DNA of 56,763 bases from Oscillospiraceae bacterium (lineage in GTDB: Bacteria > Bacillota > Clostridia > Oscillospirales > Oscillospiraceae). Location: NCBI GenBank assembly GCA_017461445.1, contig JAFTXW010000026.1, positions 1-56,763 on the forward strand, in the 5' to 3' direction. The position numbers were made by a program, and so were the translations under genes. The notes under the pieces are model-generated. The model was not told where the DNA came from. It made no database searches and was given only the letters and a program-made list of their open reading frames with translations. Below are positions 1-56,763 of this stretch, piece by piece; within the stretch, counting starts at the first letter, position 1, and every line of letters starts with the position of its first letter.

Positions 1-1
1 C

Positions 2-1369
2 TGCGGCGAGACGAAGACCGATGCTGTCCCGAAGCTGGATCATACTCACAGCTATACTGAAACCGTCACCGCACCGACCTGCACGGAAAAGGGCTATTCC
101 ACCTACACCTGTGGTTGCGGCGACAGTTATACCGATAATGAGACGGCAGCACTAGGGCATAGTTGGGAGAACGGAAAGTGTACTGTATGCGGTGTATCTG
201 ATCCGTCGTGGGTAGAGCCTACGGAGCCTGAGGAAACCGAACCCGAGGAGACCGAGCCCGAAGTGACTGAACCTGAGGAGACTGAGCCTGAGGTTACAGA
301 ACCCGAAGCTACGGAGCCTGAGGTTACCGAGCCTGAGGAGACTGAGCCCGAGGTCACGGAGCCCGAAGTGACCGAGCCTGAGGAGACGGAGCCTGAGGTC
401 ACAGAGCCCGAAGTAACGGAACCTGAGGAGACAGAACCTGAATCTACCGAGCCCGAGGAGGGAGAAATTATTCGTCTGGCGGGTGACAGTCGGTTTGACA
501 CGGCTTTGGCTGTGGCGGATCAGTTGAAGGAGGAATTGGGTGTTGACGGGTTTGATGCGGTGATCGTTGCTTCCGGCACGAATTTCGCGGATGCCCTCTC
601 CGGCAGTTATCTGGCGGCGGTGAAGAACGCTCCCATCCTCTTAAGCTGCAATGATGACTTCAATCCCAAATATGTGGAAAAGTACAACGGCATGGTGGTG
701 GAATATGTTCGGGACAATCTGCGTACGGGCGGCACCGTGTATATTCTGGGCGGCCCCAAGGCTGTGACCACCTCCCTGGACGAGGCACTGAACGGGTACA
801 ACGTGAAGCGTCTGGCGGGCGCGAACCGCTACGAAACCAATATCCGCATTCTGGAAGAAGCGGGTGTTGACGGCAAGGATGTGCTGATCTGCAACGGTGA
901 GGGATTCGCGGACAGCCTCTCCGCTTCCGCCACGGAGCTGCCTATCCTGCTGGTAAACAGCAAGTATGGCGTTTTTGATGTGCAGAGGAGCTTCCTGGAT
1001 GGTGTTTCGGAGGATTTCTATGTCATTGGCGGAGAAAGCGCGGTCAGCGTTGCCGTTGAGGAGGATATCCGCGGCTACGGGAACGTAACGCGTATCGGCG
1101 GCAAGGACCGTTTCGAGACCTCTGTGCTGATCGCTGAGACGTTCTTTGAGGAGCCTGAGTCGGCTGTATTGGCCTATGCCTGGAATTTCCCGGATGGCCT
1201 CTGCGGCGGGCCTTTGGCAGCGGCGATGGACGCGCCCCTGATCCTGACTATGACAAAGCGGGAAACCGCGGCGGCAGAGTATGTGCAGGGCATGGGCATT
1301 CGGAATGGTGCCATTCTCGGCGGCACCGGGCTGATTTCGGATGGGACGGTCAATTCGATTTTTGGATGA
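2..1369 (+). CDS. CWB2-repeat cell-surface protein (5' end outside window)
   Basis: The reading frame enters from the left edge at base 2 and ends with TGA at 1367-1369, leaving 455 residues. In order it shows a cysteine-rich zinc-ribbon-like unit (about residues 1-68), a low-complexity linker of five-residue [10 protein letters not shown] units (about 72-153), and three cell-wall-binding type 2 repeats (PF04122; about 157-455). The repeats are marked by [39 protein letters not shown] and [14 protein letters not shown]2 domains hold clostridial surface proteins non-covalently to wall polymers, so this is an exported wall-anchored protein; whatever domain it displays is upstream and unseen. 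The next gene carries closely similar CWB2 repeats and zinc-ribbon units, so the two are probably a duplicated pair. It has its own terminator at 1379-1410. Confidence 0.9.
215..462 (+). repeat. Tandem [10 protein letters not shown]-coding repeat
   Basis: About sixteen imperfect 15-bp units encode a Thr/Glu/Pro linker between the zinc-ribbon part and the CWB2 repeats. Third-codon positions vary freely while the residues stay the same, so selection is on the protein. Such tracts usually act as extended wall-spanning spacers and can change length by slippage. Confidence 0.85.
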
Positions 1370-1378
1370 TATTGGGGG

Positions 1379-1410
1379 AACGGCACCGCGTGGGCGGTGC
1401 CGTTCTTTTG
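1379..1410 (+). terminator. Intrinsic terminator after the first CWB2 gene
   Basis: An 11-bp perfect stem (AACGGCACCGC at 1379-1389 with its complement at 1394-1404) has a 4-nt loop and is followed by CTTTTG. It begins 9 bp after the stop codon. Confidence 0.85.
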
Positions 1411-1427
1411 TGGGGGCCTCTTGGGAT

Positions 1428-1448
1428 GGGCGACCGCAAGGGTCGCCC
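1428..1448. repeat. GGGCGACC hairpin
   Basis: GGGCGACC (1428-1435) pairs with GGTCGCCC (1441-1448), followed by CTAC. It resembles the hairpin arms of the element at 36903-37042 and the hairpin at 45426-45446. It lies in the 224-bp gap between the two CWB2 genes. Function unknown. Confidence 0.55.
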
Positions 1449-1530
1449 CTACGCGGTGGGTTTCTCCATTTTAGTTCCGCACTCCGGGGATGGGATTTCC
1501 GGCTGGGGTGGGTTGGGAAGCTTATATTTC

Positions 1531-1559
1531 TTGACTGTTTCTTCTTCAAAAGGTATAAT
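1531..1559 (+). promoter_or_regulatory. Sigma-A promoter of the large surface protein
   Basis: TTGACT (1531-1536), a 17-bp spacer and a perfect TATAAT (1554-1559). It sits 34 bp before the ATG at 1594, with AAGGAGGG at about 1578-1585 as ribosome binding site. Confidence 0.85.
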
Positions 1560-1593
1560 ATAGAAAAGTTTTCAAAAAAGGAGGGTTTTCTAT

Positions 1594-4500
1594 ATGAAAC
1601 GTATTTTTCAGTCACTCGTTCTTTTCTGCCTGATCCTTTCGCTGGTGCCGTTTACGGCGGCGGCTGCGGGGAGTGGGGCGGTGACGGCTGTGGAGGGGAG
1701 CGGTTCCACTTCCGGGCTGGTGCCCGCCGAAAGCTACAATTATAATGCCTGCAATTACAGCGGCTACTCCGCTAAAACCATCAAGTCGTCTCTTACTGCC
1801 GTGGATGGCGGGTATCTGCGGGTGGAATACATCAGCGGTACCATTATCGCGGAGCAGTATGACGAAAGCTTCGTTCTGACGGAAAGCACCGAAATCCCCA
1901 TGGAGCTATCCCTCTTTGGCGGCATCTACATCTGCGAGGATTACAATTTCCTGGTCTTCGGCCAGACCAACAACGCGGAGGATGATTCCGTCGAGGTCAT
2001 CCGGGTGGTCCGCTACTCCAAGGACTGGGAGCGTCAGGCCGCCGCCAGTCTTTACGGTGCCAACACCACCGTCCCCTTCGATGCCGGTTCCCTCCGCTTT
2101 GCCCGCTCCGGGGATATGCTGTACATCCGTACCAGTCACCAGATGTATGCCCTCCCCGACACCCAGAAGAGGCATCAGGCCAATCTGACCATGAGCGTGT
2201 GCATCAGCGATATGACCGTCACGGATCAGTACAGCATCGTGATGAACACCAACTATGGCTATGTAAGCCACTCCTTCAACCAGTTCATTCAGGTGGACGG
2301 CACCGATCTGCTGGCTGTGGATCACGGCGATGCCGGTCCCCGTTCCGTGGTTTTGATGAAGTACAACAAGCCCGCAGGACAGGAAACCTTTACCGGAAAG
2401 GTGACCTATGCGGATGTACTGACCATCGCGGAAAATACGGGACATTACAACTACACCGGCGTTTCCGTGGGCGGCTTTGCATTCTCGGACAGCCACTATC
2501 TGGTGGCAGGCAGCACCTGTGACCAGGGCGGCGGCATTGACCAGGGGGCAGCTCAGCGGAACATCTTTGTGACGGTCACCCCAAAGGGTACCCTCACCGC
2601 TGACGCCACCGGGATCCTGTATCTGACCGACTATGCCGAGGGAGATGGGGTCTCCCTGTCCACGCCCCATCTGGTGAAGCTGGACGGAAACAGCTTCTGC
2701 CTGCTGTGGGCCTCCGGCGATCAGGTCTATTACTGCACCCTGGACGGTCAGGGACAGAAGACCTCTGAAGTTGCAAGCGCAGAGGGCAAGCTGTCTGACT
2801 GTGCGCCCATTGTGGTGGACGGAAAAATCGTCTGGTATGTGACCCAGAATTCCGCCCCTGTATTCTACACGCTGGATCTGAATCACAGCCACAGCTATAC
2901 TGATGTGGTTACACCCCCTACCTGCACGGAACAGGGCTACACCACCCACACCTGCGAATGCGGCAGCAGCTACCAGGGCGACTTTACAGATGCCCTGGGC
3001 CATTCCTTTGACGAGGGCACCATGACCCAGGAGGCCGCCGAAGAACAGAACAGCATGACGGTCTATCAGTGCTCCGCATGCGGCATCTACCACTACAGGT
3101 ACGGCCATACCACCCTGGGCATGTATTGGCTGGCAGGCTTCCGTCCCGAGGGGGCCGACCCCTATGACCCTGCCCTTAAATATGGGCACACTGTGTCTGA
3201 TCCAATTACAGATACCGAGCTGGCCTACGGCTACGAGATCCCGGAAGACGGGGCCACTGTGGTGATCTGCTTCTCCTACGCCTGCGGTTACAGCCAGTCC
3301 TTTATGCAGCAGCTGGATCAATGCGACTGGCTGGACAATCCCTATGTGAATTTCGTAGCGGTGGAAAGCAAAGCGGAAAATGCGGCGGATGTGCTCAGCT
3401 TTATGGAGGCCTGTACCCCCAACTCCGCCTCCCTCATTAACTACCGCTATCAGGGCAGCCATGTCACGCAGGACTACATGGATGCCTTGATCGTGGAAGA
3501 CAACTACTATACCTATCCCATGGTCTTTGTGATCACCGGCTCCGACAGTGTCCAGAACCCTGTTTACGGAACCGACGGCATGGTATCCACCGGAGTCCTG
3601 TACGACGTGCTGTGCCATGTCAGCGAGAGTTTCGCCGCCTACGAGGGTGAAGGAGGCAAGCCCGATCCGGTATGTCCCCATACTGTCACCCTCCAGACCA
3701 ACACCATCGAGCCCACCTGTGATACGGAAGGCTATACCGGTGATACCGTCTGCGCCGACTGCGGCGAAGTCCTGGAATCCGGTATGGCTATCGCTTCCCT
3801 GGGGCACGACTGGGACGCGGGCATCGTGACCAAAGAGCCTACCTGTGATGGGGAGGGAGAGATCACCTATACCTGCACCCGCTGCACCGCCGAATACACA
3901 GAAAAGCTCTCTACCCTCTGCGGCAGCATGATCCCCGTGGACAAGGAGGACACGGTGGTTTCCCGCAATTATACCGTATACGATCCCCTGACCGGTAATT
4001 CCATGGTCTTCTCCTACGAAACCCCAGAGGACGGGGTTACCATGCTGGTGTTCTTCTCCCATGTCTGCGGCAACTGTCAGTGGCTCATGTCCAGTCTGGA
4101 TGAATGTGACTGGCTGGACAATCCCTATCTGAACATTACCGCCGTGGAAGCCATTTCCGGCGATGCCGCTTCCGTCATGGACTTTATCAACACTTACACC
4201 CCCAACGTGGCCCCCATGATTGACTTCCGCTATACCAAGAGCACCTCCATAGTTGCCTCCTACAACCGCCTGTTCTCCTCCGAGAACAGCTTTGTCTGGC
4301 CCATTGTGGTGATCATTGACGAATCCGGTGAAGCCAACATGGTTCGCTATGCGTCTGACATGGCTGTCAATGTGGACACCATTTACAACACCCTCTGCTG
4401 CGTCAGCCCCAGTTTTGCGGAATATGAAAAAGTAGATATTCCTGACAACACTCAGCCCGAGGAACCCCAGCCCGAAGAACCTGACACGGAATCCGAATTT

Positions 4501-7500
4501 GCCACAGTACAGACGGTTGGGCAGATGGACTACAGTGCGATCCAGGAGGTACTGGTGTTGGTGAACCAGTACCGGGCCGAGGAGGGTCTGGAGCCCCTGA
4601 TCCTGGACGAGGAACTGACCCAGGCCGCCATGACCCGGGCGGTGGAGACCACCATTTACTGGGATCATGCTCGTCCCAACGGCACCAGCTGCTTCACAAT
4701 TCTGGAGGAATTCGGCCTTTCCGTCAGTGCCGCCGGTGAAAACATTGCCGTGGGACAGACAAACGCAGCAGAGGTCACGGACGGCTGGATGAATTCCTCG
4801 GGACACAGGGCAAATATCCTGGATGCAGACTTCACCCACATCGGTATCGGCTGTGTTATCTCCAACAACACCCGGTATTGGGTTCAGATGTTTGGCAGCG
4901 GTTTGATCAGCCAGGAAAACTGTAGCACTACCGGACTTGTAAATTACAGCAGTGCCGTTGAGATCCTGCAAGCCAATCTCAGTACCACCCTCTCTCAGGC
5001 AGAGCTGAACATCTCTCTGGATTCCAGCGAGTTAGGCAGCTGGACCACCCAGATTTATGTGAAGCAGTTCAACTCCTTCCGATCCACGCTTCTGATCCCC
5101 ATTCTGTCCGATGTGAAGGACGAAAACGGCAATGTGATCGCCACTCTGGCAAATGCTGGCGACGGTACCGGCGCAGTGATCCTCACCGCCACAGCAGAAG
5201 GCACCGGGACGGTGACCCTGCCTGTCTACGAGGAACAGGCTGCCCCCCTCACTCTCACTGTTACCGTCCATGTTCACGAGTACACGCAGACGGAAGTAGT
5301 CGCTCCCACCTGCCGGCAGCAGGGCTACACAAATCACATATGCAGCTGCGGCAGCAGCAGGCAGGACAGTTATACTGACCCTGTGGAACACAGCTGGGAC
5401 GAGGGTACCATCATCCAGGAGCCTACCCCTGACCATGAGGGTGCCAAGCTATACACCTGCATCTTCGGCTGCGGTTCGTCCATAACCGAAGCTATCTTCT
5501 GGGAGCCTGATGCCTGCACCCATGAAAATACCAGGATTCAAAATGAGATCGATGTGACCTGCACCACTGACGGCTACACCGGCGATACTGTCTGCGCCGA
5601 CTGCGGCCAGCTGATGGAGGAGGGAGAATCCATTCCCCCAGCGGGGCATGACTGGGATGAGGGTACCGTCACCCGGGAACCCACCGCCGCCCAGGACGGA
5701 GAAATGACCTACACCTGCGCCGTCTGCGGTGAGACCAAAACCGAAGCCATCCCCTGGGAGGAAACGGAATGCGTACATTCCGGCACCACCATCGAAAATG
5801 CCGCCGAGGCCACCTGCACGGAAGATGGCTACTCCGGTGACACCGTTTGCGCCGACTGCGGCGAGGTTCTGAAAACCGGCAAGGCCATTCCCGCCGCCGG
5901 TCACAGCTGGGATCAGGGTGAAGTCACCCGGGAACCTACGGAAGACGAAGCCGGTGAGCGTACCTACACCTGCACCGTCTGTCAGGAAACCAAAACGGAA
6001 ACCATTCCCCCTGTCTCCACCGGCGGCTTCCGCCGCATTGCGGGTGCCAACCGGTTCGAAACTGCCTTTGAAGTGGCCAATGCCATGAAGGAAGCCCTGG
6101 GAATTGAAAAATTTGACAGCATCATCGTAGCCAGCGGCACCAATTTTGCCGATGCCCTTTCCGGCAGCTATCTGGCCACTGTCCGCAATGCCCCCATCCT
6201 GCTGAGCTACAGCACCAGTGCCATCAACAACAGCGTGAAGGACTACATCCGGGAGAACCTGAATCCCGGCGGCACCGTTTACATTCTGGGCGGCACCTCC
6301 GCCGTTCCCGCGTCCATGGAAACGGAGCTGGAGGAATTCGCCGTGAAGCGTCTGGCCGGCACCGACCGGTTCGGCACCAACCTGGCGATCCTGGAGGAGG
6401 CGGGCTACGCAGGCAAGGCCATTCTGGCCTGCACAGGCCTGGCATTTGCCGACAGCCTCTCCGCCTCTGCCGCAGGACTTCCCATCCTGCTGGTGTGGAA
6501 AGACCTGACCGCTGACCAGAAGGCCTTCCTGGAGGGCATCTCCGGCAGCATTTACGTCATCGGCGGCGAGGGTGCCGTCAGCAGCGGCATGATGGAGCAG
6601 CTGTCCCGGTACGGCTATACCGAGCGTCTGGGCGGCAGCAACCGCTTCCAGACCTCCGTTCTCATTGCCGAGACCTTCTTCCCCAATGCGGAAAGCGCGG
6701 CACTGGCCTACGCCTGGGACTTCCCCGACGGCCTTTGCGGTGGTCCTCTGGCGGCAGTGATGGACGCCCCCCTGATCCTGACCATGCCCTGCTACGAAGC
6801 GGACGCGGCGGAATTCGCCGTGACCCGCAGCATTGACCAGGGTGTTGTCCTGGGCGGCGAGGGCCTGATCTCCAACGAAGCCGTCAACGCGGTGACTGGC
6901 ACCGCCGAGGCAGGCCACCGCTACAGCACCACCACCGTGGAGCCCACCTGCACCTCCGGCGGCTATGACCTGCACACCTGTGAAAAGTGCGGTCACAGCT
7001 ACAAGGACAACAAAACCAAGGCCAACGGCCACGACAACAGCGAAACCATCGTCTACGCCACCTTCGACCAGGGCGGCTACACCCAGCGCACCTGCAATGT
7101 GTGCGGCCACTCCGAAACCGCCGACAAGACCGAAAAGCTGTCCTCCACCATAAAGGAAGTGTTCGACCTGGTGAACCAGGCCCGGAAGGAGGCCGGTGTG
7201 GCACCCCTGGTATACTACTTCGAGGGTCAGGAGGCGGCGGACATCCGTGCGACGGAAGTGAAGTCCTATTTCAGCCACACCCGGCCCAACGGACAAAGCT
7301 GCTTCACCGTCTTCGATGAGCTGGGATTAGAGCGGTGGCCCTCCGGCGAGAACATCGCCTACGGCTATCCCACCGCTGCCGCCGTTATGAACGGCTGGAT
7401 GAACTCCCAGGGGCACCGGGAGAACATCCTGAACCCCAGTGCCCAGGCCATCCTGATCGGCAAGGACGGAAGCTCCTGGGTCATGCTGCTGACCTACTGA
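1594..7500 (+). CDS. Large multidomain surface protein (thioredoxin-like, CAP, CWB2)
   Basis: This 1968-residue exported protein starts with a signal peptide (MKRIF, hydrophobic core, AAAA cleavage region near residue 25). Approximate order: a beta-rich region without a recognised family (30-430); a zinc-ribbon-like unit (431-500); a thioredoxin-like domain with CGYS (506-683); zinc-ribbon units (695-774); a second thioredoxin-like domain with a full CGNC (780-944); a short PE linker; a CAP/SCP domain (980-1104, with DHARPNG and SGHRANIL); a beta-rich stretch; further zinc-ribbon units (1228-1469); three CWB2 repeats (1480-1769); another zinc-ribbon pair; and a C-terminal CAP domain (1853-1968, SHTRPNG, QGHRENIL). 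The two thioredoxin-like domains share CDWLDNPY, so they arose by duplication. CWB2 implies wall attachment; the CAP and thioredoxin-like parts suggest an extracellular redox or matrix role, which is inference. It is transcribed alone from 1531-1559. Confidence 0.9.
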   Translation: MKRIFQSLVLFCLILSLVPFTAAAAGSGAVTAVEGSGSTSGLVPAESYNYNACNYSGYSAKTIKSSLTAVDGGYLRVEYISGTIIAEQYDESFVLTESTEIPMELSLFGGIYICEDYNFLVFGQTNNAEDDSVEVIRVVRYSKDWERQAAASLYGANTTVPFDAGSLRFARSGDMLYIRTSHQMYALPDTQKRHQANLTMSVCISDMTVTDQYSIVMNTNYGYVSHSFNQFIQVDGTDLLAVDHGDAGPRSVVLMKYNKPAGQETFTGKVTYADVLTIAENTGHYNYTGVSVGGFAFSDSHYLVAGSTCDQGGGIDQGAAQRNIFVTVTPKGTLTADATGILYLTDYAEGDGVSLSTPHLVKLDGNSFCLLWASGDQVYYCTLDGQGQKTSEVASAEGKLSDCAPIVVDGKIVWYVTQNSAPVFYTLDLNHSHSYTDVVTPPTCTEQGYTTHTCECGSSYQGDFTDALGHSFDEGTMTQEAAEEQNSMTVYQCSACGIYHYRYGHTTLGMYWLAGFRPEGADPYDPALKYGHTVSDPITDTELAYGYEIPEDGATVVICFSYACGYSQSFMQQLDQCDWLDNPYVNFVAVESKAENAADVLSFMEACTPNSASLINYRYQGSHVTQDYMDALIVEDNYYTYPMVFVITGSDSVQNPVYGTDGMVSTGVLYDVLCHVSESFAAYEGEGGKPDPVCPHTVTLQTNTIEPTCDTEGYTGDTVCADCGEVLESGMAIASLGHDWDAGIVTKEPTCDGEGEITYTCTRCTAEYTEKLSTLCGSMIPVDKEDTVVSRNYTVYDPLTGNSMVFSYETPEDGVTMLVFFSHVCGNCQWLMSSLDECDWLDNPYLNITAVEAISGDAASVMDFINTYTPNVAPMIDFRYTKSTSIVASYNRLFSSENSFVWPIVVIIDESGEANMVRYASDMAVNVDTIYNTLCCVSPSFAEYEKVDIPDNTQPEEPQPEEPDTESEFATVQTVGQMDYSAIQEVLVLVNQYRAEEGLEPLILDEELTQAAMTRAVETTIYWDHARPNGTSCFTILEEFGLSVSAAGENIAVGQTNAAEVTDGWMNSSGHRANILDADFTHIGIGCVISNNTRYWVQMFGSGLISQENCSTTGLVNYSSAVEILQANLSTTLSQAELNISLDSSELGSWTTQIYVKQFNSFRSTLLIPILSDVKDENGNVIATLANAGDGTGAVILTATAEGTGTVTLPVYEEQAAPLTLTVTVHVHEYTQTEVVAPTCRQQGYTNHICSCGSSRQDSYTDPVEHSWDEGTIIQEPTPDHEGAKLYTCIFGCGSSITEAIFWEPDACTHENTRIQNEIDVTCTTDGYTGDTVCADCGQLMEEGESIPPAGHDWDEGTVTREPTAAQDGEMTYTCAVCGETKTEAIPWEETECVHSGTTIENAAEATCTEDGYSGDTVCADCGEVLKTGKAIPAAGHSWDQGEVTREPTEDEAGERTYTCTVCQETKTETIPPVSTGGFRRIAGANRFETAFEVANAMKEALGIEKFDSIIVASGTNFADALSGSYLATVRNAPILLSYSTSAINNSVKDYIRENLNPGGTVYILGGTSAVPASMETELEEFAVKRLAGTDRFGTNLAILEEAGYAGKAILACTGLAFADSLSASAAGLPILLVWKDLTADQKAFLEGISGSIYVIGGEGAVSSGMMEQLSRYGYTERLGGSNRFQTSVLIAETFFPNAESAALAYAWDFPDGLCGGPLAAVMDAPLILTMPCYEADAAEFAVTRSIDQGVVLGGEGLISNEAVNAVTGTAEAGHRYSTTTVEPTCTSGGYDLHTCEKCGHSYKDNKTKANGHDNSETIVYATFDQGGYTQRTCNVCGHSETADKTEKLSSTIKEVFDLVNQARKEAGVAPLVYYFEGQEAADIRATEVKSYFSHTRPNGQSCFTVFDELGLERWPSGENIAYGYPTAAAVMNGWMNSQGHRENILNPSAQAILIGKDGSSWVMLLTY

Positions 7501-7512
7501 TAAACGTAAGCA

Positions 7513-7543
7513 CATCCCGCGGTTTTCGCCGCGGGATGCGTTT
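7513..7543 (+). terminator. Intrinsic terminator of the large surface gene
   Basis: CATCCCGCGG (7513-7522) pairs with CCGCGGGATG (7529-7538), followed by CGTTTTT. It starts 12 bp after the stop codon. The rest of the 383-bp gap up to 7884 is AT-rich and holds the next promoter and leader; no gene is seen in it. Confidence 0.9.
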
Positions 7544-7749
7544 TTCCGCGCCGCCGAAATAAGCCTTTCGTCTTTCCGGGTCTTTATCATAATCGATTTT
7601 GATAAATATTAAATCGATGGTGAAACCAGTATTTTTCTGCCCTTTTTTTGCACAATTCAACGCTTGGAAAAGATTCAGCAAAGTGCACAATTCACATTTT
7701 ATTCATTTGTGCCCACTCAACAAAAAATGGATGCCGCATCCATTCCTCG

Positions 7750-7778
7750 TTGACAAACGCACCGCAAATTGGTATTCT
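7750..7778 (+). promoter_or_regulatory. Sigma-A promoter of the PTS genes
   Basis: TTGACA (7750-7755), a 17-bp spacer and TATTCT (7773-7778). A leader of about 100 nt follows, with a GC-rich stretch at 7800-7855 that can fold. I could not match the leader to a known riboswitch or antiterminator target. Confidence 0.8.
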
Positions 7779-7883
7779 TAGGTTAGGTATTTCTCTCACT
7801 GCGTCCGCAGACCGCTGCGGGGCACCGCACCGATCAGCCGTGCTTACCTAGCGGCCTTAAAACATTGAAAGAAGGTAATTACA

Positions 7884-8369
7884 ATGGGATTTTTTAAGAA
7901 ACTCTTCGGTAAGTCCATGGATGAGCTGTGCGCTCCTGTCGCTGGCAAGGCAGTCCCCGTAAGCGAAGTTCCCGACCCCACCTTTGCGGAAGGTATGCTG
8001 GGCAACGGCATCGCCATTGAACCCACCGCCGGTAAGGTCTGCGCTCCCTGCGACGCTACTGTGGACACCATGTTCGAGACCGGCCACGCCGTCAGCCTCA
8101 CCGCTGACTTCGGTGCTGAGATCCTGATCCATGTGGGTCTGGAGACCGTCACCCTGAAGGGCAAGCATTTCACCATCCACTGCAAGAACGGCGACAAGGT
8201 GAAGAAGGGCGACCTGCTGATCGAGTTCGATCTGGACGCCATCAAGGCCGAGGGCTTCAACACCATCACCCCCATGCTGGTCTGCAACAGCGACGATTAC
8301 GGCACCTTCAATACCACCGTCGGCAAGGCTGTCACCAACGCTGACGTAGTCATCGAGCTGGCAAAGTAA
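7884..8369 (+). CDS. PTS system glucose-type EIIA component
   Basis: This 161-residue cytoplasmic phosphocarrier takes phosphate from HPr and passes it to the EIIB domain of the next gene. The EIIA-Glc fold (PF00358) is clear: APVAG near the N-terminus, H68 in ETGHAV, and the phosphorylated histidine H83 in ILIHVGLETV. The length is normal for a stand-alone EIIA. It starts at ATG 7884 behind GAAGG. It is the first gene of a two-gene unit whose second gene is an EIICB lacking its own EIIA, so the two form a complete permease. Codon use is strongly biased in both genes, suggesting high expression. In many Firmicutes such EIIA proteins also take part in carbon regulation; nothing here shows that directly. 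Confidence 0.93.
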   Translation: MGFFKKLFGKSMDELCAPVAGKAVPVSEVPDPTFAEGMLGNGIAIEPTAGKVCAPCDATVDTMFETGHAVSLTADFGAEILIHVGLETVTLKGKHFTIHCKNGDKVKKGDLLIEFDLDAIKAEGFNTITPMLVCNSDDYGTFNTTVGKAVTNADVVIELAK

Positions 8370-8390
8370 TTTTATTGGGTTAGGCCTCAT

Positions 8391-8411
8391 TGGCCGTCGT
8401 GGGCCGACGGC
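8391..8411 (+). other. Hairpin between the EIIA and EIICB genes
   Basis: GGCCGTCG and CGACGGCC pair around a short loop in the 85-bp gap. No T-tract follows, so it is more likely an mRNA-processing or stability hairpin that sets relative expression than a terminator. Confidence 0.55.
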
Positions 8412-8454
8412 CGTTTAAATAAGGCATATAGAGAATTAAGGAGGATATTTTTCT

Positions 8455-9930
8455 ATGATGAAACATCTGCAGAAGCTGGGCAGCGCCCTGATGCTGCCTG
8501 TGGCATGTCTGCCCATCTGTGGTATTCTGATGGGTCTGGGCTATGCTATCGCTCCCGCCGTCATGGGTGCCGCTGGCGCCACTGAGGGCTTCGCCTACGT
8601 TCTGGGCTTCTTCCTGGTCAAGGCCGGCGGCGCCCTGATCGACAACATGGCTATCCTGTTCGCCATCGGTACTGCCGTTGGCCTGGCCAAGGAAAACAAC
8701 GGCACCGCCGGTCTGGCAGGCCTGGTCTCCTGGCTGATGATCACCAACCTGCTGAGCACCGGCACCGTCAGCGTTATCGCTCCCGGCCTGTGCCAGCCCG
8801 ACACCACCAACTGGGTCGCTTTCTCCAAGATCGCCAACCCCTTCACCGGCATCCTGGCCGGCGTTATCGGTGCTGTCTGCTACAACAAGTTTAAGGACAC
8901 CAAGCTGCCCGACGTGCTGGCATTCTTCTCCGGCAAGCGCAGCGTCTCCATCGTGACCGCTGTTGTCTCCATCGTCGTGTCCGCTGTCCTGCTGTTCGTT
9001 TGGCCCATCATCTTCGGTGTTCTGGTTACTATCGGTAACGCCATCGTTGGCCTGGACGCTGTCGGCGCAGGTATCTACGCATTCCTGAACCGTCTGCTGA
9101 TCCCCTTCGGCCTGCACCACGCTCTGAACAACGTGTTCTGGTTCGACACCATCGGCCTGGGCGACCTGACCGCTTACTGGGGTGCTAAGACCGAGGCTGA
9201 CATGGGCTGGTCCGTCGGTATGTACATGGCTGGCTTCTTCCCCAGCATGATGTTCGGTATCCCCGGCGCTGCTGTGGCTATGATCCAGACCGCTAAGCCC
9301 AACAAGAAGAAGTCCACCATCGGTATCGTTGGCGCCGCTGCTGTCTGTGCTATCCTGTGCGGCGTTACCGAGCCCTTCGAGTTCGCCTTCATGTTCCTGG
9401 CATTCCCCCTGTACGTTGTCTACTCCGCTCTGTACGGCATCTTCACCGTCATCACCGTCGCTCTGGGCTTCCGCGCTGGCTTCTGCTTCTCCGCCGGCCT
9501 GACCGACCTGATCTTCTCCGCTTCCCTGCCCGCTGCTAACAACACCTGGCTGATCCTGCCCCTGGGCATCGCTGCCTTCGTGGTTTACTACCTGGTGTTC
9601 CTGTTCGCCATCAAGAAGTGGGATCTGAAGACCCCCGGCCGTGAGGACGACGGCGAGGACGAGCTGAAGATCGAGCTGGCTAACAACGACTTCACCGCCA
9701 TGGCTGAGATCATCCTGGAAGGTGTTGGCGGCAAGGAGAACGTCACCTCCATCGACCACTGCATCACCCGTCTGAGACTGGAAGTCAAGGACCGTCTGCT
9801 GGTTGACGAGAAGAAGATCAAGTCCTCCGGTGCTTCCGGCGTTATCCGTCCCGGTAAGACCTCCGTTCAGGTCGTTATCGGCCCCAAGGTCCAGTTCGTT
9901 TACGACGAGTTCAAGAAGCTGGCCAAGTAA
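8455..9930 (+). CDS. PTS EIICB permease, glucose/N-acetylglucosamine family
   Basis: The 491-residue membrane permease imports and phosphorylates a hexose. Residues 1 to about 385 are the EIIC channel, with many hydrophobic helices and the family signatures NRLLIPFGLHHALNNVFWF, MFGIPGAA and GVTEPFEFAF. A charged linker leads to an EIIB domain (about 405-491) with the phosphorylated cysteine C436 in DHCITRLRLEV. The NRLLIPFGLHHALNNVFWFD stretch and the linker style recall NagE (N-acetylglucosamine), but PtsG-type glucose specificity cannot be excluded by eye. There are two adjacent ATG codons (8455, 8458) behind AAGGAGG at 8438-8444. The operon ends at the strong terminator 9976-10010. A nagA gene lies 26 kb away, which fits GlcNAc use. 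Confidence 0.9.
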   Translation: MMKHLQKLGSALMLPVACLPICGILMGLGYAIAPAVMGAAGATEGFAYVLGFFLVKAGGALIDNMAILFAIGTAVGLAKENNGTAGLAGLVSWLMITNLLSTGTVSVIAPGLCQPDTTNWVAFSKIANPFTGILAGVIGAVCYNKFKDTKLPDVLAFFSGKRSVSIVTAVVSIVVSAVLLFVWPIIFGVLVTIGNAIVGLDAVGAGIYAFLNRLLIPFGLHHALNNVFWFDTIGLGDLTAYWGAKTEADMGWSVGMYMAGFFPSMMFGIPGAAVAMIQTAKPNKKKSTIGIVGAAAVCAILCGVTEPFEFAFMFLAFPLYVVYSALYGIFTVITVALGFRAGFCFSAGLTDLIFSASLPAANNTWLILPLGIAAFVVYYLVFLFAIKKWDLKTPGREDDGEDELKIELANNDFTAMAEIILEGVGGKENVTSIDHCITRLRLEVKDRLLVDEKKIKSSGASGVIRPGKTSVQVVIGPKVQFVYDEFKKLAK

Positions 9931-9975
9931 TCTTCCTCTTCAAAAGAAAATACCATGGCCCACATGGTAAAAATG

Positions 9976-10010
9976 CTGCCCCCGGGGAAACCCGGGGGCA
10001 GTTTCATTTT
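9976..10010 (+). terminator. Intrinsic terminator of the PTS operon
   Basis: CTGCCCCCGGG (9976-9986) pairs with CCCGGGGGCAG (9991-10001) around GAAA, then TTTCATTTT. It is a very stable stem 46 bp after the EIICB stop codon. Confidence 0.9.
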
Positions 10011-10076
10011 GCGGGTAAAACCCGCAGCGCTAATGCGTGACGTATCTGGTATCTATTCGTTACGCCTTTGGGTTTT

Positions 10077-10242
10077 ATACTACCTTTTTATTAGAAATCT
10101 TTAATTTCTAATAAAAAGGGCACCGCCTAACGGCATTGCCGATTTTGCTATTTTCGGAAAGAAAATAGCAAAATCCCGTCTCATAATGATCTTCATATAA
10201 AACTTCAATCCTACGGATTAAATTTTTTTTGAATATCAGTAT
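10077..10242 (-). repeat. Three-hairpin intergenic element, copy A
   Basis: 166 bp, minus orientation, ending in ATACT-type terminal sequences. Reading the minus strand: terminal ATACTGAT, a first hairpin around TTTAATCC/GGATTGAA, the conserved string TGAGACGGGATT, a second hairpin with a perfect 15-bp stem (GATTTTGCTATTTTC with GAAAATAGCAAAATC), GCCGTTAGGCGGTG, a third hairpin with a perfect 16-bp stem (CCTTTTTATTAGAAAT), and terminal GTAGTAT. It is clearly homologous to 12340-12507 and 42853-43020. It lies between the PTS terminator and a minus-strand terminator, outside any gene. Confidence 0.85.
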
Positions 10243-10284
10243 AAGAAGCGTATGCTCTGCCGCACAAATTCCTCACTCATAACA

Positions 10285-10312
10285 AAAAGGACGTGCGCAC
10301 GCACGTCCTTTT
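10285..10312 (-). terminator. Intrinsic terminator of the ddl-DUF1934 unit
   Basis: A 12-bp perfect inverted repeat with AAAAGGACGTGC (10285-10296) and GCACGTCCTTTT (10301-10312). On the minus strand it ends in TTTTT, 5 bp after the DUF1934 stop codon. Confidence 0.88.
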
Positions 10313-10316
10313 CTCT

Positions 10317-10739
10317 TCACTTTGCCCGGATATCCAGGTGGTAATCGATCACGCCGCCTTCGGTATTCTCGATGTCGATGTTGTACACCAAATCGATGAC
10401 ACCTCCGTCGGGTACGATGTCATAAAATACACTGGTGGCCTTCACAGTGATCATCAGCGCGCCGAAGGCCATCTGGTACAGGGAATCATGGGCCACACCC
10501 TCCTGGAAGACCATCTGGGAATTCAAGGTACCCTTCCGGTCCAGGATCACCTTTCCCGGCTCCACCCGGAAAGTGGTGGTAACGCCCGCCAGGCCCGTCA
10601 GCTCGCTCTCCTCATAGGAGATGTCCCAGCCGCCGTTCCGAAACTCCATGGTGCCCTCGGTCACCAGCTCGATGACCTCCGGCTCCTGTCCGGCATAGCT
10701 CTGGCGGCCCCGGATAGACAAGACGACCGTCTGCTTCAT
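10317..10739 (-). CDS. DUF1934 (YwiB-like) beta-barrel protein
   Basis: This 140-residue protein has no signal peptide or membrane segment. It matches the DUF1934/YwiB family, a small calycin-like beta-barrel of unknown function, by its alternating beta-strand pattern with SIRGRQSY near the start and a C-terminal VIDLVYNIDIEN followed by DYHLDIRAK. The ATG at 10739 overlaps the ddl stop codon as TGATG, so it is translationally coupled to ddl; an in-frame ATG two codons upstream (10745) is possible. Family members are often near cell-wall or arginyl-tRNA synthetase genes. No biochemical role can be assigned from the sequence. Confidence 0.8.
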   Translation of the reverse strand: MKQTVVLSIRGRQSYAGQEPEVIELVTEGTMEFRNGGWDISYEESELTGLAGVTTTFRVEPGKVILDRKGTLNSQMVFQEGVAHDSLYQMAFGALMITVKATSVFYDIVPDGGVIDLVYNIDIENTEGGVIDYHLDIRAK

Positions 10740-11806
10740 CAGCACGCCTCCAGTGCCAGCTCCAGCAGCTTGTCGATCAGCTGGCTGTAGGGAATGCCGC
10801 TGGCGGCAAACAGCTTGGGGTACATGGAAATGGAGGTAAAGCCAGGCAGGGTGTTGATCTCGTTGAACACCACCCGGTTCTCCTCGTAGGTCACGAAGAA
10901 ATCCACACGGCTCAGGCCTTGGCAGCCGATGGAACTGTAGACCTTCACGGCAGCATCCCGAACCACCTCCGCCACATCCTCGGGGATTCGCGCAGGGATA
11001 TAGGCAGTGGAAGTATCGGTGACGTATTTTGCGTCGTAGTCATAGAAATCCGCGCCGGAGTCAATCTCGCCGCAGAGGGAGGCCACGGGGTTGTCGTTAC
11101 CCATAACGGCCACTTCCACCTCCCGGCCGTGGATGAACTCCTCCACCAGGATCTTACTGTCATATCGGGCGGCAGCCAGCAGTGCCGCGTGGAGAGTCTG
11201 ACGGTCGGAAGCCTTGGAAACGCCCACTGAGGAGCCGGTGCCTGCGGGTTTGACGAACATGGGATAGCGGAACCGCAGCTCCAGGGAATCCAGCGTGTTT
11301 TCCATGTGGTTATCCAGCTCGCCGCGGCGCACCAGCTGCCAGGCAGCCTGGGGCACGCCTGCGTGATCCACCACCAGCTTGGTCAGGGTCTTGTCCATGG
11401 CCACGGCGGAAGCGGCAACATGGGGGCCAACGTAAGGAATGCCCGCCATCTGCAGGAGGCCCTGCATGGCACCGTCCTCGCCGTTTTCGCCGTGGAGGAC
11501 CGGGAATACCACATCGATCCGTTCCCGAACCACGCAGTCGCCCTCGAAGCTCAAAAGGCCCTGCCCCCGGACAGGAGAGATGGCGGCACGGCGGTTATTG
11601 GGATGGGACTTCCATTCGCCGGTGGGCAGCTTGGCATAGTCCTTTCCGGTGTAAAGGATCCAGTCGCCCTCTTTGGTAATACCAACAGGGAACACATTAT
11701 ACTTACTGTGATCGATATTGTTCAGAACGGATTCTGCAGAGCGCAGGGACACCTCATGCTCCGGGCTCATGCCGCCGAACAGGATACAAACGCTGAGTTT
11801 TTTCAA
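10739..11806 (-). CDS. ddl: D-alanine--D-alanine ligase
   Basis: The 355-residue cytoplasmic ATP-grasp enzyme joins two D-alanines to make the dipeptide that MurF adds to the peptidoglycan precursor. Features seen: N-terminal VCILFGGMSPEHEVSLRSA, the VFPVLHGENGEDGAMQGLL block, MFVKPAGTGSSVGVSK (ATP-binding), EEFIHGREVEVAVMGN, and the metal-binding FNEINTLPGFTS near the C-terminus. The omega-loop has FYDYDAKY with the tyrosine of D-Ala-D-Ala ligases, against a vancomycin-type D-Ala-D-Lac enzyme. The start is TTG at 11806, the only start in frame with the conserved N-terminus, with GAGG about 9 nt upstream. murC lies 700 bp away on the same strand. Confidence 0.95.
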   Translation of the reverse strand: MKKLSVCILFGGMSPEHEVSLRSAESVLNNIDHSKYNVFPVGITKEGDWILYTGKDYAKLPTGEWKSHPNNRRAAISPVRGQGLLSFEGDCVVRERIDVVFPVLHGENGEDGAMQGLLQMAGIPYVGPHVAASAVAMDKTLTKLVVDHAGVPQAAWQLVRRGELDNHMENTLDSLELRFRYPMFVKPAGTGSSVGVSKASDRQTLHAALLAAARYDSKILVEEFIHGREVEVAVMGNDNPVASLCGEIDSGADFYDYDAKYVTDTSTAYIPARIPEDVAEVVRDAAVKVYSSIGCQGLSRVDFFVTYEENRVVFNEINTLPGFTSISMYPKLFAASGIPYSQLIDKLLELALEAC

Positions 11807-11901
11807 ATCATCGCCTCATTTATAATTATTTCACAATTTCCATCTGGAAATTCGGTAAATCGGTGCTATAATAGGGGAAATGTATTTGCTGGAGGTTTAT
11901 C

Positions 11902-12294
11902 ATGCAGATCAATTTGACCGCAAAGGAATTCCGTCGCCTGCTGGACATGGTTTACATCGGCAACTGGGTATTAAACTCCACCCGGGGCGAGGACCGCTTC
12001 AAGGACTACGATGCCCTGGAAAGCAAGCTTTTTGCCCTGTCCCCCGCCCTGTCCGAGATCTGGAACGGAGAGATCGTCCCCTCCCGGGCTTTTTCCGAGG
12101 GCGGCATCCACGAGGCCATCGCTTATTACGAGGACAACGTGTTCTATGAGATCCTGGCCGAGGAGCTTTCCCGGCGGGATATGGACTATCCGGAGATCAC
12201 GGATGAAAACTACGACGAAATCGTAGGCCGGATGGACAAATATATGTCGGAATTCCAGCTGTCCGGCATCCAGAATCTGGTGCTGGAAGAGTAA
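11902..12294 (+). CDS. Conserved-looking protein of unknown function
   Basis: I do not recognise this 130-residue, acidic, mostly helical soluble protein. It has no signal peptide, cysteine motif or membrane segment. Its gene quality is good: TATAAT at 11867-11872, GGAGG at 11891-11895 seven bases before the ATG, and a strong terminator just after the stop. It is divergent from ddl and convergent with murC, but nothing in its sequence ties it to cell-wall synthesis. Visible landmarks are FRRLLDMVYIGNWVLNS near the N-terminus and a WNGEIVPSRAF segment in the middle. Confidence 0.8.
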   Translation: MQINLTAKEFRRLLDMVYIGNWVLNSTRGEDRFKDYDALESKLFALSPALSEIWNGEIVPSRAFSEGGIHEAIAYYEDNVFYEILAEELSRRDMDYPEITDENYDEIVGRMDKYMSEFQLSGIQNLVLEE

Positions 12295-12314
12295 CTGTAA
12301 ATCCTTTTAGAAAA

Positions 12315-12341
12315 TGTGCCGGTCGCCCGGCACATTTTTTT
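12315..12341 (+). terminator. Intrinsic terminator after the 11902 gene
   Basis: TGTGCCGG (12315-12322), loop TCG, CCGGCACA (12327-12334) and seven T residues. The left end of repeat copy B begins at the end of this T-run. Confidence 0.92.
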
Positions 12342-12507
12342 ACTGATATTCAATTAACAACTTTAATGCGAAGCATTGAAGTTGTTAATATGAAGATCAA
12401 TGTGAGACGGGATTCTGTTATTTTCCGGTTCGAAAATAACAGAATCGACAGCCCGTCAGGCGATGTCTTTCGATTTGAAATTATAAATTTCAAATTGAAA
12501 ATAGTAT
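12340..12507 (+). repeat. Three-hairpin intergenic element, copy B
   Basis: 168 bp, plus orientation. Left end TACTGATATTCA; first hairpin with TTAACAACTT/AAGTTGTTAA arms; conserved TGAGACGGGATT; second hairpin with a perfect 15-bp stem (GATTCTGTTATTTTC with GAAAATAACAGAATC); CCCGTCAGGCGATG; third hairpin CGATTTGAAATT/AATTTCAAATTG; right end TAGTAT. Relative to copy A, the second stem has two changed pairs in which both strands changed together. Its last base touches the murC stop codon (12507-12509). Confidence 0.85.
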
Positions 12508-13868
12508 TATTCGCTCAAAAGGGCCTCGCCCGCTCTAAAAATATCGCCCGCGCCCATAGTCAGGACGATGTCTCCCTCCCGAACGGTCTCCCGCAGAAAA
12601 TCGGTGACCTCAGGCAGAGCCTCGCAGAAAACGGCACCGGGGATCTGCTCCGCCAGATGAGCAGAGGAAATGCCAACGGTGTTACGTTCCCGGGCAGCGT
12701 AAATTTCTGCCAGAACCACCACATCAGGCTTCTTCAGCTCCCGGACGAAATCCTCAAACAGAGCCTTCGTGCGGCTGTAGGTATGGGGCTGGAAGGCCAG
12801 CACGATCCGCCGGCCGGGCATGGAAGCACGAACGGCACTGATGGTGGCTGCCAGCTCATCAGGATGGTGGGCGTAATCGTCATAGACATCCGCGCCCTGG
12901 AACGTACCCTTGAATTCCATCCGGCGTCCCGCGCCGTGGAAGGACTCCAGACCGTGGGAAACGGCTTCGCCAGGAATTCCCATCATCCAGGCGGCAGCAG
13001 CTGCTGCAAGACCGTTCAGGGCGTTATGACGGCCCAGAACACCCATGTCCAGGTGGCAGTAAAACTCACCATCACAGATCACGTCAAAGTGCCGCCAGTC
13101 GGGGCACATGTTGGCGGCATGGATGCGGTTGTGTTCTCCCATGCCGAAGGAGACATAGTCGATGCCTTCCATGGCCTGTACGGTATGGGGGTCGTCGCCG
13201 TTGGCGATGACGCCGCCGGTAGACAGTTCCGCGAACTTATGGAAGGACTTCTGCACATCCGCCAGATCCTTGAAATAATCCAGATGATCCGCCTCCACAT
13301 TCAGCACGACAGCCAGTGTGGGAAAGAAATTCAGGAAGGAATCGCAGTATTCGCAGCTTTCCAGCACGATGGTATCCCCATGGCCCACCCGGTGGCCCGC
13401 GTGAAGCAGGGGCAGGTAGCCGCCAATCATGACCGTGGGATCCAGGTCAGCCTCCATCAGAATATGGGTCATCATGGAGGTGGTAGTGGTCTTGCCATGG
13501 GTACCGGAAATGCAGATGGCATTTTTATAAGACTTCATGATCTCGCCCCAGGCCTGGGCACGCTCGAAAACGGGAATGCCCGCTGCCCGCGCGGCAGCGA
13601 TCTCCGGGTTATCATTGTGTGCAGCAGCGGTGCGGATGATACAGTCGGCACCCTGGATATTTTCCGCACGGTGGCCGATCTCCACATGAATTCCCTGCTC
13701 CATCAGCTCATCGGTAGACAGTGATGCGCTCATATCGGAGCCGGTGACAGTCATTCCCATGCCCTTCAGCACAAGGCCCAAAGGACGCATGGAAACGCCG
13801 CCGATGCCCACCAGATGCACATGACGGCCGGGAGTGATGTATTTGGCAATTTTCTTACTTTTAAACAT
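12507..13868 (-). CDS. murC: UDP-N-acetylmuramate--L-alanine ligase
   Basis: This cytoplasmic Mur ligase (453 residues) adds L-alanine to UDP-MurNAc, the first step of the stem peptide. Motifs: HLVGIGGVSM (N-terminal Rossmann domain), ATP loop CISGTHGKTTTTSM, NVEADHLDYF, GRHNALNGLAAAAAA (typical MurC GxHNxxN), YDDYAHHPDELAATI and VLAFQPHTYSRT in the C-terminal domain. I start it at ATG 13868 because GGGGGA lies 10-12 nt upstream and the protein then begins MFKSKKIAKYI as in the family; an in-frame ATG at 13904 would add 12 poorly conserved residues. Promoter at 13915-13943. Its 3' end abuts repeat copy B; I see no classical terminator there. Confidence 0.95.
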   Translation of the reverse strand: MFKSKKIAKYITPGRHVHLVGIGGVSMRPLGLVLKGMGMTVTGSDMSASLSTDELMEQGIHVEIGHRAENIQGADCIIRTAAAHNDNPEIAAARAAGIPVFERAQAWGEIMKSYKNAICISGTHGKTTTTSMMTHILMEADLDPTVMIGGYLPLLHAGHRVGHGDTIVLESCEYCDSFLNFFPTLAVVLNVEADHLDYFKDLADVQKSFHKFAELSTGGVIANGDDPHTVQAMEGIDYVSFGMGEHNRIHAANMCPDWRHFDVICDGEFYCHLDMGVLGRHNALNGLAAAAAAWMMGIPGEAVSHGLESFHGAGRRMEFKGTFQGADVYDDYAHHPDELAATISAVRASMPGRRIVLAFQPHTYSRTKALFEDFVRELKKPDVVVLAEIYAARERNTVGISSAHLAEQIPGAVFCEALPEVTDFLRETVREGDIVLTMGAGDIFRAGEALLSE

Positions 13869-13914
13869 ATATGTCAAATCCCCCGCAGGTTGAAATGTTT
13901 GCATAGCCTATGGC

Positions 13915-13943
13915 ATTATACATCATTCTTAAGGATTTTACAA
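13915..13943 (-). promoter_or_regulatory. Sigma-A promoter of murC
   Basis: On the minus strand TTGTAA (13943-13938), a 17-bp spacer and TATAAT (13920-13915), about 45 bp before the murC ATG. Confidence 0.75.
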
Positions 13944-14116
13944 CCACAAAAAATGGAAACCAATGATTTTTATGAACCTTTTTCGACATTATCTTACGCT
14001 CTTCCAATTTCTTACGTCCATTTGCACAGAAAACAGCCACAAGATTCGTTGATTATGCCATCCTTGCAGGAGGAACACCGGGCCGGAAAACCCGGCCACT
14101 ACGCGCTCTCCATACG

Positions 14117-14143
14117 AAAAAACGCCCACCCGCAGGTGAGCGT
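14117..14143 (-). terminator. Intrinsic terminator of the amino-acid ABC operon
   Basis: On the minus strand ACGCTCACC and GGTGGGCGT pair around a short loop, followed by TTTTTT (14122-14117). It lies 10 bp after the ATPase stop codon. Confidence 0.88.
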
Positions 14144-14152
14144 TTCTCCATA

Positions 14153-14893
14153 TTATGCCTTGCGGAAACGTGCCAGGAAATCCCGGGTCTCCTGCTTTTT
14201 CGGGTCGCCGAAAACCTCAGCCGGAGTACCCTCCTCGCAGATGATGCCCTCGTTCATGTAGACCACGCGGGTGCTGATATCCCGGGCGAAGGCCATCTCG
14301 TGGGTGACCACCAGCATGGTCATTCCTTCCTGTGCCAGGCTCTGCATGACCGCAAGAACCTCTCCCACCATTTCGGGGTCCAGCGCGGAGGTAGGCTCGT
14401 CGAACAGCAGTACCTCCGGGTCCATAGCCAGAGCCCGGGCGATGGCCACGCGCTGCTTCTGGCCGCCGGAGATCTGCCGGGGCTTTGCGTTGATGTAGGG
14501 GGCCATGCCCACCTTTTCCAGATAGAACATGGCATGGCGGCGGGCTTCCTCCCGATTCCGCTTCAGTACCTTGACCTGTCCCACGATGCAGTTTTCCAGC
14601 ACCGTCATATTGCTGAACAGGTTGAAGGACTGGAACACCATGCCCACCCGGGAACGGTATGCAGGAGCGTTGAAGCCCCGGCGCACCACGTTTTCCCCGT
14701 GATACAGGATCTCACCGGAGGTGGGGTTTTCCAGCAGATTGATGCACCGCAGCAGCGTGGATTTACCGGAGCCGGAGGCACCGATGATGGAGGTCACATC
14801 GCCCTTGCTGACGGTAAAATCAATGTCCCGGAGAACCTCATGGGTACCGAAGGACTTGGACAGGTGGTTCACCTGTAAGATCATCTCTCCCAT
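14153..14893 (-). CDS. Amino-acid ABC importer, ATPase (lysine predicted)
   Basis: This 246-residue cytoplasmic ATPase is of the GlnQ/HisP/ArtP polar-amino-acid family. It has Walker [14 protein letters not shown], the Q-loop region [19 protein letters not shown], signature [15 protein letters not shown], Walker [20 protein letters not shown] and switch histidine [14 protein letters not shown] 14893 follows GGAGGAAGATAAC and lies 1 bp after the permease stop codon, so it is the last gene of a three-gene importer operon. The operon leader carries a lysine riboswitch (16850-17010), which makes lysine the likely substrate; the ATPase sequence alone does not show that. Confidence 0.94.
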
Positions 14894-14894
14894 G

Positions 14895-15770
14895 TTATCT
14901 TCCTCCTCTGTTGCGGCCGTGCTTCAGGCCCTGACGGGTACGCTCCCGGTATTCCTTGCTGCGCTCGTCAAAGGGCGTTCCCCGGTCGGGATGGCTGTAG
15001 GTGCCGGCGGTCATGGTCAGCTGATCCACCTGAACCAGCTCGTAGCTGTCGCTGCCGTCCATCCACTTCTCCACCCACCGCAGGACAAAAGAGGCGATCA
15101 GGGTCATGGTCAGATAACCGATCATCTCAATGGCAGCGGAGGGGAAATACATGTTGTTGACACCGGTGATGTAGCGGTGGAAGGCAAAAAACTCCGTAAA
15201 GCTGATGATGAACATGACGGAGGTATCCTTCACGTTGATGATGAAGTTGTTGCCGATCTGGGGCATGATATTGCGCAGGGCCTGGGGCAGGATCACGTTC
15301 ATCATGGTCTGGACGTGGGTCATGCCGATGGCCTTGGCACCCTCGGTCTGGCCGGGATCGATAGAAATGATGCCGCCACGGACAGATTCAGCCATATACG
15401 CGCCGGTGTTGATGGAAACGATCAGGATCGCCGCCGCCCAGACGCTGGAGAAGCGCATAGTGTTATCGGTAAAATAGGGCAGGCCGTAGAAAATAAACAC
15501 AGCCTGAAGCACCATGGGAGTGCCCCGGAAGACCTCCACATAGACCCGGACAATGCCGCGGATCAGCTTCAGTACAACGCGCTTAAACAGGGAGTCATTG
15601 GGGGAATAGGGAATGGTATTGAGGATGCCGCAGACCAGGCCGATGATGCAGCCAATGACAGTGGCAACCAGTGCCAGGATCAGCGTATTCTTCACACCAT
15701 CCAGATACATCCCGGAATAGTTGCTCCAAAGCTTGACCATATCCTGGCCAAGCTCGATCAGCTTATCCAT
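14895..15770 (-). CDS. Amino-acid ABC importer, permease (lysine predicted)
   Basis: The 291-residue membrane protein has the HisM/GlnP-type inner-membrane fold: several hydrophobic helices, the N-terminal [19 protein letters not shown] and the cytoplasmic ATPase-contact loop [20 protein letters not shown]. An unusually long charged C-terminal tail (about 50 residues) follows the last helix. I start it at ATG 15770 with AAAGGAG 9-12 nt upstream; the longer frame from a TTG at 15788 would place that ribosome binding site inside the gene. It is separated from the substrate-binding gene by a strong hairpin (15799-15829) and directly followed by the ATPase. Confidence 0.93.
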
Positions 15771-15798
15771 TGGATCAGCTCCTTTCAAATAACAGGGA

Positions 15799-15829
15799 AG
15801 TCATCCGGCTTTGGGAAAGCCGGATGACT
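15799..15829 (-). other. 14-bp hairpin between binding-protein and permease genes
   Basis: AGTCATCCGGCTTT (15799-15812) pairs perfectly with its complement (15816-15829) around a 3-nt loop. No good T-tract follows on the minus strand. Such hairpins commonly stabilise the upstream message so that the binding protein is made in excess over the membrane components. Confidence 0.75.
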
Positions 15830-15844
15830 ATGGTTCCATATCTC

Positions 15845-16744
15845 TTAGATTTCGGGCTGAACGGCAATAGCCTCGTCCATCAGGGCGTTGAAATCGTCAA
15901 CGGTCATGGTGGACAGAACACTGTCAATGGCTTCCTTCAGCTGGGTGTTTCCCTTCAGGACAGAGATGCCAATATTGACATTTTCGGCCCGCTCCTCTTC
16001 GGTGGCAAACTGGAAGTCACCCTCAGTGCCGGAGAAGTCCAGGATCACCAGGCTGTCGTCCTTGGCAACGGCACCCATGGCGGTAGGCATATCGGTGCAG
16101 ACGAAATCCACAGTGCCGGTCTGCAGGGACATGATCATAGCGGGAGCGGTGTCCGCGGGGGCCAGCAGCTCCGCGCCTTCGATCTGAGGCAGGCAGGAGT
16201 CATACCAGATGGTGCCGGACTGGGCGGTGCACTTGCCGCCGGCCAGATCCTGGATGGAGGTGGCAGAAGCATAGGGGCTGTCCTTGGTGGTAACGCAGAC
16301 GATGGTGGCGTAGTAGTAGGGGCCTGCCATGTCCACCTCAGCCATGCGGTCAGCGGTCATGGACTGGCCAGCGATGTTGGCATCCATGGTCTTAGACTGA
16401 ACGGCGGGGGTCAGGGAATCCCATGCGCTGGATACGATCTCCAGCTCCCAGCCGTTGGCCTCGCAGATCTTCTTGGCGATCATAACGTCGTAGCCGTTGG
16501 CGTAGGCACCGGGAACATTGGAGATGGGCACAGCACCGTTGGAATCATCGGTCTGGGTCCAGTTGTAGGGAGCGTAAGCGCACTCCATGCCAACGGTGAA
16601 CACACCATCCTCCAGGCCGGGGATGTCGGAAACGGCGGCGGAAGCATCATTGGGGGTGTCCGTGTTGGAGCTGCCGCAGGCGGTCATGGTCAGCAGCATG
16701 GCAAGTGCCAGCACCAGGGTCATCAGTCGGGTCATTCTTCTCAT
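15845..16744 (-). CDS. Amino-acid ABC importer, substrate-binding lipoprotein (lysine predicted)
   Basis: This 299-residue extracellular solute-binding protein (family 3, SBP_bac_3) is membrane-anchored through the lipobox LTMTAC after an N-terminal signal. It shows FTVGMECAYAPYNWTQ at the start of lobe 1, GYDVMIAKKIC and, further on, TIVCVTTKDSPY and the end of lobe 2. It is the first gene of the operon, 291 bp downstream of the promoter at 17036-17064; the leader between holds a lysine riboswitch and a terminator. Start ATG 16744 with AAAGGAACTG upstream. Lysine as ligand rests on the riboswitch; arginine or ornithine remain possible. Confidence 0.93.
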   Translation of the reverse strand: MRRMTRLMTLVLALAMLLTMTACGSSNTDTPNDASAAVSDIPGLEDGVFTVGMECAYAPYNWTQTDDSNGAVPISNVPGAYANGYDVMIAKKICEANGWELEIVSSAWDSLTPAVQSKTMDANIAGQSMTADRMAEVDMAGPYYYATIVCVTTKDSPYASATSIQDLAGGKCTAQSGTIWYDSCLPQIEGAELLAPADTAPAMIMSLQTGTVDFVCTDMPTAMGAVAKDDSLVILDFSGTEGDFQFATEEERAENVNIGISVLKGNTQLKEAIDSVLSTMTVDDFNALMDEAIAVQPEI

Positions 16745-16782
16745 TTTCTTTCAGTTCCTTTCTATTCTTTCGAATCATAAAC

Positions 16783-16821
16783 AAAAAACCGCGAATCCCG
16801 GAGAAACTCCAACATCCACGG
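16783..16821 (-). terminator. Riboswitch-linked terminator before the lysine importer
   Basis: On the minus strand CCGTGGAT and ATTCGCGG pair (with G-U pairs), enclosing an inner GGAG/CTCC stem, followed by TTTTTT (16788-16783). It lies between the lysine aptamer and the first start codon, so it is the expected expression platform: lysine bound, terminator forms, importer off. Confidence 0.8.
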
Positions 16822-16849
16822 CAAAAGGCAAACATACCCGCACATAGAA

Positions 16850-17010
16850 TGATAGCACTCCACACAATGTGACAGTCCGGCGGATATTTTCCGACGGCCC
16901 AGCCCCCACGCCCGGGCGGCGATGGAAGGCTTCGGCGGTTTGCCCCTTCCCTCCGCCGGAAGCCCGTTCCCAGCAGCGGAGGTACTCATGCGCACCGCAC
17001 CTCTATCGAT
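16850..17010 (-). ncRNA. Lysine riboswitch (L-box) aptamer
   Basis: Read on the minus strand, the leader shows the conserved lysine-aptamer blocks in order: GATAGAGGTGCGG, GAGTA, a GGGGCAAACCGCCGAAGCC block, GGGCTGG with a complementary partner, and ACTGTCA followed by GTGGAGTGCTATC. P1 forms from GATAG at the 5' end (17007-17003) and CTATC at the 3' end (16854-16850). It lies just downstream of the promoter at 17036-17064 and upstream of the terminator at 16783-16821, in front of the three importer genes. Confidence 0.92.
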
Positions 17011-17035
17011 CCACAGTTATTTTGTTATAGGCCAA

Positions 17036-17064
17036 AGTATAGCACCAGAATGTGCCGTTGTCAA
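17036..17064 (-). promoter_or_regulatory. Sigma-A promoter of the lysine importer operon
   Basis: On the minus strand TTGACA (17064-17059), a 17-bp spacer and TATACT (17041-17036). Transcription would start about 15-20 bases before the riboswitch P1 stem. Confidence 0.88.
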
Positions 17065-17132
17065 CAGGCAATTCGTGAAATTACGCAATTTTTCTTCAGA
17101 TTTTTGTGTATATGCTACAGTGACATTTGTTT

Positions 17133-17576
17133 TCACCATTTTTGGATGACACCGCAGGCGATCTTCTCCCCGGCATTTCCCGCCGGCTGTGTGTGAAAAT
17201 CGTCGGCACCGCCGTGGATCACCACCGTCCGCCCAAGGATCTCCCCAATGGAAAACCGGTCTGTTTCCACCGCCAGAAAGGCTCTGCCCCGCCGGGACAG
17301 CAGCGGCGGAAGATCTCCCGCGTGCCGGGGATGGGGCTGACCGCCGGGATCAAAATGACCTCCCGTATCCCGGAATCCCTCCCCGGTACAGCTTCCTCCC
17401 TCATGAATGTGGAAGGCAAAAAAGCCGCTGTCGTTTTCCGGCAGGCCGCAGATCTCCGCCACTATCAAAACGCTTCGGTTCCGGGGGTAAAAGGACACGG
17501 TGCCGCTGATCCCCGGATGCTCCCTCCCACCCGAGATACAGGCCACCGCCTTAGGCCGCTGCGCTGGATACCGCAA
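17133..17576 (-). CDS. Cu/Zn superoxide dismutase-family protein
   Basis: This 147-residue protein matches the copper/zinc superoxide dismutase family (PF00080). It has FHIHEGGSCTG (the copper-ligand HxH loop), GGHFDPGG, HPRHAGDLPPLL (zinc-site histidine/aspartate region), VVIHGGADDFHTQPAGNAGEKIACGVI (copper-ligand histidine, then the conserved C-terminal block). Two cysteines in the usual disulfide positions (GGSC, IACG) are present. The start is TTG at 17576, placed by an almost perfect GGAGGTGA 8 nt upstream; the in-frame extension upstream lacks family similarity. No signal peptide is visible, so it appears cytoplasmic, unlike most bacterial SodC. The lysine-importer promoter starts about 70 bp beyond its stop codon. 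Confidence 0.87.
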   Translation of the reverse strand: MRYPAQRPKAVACISGGREHPGISGTVSFYPRNRSVLIVAEICGLPENDSGFFAFHIHEGGSCTGEGFRDTGGHFDPGGQPHPRHAGDLPPLLSRRGRAFLAVETDRFSIGEILGRTVVIHGGADDFHTQPAGNAGEKIACGVIQKW

Positions 17577-17813
17577 TTGAATCACCTCCCTACAGCCTAT
17601 GCCGCCGGGAAGAAAAAGGTGAAGCCCGGCAATGCAAACGCACAGCCGGGCACAGGAAATCTGTACATACAAACGCAGCGCACAAACAGACACAGCAATT
17701 CTGCACTCTGCATTCTGCCCTTTATTCACCCAGGCGCAGCACCTTACCCTGATTTTTCCCGCAGGCAGTACCGCAAGCGGCTGGAAGGCAGCGAACAGGC
17801 CCTATAAGCACAA
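17577..17813. other. Gap upstream of the SOD-family gene
   Basis: This stretch lies between the SOD-family start and the terminator at 17814. It holds the ribosome binding site at its left end and, at 17698-17720, a short copy of the TGCAGAATGCAGAGTGCA-type repeat also found at 46758-46832. I see no convincing gene or sigma-A promoter. Confidence 0.4.
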
Positions 17814-17849
17814 AGCACTTGCGCCAACAGATGGCGCAAGTGCTTTTTT
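17814..17849. terminator. Terminator-like hairpin after the exporter operon
   Basis: A 13-bp perfect stem, AGCACTTGCGCCA (17814-17826) with its complement (17832-17844). The better T-run (six T) is on the plus strand, but the only gene ending nearby is the minus-strand permease at 17889, where the tail reads TTTGTGCTTAT. It probably terminates the exporter operon. Confidence 0.7.
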
Positions 17850-17888
17850 CAATGGAATATGGTCTTCGCTCCCGTATTGCCGGAATCA

Positions 17889-19145
17889 TCAGTTACGGCG
17901 CAGGGCTTCGATGGGGTTCAGGTTTGCCGCCTGGGTTGCGGGCAGCAGGCCGAAGATCACACCGATGAGGGTGGAGAATACCACGCTGATCAGGATGGCC
18001 GTCACATCAATGGCTACGGGTATCTGCATCATAGCCGATATCAGCTGGGCAAGGCCGATGCCGCTGACCACACCGATGATGCCGCCCAGACTGGTCAGCA
18101 CCGCCGCCTCCGTCAGGAATTGCAGCAGAATGCGCTTTTTCTTCGCGCCGATGGCCTTTTTCAGACCGATCTCCGCGGTACGCTCGGTAACGGAAACCAG
18201 CATGATGTTCATAACGCCGATGCCGCCCACCAGCAGGGAGATACCCGCGATCCAGATCAACTGCATGTTGGTGGATTCGGACATGCTCTGCAGCTGCTGG
18301 GCCTGTTCCAGCATATCCTGGCTGCGGTAGTCAAAATCGCTGTTGTCGGGATCCACGATCTGGGTCTGGGTCAGCAGGTCTGCCGCAGCCTGGCCCGCGC
18401 TGGCCATCACATCGGTGTTCGCCACCTTGATGGCTACATTCTGGGGCTCGTCAAACTGGTAGGCCGTGGGCCACACCGCGGAAGGCATGTAAATGGAGCC
18501 GGAGGAGGTATCCGCATAGAGGTAGTAATCGTTCAGGGAATTGATGGTTGGGGCAAATTCCTCGGAAAGGGCCACCACGCCCACCACGGTGAACACATCC
18601 CCCTGGATCTCCACAGACTGCCCCAAGGGTGACTCCCCTCCAAAGAGGTTCGTGACAGCGGTGCTGTCCACCAGGATTACCTTGCGGAAGTTTTCATAAT
18701 CAGACTGGGTAAAGCCCCGACCGGATTTCACCTGATAGCCGTAGACGCTTAAATAGTTTTCATCGATGCCGTAGATCTCACCGCTGAACTCTGTGTTCTT
18801 ATAGTAGACCATGTTGGCATAGCTGCGGGAATTGTACAGAGAGACCTTCTCCACGCCGCTGATGTCCTCCAGCTCCTGCCGGGTCTCCTCGGTAATGACC
18901 CGGACGCCGCTGGGGATGCTGCTCCAGCTCATGTCATAGGCATAGCCGCCCTGGTTCAGCTGCACCGTCACCACATTGTTGCCCGCGCCGATCAGGTTCT
19001 CCTTGATCTGCTCATTGGTGCCCTTGATGGTGGAGACGATGGTGATGATGGCCGCGATGCCGATGATGATGCCAAGCATCGTCAGCACACTGCGGAGCTT
19101 GTGGCTCCAAATGCCCTGGAAGGCAAGCCGGATATTTTCAATCAT
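17889..19145 (-). CDS. MacB-type ABC exporter, permease
   Basis: The 418-residue permease has the MacB layout: one N-terminal helix (SVLTMLGIIIGIAAIITI), a large extracytoplasmic MacB_PCD domain (about residues 45-270), and three C-terminal helices of the FtsX domain including AEIGLKKAIGAKKKRILLQF and a final NPIEALR motif. It lacks a fused ATPase, which is the separate gene at 20977-21690. It is the last of four minus-strand genes (adaptor, ATPase, adaptor, permease), 15 bp after the second adaptor. Relatives export peptides, antibiotics or lipids; the substrate here is unknown. Confidence 0.93.
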   Translation of the reverse strand: MIENIRLAFQGIWSHKLRSVLTMLGIIIGIAAIITIVSTIKGTNEQIKENLIGAGNNVVTVQLNQGGYAYDMSWSSIPSGVRVITEETRQELEDISGVEKVSLYNSRSYANMVYYKNTEFSGEIYGIDENYLSVYGYQVKSGRGFTQSDYENFRKVILVDSTAVTNLFGGESPLGQSVEIQGDVFTVVGVVALSEEFAPTINSLNDYYLYADTSSGSIYMPSAVWPTAYQFDEPQNVAIKVANTDVMASAGQAAADLLTQTQIVDPDNSDFDYRSQDMLEQAQQLQSMSESTNMQLIWIAGISLLVGGIGVMNIMLVSVTERTAEIGLKKAIGAKKKRILLQFLTEAAVLTSLGGIIGVVSGIGLAQLISAMMQIPVAIDVTAILISVVFSTLIGVIFGLLPATQAANLNPIEALRRN

Positions 19146-19160
19146 AGATTACCCTCCTTC

Positions 19161-20990
19161 TCAGCCGTAAAGGTTGCTCATGTCGCCCTCGACAGCTGCC
19201 ACGCCGGGCTTCACGTTCTTGCCGTAGGGGAAAGCCACCAGATCCTCGGGGCTCAGTCCCTCCACGATCTCGGTATAGCTGCCCCACAGGGATTTGCCGG
19301 TCTTGACGAACCGCTGCTCCAGCTTTCCGTTCTCACCCAGCACATACACATAGCTCTGACCGTTCTCGGTACGCAGGAAGGGATTCTGCAGGTACACGCC
19401 ATTTTCCGCCGTGGAAGCAGAGTACATAACGCTGACATAACGGCCCTCCTGCAGGTCGGCACTGCCGTCCACAAAGACATGGAAGGGATAGTAGGAGGCA
19501 GTGGGATTGCCCATGCCGCTCCAATAGCCGTCATTGGTGGGGAAATCCCCCAGGGAGGACACGGTGCCCGTATAGGTCATGCCGGTGTTCCAGTCGTTGA
19601 CCGTCACCTCCATGCCGATCTGCATATTGTCCTTTTCCAGCTCGCTGACGAAGCCCTCCACGTAGAACCCGCCGCCGCCGGAAACCTTCAGGATGGGCTG
19701 CATGGTCATCCTGGCCTCTTCCTCCGTCAGGACAGAGACCACCTCGCCGTCGATCTCGGCGTACACATTGCCGTCATCCATTTCGGTCTGCATGATCTTG
19801 TATTCCGCCTCGGCCATCTTCACCTGGAATTCCAGATCCTTGATGGTCTTCTCCTGCTCGGAGCGCATCTCGGCGATCTGGGCGGCGGTAAAGCCGCTGC
19901 CGTAGTCGATCTCGGGAGTCTCTTCCGCTTCGTCCCCGTCGGGGATCATGTGGTCAGCGATGGTAATGTCCACAAATTTGAAGGAGAAATCATTGTCGCC
20001 GGTGCGGGTGACCTTCATACCCTGCCACAGCGTCCGTCCGCCCAGAGACATGTTGCCCTGGGTGGCCTTGATGACCACATAGAAGCTGTCCACATCGATG
20101 TACTCCGGCTCCGTTTCTTCGGGCTGGGTCTGCTCGGGTTCGGTGCCTTCGGGCTGAGTTTCTTCGGGTTTGGATTCCTCGGGCTGGGTCTCCTGGGGTT
20201 CGGTCTCCTCCGGCTCCGTTGCCTGGGGCTCAGTCTCCTGAGGCTGGGTCTCGGGAGGTACCGTTTCCTGGGCCTGGGTCTCAGCGGGTGCCGTTTCCTG
20301 AGGCTGGGTGTCCTCCGCCACGGCAGATGCGCTGGAAGCTTCCTTCCGTGCGTTGGCGTTCTGGAATTCCTCGGCCTTCTGACGGATGGCCTCGAACAGG
20401 TCGTCGGATAGGGAAGCATCACTGCGGATCCAGCAGATCAGAGCCTTTTCCTTGGTGCTGCCGTCGTAGGCCTTCTGGGTGGATATCTGGTAATTGCCTT
20501 TCAGGGCAGTGCCCAGATTTTCGTCCTCCTCGGCTTCCTCGTCCACCTGGGGGATCACCATGGGCTTCATGCTGTTGATCTGCCGCAGCCGGTCCTTGGC
20601 GTCCTCCAGCCGCAGCTTTACCTTTTCCACATCCAGCCGCTTCCGCTCCAATGCCAGGTCATTGAGGGTGGTGTCGAAGGACATCAGCAGATCGCCCTTC
20701 TTCACCGCATCTCCTGCCTGCACCAGAATTTCCGTAACGGTCTGGGTGTCGGTAAGATAAATGGTCTGAATTTTATCGGTGGTGACGGGGCCGTAGCTTT
20801 CCTGAGAATCGCCCCAGTATTCGGTCATGCCCACATAATTGAAGGGGTAAACATAAACCGGCTCCGCGCTGTTATGCCCCGCATAATACCAGATGCCGCA
20901 GCCGATGGCCGCCACCAGCACCAGCGCGGTGACGGAGATCACCAGTTTCTTCTTTGTTTTCCAGAACGCTTTCAAATCAGGCTTCTTCAC
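19161..20990 (-). CDS. HlyD/MacA-like adaptor with Thr/Glu/Pro/Gln insert
   Basis: This 609-residue membrane-fusion adaptor has one N-terminal transmembrane helix (KKLVISVTALVLVAAIGCGIW), a lipoyl/barrel half (EILVQAGDAVKKGDLLMSFD), a helical hairpin, the second lipoyl half (MDDGNVYAEIDGEVVSV) and C-terminal barrel domains. The hairpin is interrupted by about 70 residues of ETQPQE/TEPEE-like repeats (near residues 230-300) and by a globular insert. I place the start at GTG 20990, with GGGAGG 8 nt upstream, 14 bp inside the end of the ATPase gene; earlier in-frame ATGs fall within the ATPase. It is the longer of two adaptors in the operon. MacA-type adaptors normally link MacB to an outer membrane channel, so its role in a single-membrane cell is not obvious. 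Confidence 0.88.
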   Translation of the reverse strand: MKKPDLKAFWKTKKKLVISVTALVLVAAIGCGIWYYAGHNSAEPVYVYPFNYVGMTEYWGDSQESYGPVTTDKIQTIYLTDTQTVTEILVQAGDAVKKGDLLMSFDTTLNDLALERKRLDVEKVKLRLEDAKDRLRQINSMKPMVIPQVDEEAEEDENLGTALKGNYQISTQKAYDGSTKEKALICWIRSDASLSDDLFEAIRQKAEEFQNANARKEASSASAVAEDTQPQETAPAETQAQETVPPETQPQETEPQATEPEETEPQETQPEESKPEETQPEGTEPEQTQPEETEPEYIDVDSFYVVIKATQGNMSLGGRTLWQGMKVTRTGDNDFSFKFVDITIADHMIPDGDEAEETPEIDYGSGFTAAQIAEMRSEQEKTIKDLEFQVKMAEAEYKIMQTEMDDGNVYAEIDGEVVSVLTEEEARMTMQPILKVSGGGGFYVEGFVSELEKDNMQIGMEVTVNDWNTGMTYTGTVSSLGDFPTNDGYWSGMGNPTASYYPFHVFVDGSADLQEGRYVSVMYSASTAENGVYLQNPFLRTENGQSYVYVLGENGKLEQRFVKTGKSLWGSYTEIVEGLSPEDLVAFPYGKNVKPGVAAVEGDMSNLYG

Positions 20991-21690
20991 TGTCGCCGCC
21001 TCCCTTCTCGGGTTCTTCATCGCCGGTACGCAGCTCGCCGTCCAGAATGTGGTAGATCTTGTCGGCGCATTCGGCAATGCTCTGCTCGTGGGTGATCATA
21101 ATGATGGTCATGCCCTCATTGCTCAGCTGGCGGAAGATCTCCATGATCTGATTGCCGGACTTGGTATCCAGCGCGCCGGTGGGCTCGTCCGCCAGCAGCA
21201 GGTCAGGCTTGCCCACCATGGCCCGGGCAATGGCCACACGCTGGCACTGGCCGCCGGACAGCTGGTTGGGCAGGAAGTTCATCCGGTCCTCCAGCCCCAC
21301 GGACTTCAGGGCCTCCGCCGCCCGCTCCCGCCGCTCCGCCAGGGGCACGCCTGCATACAGCAGCGGCAATGCCACATTGTCCAGCGCATCCATTTTGGGC
21401 ATCAGGTGGAAATGCTGGAACACGAAGCCAATGTGTTTGTTGCGGATCTCCGCCATGGCATCGTCGTTCAGGTCTTTCAGATTCTTTCCGTCCAGCTCAT
21501 ATGTACCGGAGGTAGGCACGTCCAGGCAGCCCACCAGATTCATCAGGGTAGTCTTGCCGGAACCGGAGGGGCCCATAATGGCAAGGTATTCCCCCCGCTC
21601 CACCGTCAGGTTGATGTTTTTCAGGACCCGCACAGGCTCCTTGCCCTGCTGGTAGTCCTTGCAGATATCGGTCAGCTTTAGAATGGCCAT
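20977..21690 (-). CDS. MacB-type ABC exporter, ATPase
   Basis: The 237-residue LolD/MacB-family ATPase has Walker A IMGPSGSGKTTLMN, Q-loop IGFVFQHFHLMPKMDALDN, signature [15 protein letters not shown], Walker B LLLADEPTGALDTKSG and ITHEQSIAECAD. The start ATG at 21690 overlaps the upstream adaptor's stop as TAATG, with GAGGTGG just before it, so it is translationally coupled. Its end overlaps the start of the second adaptor. It should pair with the permease at 17889-19145. Confidence 0.94.
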   Translation of the reverse strand: MAILKLTDICKDYQQGKEPVRVLKNINLTVERGEYLAIMGPSGSGKTTLMNLVGCLDVPTSGTYELDGKNLKDLNDDAMAEIRNKHIGFVFQHFHLMPKMDALDNVALPLLYAGVPLAERRERAAEALKSVGLEDRMNFLPNQLSGGQCQRVAIARAMVGKPDLLLADEPTGALDTKSGNQIMEIFRQLSNEGMTIIMITHEQSIAECADKIYHILDGELRTGDEEPEKGGGDSEEA

Positions 21691-22865
21691 TATTCCACCT
21701 CGCCTTCCGCCGCTTCCTCCTCCACAATGTTTTCGTGGGTGGTGGGAGCTCCCTCGACGCACAGCTCCGCATCCGGGAAGGCAATATAATCCTCCTCGGT
21801 CAGGCCGTCGGTGATCTCGTAGGTATCCAGCATAAAGTTGTACTCGCCCACAGTCACATCCTTTTTGACCAGCTTGCCCCGGCTCTCGGCCCAGACATAG
21901 GCGGTGCCGTCCTCGTTGAAGCAGATAAACGCACTGCTGATGCTGGGACCAGTGGTCTCTCCTTCCTCAGTTTCCAGCTGCAGATACACATGCTGGCCCA
22001 GGATCAGGCCCTGGGTGTCATCCAGCTCCACATAGAAGGGGTACTTGCTGGAGGAGGTCATTTCATCGGAAGAGGAACCGTAGTAGTACATGCTGTTGTC
22101 ATTGCCCTGGGTGGGATTTTCGTAGTCAACCAGGGTGACGGTGCCGCTCCAGCTGACGGTGCTGTCGGTGCGGGACAGGATGGTCATACGGCTGCCCTCC
22201 ATGATGCCGCCCCGCTGCAGCTCGCCCAGGGTGCCCTTGACCCGGTAGGAGCCTGCCTGCTGGATGGTGATGTAAGGCAGAGGGTTGCCGTAGTTGTCCA
22301 TACCGCTTTCGCTGATGGACTGGATGCGCCCGGTAACAGGAGACACCACCGTGGCATTTTCCAGAATGCTCTCGGATTTGGCCACTTCGGCCTCCTTAGT
22401 ATTCAGATTCAGCTCCGCTTCCTTCAGATCCACCTGCATGGACTGGATCTCGATGGTGAACTGCAGCTTATCGGCAGTTCCCACCCAGTTGCGCTCCTTT
22501 TCCAGCTGGGCAATCTGTTCCTTGTAGTTTTCGATGGTAGCCTGCAGCTGCTCCAGCTCCAGCCGCTGCTTGTCCAGGGTCAACTGCAGCTCATCGGTGT
22601 CGTAGGAGAACAGCGCATCCCCCTCCTTCACGTCGTCGCCTTCCCGCACCAGCAGCTCCGCGATGGTCCGGTCGCCGTCCTTCTGGACTTCGGCCACGTT
22701 TTCCGACACCACGATGCCGGCAAACCGGTCGCCGGGCGCGATACCGCCCAGGGCAGCCAGGTCCTTGACAGACTGGACATACACCGCCCCCTCGCTGCTG
22801 CAAGCCGCAAGGCTCAGAGCCATGCACAGAACCACTGCCAAGCTTATCCATTTTTTCAGTTTCAT
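21690..22865 (-). CDS. HlyD/MacA-like adaptor lipoprotein
   Basis: This 391-residue adaptor is the first gene of the exporter operon. It begins with a lipoprotein signal (MKLKKWISLAVVLCMALSLAAC), followed by a lipoyl half (ELLVREGDDVKEGDALFSYD), a coiled-coil hairpin (about residues 95-165), a second lipoyl half (TVVSPVTGRIQSI) and beta-barrel domains. ATG 22865 follows GGAGG by 8 nt. It is separately evolved from the longer, transmembrane-anchored adaptor downstream, so one ATPase/permease pair comes with two adaptors. Promoter at 22912-22940. Confidence 0.9.
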   Translation of the reverse strand: MKLKKWISLAVVLCMALSLAACSSEGAVYVQSVKDLAALGGIAPGDRFAGIVVSENVAEVQKDGDRTIAELLVREGDDVKEGDALFSYDTDELQLTLDKQRLELEQLQATIENYKEQIAQLEKERNWVGTADKLQFTIEIQSMQVDLKEAELNLNTKEAEVAKSESILENATVVSPVTGRIQSISESGMDNYGNPLPYITIQQAGSYRVKGTLGELQRGGIMEGSRMTILSRTDSTVSWSGTVTLVDYENPTQGNDNSMYYYGSSSDEMTSSSKYPFYVELDDTQGLILGQHVYLQLETEEGETTGPSISSAFICFNEDGTAYVWAESRGKLVKKDVTVGEYNFMLDTYEITDGLTEEDYIAFPDAELCVEGAPTTHENIVEEEAAEGEVE

Positions 22866-22911
22866 AGACTTGTCCTCCAATGGGTAAATTTGTTCTTTTT
22901 CTATAAATAAC

Positions 22912-22940
22912 ATAATAATATGGCCGCCCCAAAAAATCAA
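22912..22940 (-). promoter_or_regulatory. Sigma-A promoter of the exporter operon
   Basis: On the minus strand TTGATT (22940-22935), a 17-bp spacer and TATTAT (22917-22912), about 47 bp before the first adaptor's ATG. Confidence 0.7.
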
Positions 22941-22990
22941 CCTGCCACAGTTTAAGCTTTCCTTAATTTTCCCTGATTCAGAAACCGCAG

Positions 22991-23027
22991 CAATGTATGG
23001 TGGATGTCATGACACCGCCATACATTG
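22991..23027. promoter_or_regulatory. Long palindrome between divergent promoters
   Basis: CAATGTATGGTGG and CCGCCATACATTG (13 bp, one G-T mismatch) flank TGTCATGACA, itself a palindrome. It lies between the divergent exporter and sbcD promoters, 15 bp before the sbcD -35 box. It may be an operator; no gene runs into it, so a terminator role is unlikely. Confidence 0.55.
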
Positions 23028-23042
23028 TTTTGCTTCAGAAAG

Positions 23043-23071
23043 TTTACAATCCTCCACGGATTTGCTATAAT
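23043..23071 (+). promoter_or_regulatory. Sigma-A promoter of sbcDC
   Basis: TTTACA (23043-23048), a 17-bp spacer and TATAAT (23066-23071), 30 bp before the sbcD ATG. Confidence 0.85.
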
Positions 23072-23101
23072 AAATGTACTGTACCAAAAGGGGGACTTTT
23101 C

Positions 23102-24235
23102 ATGAAGCTGATCCACACCTCTGACTGGCATTTCGGCATGAGCATCGGCACCGGCAGCTATGCCGCCGACCAGCGGCATTTCCTTTCTCAATTATACGAC
23201 CTTATCAGGGCGGAAAGTGTCGAAGCTATGCTGCTCTGCGGCGATGTTTATGACAGCAGCGTTGCCAACGCCGAGGCCATTGGGTTATACAACGAAGCCG
23301 TCACCACCCTCTGCCGGGATCTTGGGGTAACGCTGATCGTCATTGCGGGCAACCACGACAGTGCCCCCCGGCTTTCTTCCTGCCGGGAGCTGCTGAAATC
23401 CGCCGGGCTGTACGTCACCGGACGGCTGGAACGGGAAATGGCACCTGTGCTGCTGGACGGCGGTAAGGTGGCCGTTTATTCCCTGCCCTTCTTCGGCCGG
23501 GAGGAGGTCACCGCCCTGTTCCCGGAAGAGAAGGAAAATATCCGCTCCCAGGAGACCGCTATGCTCACCGTCTGTAACCACATCCGGGATGGCCTGGATA
23601 AGTCCCGCTTCAACATCGTCCTGTCCCACAGTCTCATTGTCAACGCGGAAATCTCCGAATCCGACCGATCCGCCCGGGTGGGCTTTGCCACCGCCGTATC
23701 CAAGGATGTATTCGAGGGCTTCGACTATGTGGCTCTGGGCCATATCCACAAGCCCCAGGCCATCGCCCCCCACATCCGCTACTGCGGCAGCCCTCTGAAA
23801 TATTCCTTCGGCAGCGAAGAAAATCAGGAAAAGGGCGTTGTGCTCATCGATACGGACACCGCCGGGCAGCGGTTCATCCCCTTCCCTCCCCTCCATGACC
23901 GCAAAAGTGCGGAAGGTACTTACGACGAGCTGATTGCCAGAGAAGACCTGCAAAATGACTATCTCCGTCTGCGGGTGACGGACCGCTACGCGGGCCTGGA
24001 GCTGATCGCCGACCTACGGGAGAAATTCCCCCACCTTTTGGAGGTCTACGGCAAGGGCCTGACGGGATGCGAAACCGCTTCCGCCCTGTCCGTAGAAGAA
24101 TTGCAGCGGCTGGATGAAAATGATATTATGGAAAAATTTATGGCAGAGAATTTCCAGTATTCCCCTACCCCGGAGCAAAAACAGCTGTTCCGGGAGGTGC
24201 TGGAATGGAGCTGGAAGGAGGGTGATCTGGGATGA
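23102..24235 (+). CDS. sbcD: Exonuclease SbcD (Mre11-like nuclease)
   Basis: This 377-residue metallophosphoesterase subunit of the SbcCD complex cleaves DNA hairpins and ends in an ATP-dependent manner. Phosphoesterase motifs are complete: TSDWHFG, LLCGDVYDS, VIAGNHDS, VLSHSLI and LGHIHKPQ. The start is ATG 23102 with AGGGGGA upstream, giving the standard MKLIHTSDWH beginning; the frame is open further upstream but across the promoter. The stop overlaps sbcC by 4 bp (ATGA). Confidence 0.95.
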   Translation: MKLIHTSDWHFGMSIGTGSYAADQRHFLSQLYDLIRAESVEAMLLCGDVYDSSVANAEAIGLYNEAVTTLCRDLGVTLIVIAGNHDSAPRLSSCRELLKSAGLYVTGRLEREMAPVLLDGGKVAVYSLPFFGREEVTALFPEEKENIRSQETAMLTVCNHIRDGLDKSRFNIVLSHSLIVNAEISESDRSARVGFATAVSKDVFEGFDYVALGHIHKPQAIAPHIRYCGSPLKYSFGSEENQEKGVVLIDTDTAGQRFIPFPPLHDRKSAEGTYDELIAREDLQNDYLRLRVTDRYAGLELIADLREKFPHLLEVYGKGLTGCETASALSVEELQRLDENDIMEKFMAENFQYSPTPEQKQLFREVLEWSWKEGDLG

Positions 24236-26883
24236 AGCCGGTATCCGTACGCTTTCAATGCTTCGGCCCCTACATGGCGGAGCAGTATATCGATTTTGAA
24301 GAATTGCAGAAAAACGGCCTGTTTCTCATCTGCGGCGAGACCGGCGCGGGCAAGACCACCATTTTGGATGCCATGTGCTACGCCCTTTACGGCAAATCCA
24401 GCGGCGGTCTCCGGGGAGACCTCTCCGTCATGCGCTGCAAGCTGGCGGAGAAGGACGATGTGACCCATGTGGAATTCATTTTCGACTGCAATGGCAGGCG
24501 GTACAAATTCACCCGCAGCCTGAAATACGGCCGTAAAAAGCTAAACGACAGCCACAACTGTCTGGTTCTCGAAGGGGAGGAATTTGTCCCCATCTTTGAA
24601 AATCCCAAGGCCACCGTGGTCAACGCCAAGGCACAGGAGCTGATTGGCCTGACCTATGACCAGTTCCGCCAGGTCATCATCCTGCCCCAGGGGCAATTCG
24701 AGCGGCTGCTGGTGTCGGATTCCGCCGAGAAGGAAAAGATTCTGGTGAGCCTGTTCCACGCCGACCGCTGGCAGCGCATCGCGGAGGAGCTGTACCGCCG
24801 GGTTGCGGAACAGGATAATGAATTGAAACAGGAAAAGTTGCAAATATCCGCAAAATTGAAAGAATACGGCTGTGAAAAGCTGGAACAGCTGATTGAGAAA
24901 AAATCCGCCCAGGCGGAAGCCGCCGCCGGTCTCAAGATCCAGCTGACCACTGCGGAGGAAGCTCTTACCACCTGCCGAAAGCGCAGCGACGAGGCCATTT
25001 TGGATAACCGTGCCTTTGAGGAGCTGGCCCGGACAGAGACAGCCCTGCGCACCCTGGAAGGGGAAGCAGCCCATTATGATGCGGAAGAGATCCTGCTGAA
25101 AAACGCCGACGCGGCGGAGACCATCCGCCCGGCGCATCTAGCCTTCCGGGATGCAAAAGCAAATAAGCTGCGGGCCGAGGGGCTCGTGACCCAGGCGGAA
25201 GCCGCCCTGATCCAGGCACAGACCGCTCTTTCAAAGGCAGAAAGCGGACAAGCCGAGCACGAAGCAAACCGTCCCGCCTATGAAGCAGGCAAGCAGAAAA
25301 AGGCTCTGCTGGAAACCTCCCGGGAGCTGTACCGCTCCCTGAAAGAGAAGGAACAGGCGGCCAAATCCGCCAAAAAGGCCCTTTCTGCTGCCAAAAAGGA
25401 GCAGGAAACGGCTGAAACACAGTATTCCCTCCGGGACAAGGCATGGCAGCGGGCCCTCCGCGCCCAGAAGCAGTCCATTGAGGATTACCAAACCGCCCTG
25501 ACCGCCTACCTCAGGGACATCGGCAGCACTCTGGCCCAGGAGCTGGAGCCGGGACAGCCCTGCCCTGTCTGCGGCAGCCGGGAGCACCCCTCCCCCGCCC
25601 AGCCTACGGAAGATCATGTAACAAAAGAAGCTGTGGACAAAAAGAAAGCCGCCATGAACGCTGCCAATACCGCCGAAGCCGATGCCATGGGCCAGCGGGA
25701 CACAGCTGAAAAGGCCCGCACCAAAGCAGCCGAAACCTGCAATCACGCTGCCCAGGCAGAAGCTGTTGCCCGGACAGAATACGAAAACGCCCTGTCCCGC
25801 CGTATAGAAGGCATTGAAACAGAAAAACAGCTGGAACAGGAGATCACCGCTCTGAAAGAATCCGCAAACACCTTCGAGCAGGCAGATACCCAACTGCGCA
25901 AGGCCCTGGAAGCGGCAAAAGCCGATGCCATCACCGCCCAGGGCCGTCTGGATGCCGCCCGAGAATCCCTTACTGCCGCCCAGACCCACTATACCGCGCA
26001 GTCGGCGGACTGGGAACAGGCTCTGGCGGATTCCGGCCTCGCCACCGAAGAAGCCTTCCGCAATGCCGATCTGACCCCCGAAGAAAAACAACAACGCCGC
26101 ACGGCCCTTATTGGCTACCGCAAGGATCTGGCCCAGACACGGCAGCAGCTTGCGGAGCGGCAAGCCGCCCTGGAAGGCCGCACCGCTCCCGACATGGAAG
26201 CCCTCCGCCGGGCCATGCTGGACGCGGAAACTGCCCACAAGCAGCTGTCCCGTCAGCAGATTTTGGCAGTGAATACTCTGGAAACCATGGAATCCGACGC
26301 AAAAAATCTGGAAAAGCGTCTGCACAAATACGAACAGCGGCGCACCACCGTGGATGCAGACCTGGACTTTGCCAACCGGCTCCGGGGCCGCTCCGGTGTC
26401 AGCCTACAGCGATACGTTCTCGGCGTTATGTTAACTTCAATCACCACCGAAGCCAACCGCTTGCTGGCAAACGTCTACGGCGGACGCTACCAGTTGTACC
26501 GCACCAATGAGATCGCAGGCTCCGGCCACAAGGGCGGCCTGGAGCTGGAGGTCTACGACAGCCAGACCAACGCCCGCCGCAGCGTCACCACCCTCTCCGG
26601 CGGCGAAAAATTCCTGGTAGCCCTGAGTCTTGCCATCGGCCTGTCCACGGTAGTGCAGGCCCAAGGGGACGGTATCCGCCTGGAAGCCATGTTCGTGGAC
26701 GAGGGCTTCGGTTCCCTGGACGCGGAAGCGGTAAACGATGCGTTGGAAGTGCTGCAGGGCATCCAGCGCAGTTCCGGCATCGTGGGCATCATCTCCCATG
26801 TGGAGACCCTGGCTGAAATCATTCCCACCCGCATTGAGATCCGCAAGGGAAAGAACGGAAGCCAGTGCCATATCAGAAGCTGA
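24232..26883 (+). CDS. sbcC: Exonuclease SbcC (Rad50-like ATPase)
   Basis: The 883-residue SMC-like ATPase partner of SbcD has Walker A CGETGAGKTTILDAM near residue 40, the Q-loop ILPQGQFERLL, two long coiled-coil arms rich in Ala/Glu, the zinc-hook CPVC (PGQPCPVCGSREHP, near residue 443) between the arms, and the C-terminal signature LSGGEKFLVALSLAIGLS with Walker B MFVDEGFGSLD. It is somewhat shorter than the E. coli protein (about 1050), reflecting shorter arms. ATG 24232 overlaps the sbcD stop. Confidence 0.95.
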   Translation: MKPVSVRFQCFGPYMAEQYIDFEELQKNGLFLICGETGAGKTTILDAMCYALYGKSSGGLRGDLSVMRCKLAEKDDVTHVEFIFDCNGRRYKFTRSLKYGRKKLNDSHNCLVLEGEEFVPIFENPKATVVNAKAQELIGLTYDQFRQVIILPQGQFERLLVSDSAEKEKILVSLFHADRWQRIAEELYRRVAEQDNELKQEKLQISAKLKEYGCEKLEQLIEKKSAQAEAAAGLKIQLTTAEEALTTCRKRSDEAILDNRAFEELARTETALRTLEGEAAHYDAEEILLKNADAAETIRPAHLAFRDAKANKLRAEGLVTQAEAALIQAQTALSKAESGQAEHEANRPAYEAGKQKKALLETSRELYRSLKEKEQAAKSAKKALSAAKKEQETAETQYSLRDKAWQRALRAQKQSIEDYQTALTAYLRDIGSTLAQELEPGQPCPVCGSREHPSPAQPTEDHVTKEAVDKKKAAMNAANTAEADAMGQRDTAEKARTKAAETCNHAAQAEAVARTEYENALSRRIEGIETEKQLEQEITALKESANTFEQADTQLRKALEAAKADAITAQGRLDAARESLTAAQTHYTAQSADWEQALADSGLATEEAFRNADLTPEEKQQRRTALIGYRKDLAQTRQQLAERQAALEGRTAPDMEALRRAMLDAETAHKQLSRQQILAVNTLETMESDAKNLEKRLHKYEQRRTTVDADLDFANRLRGRSGVSLQRYVLGVMLTSITTEANRLLANVYGGRYQLYRTNEIAGSGHKGGLELEVYDSQTNARRSVTTLSGGEKFLVALSLAIGLSTVVQAQGDGIRLEAMFVDEGFGSLDAEAVNDALEVLQGIQRSSGIVGIISHVETLAEIIPTRIEIRKGKNGSQCHIRS

Positions 26884-26900
26884 GTTGGAAATATCTTAAT

Positions 26901-26929
26901 TTGACAACCCCTGCCACCGGCTGTATAAT
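26901..26929 (+). promoter_or_regulatory. Sigma-A promoter of the glycosidase/Lgt-like operon
   Basis: TTGACA (26901-26906), a 17-bp spacer and TATAAT (26924-26929): both boxes are perfect consensus. It lies 17 bp after the sbcC stop and 42 bp before the next ATG. Confidence 0.92.
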
Positions 26930-26971
26930 TGACCCCAGAATGTGCAATTTTGCAGAAAAAAGGAGCAGTCC

Positions 26972-28099
26972 ATGAAGATACTCAAAGGAATTTTAACCGC
27001 CATCGTCTCTTTGGCCGCGCTGGCGGTAACGGGGATGCTGCTGTTTGCCATGGTGTTCCGGGTGGGCAATCCTGTAGGCACCACCCAGATCCAAACCGGC
27101 GGCATTGCCTTGGCGGACAAGTTTGATATGTACATGACAAATGAGATCAGCGAAGCCCTGGACGGCGTGCTCTCCATGCGGAAGGTCTACTGGCTCAGTG
27201 ACGACGATTTGGTGGCCCCGGAACCGGATCAAAGCAAATTCGGCAGCACCAGCGATCCCACCACCCTGGGCTGGCTGCTGGAAGAGGCCGCTGACCTCCT
27301 GGAAGGCCAGGAGACCTATTTCAGCACCGAGACCCAGATCGTCCCCGGCACGGAAGTTCTCTACTATCTGGACGACACCATCCTGACCATCACCTGGAAG
27401 GAGGCCCACGACCGCTGCGTCTACACCTTCTCCGAGGTAAAGATCGCCGACCCCTCCCAGTTCCGCCGGTTTCTGGCAGGCGGTGAGTATGGCTCTGAAA
27501 AGCAGTTCATCACCACGGAAATGGCCGCCAGTGTCAACGCGGTGGTAGCATCCAGCGGGGATTTCTACAATTTCCGCAAGGTGGGTGTGGTGGTTTACGA
27601 CGGCATCGCCCGCCGGGTCAACAGCAAATACACCGACACCTGCTACATTGACGCAAACGGCGACCTCCATTTCACCTACGCTGGGGAGATTGCGGACCTG
27701 GAAGAAGCCCAGCAGTATGTGGATGAAAACGGCATCCGCTTCAGCCTTGCCTTTGGCCCCGTGCTGGTGGACAACGGACAGCGGGTGGAGCCGAACCGCT
27801 ACCATCTGGGCGAGATCAACGAAAATTACGCCCGTGCAGGCCTGGGCCAGCTGGGCGAGCTTCACTACCTGCTGGCCGCCGCCAACACCGGCGGTGATGC
27901 CTATCCTCACGTTCACGATATCCACGAATTCGCCCACAATTTACAGCAGGCAGGCTGCGTCAAGGCCTACGCCCTGGACGGCGGCCAGACGGCAGTCATC
28001 GCCATGAACGACAAGCTGATCAACAAGGTGGTCTACGGCTACCAGCGGAAAATCAGCGACATTATCTACTTCGCCACAGCCGTGCCGGAGACCCCATAA
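26972..28099 (+). CDS. Membrane-anchored phosphodiester glycosidase, paralogue 1
   Basis: This 375-residue protein has an N-terminal anchor helix (LTAIVSLAALAVTGMLLFAM) and an extracytoplasmic phosphodiester glycosidase domain of the NAGPA/DUF2233 type (PF09992). Family-like blocks are IADPSQFRRFLAGGEYGSE, NAVVASSGDFYNFR, VVYDG, RFSLAFGPVLVDNG and YALDGGQTAVIAMN; the last matches the LDGGGS motif of the family. Known members remove N-acetylglucosamine from phosphodiesters (the lysosomal uncovering enzyme) or act on sugar-phosphate polymers; the substrate here is unknown. ATG 26972 follows AAAAAGGAG. It is first of five tightly packed genes, and the third (28757) is its paralogue. Confidence 0.83.
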   Translation: MKILKGILTAIVSLAALAVTGMLLFAMVFRVGNPVGTTQIQTGGIALADKFDMYMTNEISEALDGVLSMRKVYWLSDDDLVAPEPDQSKFGSTSDPTTLGWLLEEAADLLEGQETYFSTETQIVPGTEVLYYLDDTILTITWKEAHDRCVYTFSEVKIADPSQFRRFLAGGEYGSEKQFITTEMAASVNAVVASSGDFYNFRKVGVVVYDGIARRVNSKYTDTCYIDANGDLHFTYAGEIADLEEAQQYVDENGIRFSLAFGPVLVDNGQRVEPNRYHLGEINENYARAGLGQLGELHYLLAAANTGGDAYPHVHDIHEFAHNLQQAGCVKAYALDGGQTAVIAMNDKLINKVVYGYQRKISDIIYFATAVPETP

Positions 28100-28110
28100 G
28101 GTAAGGTGAC

Positions 28111-28752
28111 ATGATGAACATTTCCAAATTCTTTTCCCGGTTTTTTGCGATTCTGGGTGCCGTTCTCGGAATTGCTGCCGTAGCCCTGTGCCTGCTGTCC
28201 CTGAATGCCGAGCCCCGGCTGCTGAAAACCCCCGCAACTGCCGTGGAAGCCGCAGATACCATGCTGGCAAGCCTCTGTGACGGCAACTTTGCTTCCGCGG
28301 GCAGCCTGATGTACGGCGATCCCGACCTGGGTGCGGACCGGGAGCCTGCCGACGAGGTGGGCAAGCTGATCTGGGATGCCTTTGTGGACAGTCTTGACTA
28401 TGAGCTGGTGGGAGCCTGTTACGCCACCGATTCCGGCGTTGCCCAGAATGTGAAGATCACCAGCCTCGATATCCGCAGCGTCACCGCCGTCCTTGGCGAA
28501 CGCTCCCAGGCCCTGCTGTCCCAGCGGGTCGAGGAAGCGGAAGACGTGACCGAAATTTACGACGACAACAATGAGTACCGGGAGGATTTTGTCATGGACG
28601 TTCTCTATGACGCAGCGGTGCAGGCTCTGGAAGCAGATGCTGAAACCACCACCCGGGAGATCACCCTGAATCTCATTTACGACCAGGGCCAGTGGAAGAT
28701 CATGCCCGAAGCGGCTCTTCTCAGTGCCATTTCCGGCGGTATCGCGGGGTAA
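28111..28752 (+). CDS. Membrane-anchored protein, possibly NTF2-like
   Basis: This 213-residue protein has one N-terminal hydrophobic helix (FFAILGAVLGIAAVALCLLSL) and an extracytoplasmic acidic domain. The pattern, a helix with AADTMLASLCDGNFASAGSLMYGDP followed by alternating beta-strands ending in NLIYDQGQWKIMPEAALLSAI, resembles NTF2-like or DUF4878-type folds, which often bind small ligands or act as accessory domains. I do not recognise a specific family. It lies 11 bp after the first glycosidase and 4 bp before the second, which suggests it works with them. Confidence 0.75.
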   Translation: MMNISKFFSRFFAILGAVLGIAAVALCLLSLNAEPRLLKTPATAVEAADTMLASLCDGNFASAGSLMYGDPDLGADREPADEVGKLIWDAFVDSLDYELVGACYATDSGVAQNVKITSLDIRSVTAVLGERSQALLSQRVEEAEDVTEIYDDNNEYREDFVMDVLYDAAVQALEADAETTTREITLNLIYDQGQWKIMPEAALLSAISGGIAG

Positions 28753-28756
28753 ACCG

Positions 28757-29896
28757 ATGCAGAAAAAGATCCTTCTTTCTTCCCTGCCGGCTGTTTTCTC
28801 CCTGGTGCTGCTGTATGCCATGCTGCTGACTGTGGGAAATCCGGGCAAAAAGACCCAGCCCCAGTCCATCAGCACCGAGATCATAGACAAATACGATATG
28901 TACATGACCAATCAGGTCAGCGACGCTCTGGATGGCGTTCTGGCCATCGATAAGGTCTACTGGCTCAACGACGATGACATCGTCGCCCCGGAGCCTGACC
29001 AGGAGGCCTTCGGCGAGGCGGCCACCGCCGCAGAACTGCAATGGCTGCTGGACGATGCCGCCGAGCTGCTGGACGGGCAGGATACCTATTTCAGCACCGA
29101 AGCCCAGCTGAGCTGGGGCAGCACCGTCAAATATTATCTGGACGAGACCATTTTTGTGGTCAGCTGGAAGGAATACCACGGCAGCGTCTATACCTTCTCC
29201 GAGATCAAGATCGCCCATCCTTCCCAGTTCCGCCGGTTCCTGGCGGGGGGCGAATACGGCTCTGACAAGCAGTTCTACACCACAGAAATGGCCGAAAGCG
29301 TCAATGCGGTGGTGGCTTCCAGCGGTGATTTTTATAAATTCCGCAACTACGGCACCATCGTCTACGACGGCACCGTCCAGCGGATCAACAGCGTCCATAT
29401 CGACACCTGCTTCATTGATGACCAGGGCGACCTACACCTGATCCCCAAGAATACCATTACGGAATTGGAAGAAGCACAGAAGTATGTGGATGAAAACAAC
29501 ATCCGTTTCAGCGTAGCCTTCGGCCCCATTCTGGTGGACAACTATGAGCGGTGCGAGCCCAATTATTACATGATCGGCGAGATCAACGACGAATATCCCC
29601 GGGCGGCCCTGTGCCAGATGGGCCCGCTCCACTATCTGCTGGTCACCGCCAACGATATGTCCAGCACCAAGCCGGAGAATAACGACGAGCTGAAGGGCAT
29701 CGCGGGCACCCCCACCATCCACCAGTTCGCCCGGGTTCTGGAAGCCACCGGCTGCGAAAAGGCCTATGCCCTGGACGGCGGACAGACCGCCGCCATCGCC
29801 ATGAACGGCCAACTGGTGAACCGGGTGCTCTATGGCTATCAGCGAAAGATCAGCGATATCATTTACTTTGCCACGGCTGTGCCGGATGGAGGTTGA
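28757..29896 (+). CDS. Membrane-anchored phosphodiester glycosidase, paralogue 2
   Basis: The 379-residue protein is closely similar to 26972-28099 along its length: an N-terminal anchor (SLPAVFSLVLLYAMLLTVG), DKYDMYMTNQVSDALDGVLAIDKVYWL, HPSQFRRFLAGGEYGSDKQF, NAVVASSGDFYKFRNYG, VAFGPILVDNYE and YALDGGQTAAIAMNGQLVN. It starts at ATG 28757, 4 bp after the preceding stop; the frame is open upstream but overlaps that gene. The C-terminal two-thirds are better conserved than the N-terminal part. Retaining two copies in one operon suggests different substrates or a heteromer; this is inference. Confidence 0.83.
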   Translation: MQKKILLSSLPAVFSLVLLYAMLLTVGNPGKKTQPQSISTEIIDKYDMYMTNQVSDALDGVLAIDKVYWLNDDDIVAPEPDQEAFGEAATAAELQWLLDDAAELLDGQDTYFSTEAQLSWGSTVKYYLDETIFVVSWKEYHGSVYTFSEIKIAHPSQFRRFLAGGEYGSDKQFYTTEMAESVNAVVASSGDFYKFRNYGTIVYDGTVQRINSVHIDTCFIDDQGDLHLIPKNTITELEEAQKYVDENNIRFSVAFGPILVDNYERCEPNYYMIGEINDEYPRAALCQMGPLHYLLVTANDMSSTKPENNDELKGIAGTPTIHQFARVLEATGCEKAYALDGGQTAAIAMNGQLVNRVLYGYQRKISDIIYFATAVPDGG

Positions 29897-29900
29897 TACT

Positions 29901-30887
29901 ATGGACCGAATCGCGTTCATTTACGGAGAAATATTTATTTATTGGAGTTCCATCGTCCTGACCCTGGCGGCAGCCTGTGCCGCGTGCCTGTTCCTTGCCG
30001 TTTATTTGAAAAAGGGCGGCAATGGGGCAGCGGGTGCCCTGGCGGTTCCCATGAGCATGCTGCTGGGCATTGTACTGGCCCGGCTGATCCACTGGTACTG
30101 CCGGGCAGACAGCTATGTCAGCCTCACTACCGCCCTTACGGACTACTCCTCCGGCGGCTATGCCCTGATGGGTGTCTTCGCGGGCTGCGCCCTGACGGCG
30201 GTGCTGCTGCGGCTGCTGCGCGTCTCCCGGAGCCTGCCGGAAATGCTGGACTGCATGTGTCTCGGCGGTGCGGCGGGCATCGCCGTAGGCCGTCTGGCCT
30301 GCTTCTTCAATGCCGCTGACCGGGGACAGATCCTTGAGGGTATGACGGAGCTGCCCTGGGTGTATCCCGTGGTCAACACTGTGTCCGGGGCAATGGAATA
30401 CCGCCTTGCCACCTTCGTCATCCAGGCCATGGTCACAGCCGTTATTTTCCTGGGGCTGGCCATTTTCTTCCTGACCGGCAGGGAGGGCAAACGGCGTGAC
30501 GGTGACCTGACCCTTATCTTCCTGCTGTGCTACGGTGCGTCCCAGGTGGTGCTGGACAGCACCCGCTATGATTCCCTGTTCTTCCGCAGCAACGGCTTTG
30601 TCAGCATCGTGCAGGTATTGGGTGCCCTCGCCATTGGCCTGGCCTGCGTGGTGTTCTCCGTACGGCTGGTGAAGGCCCGGGGTTTCAAGGCCTGGTACAT
30701 TGCCCTGTGGGTGCTGTTCGCGGCTCTGGTAGGTGGCGCGGGCTATATGGAGTACCACGTCCAGCGGCACGGTGACCAGGCGGTATTCGCCTACAGCGTC
30801 ATGAGCGGCTGTCTCGTGGGGCTGATCGCGCTGGTGCTCATCATTCGGGCCCTGGCTGTCAGCAAGGAGAAAGCATGGAGCAAATGA
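29901..30887 (+). CDS. Lgt-like polytopic membrane protein
   Basis: This 328-residue protein has about seven to nine hydrophobic helices. It resembles prolipoprotein diacylglyceryl transferase (Lgt): a GRLACFFNAADRG stretch in the place of the Lgt GRxGNFxNxE signature, and RYDSLFFR near the second conserved region. The usual Lgt residues are not all present, so it may be a diverged transferase rather than the housekeeping Lgt. Start ATG 29901 behind GGAGG (29888-29892). The upstream end is 4 bp after glycosidase 2, and the downstream gene overlaps by 13 bp. Confidence 0.7.
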   Translation: MDRIAFIYGEIFIYWSSIVLTLAAACAACLFLAVYLKKGGNGAAGALAVPMSMLLGIVLARLIHWYCRADSYVSLTTALTDYSSGGYALMGVFAGCALTAVLLRLLRVSRSLPEMLDCMCLGGAAGIAVGRLACFFNAADRGQILEGMTELPWVYPVVNTVSGAMEYRLATFVIQAMVTAVIFLGLAIFFLTGREGKRRDGDLTLIFLLCYGASQVVLDSTRYDSLFFRSNGFVSIVQVLGALAIGLACVVFSVRLVKARGFKAWYIALWVLFAALVGGAGYMEYHVQRHGDQAVFAYSVMSGCLVGLIALVLIIRALAVSKEKAWSK

Positions 30888-31408
30888 CTGTCAACAGCCG
30901 CTGCTTTGCCGTAAAAAAGCTACTGGGCAAGGGAAAGGGCGGCTATTCTTATCTTGTAACGGACGGGAACACCGACTACGTCCTGAAGCAGATCCATCAC
31001 GAACCCTGCGACTACTACCAGTTTGGGGACAAGCTGGCCTCCGAGCTGCGGGACTATGAACGGCTCTCCGCCATCGGCATCCCCAGGCCCCGGCTCCTGG
31101 ATGTGGATCACACACAGGAGCGGCTTCTGAAAGAATACATCCCCGGGGACACCATCTGGGACTATGTGGCGCAAGACAGGATGGAGGAGGACTTCCTCCG
31201 GCAGCTGGAGGACATGTGCCGCCTTCTCTACCCCGCAGGTATCAACATCGACTACTTCCCCACCAATTTTGTGGTGGCAGACGGGAAGCTTTTCTATGTG
31301 GACTACGAATGCAACGGCTATATGGCGCAGTGGGATTTCCAAAATTGGGGCGTGAAATATTGGTCCAAAACGCCGGAATTCCTAAAGCACGCGGAAAAGC
31401 GCAAATAA
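30875..31408 (+). CDS. Small kinase-fold protein (Kdo/RIO-like)
   Basis: The 177-residue protein looks like a minimal protein/sugar kinase. It has a glycine-rich loop LLGKGKGGYSYLV (near residues 16-28), an invariant lysine in YVLKQI (near 37), a catalytic loop NIDYFPTNFVV with aspartate and asparagine at the HRDxxxxN spacing but no HRD histidine, and a DFG-equivalent YVDYE. No transmembrane segment is seen. It is shorter than eukaryotic-type kinases (about 260) and closer in style to lipopolysaccharide-kinase or RIO families. The ATG at 30875 with AAGGAG upstream overlaps the Lgt-like gene, so it belongs to that operon. Its substrate could be a lipid, a sugar or a protein. Confidence 0.68.
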   Translation: MEQMTVNSRCFAVKKLLGKGKGGYSYLVTDGNTDYVLKQIHHEPCDYYQFGDKLASELRDYERLSAIGIPRPRLLDVDHTQERLLKEYIPGDTIWDYVAQDRMEEDFLRQLEDMCRLLYPAGINIDYFPTNFVVADGKLFYVDYECNGYMAQWDFQNWGVKYWSKTPEFLKHAEKRK

Positions 31409-31412
31409 CGAC

Positions 31413-31441
31413 AAAAACCCCGGAGCAAATGCTCCGGGGTT
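31413..31441. terminator. Bidirectional terminator between convergent operons
   Basis: AACCCCGGAGCA (31416-31427) pairs with TGCTCCGGGGTT (31430-31441). The minus-strand side ends in TTTTTG, serving the ABC exporter; the plus-strand side has a weak T-run for the kinase-fold gene. Confidence 0.85.
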
Positions 31442-31456
31442 CGTGCTGTTATGGGA

Positions 31457-33355
31457 TCAATCCAATTCAAATACGCCTGTGTACAACTTGTAGTAGGTGC
31501 CCTTCTGGGCGATCAGGTCGTCATGGGTACCCCGCTCGATGATGCGTCCGTGATCCAGCACCATGATGCAGTCGGAGTTCATGATGGTGGAAAGCCGGTG
31601 GGCAATGACGAACACCGTGCGGCCCTTCATCAGGGCATCCATGCCGTCCTGCACCAGCTTTTCGGTACGGGTATCGATGGAGGAGGTGGCCTCGTCCAGG
31701 ATCATAACGGGGGGATCGGCCACCGCCGCCCGGGCAATGGCGATCAGCTGCCGCTGGCCCTGAGAAAGGCTTGCGCCGTTGTTGGTCAGCTCCGTGTCGT
31801 AGCCCTTGGGCAGGCGGGTGATGAAATCGTGGGCATTTGCCAGCTTGGCGGCCTTGATGCACTCTTCATCGGTGGCATCCAGCTTACCGTAGCGGATGTT
31901 CTCCATGACGGTGCCGGTGAACAGGTTGGTATCCTGCAGCACCACGCCCAAAGAGCGGCGCAGATCGGCCTTGCAAATCTTGTTGATGTTGATATTGTCG
32001 TAGCGAATCTTGCCGTCGTCGATGTCGTAGAAGCGGTTAATCAGGTTGGTGATGGTGGTCTTGCCCGCACCGGTAGCACCAACAAAGGCGATCTTCTCGC
32101 CGGGATGGGCGTAGAGGGTCACGTCATGCAGGACGGTCTTTTCAGGCACGTAGCCGAAGTCCACATTGAACATGGTGATGTCGCCCTTCAGCTCGGTGTA
32201 GGTGACAGTGCCCTCAGCCTTGTGGGGATGCTTCCAGGCCCAGTGGCCGGTACGCTCGGGGGTCTCGGTGATGTTTCCGTTTTCGTCGATCTTGGCGTTG
32301 ACCAGCTTAACGTAGCCTTCGTCCATTTCCGGCTCCTCGTCCATCAGCTCGAAGACGCGCTCCGCACCTGCCAAAGCCATGATGATGGAATTCAGCTGGT
32401 TGGAGATCTGGTTGATGGGCTGGTTAAAATTCCGGGACAGGGTCATAAAGGTCATCAGGCTGCCCAGGCTCAGCAATGCCGCGTTGGACTGCACCACAAC
32501 GATGCCGCCCACGATGGCCAGAATGGCATACTGGATATAACCCAGGTTGTTGTTGATGGGGCCCATCATGTTGGAGAACTTACCTGCGGAGAAAGCGTTC
32601 TGCTGGAGGGTATCGTTCAGCTTGTCGAACTCCTCCTTGCAGATCTCCTCGTGGTTGAAGACCTTGACCACCTTCTGTCCGTTGATCATTTCCTCGATGT
32701 AGCCATTGACGGCACCCAGGGACTTCTGCTGGCCAATAAAGAACTTACCGGCTTTGCCTGCCAGGGTCTTGGTAACGAAAATCACACCCAGAACGGTGAT
32801 CATGGTAACGATGGTCAGGATCCAGGATTCCGTAATCATGGCGATGAACACGGCAACCAGGGTAACAACAGAGGAAACCGCCTGGGGGATGGACTGGGAG
32901 ATCATCTGCCGCAGGGTGTCAATATCGCTGGTATAGCGGGACATGATGTTGCCCGCGGTGTTGGTGTCGAAATAACGCAGGGGCAGGGACTGCATCTTGG
33001 TGAACATCTCGTCACGGATGGTCTTCTGGATGCCCTGGGTCACGCCGACCATCAGATAGCTCTGAAAGAAGCTGGCGACCATACCCACCACGAAGATGCA
33101 GGCAATCTTGATAATGAACTGGGCCAGGGGTGCGAAATCCGTGGAGCCGGAGGCCACCATGGGGAGGATGAAATCATCCACCAGATTGCCCAGTGCCTTG
33201 GAGCCGGTGATGGAGGCGTATGCCGTCGCCAGGATACACAGCAGTACAACCACCAAAGTAGGGGCATAGTTTTTCAGATAGCTCAGGAGCCGCAGGAGGG
33301 TCTTCTTGGGGTCCTTTGCCATGCGGCCGTCGCCGCGCATTTTCACAGGAGGCAT
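31457..33355 (-). CDS. Heterodimeric ABC exporter, subunit 2
   Basis: This 632-residue half-transporter has six N-terminal transmembrane helices (residues about 15-330) and a C-terminal ATPase. It has Walker A GATGAGKTTI, Walker B VMILDEATSSID with the catalytic glutamate intact, and a signature altered to LSQGQRQ instead of LSGGQ. The partner gene has the complementary defect, as in heterodimeric exporters such as BmrCD/LmrCD with one degenerate ATP site. The ATG at 33355 overlaps the partner's stop codon as TAATG. It carries a short insert between helices and ATPase with PERTGHWAWKHPHKAEG. It is the last gene of the MarR-ABC-ABC operon. Confidence 0.94.
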   Translation of the reverse strand: MPPVKMRGDGRMAKDPKKTLLRLLSYLKNYAPTLVVVLLCILATAYASITGSKALGNLVDDFILPMVASGSTDFAPLAQFIIKIACIFVVGMVASFFQSYLMVGVTQGIQKTIRDEMFTKMQSLPLRYFDTNTAGNIMSRYTSDIDTLRQMISQSIPQAVSSVVTLVAVFIAMITESWILTIVTMITVLGVIFVTKTLAGKAGKFFIGQQKSLGAVNGYIEEMINGQKVVKVFNHEEICKEEFDKLNDTLQQNAFSAGKFSNMMGPINNNLGYIQYAILAIVGGIVVVQSNAALLSLGSLMTFMTLSRNFNQPINQISNQLNSIIMALAGAERVFELMDEEPEMDEGYVKLVNAKIDENGNITETPERTGHWAWKHPHKAEGTVTYTELKGDITMFNVDFGYVPEKTVLHDVTLYAHPGEKIAFVGATGAGKTTITNLINRFYDIDDGKIRYDNININKICKADLRRSLGVVLQDTNLFTGTVMENIRYGKLDATDEECIKAAKLANAHDFITRLPKGYDTELTNNGASLSQGQRQLIAIARAAVADPPVMILDEATSSIDTRTEKLVQDGMDALMKGRTVFVIAHRLSTIMNSDCIMVLDHGRIIERGTHDDLIAQKGTYYKLYTGVFELD

Positions 33356-35100
33356 TATTCAAGCCCTCCTTTCTGCTGGGAATAGTAGATCTCCTGATAG
33401 ATGGGAGAGGTCTGCATCAGGGATTCATGGTTACCCACGGCGGCGATCTGGCCGTTTTCCATCAGGACGATGATATCGGACTCCTGCACGGAGGCAATAC
33501 GCTGGGCGATAATCAGCTTGGTGGTACCCGGGATCTCCTCCCGGAAGGCCTTGCGGATCATCGCATCGGTAGCGGTATCCACGGCGGAAGTGGAATCGTC
33601 CAGGATCAGGATCTGGGGCTTTTTCAGCAGGGCCCGGGCGATGCACAGACGCTGCTTCTGGCCGCCGGAAACGTTGGTGCCGCCCTGCTCGATGTGGTGG
33701 TCATACCCCTCGGGGAAGGCCATGATAAAATCGTGGGCGCAGGCCAGTTTACAGGCGTGGATCAGCTCCTCGTCGGTGGCGTTGGGATTGCCCCAGCGCA
33801 GGTTTTCCTTGATGGAGCCGGAGAACAGCACGTTCTTCTGGAGCACCATGGCAACATTGTCCCGGAGCACCTCCAGATCATACTTGCGGACATCAATACC
33901 GCCCACCTTCAGGGTGCCCTCGCTGACATCGTATAGCCGGGGGATCAGCTGCACCAGGGTGGATTTACTGGAGCCGGTGCTGCCCAAGATGCCCACGGTG
34001 GCACCTGCGGGAATGTGCAGATCCACTTCCTTCAGAGCCCGGTGCTGGGCAGTGGCAGAGTAGCGGAAGGAGACATTCTCAAAGTCAATGGAGCCGTCAG
34101 GAACGGTGGTAACGGCGTTCTCGGGAGAAACCAGGTCCGGCTCCTCAGTGAGGATCTCGTAGCAGCGGCGCAGAGGGGTACGGGACATGGTCATCATCAC
34201 GAACACCATGCTGAACATCATCAGGCCGGAGAGGATCTGGGTGGTGTAAGTAAACATGGAGCTGAGCTCGCCGGTGGTGAGACCGTTCAAGGGATTGTTG
34301 CCGGAAGCAACCACCATTTTCGCCCCCAGGAAGGAGATGGTCAGCATACAGATGTAGACGCAGCCCTGCATGATAGGATTGTTCAGTGCCAGGATCTTTT
34401 CGGCTTTGGAGAAGTTCCGTGCCAGCTCGCCGGAAACATCGGTGAACTTCTCGATCTCCTTTTCCTCACGGACGTAGGACTTGACCACACGGATGCCGTG
34501 GATGTTTTCCTGGACGGCATTGTTCATCTTATCCATCAGCTTGAAGCCCTTATCAAAGATGCTGAACACCCGGGGCACCAGGCAGATCAGTGCCACGGCC
34601 AGGATGGGGATCACCGCCAGATACACGCCGGTCAGCTGGGGGCTGATGCGCAGAGCGGAGATCATGGCCAGCACCAGCATCATGGGGCAGCGGATGGCCA
34701 TACGGATCATCATCTGGAAGGTCATCTGCAGGTTTGCCACGTCAGAGGTCAGACGGGTGACGATGGATGCGGTGGAAAACTTATCGATGTTGCTGAAACT
34801 GAACTTCTGGACACGGTAGAACATATCGTGCCGCAGGTTCCGGGCGAAGCCGGTACCCGCCTTGGAGGCAAAGACAGCCGAAGCCACACCAAAGCACAGG
34901 GATGCCAGTGCGCAGAGCACCAGCTGGATAGACTTCACAATAACCACGTTCATGTCCTGCAGGACAACGCCGTAGTCATACAGTTCTGCCATGACCAGGG
35001 GGATCAGTACCTCCATCGTCACCTCTCCCACCATGCAAAGGGGGCTGAGGAGGGCAGGCCACTTATATTCCCGGATGCACCGGGCCAATCGTTTGATCAT
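33355..35100 (-). CDS. Heterodimeric ABC exporter, subunit 1
   Basis: The 581-residue half-transporter has six helices, then an ATPase with Walker A GSTGSSKSTL (third glycine replaced by serine), an intact signature VSGGQKQR and Walker B ILILDDSTSAVD, where aspartate takes the place of the catalytic glutamate. With the next gene it forms one competent and one degenerate ATP site. ATG 35100 overlaps the MarR stop (ATGA). MarR-linked exporters of this type usually handle drugs, bile salts or lipids; the substrate here is not shown. Confidence 0.94.
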   Translation of the reverse strand: MIKRLARCIREYKWPALLSPLCMVGEVTMEVLIPLVMAELYDYGVVLQDMNVVIVKSIQLVLCALASLCFGVASAVFASKAGTGFARNLRHDMFYRVQKFSFSNIDKFSTASIVTRLTSDVANLQMTFQMMIRMAIRCPMMLVLAMISALRISPQLTGVYLAVIPILAVALICLVPRVFSIFDKGFKLMDKMNNAVQENIHGIRVVKSYVREEKEIEKFTDVSGELARNFSKAEKILALNNPIMQGCVYICMLTISFLGAKMVVASGNNPLNGLTTGELSSMFTYTTQILSGLMMFSMVFVMMTMSRTPLRRCYEILTEEPDLVSPENAVTTVPDGSIDFENVSFRYSATAQHRALKEVDLHIPAGATVGILGSTGSSKSTLVQLIPRLYDVSEGTLKVGGIDVRKYDLEVLRDNVAMVLQKNVLFSGSIKENLRWGNPNATDEELIHACKLACAHDFIMAFPEGYDHHIEQGGTNVSGGQKQRLCIARALLKKPQILILDDSTSAVDTATDAMIRKAFREEIPGTTKLIIAQRIASVQESDIIVLMENGQIAAVGNHESLMQTSPIYQEIYYSQQKGGLE

Positions 35101-35555
35101 TCGTTGGGTTCCTCCTTGTGTTTGCGTTTGCAGGGATTTCCGCCCATGTTACGGATAGCGCGGTTCAGGAGCTGGGCGAACTGCTCCTTTTCTTCATCGG
35201 TGAAGCCCTGCACCAGCTTTTCCTCGTTGGCGAGGATGGTCTTGTGCATAGTCTCCTGATACTCCCGCCCCTTCGGCAGAACATAGATGCGCTTGCAGCG
35301 GCGGTCGTTTTCATCCGTCCGCAGGGCAATGAAGTCCTTCTTTTCCAGCCGGGACAAAAGGCCGGAAACCGTGGGGTGGCTTAGATGGAAGGCCTCTTCG
35401 AGATCCCGGGGACAGGGCGGGTCCTTGCGGTGGGCCAGATAGCCCATGATGTGGCCCTGGGCCGCAGTCAGCTCCATGGCAGCCAGTGCGTTTGACATTG
35501 CCTGGTCAGTGCAGCTGTGCAGGATACGGAGCAGGTGACCATAGTGCGGAAGCAG
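35097..35555 (-). CDS. MarR-family regulator of the ABC exporter
   Basis: This regulator of about 152 residues has a winged helix: ELTAAQGHIMGYLAHR, DLEEAFHLSHPTVSGLLSRLEKKDFI (recognition helix) and the wing DRRCKRIYVLPKG. Its start is unusual: a near-perfect GGAGGTGA (35561-35568) is followed 8 nt later by CTG at 35555 in the right frame. No ATG, GTG or TTG is well placed: the TTG at 35570 and GTG at 35564 overlap the ribosome binding site. The frame is open further upstream through the operator. The palindrome 35577-35592 just upstream suggests autorepression. The last 4 bp overlap the first ABC gene. Confidence 0.88.
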   Translation of the reverse strand: MLPHYGHLLRILHSCTDQAMSNALAAMELTAAQGHIMGYLAHRKDPPCPRDLEEAFHLSHPTVSGLLSRLEKKDFIALRTDENDRRCKRIYVLPKGREYQETMHKTILANEEKLVQGFTDEEKEQFAQLLNRAIRNMGGNPCKRKHKEEPNE

Positions 35556-35560
35556 GGAAA

Positions 35561-35568
35561 TCACCTCC
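35561..35568 (-). promoter_or_regulatory. Ribosome binding site that sets the MarR start
   Basis: GGAGGTGA on the minus strand, nearly full complement of the 16S tail. It places translation initiation near 35555, where the codon is CTG. Confidence 0.7.
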
Positions 35569-35576
35569 AAAATAAA

Positions 35577-35592
35577 ATGTAGCACGCTACAT
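35577..35592. promoter_or_regulatory. Likely MarR operator
   Basis: ATGTAGC and GCTACAT form a 7-bp inverted repeat with a 2-bp spacer, between the marR ribosome binding site and AT-rich -10-like sequences (TATTAT, TAAAGT). This is the usual place and size for a MarR dimer site. Confidence 0.7.
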
Positions 35593-35698
35593 AATACTTT
35601 AGCACAACACGCACATATATGCAAGAGGTACACGGAAAATTTACAATTTACCGCAGGCACCAATTTAACGGATATCTTTATAAGAATCAATTTAGAAA

Positions 35699-35727
35699 TT
35701 GCTTTTTTATATCGGTCATGGTACTAT
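35699..35727 (+). promoter_or_regulatory. Probable nagA promoter
   Basis: TTGCTT (35699-35704), a 17-bp spacer and TACTAT (35722-35727), 35 bp before the nagA ATG. Confidence 0.55.
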
Positions 35728-35762
35728 TATGGTAGATATTTTATAAAAAAGGAGATTCGATT

Positions 35763-36893
35763 ATGTATTACAAAAACGCCCGCATTTTCACCTCCGATTT
35801 TCATTTTCACACCGGTGCCTTTGAAGTGAAGGACGGTCTCTTTGGCGAAGTCCTGCCCGAAGCCGTCCCTGCCGATGCCATCGACCTGCAGGGTGCCACC
35901 GTCATCCCCGGCCTGGTGGAAGTCCACAGCCACGGCAACTCCGGCGCAGACTTCTCCGACGGCGACTACGAAGGCCTGAAGAAGATGGCCGCCTACTATG
36001 CCCAGTGCGGTGTCACCTCCTTTGCCCCCGCCTCCATGACCCTGCCCTACGATGTGCTGGAGAAGGCCTTTGCCACCGCGAAGCAGCTGGCAGAGGAAGC
36101 CCCCGCAGGCCATTCCCGGCTCATGGGCATCCAGATGGAGGGCCCCTACTTCTCCTACAAGAAGCGCGGTGCCCAGAACCCCGACTACCTGAAGGAGCCT
36201 GACTTCGAGGGCTTCAAGGCCCTTTACGAGGGCTGCAGCGGTCTGGTGCGCATCGTGGACATCGCTCCCGAGCTGCCCGGCGCAGCGGAATTCGTGGAGA
36301 AGGCCAAGGAGCTGTGCACCGTATCCATCGCCCACACCGATTCCGATTACGACCATGCCAAGGCCACCATTGACGCAGGTGTCACTCACCTGACCCACTT
36401 GTACAACGCCATGCCCGGCATCCACCACCGGAATCCCGGTGTCATCCCCGCCGCTGTAGAGAATCCTAACGTCCAGGCAGAGATCATCTGCGATGGCTAC
36501 CATATCCATCCTTCCTCCGTCCGTCTGGCCTTTACCATGTTCCGTGACCGGATGATCCTGGTCTCTGACTCCGGCCGCTGCGCCGGCCAGCCTGAAGGCT
36601 ACCAGTTCGATCTGGGTGGTCAGATGGCAGAACTTCGCGGTGGTGTTGCCAAACTGGTAGGCACCGAGACCATTGCCTGCTCCGCCGCCAACCTGTGGCA
36701 GTGCCTGGTGAACACCATCTCCTGGAATGTCCCCGAGGAGGAGGCCGTCCGTGCCGCCACCTATAACCCCGCCAAGGCCATCGGCGCGGATGCCAAAATC
36801 GGCACCATCGAATCCGGCAAGCTGGCAGACTTCATCATCACCGATTCCAACTACACCACCAAGCGCGTCTTCCTCGGCGGTGTTGAACTCTAA
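35763..36893 (+). CDS. nagA: N-acetylglucosamine-6-phosphate deacetylase
   Basis: The 376-residue amidohydrolase removes acetate from GlcNAc-6-phosphate to give glucosamine-6-phosphate, feeding GlcNAc into glycolysis or wall synthesis. It has VEVHSHGNSGADF (HxH region of the metal site), GIQMEGPYFSYKKRGAQ (metal-ligand glutamate), SIAHTDSDYDHAKATIDAGV, HLYNAMPGIHHRNPG, CDGYHIHP and LVSDSGRC (catalytic aspartate). Length is normal. ATG 35763 follows AAAGGAG. It stands alone here, without nagB, but fits the PTS at 7.9-9.9 kb if that imports GlcNAc. Confidence 0.94.
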   Translation: MYYKNARIFTSDFHFHTGAFEVKDGLFGEVLPEAVPADAIDLQGATVIPGLVEVHSHGNSGADFSDGDYEGLKKMAAYYAQCGVTSFAPASMTLPYDVLEKAFATAKQLAEEAPAGHSRLMGIQMEGPYFSYKKRGAQNPDYLKEPDFEGFKALYEGCSGLVRIVDIAPELPGAAEFVEKAKELCTVSIAHTDSDYDHAKATIDAGVTHLTHLYNAMPGIHHRNPGVIPAAVENPNVQAEIICDGYHIHPSSVRLAFTMFRDRMILVSDSGRCAGQPEGYQFDLGGQMAELRGGVAKLVGTETIACSAANLWQCLVNTISWNVPEEEAVRAATYNPAKAIGADAKIGTIESGKLADFIITDSNYTTKRVFLGGVEL

Positions 36894-36902
36894 TCTTCTT
36901 TG

Positions 36903-37042
36903 TAGGGGAGGGTCTTGACCCTCCCGCCAAAAATCCGAATGGATTTTGGGGATTTCCCGAAGGGAAATAAATCAGGATTATCGCCTGTGACGATGTAATT
37001 TTGCTTTCGCAAAATTACCGGGAGGGTCAAGACCCTCCCCTA
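36903..37042. repeat. 140-bp palindromic multi-hairpin element
   Basis: The two 24-bp ends are perfect inverted repeats of each other, and each end is also a hairpin (GGGAGGGTC/GACCCTCCC at 36906-36925 and 37020-37039). Between them lie three more hairpins: CCAAAAATCC with GGATTTTGG, TTTCCC with GGGAAA, and GTAATTTTGC with GCAAAATTAC. It fills the gap between nagA and the MATE gene. The layout resembles a small non-autonomous (MITE-like) element. No target duplication is evident by eye. Confidence 0.8.
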
Positions 37043-37064
37043 CTATGTTCATTCTGAGGTTCCC

Positions 37065-38447
37065 ATGTTCAAACGTTACATCGGCGACAGGGCGTTTTAC
37101 CGCCATGTCCTTGGGGTAGCCGTGCCCATCATCATTCAAAACGGCATTTCCAACTTTGTCTCCCTGCTGGACAACATCATGGTGGGTCAGGTGGGCACCG
37201 TTCCCATGAGCGGCGTTTCCATCGTCAACGGCCTGCTTTTCGTGTTCAATCTGTGCGTCTTCGGTGCCAGCTCCGGTGCGGGCATCTTCACCGCCCAGTT
37301 CCACGGCTCCCGGGATGACGAGGGTATCCGCCACACCTTCCGCTTTAAAGCACTGGTGTGCTCCGCTATCGCCCTGATTGGCATCGCCATTTTCACCTTC
37401 GGCGGAAAGCTGCTGATTGGCCTTTACCTTACCGGTGAAGGCGATGCCGCCACCGCCGCCGGTGCCATGGCGTATGGCCTTTCCTACCTTTCCGTGATGG
37501 TCTGGGGCTTTCTGCCCTTTGCACTGACCAACACCTATTCCAGCACCCTCCGGGAAACCGGTGAGACCTTCGTCCCTATGCTGGCAGGCATTGCCGCCGT
37601 GCTGGTAAATCTGGTGCTGAATTACATCCTGATCTTCGGACACTTCGGTGCCCCCGCCATGGGTGTGGAGGGTGCGGCACTGGCTACCGTCATTTCCCGG
37701 TATGTGGAGCTTGCCATCGTGGCTGGCTGGACTCACATGCACCGGGAGAAGAATCCCTTTATTGTGGGTGTCTACCGTTCGGCATACATTCCCGGAAAGC
37801 TGCTGGGCTCCATCACCAAAAAGGGCATGCCCCTTCTTGTAAACGAATTTCTCTGGGCCAGCGGCATGGCGATCCTGAACCAGTGCTACTCCACCTGTGG
37901 TCTGGACGTAGTGCCTGCCATGAATATTTCCAGCACCATTTACAATCTGGCCAGCGTGGTGTATCTGTCCATGGGCAACGCCGTCGGCATCATCATGGGA
38001 CAGATGCTGGGGGCGGGCAACACGGAGGAGCAGGTACGGGACTCCAACCGGAAGCTCATCACCGTTTCTGTCGTTTCCGGTCTGCTTTTCGGCGGCTTCA
38101 TGGCACTGATCTCAGGCCTGTTCCCTCGGATCTACAATACCACCGAAGAAGTGCGGCAGCTGGCCTCTATGCTGATCTGCATCAACGCGGTGATGATGCC
38201 CTTTAATTCCTACACCAACGCCACCTATTTTACCCTCCGCTCCGGCGGTCAGACACTGGTCACCTTCCTGTTCGACAGCTGCTTCGTGTGGGCCTGCTGC
38301 GTACCCCTGGCCTTCTGCCTGAGCCGGTTTACAGACCTCTCCATCCTGCCCCTCTTCGCCATCTGCCAGGGAACCGACCTGGTCAAATGCGCACTGGGTG
38401 CCTTCATGCTGAAACAAGGCAAATGGATCCAAAACCTGACCACATAA
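37065..38447 (+). CDS. MATE-family efflux transporter
   Basis: This 460-residue polytopic membrane protein has about twelve helices in two similar halves. MATE landmarks are AVPIIIQNGISNFVSLLDNIMVGQVG at the N-terminus, GAGIFTAQFHG, FLWASGMAILNQCYS, and an internal second-half repeat around GNAVGIIMGQMLGAG. Members export cationic drugs or metabolites using sodium or protons. ATG 37065 has only a weak TGAGG upstream. The palindromic element lies directly before it, so transcription may come from nagA or from within that element. Substrate unknown. Confidence 0.93.
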   Translation: MFKRYIGDRAFYRHVLGVAVPIIIQNGISNFVSLLDNIMVGQVGTVPMSGVSIVNGLLFVFNLCVFGASSGAGIFTAQFHGSRDDEGIRHTFRFKALVCSAIALIGIAIFTFGGKLLIGLYLTGEGDAATAAGAMAYGLSYLSVMVWGFLPFALTNTYSSTLRETGETFVPMLAGIAAVLVNLVLNYILIFGHFGAPAMGVEGAALATVISRYVELAIVAGWTHMHREKNPFIVGVYRSAYIPGKLLGSITKKGMPLLVNEFLWASGMAILNQCYSTCGLDVVPAMNISSTIYNLASVVYLSMGNAVGIIMGQMLGAGNTEEQVRDSNRKLITVSVVSGLLFGGFMALISGLFPRIYNTTEEVRQLASMLICINAVMMPFNSYTNATYFTLRSGGQTLVTFLFDSCFVWACCVPLAFCLSRFTDLSILPLFAICQGTDLVKCALGAFMLKQGKWIQNLTT

Positions 38448-38448
38448 G

Positions 38449-38484
38449 AAAACCAGCTCCCTAAGTCGGGGAGCTGGTTTTTTA
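38449..38484 (+). terminator. Intrinsic terminator of the MATE gene
   Basis: AACCAGCTCC (38451-38460) pairs with GGAGCTGGTT, followed by TTTTATT. It starts 4 bp after the stop codon. Confidence 0.9.
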
Positions 38485-38495
38485 TTGGGATAGAT

Positions 38496-39584
38496 TTATT
38501 TTATGGTCGAACTGTTATTAAGCACCAACGTGCTGTACAGAAACAGCACATCCTGTCCCTTGAATTCCACAAACTGTTCCAGAAGGTCGATCTGGATATA
38601 GCGGATATCCAACAGGGTCACCTTTGCGTAGTCCTGCAGGAGCAGAGGGACGACAGAGCTTCCGAAGGAATCCCGGAAAACGATCAGCTCCCGGTCGGTT
38701 GCGGCGTTGGGATTCTCGATGGTCAGCAGGCTCCGGGCACCGGAGAGGAACACGTCGTAAAGATCTTTGCTTTCCAGCTTCTCCAGGTCGTAAACGGCTG
38801 TTGTCTTGCCGCTTTCATAGTCGTAGACCGTGCAGGCTTTCAGGAGCTCGCTTTCCAGAAGATATATCGTGTCCGGCTCCATGGGCAGTGCCGCCTGACC
38901 GTAATACACACCGTAGAAGGGCCGCTCCAATTGGGTGAGGGTGTAGTCCTCTGCCTCGGGAGCGGTGACGCCCAGGGCATTGCAGAGCTTCCTTGCGGCA
39001 TCCAGCAGGTTCTCCTGCCGCCAGTGAGTGTCGGTGCGGTAGTAATCCTCCCCGCTAAGGACATCCGTAAGATCAATATGGGTGGCCCAGGGCATTCCTT
39101 CCCGGAAAGCCGTGAACATGGCTTCATAGTCCAGGGCCAGATGGCTGCTGCCTTCCGCCAAATAGTATCCCTTGTCAGGAACGATGGCCATATAGACCTT
39201 AGAACCCGTCAGATACTTGTCGTAAAGATAGTTGAACCGTTCCAACGCATGGTTCACAGAGCTTTCGTTCAGAGGATATTCCTGCTTCACCGCGCTGCCG
39301 CCCGCGATATAAATACCATTGTTGTCGCTCTGCCCCAAAACATAGTAGTGGAACAGGGATTTTATCTTGCGGAAAGTGTCCCGAAGGGGGAACTGATCCA
39401 GGGAATAGTCCTCAAAATCCGCCATGAAGCTGCCGTCCAGCAGGCTTTCCACGCTGATTTCAGGCATCTGCACCAGCGGACGCCGCTCCGCGTCGGAGAC
39501 TTCCTGATCGGGCAGCACCAGCTGCGATACCGCCAGCAGCCCCCAAACCGCCGCCAGAAGGATGGCGCATACTTTTTTCGTCAT
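38496..39584 (-). CDS. DHHW-family (AlgJ/AlgX-like) secreted protein
   Basis: The 362-residue protein has an N-terminal signal/anchor (VCAILLAAVWGLLAVSQLVL) and an SGNH-hydrolase-like DHHW domain, with YRTDTHWRQEN (the TDxHW motif) and ELIVFRDSFGSSVVPLL (the serine block). In alginate and other systems such proteins transfer O-acetyl groups to extracellular polysaccharides together with an MBOAT channel, which is exactly the gene just upstream. The start is ATG 39584, with GAGGAGG 8 nt upstream; a GTG at 39593 is in frame but sits in the ribosome binding site. Last gene of the mntP-to-DHHW series. Confidence 0.85.
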   Translation of the reverse strand: MTKKVCAILLAAVWGLLAVSQLVLPDQEVSDAERRPLVQMPEISVESLLDGSFMADFEDYSLDQFPLRDTFRKIKSLFHYYVLGQSDNNGIYIAGGSAVKQEYPLNESSVNHALERFNYLYDKYLTGSKVYMAIVPDKGYYLAEGSSHLALDYEAMFTAFREGMPWATHIDLTDVLSGEDYYRTDTHWRQENLLDAARKLCNALGVTAPEAEDYTLTQLERPFYGVYYGQAALPMEPDTIYLLESELLKACTVYDYESGKTTAVYDLEKLESKDLYDVFLSGARSLLTIENPNAATDRELIVFRDSFGSSVVPLLLQDYAKVTLLDIRYIQIDLLEQFVEFKGQDVLFLYSTLVLNNSSTIK

Positions 39585-39597
39585 CTTCGCCACCTCC

Positions 39598-40983
39598 TCA
39601 GAAACGGAAATACAGGAACGGGCTGAAGGAACCGTCCACCAGATAGGCCGTGCAAACCAGCAGCAGCCCCAGCATCAGAGCCAGCTCCAACACACCGCAC
39701 AACTTCGTCTGTTCGAGCTTGCGTGCGGCATCCCGCACCACAGGCGCGGAACCCACAAAGCCCGCCGCAAACAGCGGGGCATAACTTCGCAGATAGTACA
39801 GCGCAGGGGCGGAGGTCAGGGGCAGATTTCCAAAGCCAAACATACAGGCAAGGTTGCTGCCCGCCTGGGCCATACTCTCTGCGTTGAACAGCACGAAGCT
39901 CAGCACCACGATCAGCAGCACATAGCCATGCCGCAGAATATTCGGCAGCTTTTGCAATGCAGGTACCCATTTTTCGATCAGCAGCACCGCCGCGAACAGC
40001 AGGCCCCAGAGCACAAAATTCCATGCCGCCCCGTGCCATAATCCCGTCAGCATCCAGACCGCCAGAATGTTGCACACCCAGCGGCCGCGGCTCACCCGGT
40101 TGCCCCCCAGGGGGATATAGACATAGTCCCGGAACCAGCTGCCAAGGCTCATATGCCACCGCCGCCAGAATTCGGTTATGCTTTTGGAAAGGTAGGGATA
40201 ATTGAAATTCTCAATAAAACGGAACCCAAACACCCGGCCCAGACCAATTGCCATATCGGAATAGCCGGAAAAATCGAAGTAAATATTCAGAGTAAAGGCA
40301 ACAGCGTACATCCAGTAGAACAGGACGGATTTTTCGCCACTCTCCCGGAACAGCTTCATCAGCAGCGCGAAGTTGTCTGCCAGAATGACCTTCTTCCCCA
40401 GGCCCAGCAGGAACCGGCGTATGCCCACAGCGAAGTCCTCCCAGCTGTGGGTGCGCCTGTCCAGTTCCCGAGCCACGTCCACATACCGGACGATGGGGCC
40501 TGCGATCAGCTGGGGAAACAGTGCCACATAGGCACCGAAGGAGATGAGATTTTTCTGAGCGGGCACATTGTCCCGGTACACGTCGATGGTGTAGCTGAGG
40601 CACTGAAAGGTATAAAAGCTGATGCCCACAGGCAGAGCCAGCCGCAGCAGCGGCACACTCAGCCCCGCAACGGCATTGAAGCTGCCGATAAAGAAATCAG
40701 CATACTTGAAAAGCCCCAGCAAGGCAATACTGATAACCACCGAAACTGCCAGCCAGAATTTCTTCCACCGCTGCTCCCCTGTCCTGCCAATGGCAAGGCC
40801 GCAGAAATAGAACAGCAGAACGGTGAACACCATAAGAAACAGCAGCTTCGGCTCCCCCCAGCCGTAAAAAAATAGACTGGACAGGAGCAAAACTCCGTTT
40901 TTCAACTTCCAGGGCACCAGAAAATACACAATTAGCACCGCCGGGAGAAAGTAATATAAAAATGGAATGCTGGAAAAGAGCAT
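39598..40983 (-). CDS. MBOAT-family O-acyltransferase (AlgI/DltB-like)
   Basis: This 461-residue membrane-bound O-acyltransferase has about eleven helices. Markers: LLSSLFFYGWGEPKLL, LPVGISFYTFQCLSYTIDVYR, FWRRWHMSLGSWFRDYVYIPLGG and LTGLWHGAAWNFVLWG, holding the catalytic histidine. It passes acetyl groups across the membrane for polymer O-acetylation. ATG 40983 follows GAGGAG by 6 nt. The DHHW gene follows after 13 bp. A terminator-like hairpin (41007-41032) separates it from the DUF4358 gene, so the MBOAT/DHHW pair may be expressed at a lower level or from its own start. Confidence 0.93.
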   Translation of the reverse strand: MLFSSIPFLYYFLPAVLIVYFLVPWKLKNGVLLLSSLFFYGWGEPKLLFLMVFTVLLFYFCGLAIGRTGEQRWKKFWLAVSVVISIALLGLFKYADFFIGSFNAVAGLSVPLLRLALPVGISFYTFQCLSYTIDVYRDNVPAQKNLISFGAYVALFPQLIAGPIVRYVDVARELDRRTHSWEDFAVGIRRFLLGLGKKVILADNFALLMKLFRESGEKSVLFYWMYAVAFTLNIYFDFSGYSDMAIGLGRVFGFRFIENFNYPYLSKSITEFWRRWHMSLGSWFRDYVYIPLGGNRVSRGRWVCNILAVWMLTGLWHGAAWNFVLWGLLFAAVLLIEKWVPALQKLPNILRHGYVLLIVVLSFVLFNAESMAQAGSNLACMFGFGNLPLTSAPALYYLRSYAPLFAAGFVGSAPVVRDAARKLEQTKLCGVLELALMLGLLLVCTAYLVDGSFSPFLYFRF

Positions 40984-41006
40984 AGGTAACTCCTCATTAT
41001 TGAAAA

Positions 41007-41032
41007 ATGGCAGCGACAAACGCCGCTGCCAT
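41007..41032 (-). terminator. Terminator-like hairpin between DUF4358 and MBOAT genes
   Basis: ATGGCAGCG and CGCTGCCAT pair, followed on the minus strand by TTTTTC. It starts 8 bp after the DUF4358 stop codon. No promoter for the MBOAT gene is obvious after it, so partial read-through is likely. Confidence 0.8.
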
Positions 41033-41040
41033 CTTACTTT

Positions 41041-41604
41041 TTAGATTACGAAATCCAGTTCCGCACCGGCAACCTTCTGGAAGGCATCCACGAAGGACTG
41101 GGCGGTCATGCCGTTAGCGTTATCCACCATGATCAGCATCACCACATCGCCGTAACCGGCAACCAGCAGATCGTTTGCTTCCACGCAGATCCACTTACGG
41201 GTATCGATACCGGCCTTCATGGCCTCGGCAACAGCCAGTGCATCCTCACCGGCGTTGACACGAACCATGACCATGGAATAGGCAATGGAACCCATCATGG
41301 GCTCGTACACGGCGGCTTCACTGATCTGGTCGGCAGAATCCAGGCCGGTGTTATACTTGATCGCCCACAGGCCATCCTCGCTGGTGTCAGTCAGGTCAAC
41401 AGGGATCACACCGCCCATAAACTCCACAGGCTCCTCGGTGATGACTTGGTTCAGCAGCTCCTCAAGGGTACCCTCCAGAACGGCAGCGGCCTCGGTGGTG
41501 GGAGGAACAGTGGTCTCGGTGGTAGGCTCGGCATTGGACGCGCCGCAGGCGGCCAGGGTCAGGGTCATGGCCAGGGCCAGAATGACAGATACAAACTTCT
41601 TCAT
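41041..41604 (-). CDS. DUF4358 lipoprotein
   Basis: The 187-residue lipoprotein has the signal MKKFVSVILALAMTLTLAAC, a Thr/Glu/Pro linker and a DUF4358 domain (LEELLNQVITEEPVEF, then AVYEPMMGSIAYSMVMVRV and AVAEAMKAGIDTRKWICVEA). The function of the family is unknown; it commonly sits beside MBOAT and DHHW genes in clostridia, as here. ATG 41604 follows AAGGAG. It lies 4 bp after the VanZ-like gene. Confidence 0.83.
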   Translation of the reverse strand: MKKFVSVILALAMTLTLAACGASNAEPTTETTVPPTTEAAAVLEGTLEELLNQVITEEPVEFMGGVIPVDLTDTSEDGLWAIKYNTGLDSADQISEAAVYEPMMGSIAYSMVMVRVNAGEDALAVAEAMKAGIDTRKWICVEANDLLVAGYGDVVMLIMVDNANGMTAQSFVDAFQKVAGAELDFVI

Positions 41605-41608
41605 TTTG

Positions 41609-42052
41609 TTACTCCTTATTGTGTTTTCGTTTCAGATAATCATACCCAAAATACAGCAGCGTGATACCGGTCAGCACTCCGCAGCTGTCGATTCCCACAT
41701 CGATCAGGCTTGGCCCCCGGTCCGGGACAAAAACCTGAATGGTCTCATCGATGCAGGCCGCCAGGATACCTGCCAGCAGTGCCCGGGATCGGGGCTTTGC
41801 CAGCATACCGGCGATCCACCCCAGGCACATACCCAGGGCAGCAAATTCCGTGAAATGGGCGAGCTTCCGCAGAAGTCCCCCGCCTCCGCCGGCGGAAGGC
41901 GTTCCGGCCAGCAGATGGGATAAAAGCTCCTTGACCCAGTCACTGATGGCTCCCGAAAGCTCTCCGGGGAGCAGGGAGTTTCCCCAGATGAAGACCAGGT
42001 TCAGTGCCAGCAGCGTATAGGCCAGCCGCAGCCGTTTTTCCGTACGGATCAT
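41609..42052 (-). CDS. VanZ-like membrane protein
   Basis: This 147-residue protein has four helices and the VanZ signature: RKLAHFTEFAALGMCLG, DETIQVFVPDRGPSLIDVGID and CGVLTG. VanZ gives low-level teicoplanin resistance by an unknown envelope effect; most chromosomal family members have no defined role. There is no vanHAX cluster here and the ligase at 10.7 kb is an ordinary Ddl. The start ATG overlaps the mntP stop by 4 bp (ATGA). Confidence 0.88.
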   Translation of the reverse strand: MIRTEKRLRLAYTLLALNLVFIWGNSLLPGELSGAISDWVKELLSHLLAGTPSAGGGGGLLRKLAHFTEFAALGMCLGWIAGMLAKPRSRALLAGILAACIDETIQVFVPDRGPSLIDVGIDSCGVLTGITLLYFGYDYLKRKHNKE

Positions 42053-42630
42053 GATAAAATCCCCAGGTGCTCCAGGAGGATCTTCAGGCCCAGCAGGATC
42101 AAAATGACACCGCCTGCCAGCTGCGCCTTCTTCTCAAAGCGGCTGCCGAAGACATTGCCCACCTTGACACCGATGGTGGACATAACGCAGGTGAAGGCAC
42201 CGATCAGCAGGACAGCCATAACGATGTTCACATTACCAGCCATAGCCAGGGAAATACCAACAGCCAGAGCGTCAATAGACGTAGCCACCGCCATGACGAA
42301 CATAGTCTTTACAGACAGATCCGCGTTCTGCTCCTCGCAGCCGCAGCCCTCCTCCTCTTTTTCGAGGGCTTCCTTCAGCATATTGACGCCAATGATGCCC
42401 AGCAGGATGAAGGCCACCCAGTGGTCAACGGCCTGAATCGCTTCAGCAAACAGCGTGCCCAGGAAGAAGCCGATCAGGGGCATCAATGCCTGGAAGCCGC
42501 CGAACCAAACACCGCAGGTCAGGCCCGCCTTTAAGGTTGCCTTTTTCATAGCCAGTCCCTTGCAGATGGAGACCGCAAAGGCATCCATACTGACACCCAG
42601 TGCCAGCAGCAGTAATTCACTCAATCCCAT
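42049..42630 (-). CDS. mntP: Manganese efflux pump MntP
   Basis: The 193-residue pump has six helices in two repeated halves, each with the metal-binding GVSMDAFAVSI / ATSIDALAVGIS motif of the MntP family, plus a charged loop EKEEEGCGCEEQN between them. It exports Mn2+ when the metal is in excess. ATG 42630 follows GGAGG and gives MGLSELLLLALG; the longer open frame runs into the riboswitch. It is preceded by a yybP-ykoY motif, the usual Mn2+ sensor for this gene. VanZ-like, DUF4358 and acetylation genes follow in the same direction. Confidence 0.94.
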   Translation of the reverse strand: MGLSELLLLALGVSMDAFAVSICKGLAMKKATLKAGLTCGVWFGGFQALMPLIGFFLGTLFAEAIQAVDHWVAFILLGIIGVNMLKEALEKEEEGCGCEEQNADLSVKTMFVMAVATSIDALAVGISLAMAGNVNIVMAVLLIGAFTCVMSTIGVKVGNVFGSRFEKKAQLAGGVILILLGLKILLEHLGILS

Positions 42631-42689
42631 AAAAAAATACCTCCGTACTGATCGCAGGTCAGCACAGAAGGCATAGAGAGACTGAGCCG

Positions 42690-42781
42690 GCCTGTCAAGT
42701 CTCGTCATTTCAGGCTGAACCGGGGTTTCCCCAGTATGTCGATCCAGTCCCGCTCATCGCGCCGACTACTCCCTCTTCACG
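42690..42781 (-). ncRNA. yybP-ykoY (manganese) riboswitch
   Basis: On the minus strand the leader contains GAGGGAGTAG (one metal-binding loop), GATCGACATAC and, at the 3' side, GAAATGACGAGACTT (the second loop), with a P1 of GTGAAG and CTTGAC. The order and spacing match the yybP-ykoY aptamer. It begins a few bases after the promoter TATAAT (42786-42791) and precedes mntP by about 60 bases. No strong terminator is seen between aptamer and ATG; the ribosome binding site GGAGGT could pair with an upstream ACCT, so translational control is possible. Confidence 0.85.
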
Positions 42782-42785
42782 GCGC

Positions 42786-42814
42786 ATTATAACAAAAAAT
42801 CCCCGGTAAGTCAA
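42786..42814 (-). promoter_or_regulatory. mntP promoter, overlapping a terminator
   Basis: On the minus strand TTGACT (42814-42809), a 17-bp spacer and TATAAT (42791-42786). The -35 box lies in the loop and stem of the terminator at 42796-42830, and the terminator's T-tract is part of the spacer. Confidence 0.85.
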
Positions 42815-42830
42815 GGCTTACCGGGGATTG
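42796..42830 (-). terminator. Terminator of the cyuA-like/azlC/azlD unit
   Basis: CCCCGGTAAG and CTTACCGGGG form a 10-bp stem with a 6-nt loop, followed on the minus strand by ATTTTTTG. It lies about 190 bp after azlD, beyond repeat copy C, and overlaps the mntP promoter. Confidence 0.88.
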
Positions 42831-42852
42831 GATACAGTATTTTAACATTTTC

Positions 42853-43020
42853 ATACTGATTCTCAATTAAACCTTTAATTTGCAAGAATTGAAGGTTTTG
42901 ATATGAGAATCATATGAGACGGGATTTTACTATTTTCTTTCCGAAAATAGCAAAATCGGCAATGCCGTCAGGCAGTGCACTTTTTATTAGAAATGAAAGA
43001 TTTCTAATAAAAAGTAGTAT
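42853..43020 (+). repeat. Three-hairpin intergenic element, copy C
   Basis: 168 bp, plus orientation, ending in ATACTGAT and AGTAGTAT. First hairpin 42858-42911 with outer stem GATTCTCA/TGAGAATC and inner AACCTTTAATT/AATTGAAGGTT; conserved TGAGACGGGATT; second hairpin GATTTTACTATTTTC with GAAAATAGCAAAATC (one mismatch); GCCGTCAGGCAGTG; third hairpin ACTTTTTATTAGAAAT, a perfect 16-bp stem. It matches copy A at most positions. Its last base is the first base of the azlD stop triplet (43020-43022). Confidence 0.88.
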
Positions 43021-43328
43021 CACAGGAAGGACATCACAAACTCCGTCACCAGCACCGCCGCGGAGCTGGACAGGGCCACCACGATCAGGCTTTTCCCCCT
43101 GTAGGCCAGGAATACTGCCACCGCCAATGCCGCCGCGCCGCTGATAATAGACGCGGTGCTGCTTAAAATCGCCGGGAAGGTCATGGCCGTCAAGCAGGCA
43201 TAGGGCACATAGTGCAGGAAAGACCGCAAAAAGCGGCTTTTGATGGGCTTGCGGAAAATGGTCAGGGGCAGCACCCGGATCAGATACGTCGTCAGAGCCA
43301 TGGTGAGGATGTAAAGATAGATGCTCAT
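43020..43328 (-). CDS. azlD: AzlD-family amino-acid exporter subunit
   Basis: This 102-residue membrane protein has about four helices and is of the AzlD (PF05437) family: YLIRVLPLTIFRKPIKSRFLRSFLHYVPYACLTAMTFPAIL. It is the small partner of AzlC, which together export branched-chain or related amino acids. ATG 43328 overlaps the azlC stop (ATGA). Its stop codon coincides with the end of repeat copy C. Confidence 0.92.
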   Translation of the reverse strand: MSIYLYILTMALTTYLIRVLPLTIFRKPIKSRFLRSFLHYVPYACLTAMTFPAILSSTASIISGAAALAVAVFLAYRGKSLIVVALSSSAAVLVTEFVMSFL

Positions 43329-44035
43329 GCTTCATCCTCCTCGTCCTTGATGGGGAACAGAGCCGCGCAGATACCGGCTGCCGCCACCGTGCATACCACA
43401 ATGGAAATGCCTGCAGACACTTCCTTCAGTCCCGGCACATAAGTAAACAGGCAGCTGAACACCAGTGCCAGCACCACGGCAGCCAGAACAGGCCGATCTT
43501 CCTTGGCAGGGGGCACCACAATGGCGATAAACATGCCGTAGAGCATGACTCCCAGTGCCGCCCGGATATCCTGCGGTAACGCAGACCCAGCCAGCGCGCC
43601 AAAAAGGGTGCCGCCGGTCCAGCCAATCAGGGGCAGGGTTCCGAGACCCAGCATAAAGGGCAGCGTCAGCGGCTCCTTCCGGGCCATAGCCAAGGCGAAA
43701 ATCTCGTCGGTATTGAAAAAAGCAATGATCAGCCGGGGCAAAAAGCCAATTTTCTCCCCCATCCGCTGGGAAAGGGCCAGGCTCATAAGGGCATAGCGGC
43801 TGTTGATGACCAACTGGGTCAGCACCATTTCCCACAATGTTGCCGCCGCCACGATCAATGTCAGGCCCGCAAACTGGCCCGCGCTGGTCAGGTTGGTTAT
43901 GGAGATCAGGGCCGCGTCCAAAGCCTTGATGCCCTGGGCCGCCGCCATGGCACCGAAGCCAAAGCTGACGGAGAAATAGCCCAGGCCCACGGGCAGGCCT
44001 GTATGGACACCGTTTTTATATTCGTTCCAAGTCAC
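43325..44035 (-). CDS. azlC: AzlC-family amino-acid exporter subunit
   Basis: The 236-residue membrane protein has the AzlC signature GLPVGLGYFSVSFGFGAMAAAQG, TNLTSAGQFAGL, INSRYALMSLALSQR and FNTDEIFALA. It starts with GTG at 44035 and a weak ribosome binding site, 11 bp after the cysteine desulfidase-like gene, so translation probably depends on it. Known AzlCD pairs export leucine, isoleucine or valine; the neighbourhood suggests a sulfur amino acid or a deamination product could be the substrate here (inference). Confidence 0.92.
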   Translation of the reverse strand: MTWNEYKNGVHTGLPVGLGYFSVSFGFGAMAAAQGIKALDAALISITNLTSAGQFAGLTLIVAAATLWEMVLTQLVINSRYALMSLALSQRMGEKIGFLPRLIIAFFNTDEIFALAMARKEPLTLPFMLGLGTLPLIGWTGGTLFGALAGSALPQDIRAALGVMLYGMFIAIVVPPAKEDRPVLAAVVLALVFSCLFTYVPGLKEVSAGISIVVCTVAAAGICAALFPIKDEEDEA

Positions 44036-44046
44036 TTAAAATCATC

Positions 44047-45324
44047 TCAATTGTTCATCATAATTTCCAGGATGGTGCGGTCGGTCTCCCGCATACCTTC
44101 CCGGGCCAGGCGGCCCACATTGTACACCGTGTTGTCCACACCCTTGGTGACGATGCCGTCGCCCCCATAGAACTGCTGGTGTTCCAGATACATGTGATAG
44201 CCCAGAATGCCCGCGTCCACCGCCGCCGCGATCTTGGCGGCACAGGAGGGCTTAGCACCGTCGCAGATGGTGCCGGAGAGAATGGCGATGGCGTTGACCA
44301 CTGTGTGGGCGATGGCATTGAGGCCGCCGCCCTGGAGGTAGGCAATGCCCGCGCCTGCACCGCAGCCCGCGCTGATGGCACCGCAGTAGGCAGAAAGGCG
44401 GCCAATGCCCGCCTTCTGGTGGATGGTCACCAGATCACTGAGGGCCACGGCCCGGATCAGCTGTTCTTCCGATGCACCCATTTCCCAGGCATAGACCACC
44501 ACGGGAACGCTGGCGGTGATGCCCTGGTTGCCGCTGCCCGACACGATAATGACAGGCTTCTCGCAGCCGCTCATACGGGCATCGGAGCCTGCCGCCGCCC
44601 AGGCGCAAGCCTTCTTCTCCATGGAGCCGCCCTGACGGGCCAGGATGACACTGCCAATATTGGCACCCCAATTTCCATCCAGGCCTTCCTTGGCGATCTC
44701 CATGTTGCATTCGATCTGCCGTCCTACGCATTCCCGGACATCCTTGATGTCCAGCGCGTCCGCAAACTCCACGATTTTTTCCACCGTCAGACAGGACTTG
44801 TCCGTCAGGTGATCCTCGGAGGATTCAGAAATGGGCAGCTGAAGCAGAATTTCGTCATTCTTCTGAATCAGCACGATATTGGTATGGTGGTTAATGATCC
44901 GCAGGCGGACGGTATCCTCCCCCGCGCTGACCGTCAGGTCGATGTCGAATACCAGCTCAGAATCGGAAGGACAAATCTCCATGTCCACCGTTTCCATATA
45001 TTCCTTGATGGCAGGATGCTGCTCTTTGGGGATGGCACTGATGACCTGCAGCTCCTTGTCCGCGTCACCCGCCACGATACCTGCACAAACCGCCGCCTCC
45101 ATACCATGAAGGCCGCCTGTATTGGGCACCACTACGCTTTTTACATTTTTAATTATATTGCCGCTGACCGCCAGCCGGATTTTATCCGGAAGAACGCCCA
45201 AAATCTGCCGTGCCTTTGCGCCTGCCAGGGACAATGCAATGGGCTCGGTGCAGCCCATTGCGGGCCGCAGCTCCTCAAAGAGGATGTTCACATATTGCTG
45301 ATACAGGTGGTCGCCTTTTTTCAT
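44047..45324 (-). CDS. L-cysteine desulfidase-like protein (CyuA/YhaM, UPF0597)
   Basis: This 425-residue cytoplasmic protein belongs to the UPF0597 family related to the serine dehydratase alpha chain and to CdsB/CyuA. Conserved blocks: RPAMGCTEPIALSLAGAKA, VPNTGGLHGMEAAVCAGIVAG, GSGNQGITASVPVVVYAW, YCGAISAGCGAGAGIAYL, LSGTICDGAKPSCAAKIAAAVDAG. The cysteines in these blocks (MGC, SAGC, ICDG, PSC) are the expected iron-sulfur cluster and active-site positions. Reported members break L-cysteine to pyruvate, ammonia and sulfide. ATG 45324 follows AAAAGGAG. azlC/azlD follow closely and an ATC hydrolase lies upstream. Confidence 0.88.
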   Translation of the reverse strand: MKKGDHLYQQYVNILFEELRPAMGCTEPIALSLAGAKARQILGVLPDKIRLAVSGNIIKNVKSVVVPNTGGLHGMEAAVCAGIVAGDADKELQVISAIPKEQHPAIKEYMETVDMEICPSDSELVFDIDLTVSAGEDTVRLRIINHHTNIVLIQKNDEILLQLPISESSEDHLTDKSCLTVEKIVEFADALDIKDVRECVGRQIECNMEIAKEGLDGNWGANIGSVILARQGGSMEKKACAWAAAGSDARMSGCEKPVIIVSGSGNQGITASVPVVVYAWEMGASEEQLIRAVALSDLVTIHQKAGIGRLSAYCGAISAGCGAGAGIAYLQGGGLNAIAHTVVNAIAILSGTICDGAKPSCAAKIAAAVDAGILGYHMYLEHQQFYGGDGIVTKGVDNTVYNVGRLAREGMRETDRTILEIMMNN

Positions 45325-45357
45325 GGTGCCACTCCTTTTCTGTTTGTTCATTGCTTG

Positions 45358-45385
45358 ATTATAGCACATTTTGTCATAAAATCAA
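45358..45385 (-). promoter_or_regulatory. Promoter of the desulfidase-like/azl unit
   Basis: On the minus strand TTGATT (45385-45380), a 16-bp spacer and TATAAT (45363-45358), 33 bp before the ATG at 45324. Confidence 0.72.
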
Positions 45386-45425
45386 CCACCGAAAGACAAA
45401 TATACGCAGCCCGCACACAAGAAAT

Positions 45426-45446
45426 GGGAGGGCCGCTGACCCTCCC
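45426..45446 (-). terminator. Hairpin after the ATC hydrolase gene
   Basis: GGGAGGG (45426-45432) pairs with CCCTCCC (45440-45446). On the minus strand it is followed by ATTTCTTG, a weak terminator for the hydrolase gene. Its arms look like those of the element at 36903-37042. Confidence 0.6.
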
Positions 45447-45458
45447 CATATGTCCATG

Positions 45459-45953
45459 TTATTTCTTATGGTACCGCAGGGAGCACACATCGTCGCCCTT
45501 AGCGATGCACTTGGACAGATCCAGCACAGCGTTGTAGCACTCGCCGATGCCGTGGTCGCCGCACATGGCGATGTCGCAGAGGGTGGCGATCTCCTCGTCA
45601 GTGCAGCCCGCCTTCTGCCAGGCCTTCACCAGAGGGCAGTAGTGGAAGTCGATGGACAGCTTATCGTCGGTGCTTTCCAGCACATCCATTTCAAACACCA
45701 GCTGGGCGGGCTTGGTAAAGAGGGTCTTGCGCAGGCCCTTCAGGCTGTCGGTGCCGCCCTTCTTCACCAGATCCGCACCCTGGCTCAGTCCGCAGCGGCG
45801 GATGGCGGGATATCCGAATTCCTTCCAGTCCAGGCCCCGCTTGCCGGCCTCGTCGCACAGAAGGTACAGCCAGTGGGCCCGGTGCTCCAGCTGGGCACGG
45901 ATGGCCTGTAACAGGCCGTTTTTGTACTTGGGTTCATTTTTCACGATACTCAC
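45459..45953 (-). CDS. ATC hydrolase-family protein (PF14196)
   Basis: The 164-residue protein matches the L-2-amino-thiazoline-4-carboxylate (ATC) hydrolase family, whose founding member opens ATC towards L-cysteine. Seen are FHYCPLVKAWQKAGCTDEEIATLCDIAMCGDHGIG and conserved cysteines and histidines (HYC, LC, MCGDH, LSKC). It has no signal peptide. GTG start at 45953 with GGAGG 7 nt upstream; the start overlaps the preceding gene by 4 bp. Many clostridial members have unknown substrates, so the cysteine link rests partly on its neighbour, the CyuA-like desulfidase. Confidence 0.8.
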   Translation of the reverse strand: MSIVKNEPKYKNGLLQAIRAQLEHRAHWLYLLCDEAGKRGLDWKEFGYPAIRRCGLSQGADLVKKGGTDSLKGLRKTLFTKPAQLVFEMDVLESTDDKLSIDFHYCPLVKAWQKAGCTDEEIATLCDIAMCGDHGIGECYNAVLDLSKCIAKGDDVCSLRYHKK

Positions 45954-46318
45954 GGATTTTCCTCCTCTATTCCCTGGTATTCCAGCAATTCCATTACCTT
46001 TTGCCCACGCTCTGTCAGGGCCATGCTTCCCCGGATAGGGTATGCCTTGTAGGCCCCGTCGTCGAAGCCCTTCAGGGGCTTGTCAAAATCCAGGGAGATC
46101 AGCCCCTTCTTTTCCAGACATTGGAGCAGCAGGCTGTATTCCTCTTTCTTTTCCTCCCCGGCTTCCAGATACACGGGCGTCAGGTCGCCCATGCTCCGGG
46201 CCACCGGCAGAAAGGCCACCTGGGCAAGCTCGTTCAGGAAATCCATTTCCAATTGAGTCAGCACCAGCTCCCGGGCACAGCCGGAGCAGGAGCCACAGTT
46301 TCCATTGCAGTTCGGCAT
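45950..46318 (-). CDS. Small cysteine-rich protein of unknown function
   Basis: The 122-residue protein starts with a cysteine cluster (CNGNCGSCSGC, residues 3-13) that could hold a zinc or iron-sulfur centre. A winged-helix-like remainder follows: TQLEMDFLNELAQVAFLP, LLLQCLEKKGLISLDF and MALTERGQKVMELLEYQG, the last resembling a DNA-binding wing. It may be a metal- or redox-sensing regulator; I do not recognise the family. I start it at ATG 46318 (GAGG 9 nt upstream); an ATG two codons earlier is too close to that site. It overlaps the ATC hydrolase gene. Confidence 0.75.
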   Translation of the reverse strand: MPNCNGNCGSCSGCARELVLTQLEMDFLNELAQVAFLPVARSMGDLTPVYLEAGEEKKEEYSLLLQCLEKKGLISLDFDKPLKGFDDGAYKAYPIRGSMALTERGQKVMELLEYQGIEEENP

Positions 46319-46382
46319 CGTCATTCACCTCATTTTCTGCATCATAGCAGGTTTGCCCTTTTTTGTCAAGCTGCCTATGCGC

Positions 46383-46411
46383 TTGCATAATCCATCAAAA
46401 TAGAGTATACT
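46383..46411 (+). promoter_or_regulatory. Sigma-A promoter of trxA
   Basis: TTGCAT (46383-46388), a 17-bp spacer and TATACT (46406-46411), 33 bp before the trxA ATG. Confidence 0.8.
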
Positions 46412-46444
46412 GAAAACAGAAAAACATGCAAAGGAGAAATAACT

Positions 46445-46756
46445 ATGTCCTATGTAAATATCACCAAGGCCAACTATGACGAACTGGTAAAAAACAGTGA
46501 AAAGACCGTCCTGCTGGACTTCTGGGCCCCCTGGTGCGGCCCCTGCCGGATGGTCGCCCCCATTGTGGAGGAGATCGCCGAAGAGCGGGAGGATATCCTG
46601 CTGGGTAAGGTAAACGTGGACGAGGAAATGGAGCTTGCCATGCAGTTCGGTGTCGCCAGCATCCCCACCCTGGTGGTCATAAAGAACGGTCAGCCCACCG
46701 CCCAGGCCGTAGGCTACCGCCCCAAGGCAGATATCGAAAAGCTGCTGGACAAATAA
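46445..46756 (+). CDS. trxA: Thioredoxin
   Basis: This 103-residue cytoplasmic thioredoxin reduces protein disulfides. It has the active site FWAPWCGPCRMVAPIVEE, the buried-aspartate region KVNVDEEMELAMQFGV, and the cis-proline loop ASIPTLVVIKNGQ. Length is typical. ATG 46445 follows AAGGAG. It stands alone; no thioredoxin reductase is in the window. The DNA just after its stop is the TGCAGAATGCA-type inverted repeat. Confidence 0.96.
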   Translation: MSYVNITKANYDELVKNSEKTVLLDFWAPWCGPCRMVAPIVEEIAEEREDILLGKVNVDEEMELAMQFGVASIPTLVVIKNGQPTAQAVGYRPKADIEKLLDK

Positions 46757-46757
46757 A

Positions 46758-46832
46758 TGCAGAATGCAGAGTGCAAAGTGCAGAATGATGGCATCCGCCA
46801 TTCTGCATTCAGCATTCTGCATTTTGCATTCA
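46758..46832. repeat. TGCAGAATGCA-type inverted repeat
   Basis: Short direct units (TGCAGAATGCAGAGTGCA, AGTGCAGAATG) are followed after about 11 bp by their complements (CATTCTGCATTCAGCATTC, TGCATTTTGCATTCA), so the whole can fold into a long imperfect hairpin. It lies between convergent trxA and the XRE gene and may end both transcripts. A shorter copy is at 17698-17720. Confidence 0.7.
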
Positions 46833-46839
46833 GAAATTT

Positions 46840-47622
46840 TTATGGGTGTTCCTTGATAGCAACCACTTCCCACTCCCCCGCCGCGTTCTTTTCCAGATAC
46901 CAAAGCGAAGGAATGCGCCAACTGCCGCAAATCGTCTCGCCGTTTTCATCATAGGCTTCCTGGGAGTAATAGACCCACATGGTGCCATCAGTAAGGCGAA
47001 AATCCGCCGACCACAATTCCAGGGTGTGGCTTTCCGATACGGCTCCCCGCTCCGCCTCGGTTGCATAGCGGGAAAGCTTCCCGAATTTTTCTTCTTTCTC
47101 CTCATAGGGTGTGGAAATATCACAGAATGCCTTCTCCGCCTCCGCCAGTACCTCCTTAGCGATGACCCGGTCCTCTGGGGTGCCGATATAGGCCAGCTGG
47201 CTGATCTCCCCGGTGGTAAAATAGCTGGGCCACCAAACCTTTGCCACCCGCCAAACCGGGAAATAGTGAAGGCCGATGACGATCCCCACCGCTGCCGCAG
47301 CGATCATCAGCCCGGCGATCCATTTCAACATACGCTTTTGGTACTGAGCCTTGGATAGATTGGCTGTTTCCGCATAGGTCTCCTTCACTGCTTCCGCCGC
47401 CACCGGCTCCTGGGAAACGCGGCACTGCATCACTTCCAGGACGCTGATGCTCAGCACCTGGGCAATATCCTCCAGCTTGCTTACCTCCGGCAGGCATTTC
47501 CCCCGCTCCCATTTGCTGACGGCCGCAGTGGACACATGGAGCACCTCCGCAAATTCCGTCTGGGTCATATTTTTGTTTTTTCTCTGTTCAGAAAGGAACG
47601 GCCCAAATTCTTCGGGACGCAT
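46840..47622 (-). CDS. XRE-family regulator with membrane anchor
   Basis: This 260-residue protein has an N-terminal helix-turn-helix of the XRE type (TQTEFAEVLHVSTAAVSKWERG, about residues 20-45), a central hydrophobic helix (MLKWIAGLMIAAAAVGIVIGL, about 105-125) and an extracytoplasmic C-terminal domain ending in YLEKNAAGEWEVVAIKEHP, which resembles NTF2-like or DUF4829-type folds. It could couple an outside signal to transcription. ATG 47622 is chosen for GGAGG 8 nt upstream; an ATG two codons earlier overlaps that site. The gene after the terminator on the same strand is a DtxR regulator. Confidence 0.85.
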   Translation of the reverse strand: MRPEEFGPFLSEQRKNKNMTQTEFAEVLHVSTAAVSKWERGKCLPEVSKLEDIAQVLSISVLEVMQCRVSQEPVAAEAVKETYAETANLSKAQYQKRMLKWIAGLMIAAAAVGIVIGLHYFPVWRVAKVWWPSYFTTGEISQLAYIGTPEDRVIAKEVLAEAEKAFCDISTPYEEKEEKFGKLSRYATEAERGAVSESHTLELWSADFRLTDGTMWVYYSQEAYDENGETICGSWRIPSLWYLEKNAAGEWEVVAIKEHP

Positions 47623-47701
47623 ACCCATCACCTCCTGCTGCCAATGTATCAAATGGGGCCAAAAAAGTAAAACGACCTGTGGTTGAATCGGCGAATTTAA
47701 C

Positions 47702-47735
47702 AAAAAAACACCGCAGAACCCGGTTCTGCGGTGTT
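47702..47735 (-). terminator. Terminator of the DtxR-family gene
   Basis: AACACCGCAGAACC and its complement form a long stem, followed on the minus strand by TTTTTTTG (47708-47702). It starts 7 bp after the regulator's stop codon. Confidence 0.9.
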
Positions 47736-47741
47736 TTGTCG

Positions 47742-48110
47742 TTACAGAATATTGGCCGCAAACTTTTTCAGGGCCTCAAAGGATTCGTCGCTGATAGAAT
47801 GCTCCAGCTTGCAGGCATCGGCGGCAGCGGTCTCCTCCGTGACACCGATGTGGATCAGCAGCTTGGTCAGAATGGTATGCCGCTCATAGATTTTCCGGGC
47901 GATCTCGTGCCCCTTCTCCGTCAGCGTGATGGAGCCGTCCGTGTCCACGGTAATATAGTCGCCGGTGCGCAGGATGCCCATGGCCCGGGACACACTGGGC
48001 TTGGAATATCCCAGATATTCGCTGACATCGATGGAGCGGACAAAGCCTGTCTTTTCATGCAGCACATAGATGGCTTCCAGATACATTTCGCCGGATTCGT
48101 GGACACTCAT
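47742..48110 (-). CDS. DtxR/MntR-family metal-dependent regulator
   Basis: The 122-residue regulator has an N-terminal winged helix (SGEMYLEAIYVLHEK, SEYLGYSKPSVSRAMGILRTGDYI, ITLTEKGHEIARKIYERH) and a dimerisation domain with metal-ligand candidates: a glutamate in the first helix, H in ERHTIL, and the CKLEH sequence (Cys/Glu/His). It is short, without an SH3-like domain, like MntR. It probably senses Mn2+ or Fe2+. ATG 48110 with AAGGAGG. It has its own promoter behind the RND gene; the mntP unit at 42 kb is a possible target but no operator was identified. Confidence 0.9.
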   Translation of the reverse strand: MSVHESGEMYLEAIYVLHEKTGFVRSIDVSEYLGYSKPSVSRAMGILRTGDYITVDTDGSITLTEKGHEIARKIYERHTILTKLLIHIGVTEETAAADACKLEHSISDESFEALKKFAANIL

Positions 48111-48139
48111 GGAGATTCCTCCTTAACGTTGTGAAGTTT

Positions 48140-48168
48140 ATCATAACACAATCCCCGCAGGATTGCAA
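48140..48168 (-). promoter_or_regulatory. Promoter of the DtxR-family gene
   Basis: On the minus strand TTGCAA (48168-48163), a 17-bp spacer and TATGAT (48145-48140), 30 bp before the ATG and just past the RND gene's stop codon. Confidence 0.75.
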
Positions 48169-48171
48169 GGG

Positions 48172-51100
48172 TCAGATATCCAGCAGCTTCAAATCCTCCT
48201 CCCGGACGCTGCGCAGTTCCTTTTTGTTCAGAAGGTCATAAATACAGGGAACCACAAACAGCGTCATCAATGTGGCATAGATCAGGCCGCCGATACAGAC
48301 CACAGCAATGGGCTGCATCAGGGCGGTGCCCGCAGACTTGCGGACAGCCATATCAATAAGACCCAGAACAGTGGTGATGGTGGTCATCAGGATGGGGCGC
48401 ATTCTGGTTCTGCCCGCCTCCAAAATGGCAGCACGCCGCTCCATGCCCTCCATACGCAGCTGGTTGATGTAGTCCACCAGCACAATACCGTTGTTGACGA
48501 TGATACCCACCAGCATAACGAAGCCGATCAGGGACACCACGCTCACCTCCATACCGCACAGCAGCAGAGCGATAAAGCCGCCGGTGAAGGCAAGGGGGAT
48601 GGTGAACATAACGATGAAGGGGGATTTAAGGCTCTGGAACTGGGCCACCATGACCAGGTACACCAGCAGCACACCCAGCAGAAGCATCAACAGAAGCTGC
48701 TCCACAGCCTCCATGATGGTCTCATTCTCGCCAGTAAATTCATAGGTAACGCCCTTGCCCAAATCTGCCCGGGCCATGAGCCGCTCCGCCTCGCTGGTGA
48801 CCCGGGTCACATTGTATCCCGGTGCCAGGGTCGCGGAAACGGAGAGGTACCGCCGCTGGCTGATACGGCTGATGGCATTCAGGCTGGTGGCTTCCCGAAC
48901 CTCCGCCACATCCGTAAGCACGAAAGTGGTCACTTCCCCATCCCGGCCCTCTACCTCGAAGCGATAGTTTTTCAGCCCATCGATATCCAGCGTGGTACCC
49001 TCAGGCCGCTCGATAATCACCTCGGTGGAAGTGCCGTCCAGCTCCAGGGTCATATTGGTGGTGGTATTGGTCAGAGCCGCTGCCAGCTCCATATAGATCT
49101 GGGCCACGGTCATACCCTTCTGCATGGCCTTGTTTCGGTCGATGTCCACATGAAGTGCCGGGGCCGCGTCCTCCAGACCGTCAGATGCCTCGGTAACGCC
49201 CTCCAGGCTGGCAAGCAAATCAGCCGCCTCCCTGGCCGCACTCTGGAGCACCTCCATGTCCTCAGCATAGACCCGCATGGACAGGCCGCTGCCGGTGAGC
49301 ATGCTCATATCCAGCATAGCGGAGCTGGCGGAAACGGTGCAGGGCAGATCCGCGCAGGCATCCTCAATCTCAGTGCCCACAGCCGCACCGGAAGCGGTGT
49401 CGTCCGCCAGGGTAATGTAGACCGTCAGGCTGTATCCCGTGCCGCTGCCGCCGCCCAGCAGAGAGCTTCCGCCGGAATCCATCATGGCACCGATGGTAGC
49501 GATGCCCTCCACAGCTTCGATCCGGGACAGCACCTGGTCGGCAAGGTCCGCCGCATCTTCCATAGAGGAATCCTCCGGCATGGTGACGGAGACGCTGACA
49601 TTGGGCATATCCATCTGCGGCATGAAGATGAAGCCCCTCGAAATACTGGCAACGCCCGTGACGATCAGCAGCAAAAGAGACACTCCCAGCACAATGGCCT
49701 TGTGATCCAGCGACCAGGCAGCCAGCTTTTCATAAACAGCCAGGAATTTATTCATAAGGGTTTCTTTGGTCTGCTTTTCCTTGCGCAGCATACCGGAAGC
49801 CATAGCAGGCACCAGGGTCAGGGAAACGATCAGGCTTGCCATCAGGGCATAGGTCATGGTCAGAGCCAGGTCAGTGAACAGCTGGCGGGTGATACCCTCA
49901 ACAAACACGATGGGCAGGAACACACAGACGGTGGTCAGGGTCGAAGCCGTGACCGCGCCCGCCACCTGCTGGGCACCGGACACGGCGGCCTGGATCACGT
50001 TGGCACCCTTTGCCCGGAGACGGTAGATATTCTCAATAACGACCACGGAGTTGTCCACTAGCATACCCACCGCCACAGCAAGGCCCGACAGAGAGATCAT
50101 ATTGATGGTAACACCGGAGAAGTACATCAGCACGATGGCGAAAACCACGCTGATGGGGATGGAACAAAGGGTAATAAAAGTGGGGCGGATATCCTTCAGG
50201 AACAGGAACAGCACGATCACGGCAAATACCGCGCCCAGCAGCAAACTGCTCAGAATGGAATCCACGATCAGATAGATGTAGTCGCCCTGGTTCATCAAGG
50301 CCACAAACTGCAGCCCAGGATATTCCGCTTCCAGCTCCCGGAACCGGTCGTTGATGTTGTTGGTAGTGGCCGCGGTGGCGTAAGTGCTCTGCTTTTCAAA
50401 GCTCAGCATGATGCCGCTCTGGCTGTTAAGCTTGGCGTAGACCTCGTCCCGGTTGTCGGTGAGCATCACCGCCGCCACGTCCTTTAAGTAGATGGGCTTT
50501 ACCTTCTCCATCCCCAAGTCGAACAACAGCAGGTTTTCCAGGGCCTCCCGCTCGGTGATCTCCTTACCCACCGAAACCATATAGCTGATGCCATCCTGCT
50601 CCACATAGCCCGCGGGCATGGCAAAGTTCTGGGCCGTCAGAATGCCGGACACCATATCCATGGTGATGATCCCATTCAGGTCAGAGGCTTCCAGAGCTTC
50701 CTGTCGGCTGGTTTCCAGCGTCTGCATACCCATTTCCAACTGGGTCAGGGCACTGGTAATGGTGGTGCTGTTGACAGCCAACTCCGTATTGGCGTTTGCC
50801 AATTCCAGAATGCCGGAGGTCTTCTGCTCGCTAAGCAGTGCCTGGGCATCCTCCAGCTGGAGCATACCCGCGTCCAACTGCTCAATGCCATCTTGGATGG
50901 CGATGGTGCCCGCATCGATTTGGGCCATCTGGCCCTCCATTTCCAGGATGGTGTCATCCAGAGAAAACTGGTCAAGCCCCTGCTCCAGCAGATCGCCCAG
51001 CAGAATTTCCAGCCGCTGGCTCAGCTCCTGGAGCATATCCCGGTCGCTTTCCAGCCGCTGCTGGATGTTATCCGCATCCAGGCCATAGTAAGCCAGCTCC

Positions 51101-52212
51101 GCCTGCAGCTGGGTCCAAGCCCCGTGGGCCTGAATGTATTCCTCGCTGTTTTTGATCCTTTGGACAGCGGCCTCGATCTCCTCCAGGCTCATGCTGCCGG
51201 AGGCTTCCAGCCGCTGGATCTCCGCTTCCAGCATATCGATCACCAGCCGAAGGTCATCAGCTGTGACCTGCAATTCTTCCAGCCGCTCAATTTCCACCGC
51301 CAGATTTCCCGCTTCCTCTTCCAGCACAGTAATGCCGTCCTGCAGGACTTTCAGTACATCCAGGATCGTCTGCAGCTGGGTCTTGGCGGACTGCAGCTGG
51401 ATCAGCTGGTCGTTCAGGTCTGCCCGGGTAGTCAGCAGCTGGTCGCGCTGCTGGTTGATCTGTGCCTCGCCCTGGGCGGTCTGCTCCGCCAGAGTATCTC
51501 CGCCGGTAGCCAGCTGGTTTTTGGCATTGGCAAGCTGCTCCTGAGCCTCCTTCAGCTGATCCATCTGAATTTGAAGCTCCTCGGCGGCCTTGTCCAGCTC
51601 GCCGGAAATGGCACTTTGAATGTCCGCGTTCAAGGCGTCGATCTTTTCCTGATCCAGGATCACATGCAGCTCCTGCACCACAGCACCGGTGGTGCTGATT
51701 CGTGCCACGCCGGAGATACCCTCCAGCTTGTTCATCAGGGTCTCGTTCAGGAATTCCGTCAGCTCCACGGTATCCATACCGTCCATAGACACCGCCGCCA
51801 CCTCAACGGGCAGCATGGAGGGATTGATCTTCAAAATATAGGGCGCGCCTACCATATCATCCCATCCGGCGGACATGCTGCTGATGGCCTGCTGAATATC
51901 CACGCTGGTGGTGTCCAGATTCACGGACTCCTCAAATTCCAGCATGACCATACTATAATTCTCACTGGAAGTGGAGGTGACCTCCTTGATATGCTCCAAT
52001 GTGGACATGGACTGCTCCATGGGCTTTGTGATCTCCGCCTCCACCTTTTCCGGGCTCGCGCCGGGGTATGTGGTCATGATCATCACATAGGGAAAATCCA
52101 TATTGGGCAGCAGATCGGGGGTCATTTTAAAATAAGCCACCACACCCAGCACCAATATGGCGATCACCGCCACAAAAACGGTAAACGGTTTTTTTACACT
52201 GAACTTTGGCAT
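48172..52212 (-). CDS. RND (AcrB/SwrC-like) transporter with coiled-coil insertion
   Basis: This 1346-residue inner-membrane RND (HAE1-type) exporter has an N-terminal helix (FTVFVAVIAILVLGVVAYF), large extracytoplasmic loops and two six-helix bundles. Landmarks are the LPNMDFPYVMIMTTYPGASPEKVE start, the helix-4 charged region AVAVGMLVDNSVVVIENIYRLR, and the second-half counterpart GFVMLVGIIVNNGIVLVDYINQ. Usual length is about 1030-1060. The extra roughly 340 residues (about 205-545) are a long Gln/Glu/Leu/Ala-rich coiled coil inserted at the entrance of the first docking domain, just before ILTAQNFAMPAG. It starts at ATG 52212, or GTG 52221. No adaptor gene is adjacent, so the insertion may replace one. 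Confidence 0.93.
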   Translation of the reverse strand: MPKFSVKKPFTVFVAVIAILVLGVVAYFKMTPDLLPNMDFPYVMIMTTYPGASPEKVEAEITKPMEQSMSTLEHIKEVTSTSSENYSMVMLEFEESVNLDTTSVDIQQAISSMSAGWDDMVGAPYILKINPSMLPVEVAAVSMDGMDTVELTEFLNETLMNKLEGISGVARISTTGAVVQELHVILDQEKIDALNADIQSAISGELDKAAEELQIQMDQLKEAQEQLANAKNQLATGGDTLAEQTAQGEAQINQQRDQLLTTRADLNDQLIQLQSAKTQLQTILDVLKVLQDGITVLEEEAGNLAVEIERLEELQVTADDLRLVIDMLEAEIQRLEASGSMSLEEIEAAVQRIKNSEEYIQAHGAWTQLQAELAYYGLDADNIQQRLESDRDMLQELSQRLEILLGDLLEQGLDQFSLDDTILEMEGQMAQIDAGTIAIQDGIEQLDAGMLQLEDAQALLSEQKTSGILELANANTELAVNSTTITSALTQLEMGMQTLETSRQEALEASDLNGIITMDMVSGILTAQNFAMPAGYVEQDGISYMVSVGKEITEREALENLLLFDLGMEKVKPIYLKDVAAVMLTDNRDEVYAKLNSQSGIMLSFEKQSTYATAATTNNINDRFRELEAEYPGLQFVALMNQGDYIYLIVDSILSSLLLGAVFAVIVLFLFLKDIRPTFITLCSIPISVVFAIVLMYFSGVTINMISLSGLAVAVGMLVDNSVVVIENIYRLRAKGANVIQAAVSGAQQVAGAVTASTLTTVCVFLPIVFVEGITRQLFTDLALTMTYALMASLIVSLTLVPAMASGMLRKEKQTKETLMNKFLAVYEKLAAWSLDHKAIVLGVSLLLLIVTGVASISRGFIFMPQMDMPNVSVSVTMPEDSSMEDAADLADQVLSRIEAVEGIATIGAMMDSGGSSLLGGGSGTGYSLTVYITLADDTASGAAVGTEIEDACADLPCTVSASSAMLDMSMLTGSGLSMRVYAEDMEVLQSAAREAADLLASLEGVTEASDGLEDAAPALHVDIDRNKAMQKGMTVAQIYMELAAALTNTTTNMTLELDGTSTEVIIERPEGTTLDIDGLKNYRFEVEGRDGEVTTFVLTDVAEVREATSLNAISRISQRRYLSVSATLAPGYNVTRVTSEAERLMARADLGKGVTYEFTGENETIMEAVEQLLLMLLLGVLLVYLVMVAQFQSLKSPFIVMFTIPLAFTGGFIALLLCGMEVSVVSLIGFVMLVGIIVNNGIVLVDYINQLRMEGMERRAAILEAGRTRMRPILMTTITTVLGLIDMAVRKSAGTALMQPIAVVCIGGLIYATLMTLFVVPCIYDLLNKKELRSVREEDLKLLDI

Positions 52213-52258
52213 ATCGGGCACCTAACCTTCCGGGAAACAGGCATATAAAATCAGAATA

Positions 52259-52287
52259 ATTTTACCACGTTCTTCCTTTCTTTGCAA
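52259..52287 (-). promoter_or_regulatory. Promoter of the RND transporter
   Basis: On the minus strand TTGCAA (52287-52282), a 17-bp spacer and TAAAAT (52264-52259), about 47 bp before the start codon. Confidence 0.7.
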
Positions 52288-52411
52288 TAAAGAATGTGTG
52301 AACGTTTTATGACAAATACTCAGGCATACAGCCGCCAGTCCAGCAGAGTATATATTTTTAGGACAATCTCATTGATTGGAACAACCTTCCTTGCATTCCG
52401 CAAAGACCCAA

Positions 52412-52440
52412 GCATACAAATTCTCCGCCGGGTCAAAATA
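52412..52440 (+). promoter_or_regulatory. Possible forespore (sigma-G/F) promoter of the spore-protein gene
   Basis: GCATA (52412-52416), a 17-bp gap and CAAAATA (52434-52440) roughly fit the GNATR / CATNNTA pattern used by forespore sigma factors, about 80 bp before the ATG. The match is imperfect. Downstream at 52466-52497, TCCCGGAAA and TTTCCGGGA form a leader hairpin. Confidence 0.35.
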
Positions 52441-52518
52441 GGTGTACGGAAAGAAAAAGTCGATTCCTCCCGGAAAACGGCTTGCTTTCCGGGAAAATGA
52501 TAAGAGGAGAGAATTACA

Positions 52519-52782
52519 ATGAGCAACTCTAACAACAACCAGATCAATATCCCCCAGGCCCGTGAGGCTATGGACCGTTTCAAGATGCAGGCAGCGCAGG
52601 AAGTGGGCGTCAACCTGACCAACGGCTACAACGGCCACCTGACCTCCCGCGAAGCCGGCTCCGTCGGCGGCCAGATGGTCAAGAAGATGTGTCCCGTAAG
52701 AACCGCGAGATATGACAGGCATAACCGTATTACACCAGGCCATATACAGACCGTGCAGTACATAGCATCTGTAATTATTTAA
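52519..52782 (+). CDS. Alpha/beta-type small acid-soluble spore protein, altered C-terminus
   Basis: This DNA-binding spore protein coats and protects DNA in the forespore. Residues 1-57 are a normal alpha/beta SASP: ARE.MDRFKMQAAQEVGVNL and the highly conserved HLTSREAGSVGGQMVKKM. After VKKM the family usually has a short hydrophilic helix; here it continues CPVRTARYDRHNRITPGHIQT and ends in a hydrophobic tail, 87 residues in all, unlike any SASP end I know. The likely cause is a recombination or insertion junction near 52690 that replaced the original 3' end. ATG 52519 follows AAGAGGAGAG. The main DNA-binding segment is intact, so it may still work. Confidence 0.85.
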   Translation: MSNSNNNQINIPQAREAMDRFKMQAAQEVGVNLTNGYNGHLTSREAGSVGGQMVKKMCPVRTARYDRHNRITPGHIQTVQYIASVII

Positions 52783-52800
52783 CTTAAACTTAGCACTGTT

Positions 52801-52882
52801 ATGTAGTAAGTTTTAGACAGAGACGCATTTTGCTTGATTTTTTTATTCTCCTGTGGTATTCTTTATCTGAAAGTTACTACAT
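52801..52882. repeat. 9-bp inverted repeat flanking the ATPase promoter
   Basis: ATGTAGTAA (52801-52809) and TTACTACAT (52874-52882) are perfect complements and bracket the promoter at 52834-52862. They may be a paired operator or the end of an inserted segment. Confidence 0.5.
52834..52862 (+). promoter_or_regulatory. Promoter of the DUF4143 ATPase
   Basis: TTGATT (52834-52839), a 17-bp spacer and TATTCT (52857-52862), 47 bp before the ATG at 52910. Confidence 0.7.
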
Positions 52883-52909
52883 TTACGAAGCAAGTACGAG
52901 GTGTACGAC

Positions 52910-54184
52910 ATGCTTAAACGTGATTTCTACCTGAATCAAATTATCCGCCATATGCACAACGGAGAGATCAAGGTCATCACCGGCATCCGCCGCTGCGGAA
53001 AATCTGTCCTGCTGTTCGAGTTGTTCCGGGATCATTTGCTGGCACAGGGCATCTCCGAGGATCAGATCATCACCATCGAGCTGGATCAGCGGAAATACTA
53101 CAAATTCCGTAACCCCATCGTCCTCTGCGAGTATGTGGAAGCCATCGTCACCGCCGATAAGGGCAAGCAGTTCTACCTGTTCATCGACGAAGTGCAATTC
53201 ACTAAGAAGGTGAAAGATACAGAAAATGACGATATTGAAGTCAGTCTCTATGATATGCTCAACGAACTGAAAGCGTACAAAAACTTGGACGTTTACGTCA
53301 CCGGCAGCAACTCCAAGATGCTCTCCAGTGACATCGCCACCGAGTTCCGGGGACGGGCTACGCAAATCAGGGTATATCCCTTCTCCTTCGGCGAATTTTA
53401 CTCCCACGTTGGTGGTGACGAACGGAAAGCATTGGATCAGTATATGCTCTACGGAGGTATGCCCCGCGTCATTCAAATGCAGGATGATCAGGACAAGAAG
53501 GATTACCTGTCTAATCTCTATTCTGAACTGTATATCAAGAATATCGTGGAGCGCAACGGCATTGAGCGGGAGGATATCCTGAACAACATTCTGGACTTCC
53601 TGGCTTCCCAGATCAGTTCCCTAACCAACCCCACCAATGTAGCCAATGTAATCGGCAGTATGCGGCAGGAAAAGGTCAATTCCGCTCTGGTTTCCAGCTA
53701 TATCAACCATACCATCGACGCTTTTCTGATCCGCATGGCTCAGCGGTATGACGTCAAGGGCAAATCCTACTTCAATTACCCAAACAAATATTACTATACT
53801 GATATCGGCCTGCGAAATGCCCGGCTTAATTACAGGCAGTACGATCCCGGTCACATCATGGAAAACATCATCTACAATGACCTGATCCGCCGTGGATACA
53901 GTGTGGATGTGGGTGTTGTGATAGATCGCAGAAACGGCAGTTACATCCAGAAGGAAGTGGATTTCGTTGTCAACCACGGCGACCGGAAGCTGTATATCCA
54001 GTCTGCCTTCCAGATGGGCACAGGGCAGAAGGAATCCGCTGAGCTGGATTCCCTGAAGCTCACCGGCGACTTCTTCAAAAAGATCATTATCCGAATGGAT
54101 ATCCCCCATAATTTCTACGATGATAACGGTATTTTCCACTGTAATCTGATCGATTTTCTGTTGGAACGAGTGGAGTTGTTCTGA
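52910..54184 (+). CDS. AAA_14/DUF4143 ATP-binding protein
   Basis: The 424-residue protein has an N-terminal P-loop ATPase (Walker A TGIRRCGKSVLL, near residue 26-37; Walker B FYLFIDEVQ; sensor-like VTGSNSKML) and a C-terminal DUF4143 domain with NIIYNDLIRRGYSVDVGVV and an archaeal-type nuclease-like core KEVDFVVNHGDRKLYIQSAF. Such proteins are common and variable between strains; their role is unknown, and some are suspected in toxin-antitoxin or mobile-element biology. I start at ATG 52910 (GAGGTG just upstream); a GTG three codons earlier overlaps it. It lies between the altered spore-protein gene and a broken gene, in a patch that looks acquired. Confidence 0.9.
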   Translation: MLKRDFYLNQIIRHMHNGEIKVITGIRRCGKSVLLFELFRDHLLAQGISEDQIITIELDQRKYYKFRNPIVLCEYVEAIVTADKGKQFYLFIDEVQFTKKVKDTENDDIEVSLYDMLNELKAYKNLDVYVTGSNSKMLSSDIATEFRGRATQIRVYPFSFGEFYSHVGGDERKALDQYMLYGGMPRVIQMQDDQDKKDYLSNLYSELYIKNIVERNGIEREDILNNILDFLASQISSLTNPTNVANVIGSMRQEKVNSALVSSYINHTIDAFLIRMAQRYDVKGKSYFNYPNKYYYTDIGLRNARLNYRQYDPGHIMENIIYNDLIRRGYSVDVGVVIDRRNGSYIQKEVDFVVNHGDRKLYIQSAFQMGTGQKESAELDSLKLTGDFFKKIIIRMDIPHNFYDDNGIFHCNLIDFLLERVELF

Positions 54185-54215
54185 TTCAAACCGCAAAAGG
54201 GAGAAAGATCTCAAA

Positions 54216-54530
54216 ATGGAAATTACAAACCAAGACTGGAAACTGTTCCGCCAGCAGCTTCCCGGCTGGCAGGAAGCATACATGGATCGCCTGAACCGGG
54301 AGTGTGCAGAAATACTGGCCGGAGAAGGGAATCCATCGGAAAAATTCTGAGCGTTGGAGAAGCGTATTCGGGAGGATAAGCACCATCCCGGCGTTCAACT
54401 CCAGCTCAAACGGTCCGAGTTGCTCTACACATCGGCTATACTCCTGAACGATGGTGTGATTATGCTCAATGACTTGCATGACTTCAGCGATGATCTTATC
54501 ACATCCCTGAATATGCTTCTGCATTTGTAA
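54216..54530 (+). pseudogene. Helical clostridial protein broken by an in-frame TGA
   Basis: The frame opens at ATG 54216 (GGGAGAAAG upstream), runs 44 codons to TGA at 54348-54350, and continues open in the same frame to TAA at 54528-54530. Joined, it gives a 104-codon protein starting MEITNQDWKLFRQQLPGWQEAYM and continuing, after the stop, ALEKRIREDKHHPGVQLQL and a C-terminal helix with LNDLHDFSDDLITSL. As I recall this small clostridial family (often labelled multidrug transporter without evidence), the residue at the break is the tryptophan of KFW.LEKRI, so TGG has become TGA. Both halves still read as protein, so the mutation is recent. Confidence 0.8.
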
Positions 54531-54548
54531 AACAAGAGGTGATATTAC

Positions 54549-55457
54549 TTGGAACAATTTGATGAGTTCGGTTTCCCCACCGAATATCCGCCTGAAATTT
54601 TGAGCAGCATGCACAGTCAGCTGCGTATCCCCGCGGAAAAATTTCGTCAGCTACACATCTGCTTCGATGCAGCAAATAATTTATACGCACGTATTCCACT
54701 GGACAAGCTGTATGATCTGTGCTCCCGCTACCTGTCCTCCATCTCCCAGGAAGATTTTCTGGATGTTGCAGAGATCATCGCCCACGAGCGTGGCAATCAC
54801 TATGCCGTCATCCGAAGGGAGATTTTTCATGAGGAACTGCCACCTGGCGGCCCCATGGATCGTGAACTGATTGCAGAGCACCTGTATTCCGTCGGTGATG
54901 AATACTATTACGCACTGGAGAAACAGCAGGAAGGAAAGCCCTGGTACACCCCGGACTGGTCTGAATTCGTAAAATATGCTGACCAATTCTTCATTGAAAG
55001 CACACCCCAGCAGTATTTGCTGACCCGCTATCTGCAAAATACCCAGCGCAAGCTCCGTTGTCCGCCCATAGAAATCACAGAGGAATTTAGCTCACAATTG
55101 CGGATGGACGAAGACATTCAGCACATCATTGACGAAGGTCAGCGTCTGGGGGTTCGTTTTCAGGACCAGCAGGATTTCCGGGACTTCCTTGACCTGCTGC
55201 TGAAGCTGAGCCACCATACTCGCCGCTATTCTCACCGGGGCCATACCTCCGCCGAGCTGGGGCTTCCTGCGCTGAGTGCGGAGAAAGTCCTGAAGGATGT
55301 TTCCTACGATAACAATTACATCGATCCGCTTGCAAAAATAGGTCATATGCTGCGTGCCAAGTGCCATAATCCCACAACCACCTCCGGCAAGCCCTCCCGT
55401 AATACTCCCTGCCCCTGCGGGAGCGGACGAAAATACAAAAACTGCTGCGGAAGATAA
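54549..55457 (+). CDS. SEC-C motif protein of unknown function
   Basis: The 302-residue soluble protein has a helical body without a recognised family and a C-terminal SEC-C zinc motif: NTPCPCGSGRKYKNCCGR (CxCx8CC). In SecA and other proteins this motif binds zinc and contacts ribosomes or partner proteins. It starts with TTG at 54549, chosen because GAGGTGA lies 6 nt upstream and no ATG is nearer the ribosome binding site. It lies 18 bp after the broken gene and ends at the terminator 55531-55572, so it may share the ATPase's transcript. Confidence 0.87.
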   Translation: MEQFDEFGFPTEYPPEILSSMHSQLRIPAEKFRQLHICFDAANNLYARIPLDKLYDLCSRYLSSISQEDFLDVAEIIAHERGNHYAVIRREIFHEELPPGGPMDRELIAEHLYSVGDEYYYALEKQQEGKPWYTPDWSEFVKYADQFFIESTPQQYLLTRYLQNTQRKLRCPPIEITEEFSSQLRMDEDIQHIIDEGQRLGVRFQDQQDFRDFLDLLLKLSHHTRRYSHRGHTSAELGLPALSAEKVLKDVSYDNNYIDPLAKIGHMLRAKCHNPTTTSGKPSRNTPCPCGSGRKYKNCCGR

Positions 55458-55530
55458 GGAATTTGTGGGAAAACCCGTCGAAAAAAGCGCGAATACGAAG
55501 TACTTCCCTTTTGAACCCAATCATGTTTTC

Positions 55531-55572
55531 AGCCCTGCAGGAGTTTCCTCCTGCAGGGCTGTATTCTTTATC
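55531..55572 (+). terminator. Terminator after the SEC-C gene
   Basis: AGCCCTGCAGGAG (55531-55543) pairs perfectly over 13 bp with 55548-55560 around TTTC, followed by GTATTCTTTAT. The remaining gap to 55697 shows no gene. Confidence 0.8.
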
Positions 55573-55696
55573 TGTTCGTGGCTGTTCCGCCCTGCAGTTG
55601 CTTCACCTACGCAGAAGCCTGCGACGATGTGTTTTTTTGCTGCAGCCCTATTTGTCTGGTAATTTACCACAGCGCACAATCGGAACAAAACAGCAA

Positions 55697-56047
55697 TTAA
55701 AGTGTATCCAACAGGTCGATCTTTTTCCGATAGCCCAGAAGGATCGAGTCCACATAAGGAATCAGCGCATCCATACCATAGATCGTTCGCAGTTCTTCCT
55801 CGGAGATGCCCTTAAGACGGGGTACATGGAGCGTCACGTCCCCAGAGGTGGTGGTCAGGTTTCGGTCATAGTGGCCGCTGCGGTAGCCCTGACGGGCCTC
55901 GCTGCGCTCGTAGCGGGCCGCCTGGGTCAGTTTCTCCGCTTCGGCTTCCAGCAGTTCATTGAGTGTCTCCTCCACGCTGCCGCGCACCAATTCCTTGATT
56001 TGACCCTTAATAATTTCCTCGTTGAATTGTACAATGTTGTTGGACAT
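55697..56047 (-). pseudogene. IS256-family transposase remnant
   Basis: The first 80 or so residues match the N-terminus of IS256/Mutator transposases: MSNNIVQFNEEIIKGQIKEL, ETLNELLEAEAEKLTQAARYER, EARQGYRSGHYDRNLTTTSG and VTLHVPRLKG. After KGI the sequence departs from the family and stops at 116 residues, against about 400 for an intact enzyme, so the catalytic DDE domain is missing. ATG 56047 with AAAGGAG upstream; I found no terminal inverted repeats. It is a non-functional leftover of an insertion at the edge of the accessory patch, next to the rRNA operon. Confidence 0.88.
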
Positions 56048-56197
56048 GGTTTGCTGTCTCCTTTCAGAATGTGTGTGTCGCAACTTCATTCTACCAGAGA
56101 CCGGCAAGCCGTGTCTGTTTTTTTGCTGTTTTCAATTTGCACAACTTATTGTACCTTATCCTCCAATCAATCCGCAAAATAAAAACTTTCTGAAAAT

Positions 56198-56246
56198 AAA
56201 AAAGCCGGAGCATCTGAGAGCTTAACGCTCCCGGATACTCCGGCTT
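56198..56246 (-). terminator. Second terminator of the rRNA/tRNA operon
   Basis: AAGCCGGAG and CTCCGGCTT pair around an inner partly paired loop; on the minus strand the stem ends in TTTTTT (56203-56198). Confidence 0.75.
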
Positions 56247-56284
56247 GTCCGAAAAATAAATTGATAACTTTCTGAAAACTTCAT

Positions 56285-56336
56285 AAAAAAAGCGGTGCCC
56301 TATTCCAGAATTCTCTGGAATTTAAAAAAGCACCGT
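56285..56336 (-). terminator. First terminator of the rRNA/tRNA operon
   Basis: On the minus strand ACGGTGC and GCACCGC enclose an inner TTCCAGA/TCTGGAA hairpin, followed by TTTTTTT (56291-56285). It lies about 200 bp after tRNA-Asn. Confidence 0.75.
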
Positions 56337-56486
56337 CAATTTCGTTCGAGATGCAGTGAAATCGCCGCAACTCTTGGGAAATATCTATTTCAATGGGTTT
56401 GATATCTATGGAATGTTGCAAATTCGTGTTAACATTTTACCTGTAATAATCAAACATAATTATCCAAAAAACGCTTATAAACCAAG

Positions 56487-56539
56487 AAAGTGTACACTTT
56501 GAATCAACTTTTAGCAGTTGATATCTAAAGTGTACACTA
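56487..56539. repeat. Paired GTGTACAC palindromes next to tRNA-Asn
   Basis: AAGTGTACACTTT (56487-56499) and AAAGTGTACACT (56527-56538) are each palindromic and also pair with each other, with an inner ATCAACT/AGTTGAT stem. The structure ends 5 bp from the tRNA 3' end. No T-tract follows. Confidence 0.65.
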
Positions 56540-56543
56540 ACTA

Positions 56544-56619
56544 TGGCTCCCCCTGTTGGACTTGAACCAACGACCTGCGGATTAACAGTCCGTCGCTCTA
56601 CCGACTGAGCTAAGGGGGA
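56544..56619 (-). tRNA. tRNA-Asn(GTT)
   Basis: On the minus strand a full cloverleaf is read, from TCCCCCT to AGGGGGA plus G and an encoded CCA (56546-56544). The D-arm GCTCAGTCGGTAGAGC, anticodon loop CTGTTAA (anticodon GTT) and T-arm GTTCAAGTC are normal. It lies 9 bp after the 5S gene, as part of the rRNA transcript. Confidence 0.97.
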
Positions 56620-56628
56620 ATGTTTGTG

Positions 56629-56741
56629 TTGGCATTACCTATCTTCCCGGGCAGTCACCCGCCAAGTATTGTCGGCGTACATGTGCTTAACTTCTGTGTT
56701 CGGGATGGGAACAGGTGGACCCACATGACAATCAATACCAA
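56629..56741 (-). rRNA. 5S ribosomal RNA
   Basis: The minus strand carries the universal 5S core CCCATCCCGAACACAGAAG followed by TTAAGC. Helix I pairs TTGGTATT (56741-56734) with AATGCCAA (56636-56629), which sets both ends (113 nt). The 23S gene must lie beyond the right edge, upstream on the same strand. Confidence 0.95.
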
Positions 56742-56763
56742 CTCGTATGGATGGCTTTTAACC

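Follow-up and report, generated by a model that had tools for sequence, protein, structure and literature searches.

A family of short MITE-like elements with covarying hairpins and duplicated TNA targets in an Oscillospiraceae genus

Three copies of a ~165-bp element lie in the window, the whole 56,763-nucleotide stretch of DNA that we analyzed, which is one contig (JAFTXW010000026.1) of a 2.66-Mb Oscillospiraceae draft genome in 61 contigs. They belong to a dispersed family whose insertions duplicate TNA, one of whose sites is empty in relatives, and whose hairpins covary. The fold shows no strand-specific wobble, the subfamily consensuses are Watson-Crick paired, and compensation is found mainly on internal branches of the tree. 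The class is a known one, the MITEs; the unusual property is a strong structural covariation that behaves like that of DNA under selection for mobility. We consider it rather probable that this is a new non-autonomous MITE-like DNA transposon family, inserted at TNA in trans, with a fold that is selected on mobile copies and decays neutrally later. A putative trans-acting transposase would make 3-bp staggered insertions at TNA. Four hairpins around an unpaired linker, ATGAGACG, would be maintained by selection while a copy is still transposing, and landed copies would decay as if neutral. Folded or cruciform DNA would most likely take part in transposition itself, in recognition, synapsis or excision. 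We infer the transposase, DNA as the folded molecule and the step at which the fold acts.

The element and its family

The three copies described in the sequence-only reading were all found where it had placed them, and they align over 172 columns with 88% mean column identity. The covariance model scores them at 158-181 bits. Six further matches in the window (E up to 1) score 19-51 bits; five overlap or abut the copies and the sixth, at 36937, scores 19 bits. Copy C (42854..43019, plus strand) is full length by sequence, BLAST and covariance model, and runs from TACT to AGTA. It is flanked on the left by a TCA (42851..42853, plus strand), recognized from the sequence and the family-wide TNA duplication, and on the right by a second TCA (43020..43022, plus strand), read from the sequence, which doubles as the stop codon of azlD (minus-strand TGA). 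Between the ends, all on the plus strand, lie hairpin H1 (42858..42911), supported by the fold and by covariation in helices 2 and 3; an unpaired linker (42912..42922); hairpin H2 (42923..42957), supported by the fold and covariation in helix 4; the small hairpin H2b (42959..42977), supported by the fold and covariation in helix 5 and containing a conserved purine-purine mismatch and, in many copies, a GNNA loop; and hairpin H3 (42978..43015), supported by the fold and covariation in helix 6. The linker was identified by its conservation in the family alignment, where its near-invariant ATGAGACG occupies columns 78-85; conservation is 95% or higher at every one of these columns in 103 copies.

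Copy B (12341..12506, plus strand) is also full length, by sequence and covariance model. Its left flanking triplet TTT (12338..12340, plus strand) is one base off the right-hand TTA (12507..12509, plus strand), which serves as the stop codon of murC (minus-strand TAA); both were read from the sequence. The names murC (12507..13904, minus strand) and azlD (43020..43328, minus strand) come from the sequence-only reading and are plausible by eye. Copy A (10078..10241, minus strand), defined by sequence and covariance model, has unequal flanking triplets, TTA and TAA. Its H2-H3 part matches another copy, L002, in 96 of 99 columns, and its H1 part is slightly nearer to L014 (60/71) than to L002 (56/72). 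Since the nearest copies of the two parts differ, copy A may be a mosaic, as expected from recombination between two copies.

Further copies are present in related genomes. When 101 genomes of the genus were searched with a covariance model built from 14 copies of the own genome, 26 gave matches, the own genome among them with at least 28. Among 295 genomes of the order, searched for matches in other genera, the own genome was the sole match under strict filters, by which weak copies could be lost. BLAST found 16 full-length places in the own genome, two of which share their flanking sequence with other places on different contigs, together with many partial ones; BLAST alone was positive in 7 of 60 genomes, again including the own. 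A short exact core pattern yielded 20 stretches, all in MAGs titled Oscillospiraceae, uncultured Clostridia or uncultured bacterium. Many of these MAGs come from the gut of roe deer, water deer, goat or sheep. Two viral contigs with a match to the short pattern were rejected for lack of a match to the covariance model, and plasmid and phage records held no match to copy L002. After removal of 6 duplicate loci, 116 non-redundant copies were gathered. At 119-212 bp they are short, dispersed and too small for a transposase gene. Clustering at 91% identity gave nine clusters with at least three copies. In a cluster of ten, the four members listed all come from one genome, G099, which suggests recent activity of the element there.

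Insertion sites, gene context and the search for a mobilizer

In 100 of the 116 copies the same base precedes ATACT and follows AGTAT (34% expected), and the whole flanking triplet is the same on both sides in 89 of the 116 non-redundant copies. Among copies with intact ends the triplet is repeated in 88 of 97 and is always TNA (TTA 45, TGA 18, TCA 18 and TAA 7). Formally, a 1-bp duplication at an obligatory T_A would leave the same pattern. In four copies the left triplet is TTA and the right one TTG, which either type of duplication followed by mutation would fit. The wider target preference is about YTNARA. The terminal inverted repeats, ATACT/AGTAT, are paired in 96.5% of the helix-1 cells and are imperfect further in.

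Empty sites were sought by comparing the joined flanks of 14 sites with 101 genomes. At one site (L018), 14 of 29 aligned loci run through without interruption and without a gap at the junction; 10 of these carry one TGA and 4 carry CGA. The insertion there breaks an 88-codon frame between two ORFs, which we take to encode glutamine synthetase and adenylosuccinate synthetase. For a second site (L024) one similar locus was found, with a single TAA; for a third (L010), several relatives are without the insert but have a small indel. The TNA duplications, the empty site, the subfamilies and the many copies bear out the suggestion, made from the three window copies, that the element is a MITE.

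Copies B and C had also been noted to touch the stop codons of murC and azlD, which is correct from the gene coordinates, and right ends had been thought to face gene 3' ends. The latter does not extend to the family. Among 107 copies classified with crude ORF calls, the right side faces 60 3' ends and 47 5' ends and the left side gives the same 60:47; the neighboring genes are convergent at 30 copies, co-directional at 60 and divergent at 17. Of 84 copies usable for a test of stop-codon contact, 40 lie inside a crude ORF call, 4 are unclear and 40 are cleanly intergenic. The clean sites include 9 right-facing and 4 left-facing stop codons, where 7.2 and 2.6 are expected (p 0.24 each) from the TNA sites of the gap weighted by target preference, in a test that is partly circular since the weights derive from the same insertions. 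If the TNA sites are left unweighted, the right-facing stop codons exceed the expected number (9 vs 4.4, p 0.018). Because TAA and TGA are themselves TNA, the target accounts for most of the contact with stop codons. A stop-codon or gene 3'-end element was rejected, the contact being near the weighted expectation.

The search for a transposase covered PF01609 in 9 genomes, PF13340 in 24 and PF13586 in 101, with matches in 3, 3 and 6 genomes, respectively, and TIR-like patterns in 10 genomes. From these, 49 regions were fetched, comprising 47 pattern places and 2 transposase loci, with contig-end places and some others left out. Within this partial coverage of PF01609, PF13586, PF13340 and TIR-pattern loci, no TNA-flanked TACT...AGTA pair was found around a transposase gene. 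One locus with TACT ends 4 kb apart (L278) was rejected: it holds mostly unrelated ORFs and a broken IS5-like remnant, and its triplets are unequal.

Covariation, wobble pairs and the tree

Copy C has a folding energy of -63.8 kcal/mol (z -9.6 relative to shuffled sequences), and its complement folds nearly as well (-59.0 kcal/mol, z -9.6). The sequence-only reading had described three hairpins, with matched changes in the second stem between copies A and B and a third stem in copy B that differs in sequence and keeps its pairing. The alignment agrees on all of this; however, the GCC-GTCA-GGC-type motif that it had listed only as a core is actually a fourth, small paired hairpin. Its proposal that the fold rather than the sequence is kept was examined statistically in 103 of the 116 copies (alignment A3), in which 97.1% of 6526 cells are paired, against 84.2% when shuffled, a high percentage favored by the omission of 13 copies that are mostly decayed, truncated or with inserts. 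Both-sided changes occur in 43 of 64 pairs and amount to 812 cells, against 222 when shuffled and 42-84 when slid. All five covariation measures beat all 500 shuffles and the slid controls. Since A3 had been fitted to the fold, the comparison was repeated with a structure-blind MAFFT alignment, which gave 90.6% paired cells and both-sided changes in 586, compared with 58-157 in the slid controls. The proposal is thus supported by covariation across the family. Within the helices, 75 of 103 copies share a fixed T.G pair in H1, and the H2b purine-purine mismatch is AG in 74, GA in 22, AA in 3, GG in 2 and TA in 2.

Compensation is unevenly placed on the tree. By parsimony on a FastTree tree, where recombination between copies may inflate the counts, the ratio of double to single changes is 91:34 on internal and 73:153 on terminal branches. 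Terminal branches shorter than 0.02 carry 0 double and 14 single changes. For lengths of 0.02-0.04 the ratio is 16:3 on internal and 4:31 on terminal branches. Three segments analyzed on their own trees gave the same picture (internal vs terminal 18:13 vs 16:56, 26:14 vs 15:55 and 32:4 vs 11:30). Lineages that are still jumping therefore keep their pairing, which landed copies maintain to a lesser degree, if at all. The weak compensation in landed copies speaks against a function for the host at each insertion.

Such covariation could reflect a structured RNA: the element would be transcribed and its RNA fold selected, either for transposition or, as the sequence-only reading had considered, for a role at mRNA 3' ends or in mRNA stability. 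The strong covarying fold and the fixed T.G and A.G positions within its helices are consistent with this idea. When pairing is maintained at the RNA level, the transcribed strand admits G.U but not A.C. For the element, the GT:AC ratio is 72:75 cells (60 and 55 inferred events) with the mostly T.G column pair 28/51 excluded, and 148:75 with it included. As control we used 28 lysine riboswitch sequences from this genus, which gave 123:21 (p 2e-11 against the element) with two mostly-GU pairs excluded, and 165:21 with them included; both structures were predicted with RNAalifold, where GU counts as paired. By helix, the wobble events lean to GT in helix 5 (16:5) and to AC in helix 4 (8:20). Because decay after landing would blur this signal, nine subfamily consensuses were also taken, in which 563 of 567 pairs are Watson-Crick, 1 is A.C and 3 are other; outside the fixed T.G position, none of the 567 is G.U. 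Internal branches hold few wobbles, with a slight GT excess of 13 to 6 that would favor RNA. GNRA tetraloops gave a mixed answer and were set aside as evidence: in 48 of 70 GNNA loops of H2b the third position is C, which is not GNRA and speaks against RNA, and in 23 of 40 such loops of H1 it is a purine, which speaks partly for it. The scatter of copies beyond gene 3' ends, the stop-codon contact near that predicted from the TNA target and the young copies without compensation also count against a transcript or 3'-end element. An RNA role of the fold is not supported by these sequence comparisons, and we regard it as unlikely; judging from the wobble and branch patterns, the folded molecule is probably DNA, its fold kept for mobility.

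A fold in DNA might still be functionless, if template switching or mismatch repair copied one arm onto the other and so compensated in a single step. Double changes indeed lack a transition excess (83:81, against 115:63 for single changes), and they are far from the expectation for two independent steps (p 1e-13, branches <0.08) and nearer to that for one. However, they also fall somewhat below the one-step expectation (p 0.02-0.03), and they are few on the terminal branches of 0.02-0.04. Blind copying would moreover erase the conserved mismatches, and the persistence of the purine mismatch in H2b argues for selection instead, which leaves arm copying an improbable account. Selection could also act on a folded single strand whose shape is read by a protein during transposition, for which the ends of IS200/IS605 and integron attC sites are parallels. 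The Watson-Crick hairpins, the near-invariant unpaired linker and the strand polarity of the mismatches (T.G and A.G on the plus strand) would suit such a route. The TNA duplication and inverted ends point rather to staggered joining to a double-stranded target, and no candidate enzyme was found among the loci searched; we consider this route quite improbable. The reading we prefer remains a MITE-like DNA transposon moved in trans, with its fold selected on mobile copies. A tentative extension of it, possible although we lean against it, is that the transposition machinery reads the shape of the folded DNA, namely the four hairpins, the conserved mismatches and the ATGAGACG signal, and makes the 3-bp TNA duplication, the source sequence being left to drift.

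Relation to known systems

The sequence-only reading knew of no description of the element, and our searches agree. Rfam gave no match at gathering score overlapping the three window copies. Copy C alone, with E up to 1, gave 8 sub-threshold matches (best E 0.008), all to miRNA, snoRNA or HgcG and far below the cut-offs. No published description was found in literature searches that were in part poorly targeted. We know of no described MITE family that combines shape-reading of folded DNA with conserved mismatches, the ATGAGACG signal and a 3-bp TNA duplication. Covariation is usually read as RNA structure; here it is strong, yet the wobble and branch patterns point to DNA and mobility. Comparing GT with AC, internal with terminal branches, and subfamily consensuses is thus suggested as a test to tell an RNA element from folded mobile DNA. 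The many aligned variants also provide material for identifying the features of folded DNA that a transposase recognizes.

Among known systems, REP/REPIN sequences and integron attC sites resemble the element in being palindromic DNA whose fold matters, and attC sites keep structure more than sequence. Unlike them, the present element duplicates its target. The IS1031 group has GA-type ends. Elements of this group, in the IS5 family, prefer TNA and make a 3-bp repeat (PMC12016507), and the present element shares this duplication. Its ends are TACT, whereas the member ISLrh has ends GAACCTG... (PMC12016507). Also comparable are the bcr1-bcr3 repeats of the Bacillus cereus group, which one source calls MITE-like (PMC3446304); another lists Bcr1 with a conserved secondary structure, 167 bp and 31 copies in B. 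anthracis (PMC2267715). By description, they are similarly small, dispersed Firmicute repeats, but the present element fails the RNA wobble test and duplicates TNA. Correia/NEMIS, ERIC, RUP and RPE are also about 100-200 bp long, with inverted ends and a high degree of pairing; PMC2229807 lists target duplication for Correia/NEMIS, ERIC and RUP, and 5'-TA-3' termini for Correia, ERIC, RUP and partly RPE. As far as these descriptions extend, the present element differs from all four in its four separate covarying hairpins and its TNA duplication.

Copy counts and the RNA control

In the window's own genome, G000, two contig pairs (C42/C52 and C24/C43) carry the MITE-like element together with its flanks in both members, with 3168 bases identical between C42 and C52. 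This sharing is probably an assembly artefact, and the two pairs inflate the copy counts of the element. The window's lysine riboswitch (16845-17013, minus strand) and its relatives served as the RNA control.

Altered and interrupted copies

Internal-deletion derivatives of the element, the smallest ~25 bp long, retain both ends (loci L157, L159, L162, L163, L167, L254 and L261); the flanking triplets still match in four of the seven (L157, L159, L254 and L261). Three copies in genome G093 carry extra sequence, which lengthens L114 and L115 by ~40 bp and lies within the H2b hairpin region in L164. A second repeat, starting with TGCTTATCGAC, is inserted into or abuts element copies in genomes G007, G013 and G015. 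It is found at L033:1060-1500, where it ends with GATAAGCA and has an A/T-rich duplication of ~10 bp, and also at L263-L268, L271, L273 and L277.

Coding sequences and element ends

Within L173:500-1822, a PLP-enzyme-like gene, methionine gamma-lyase-like as judged by eye, is flanked by ends of the element and lies beside a 41-bp palindrome that carries these ends too. At L177 (G000, contig C59), a single IS5-like transposase is divided between two ORFs. Its imperfect inverted repeat (13/16) is of the GGGTCTATCTGAAAAC-type and differs from the ends of the MITE-like element.
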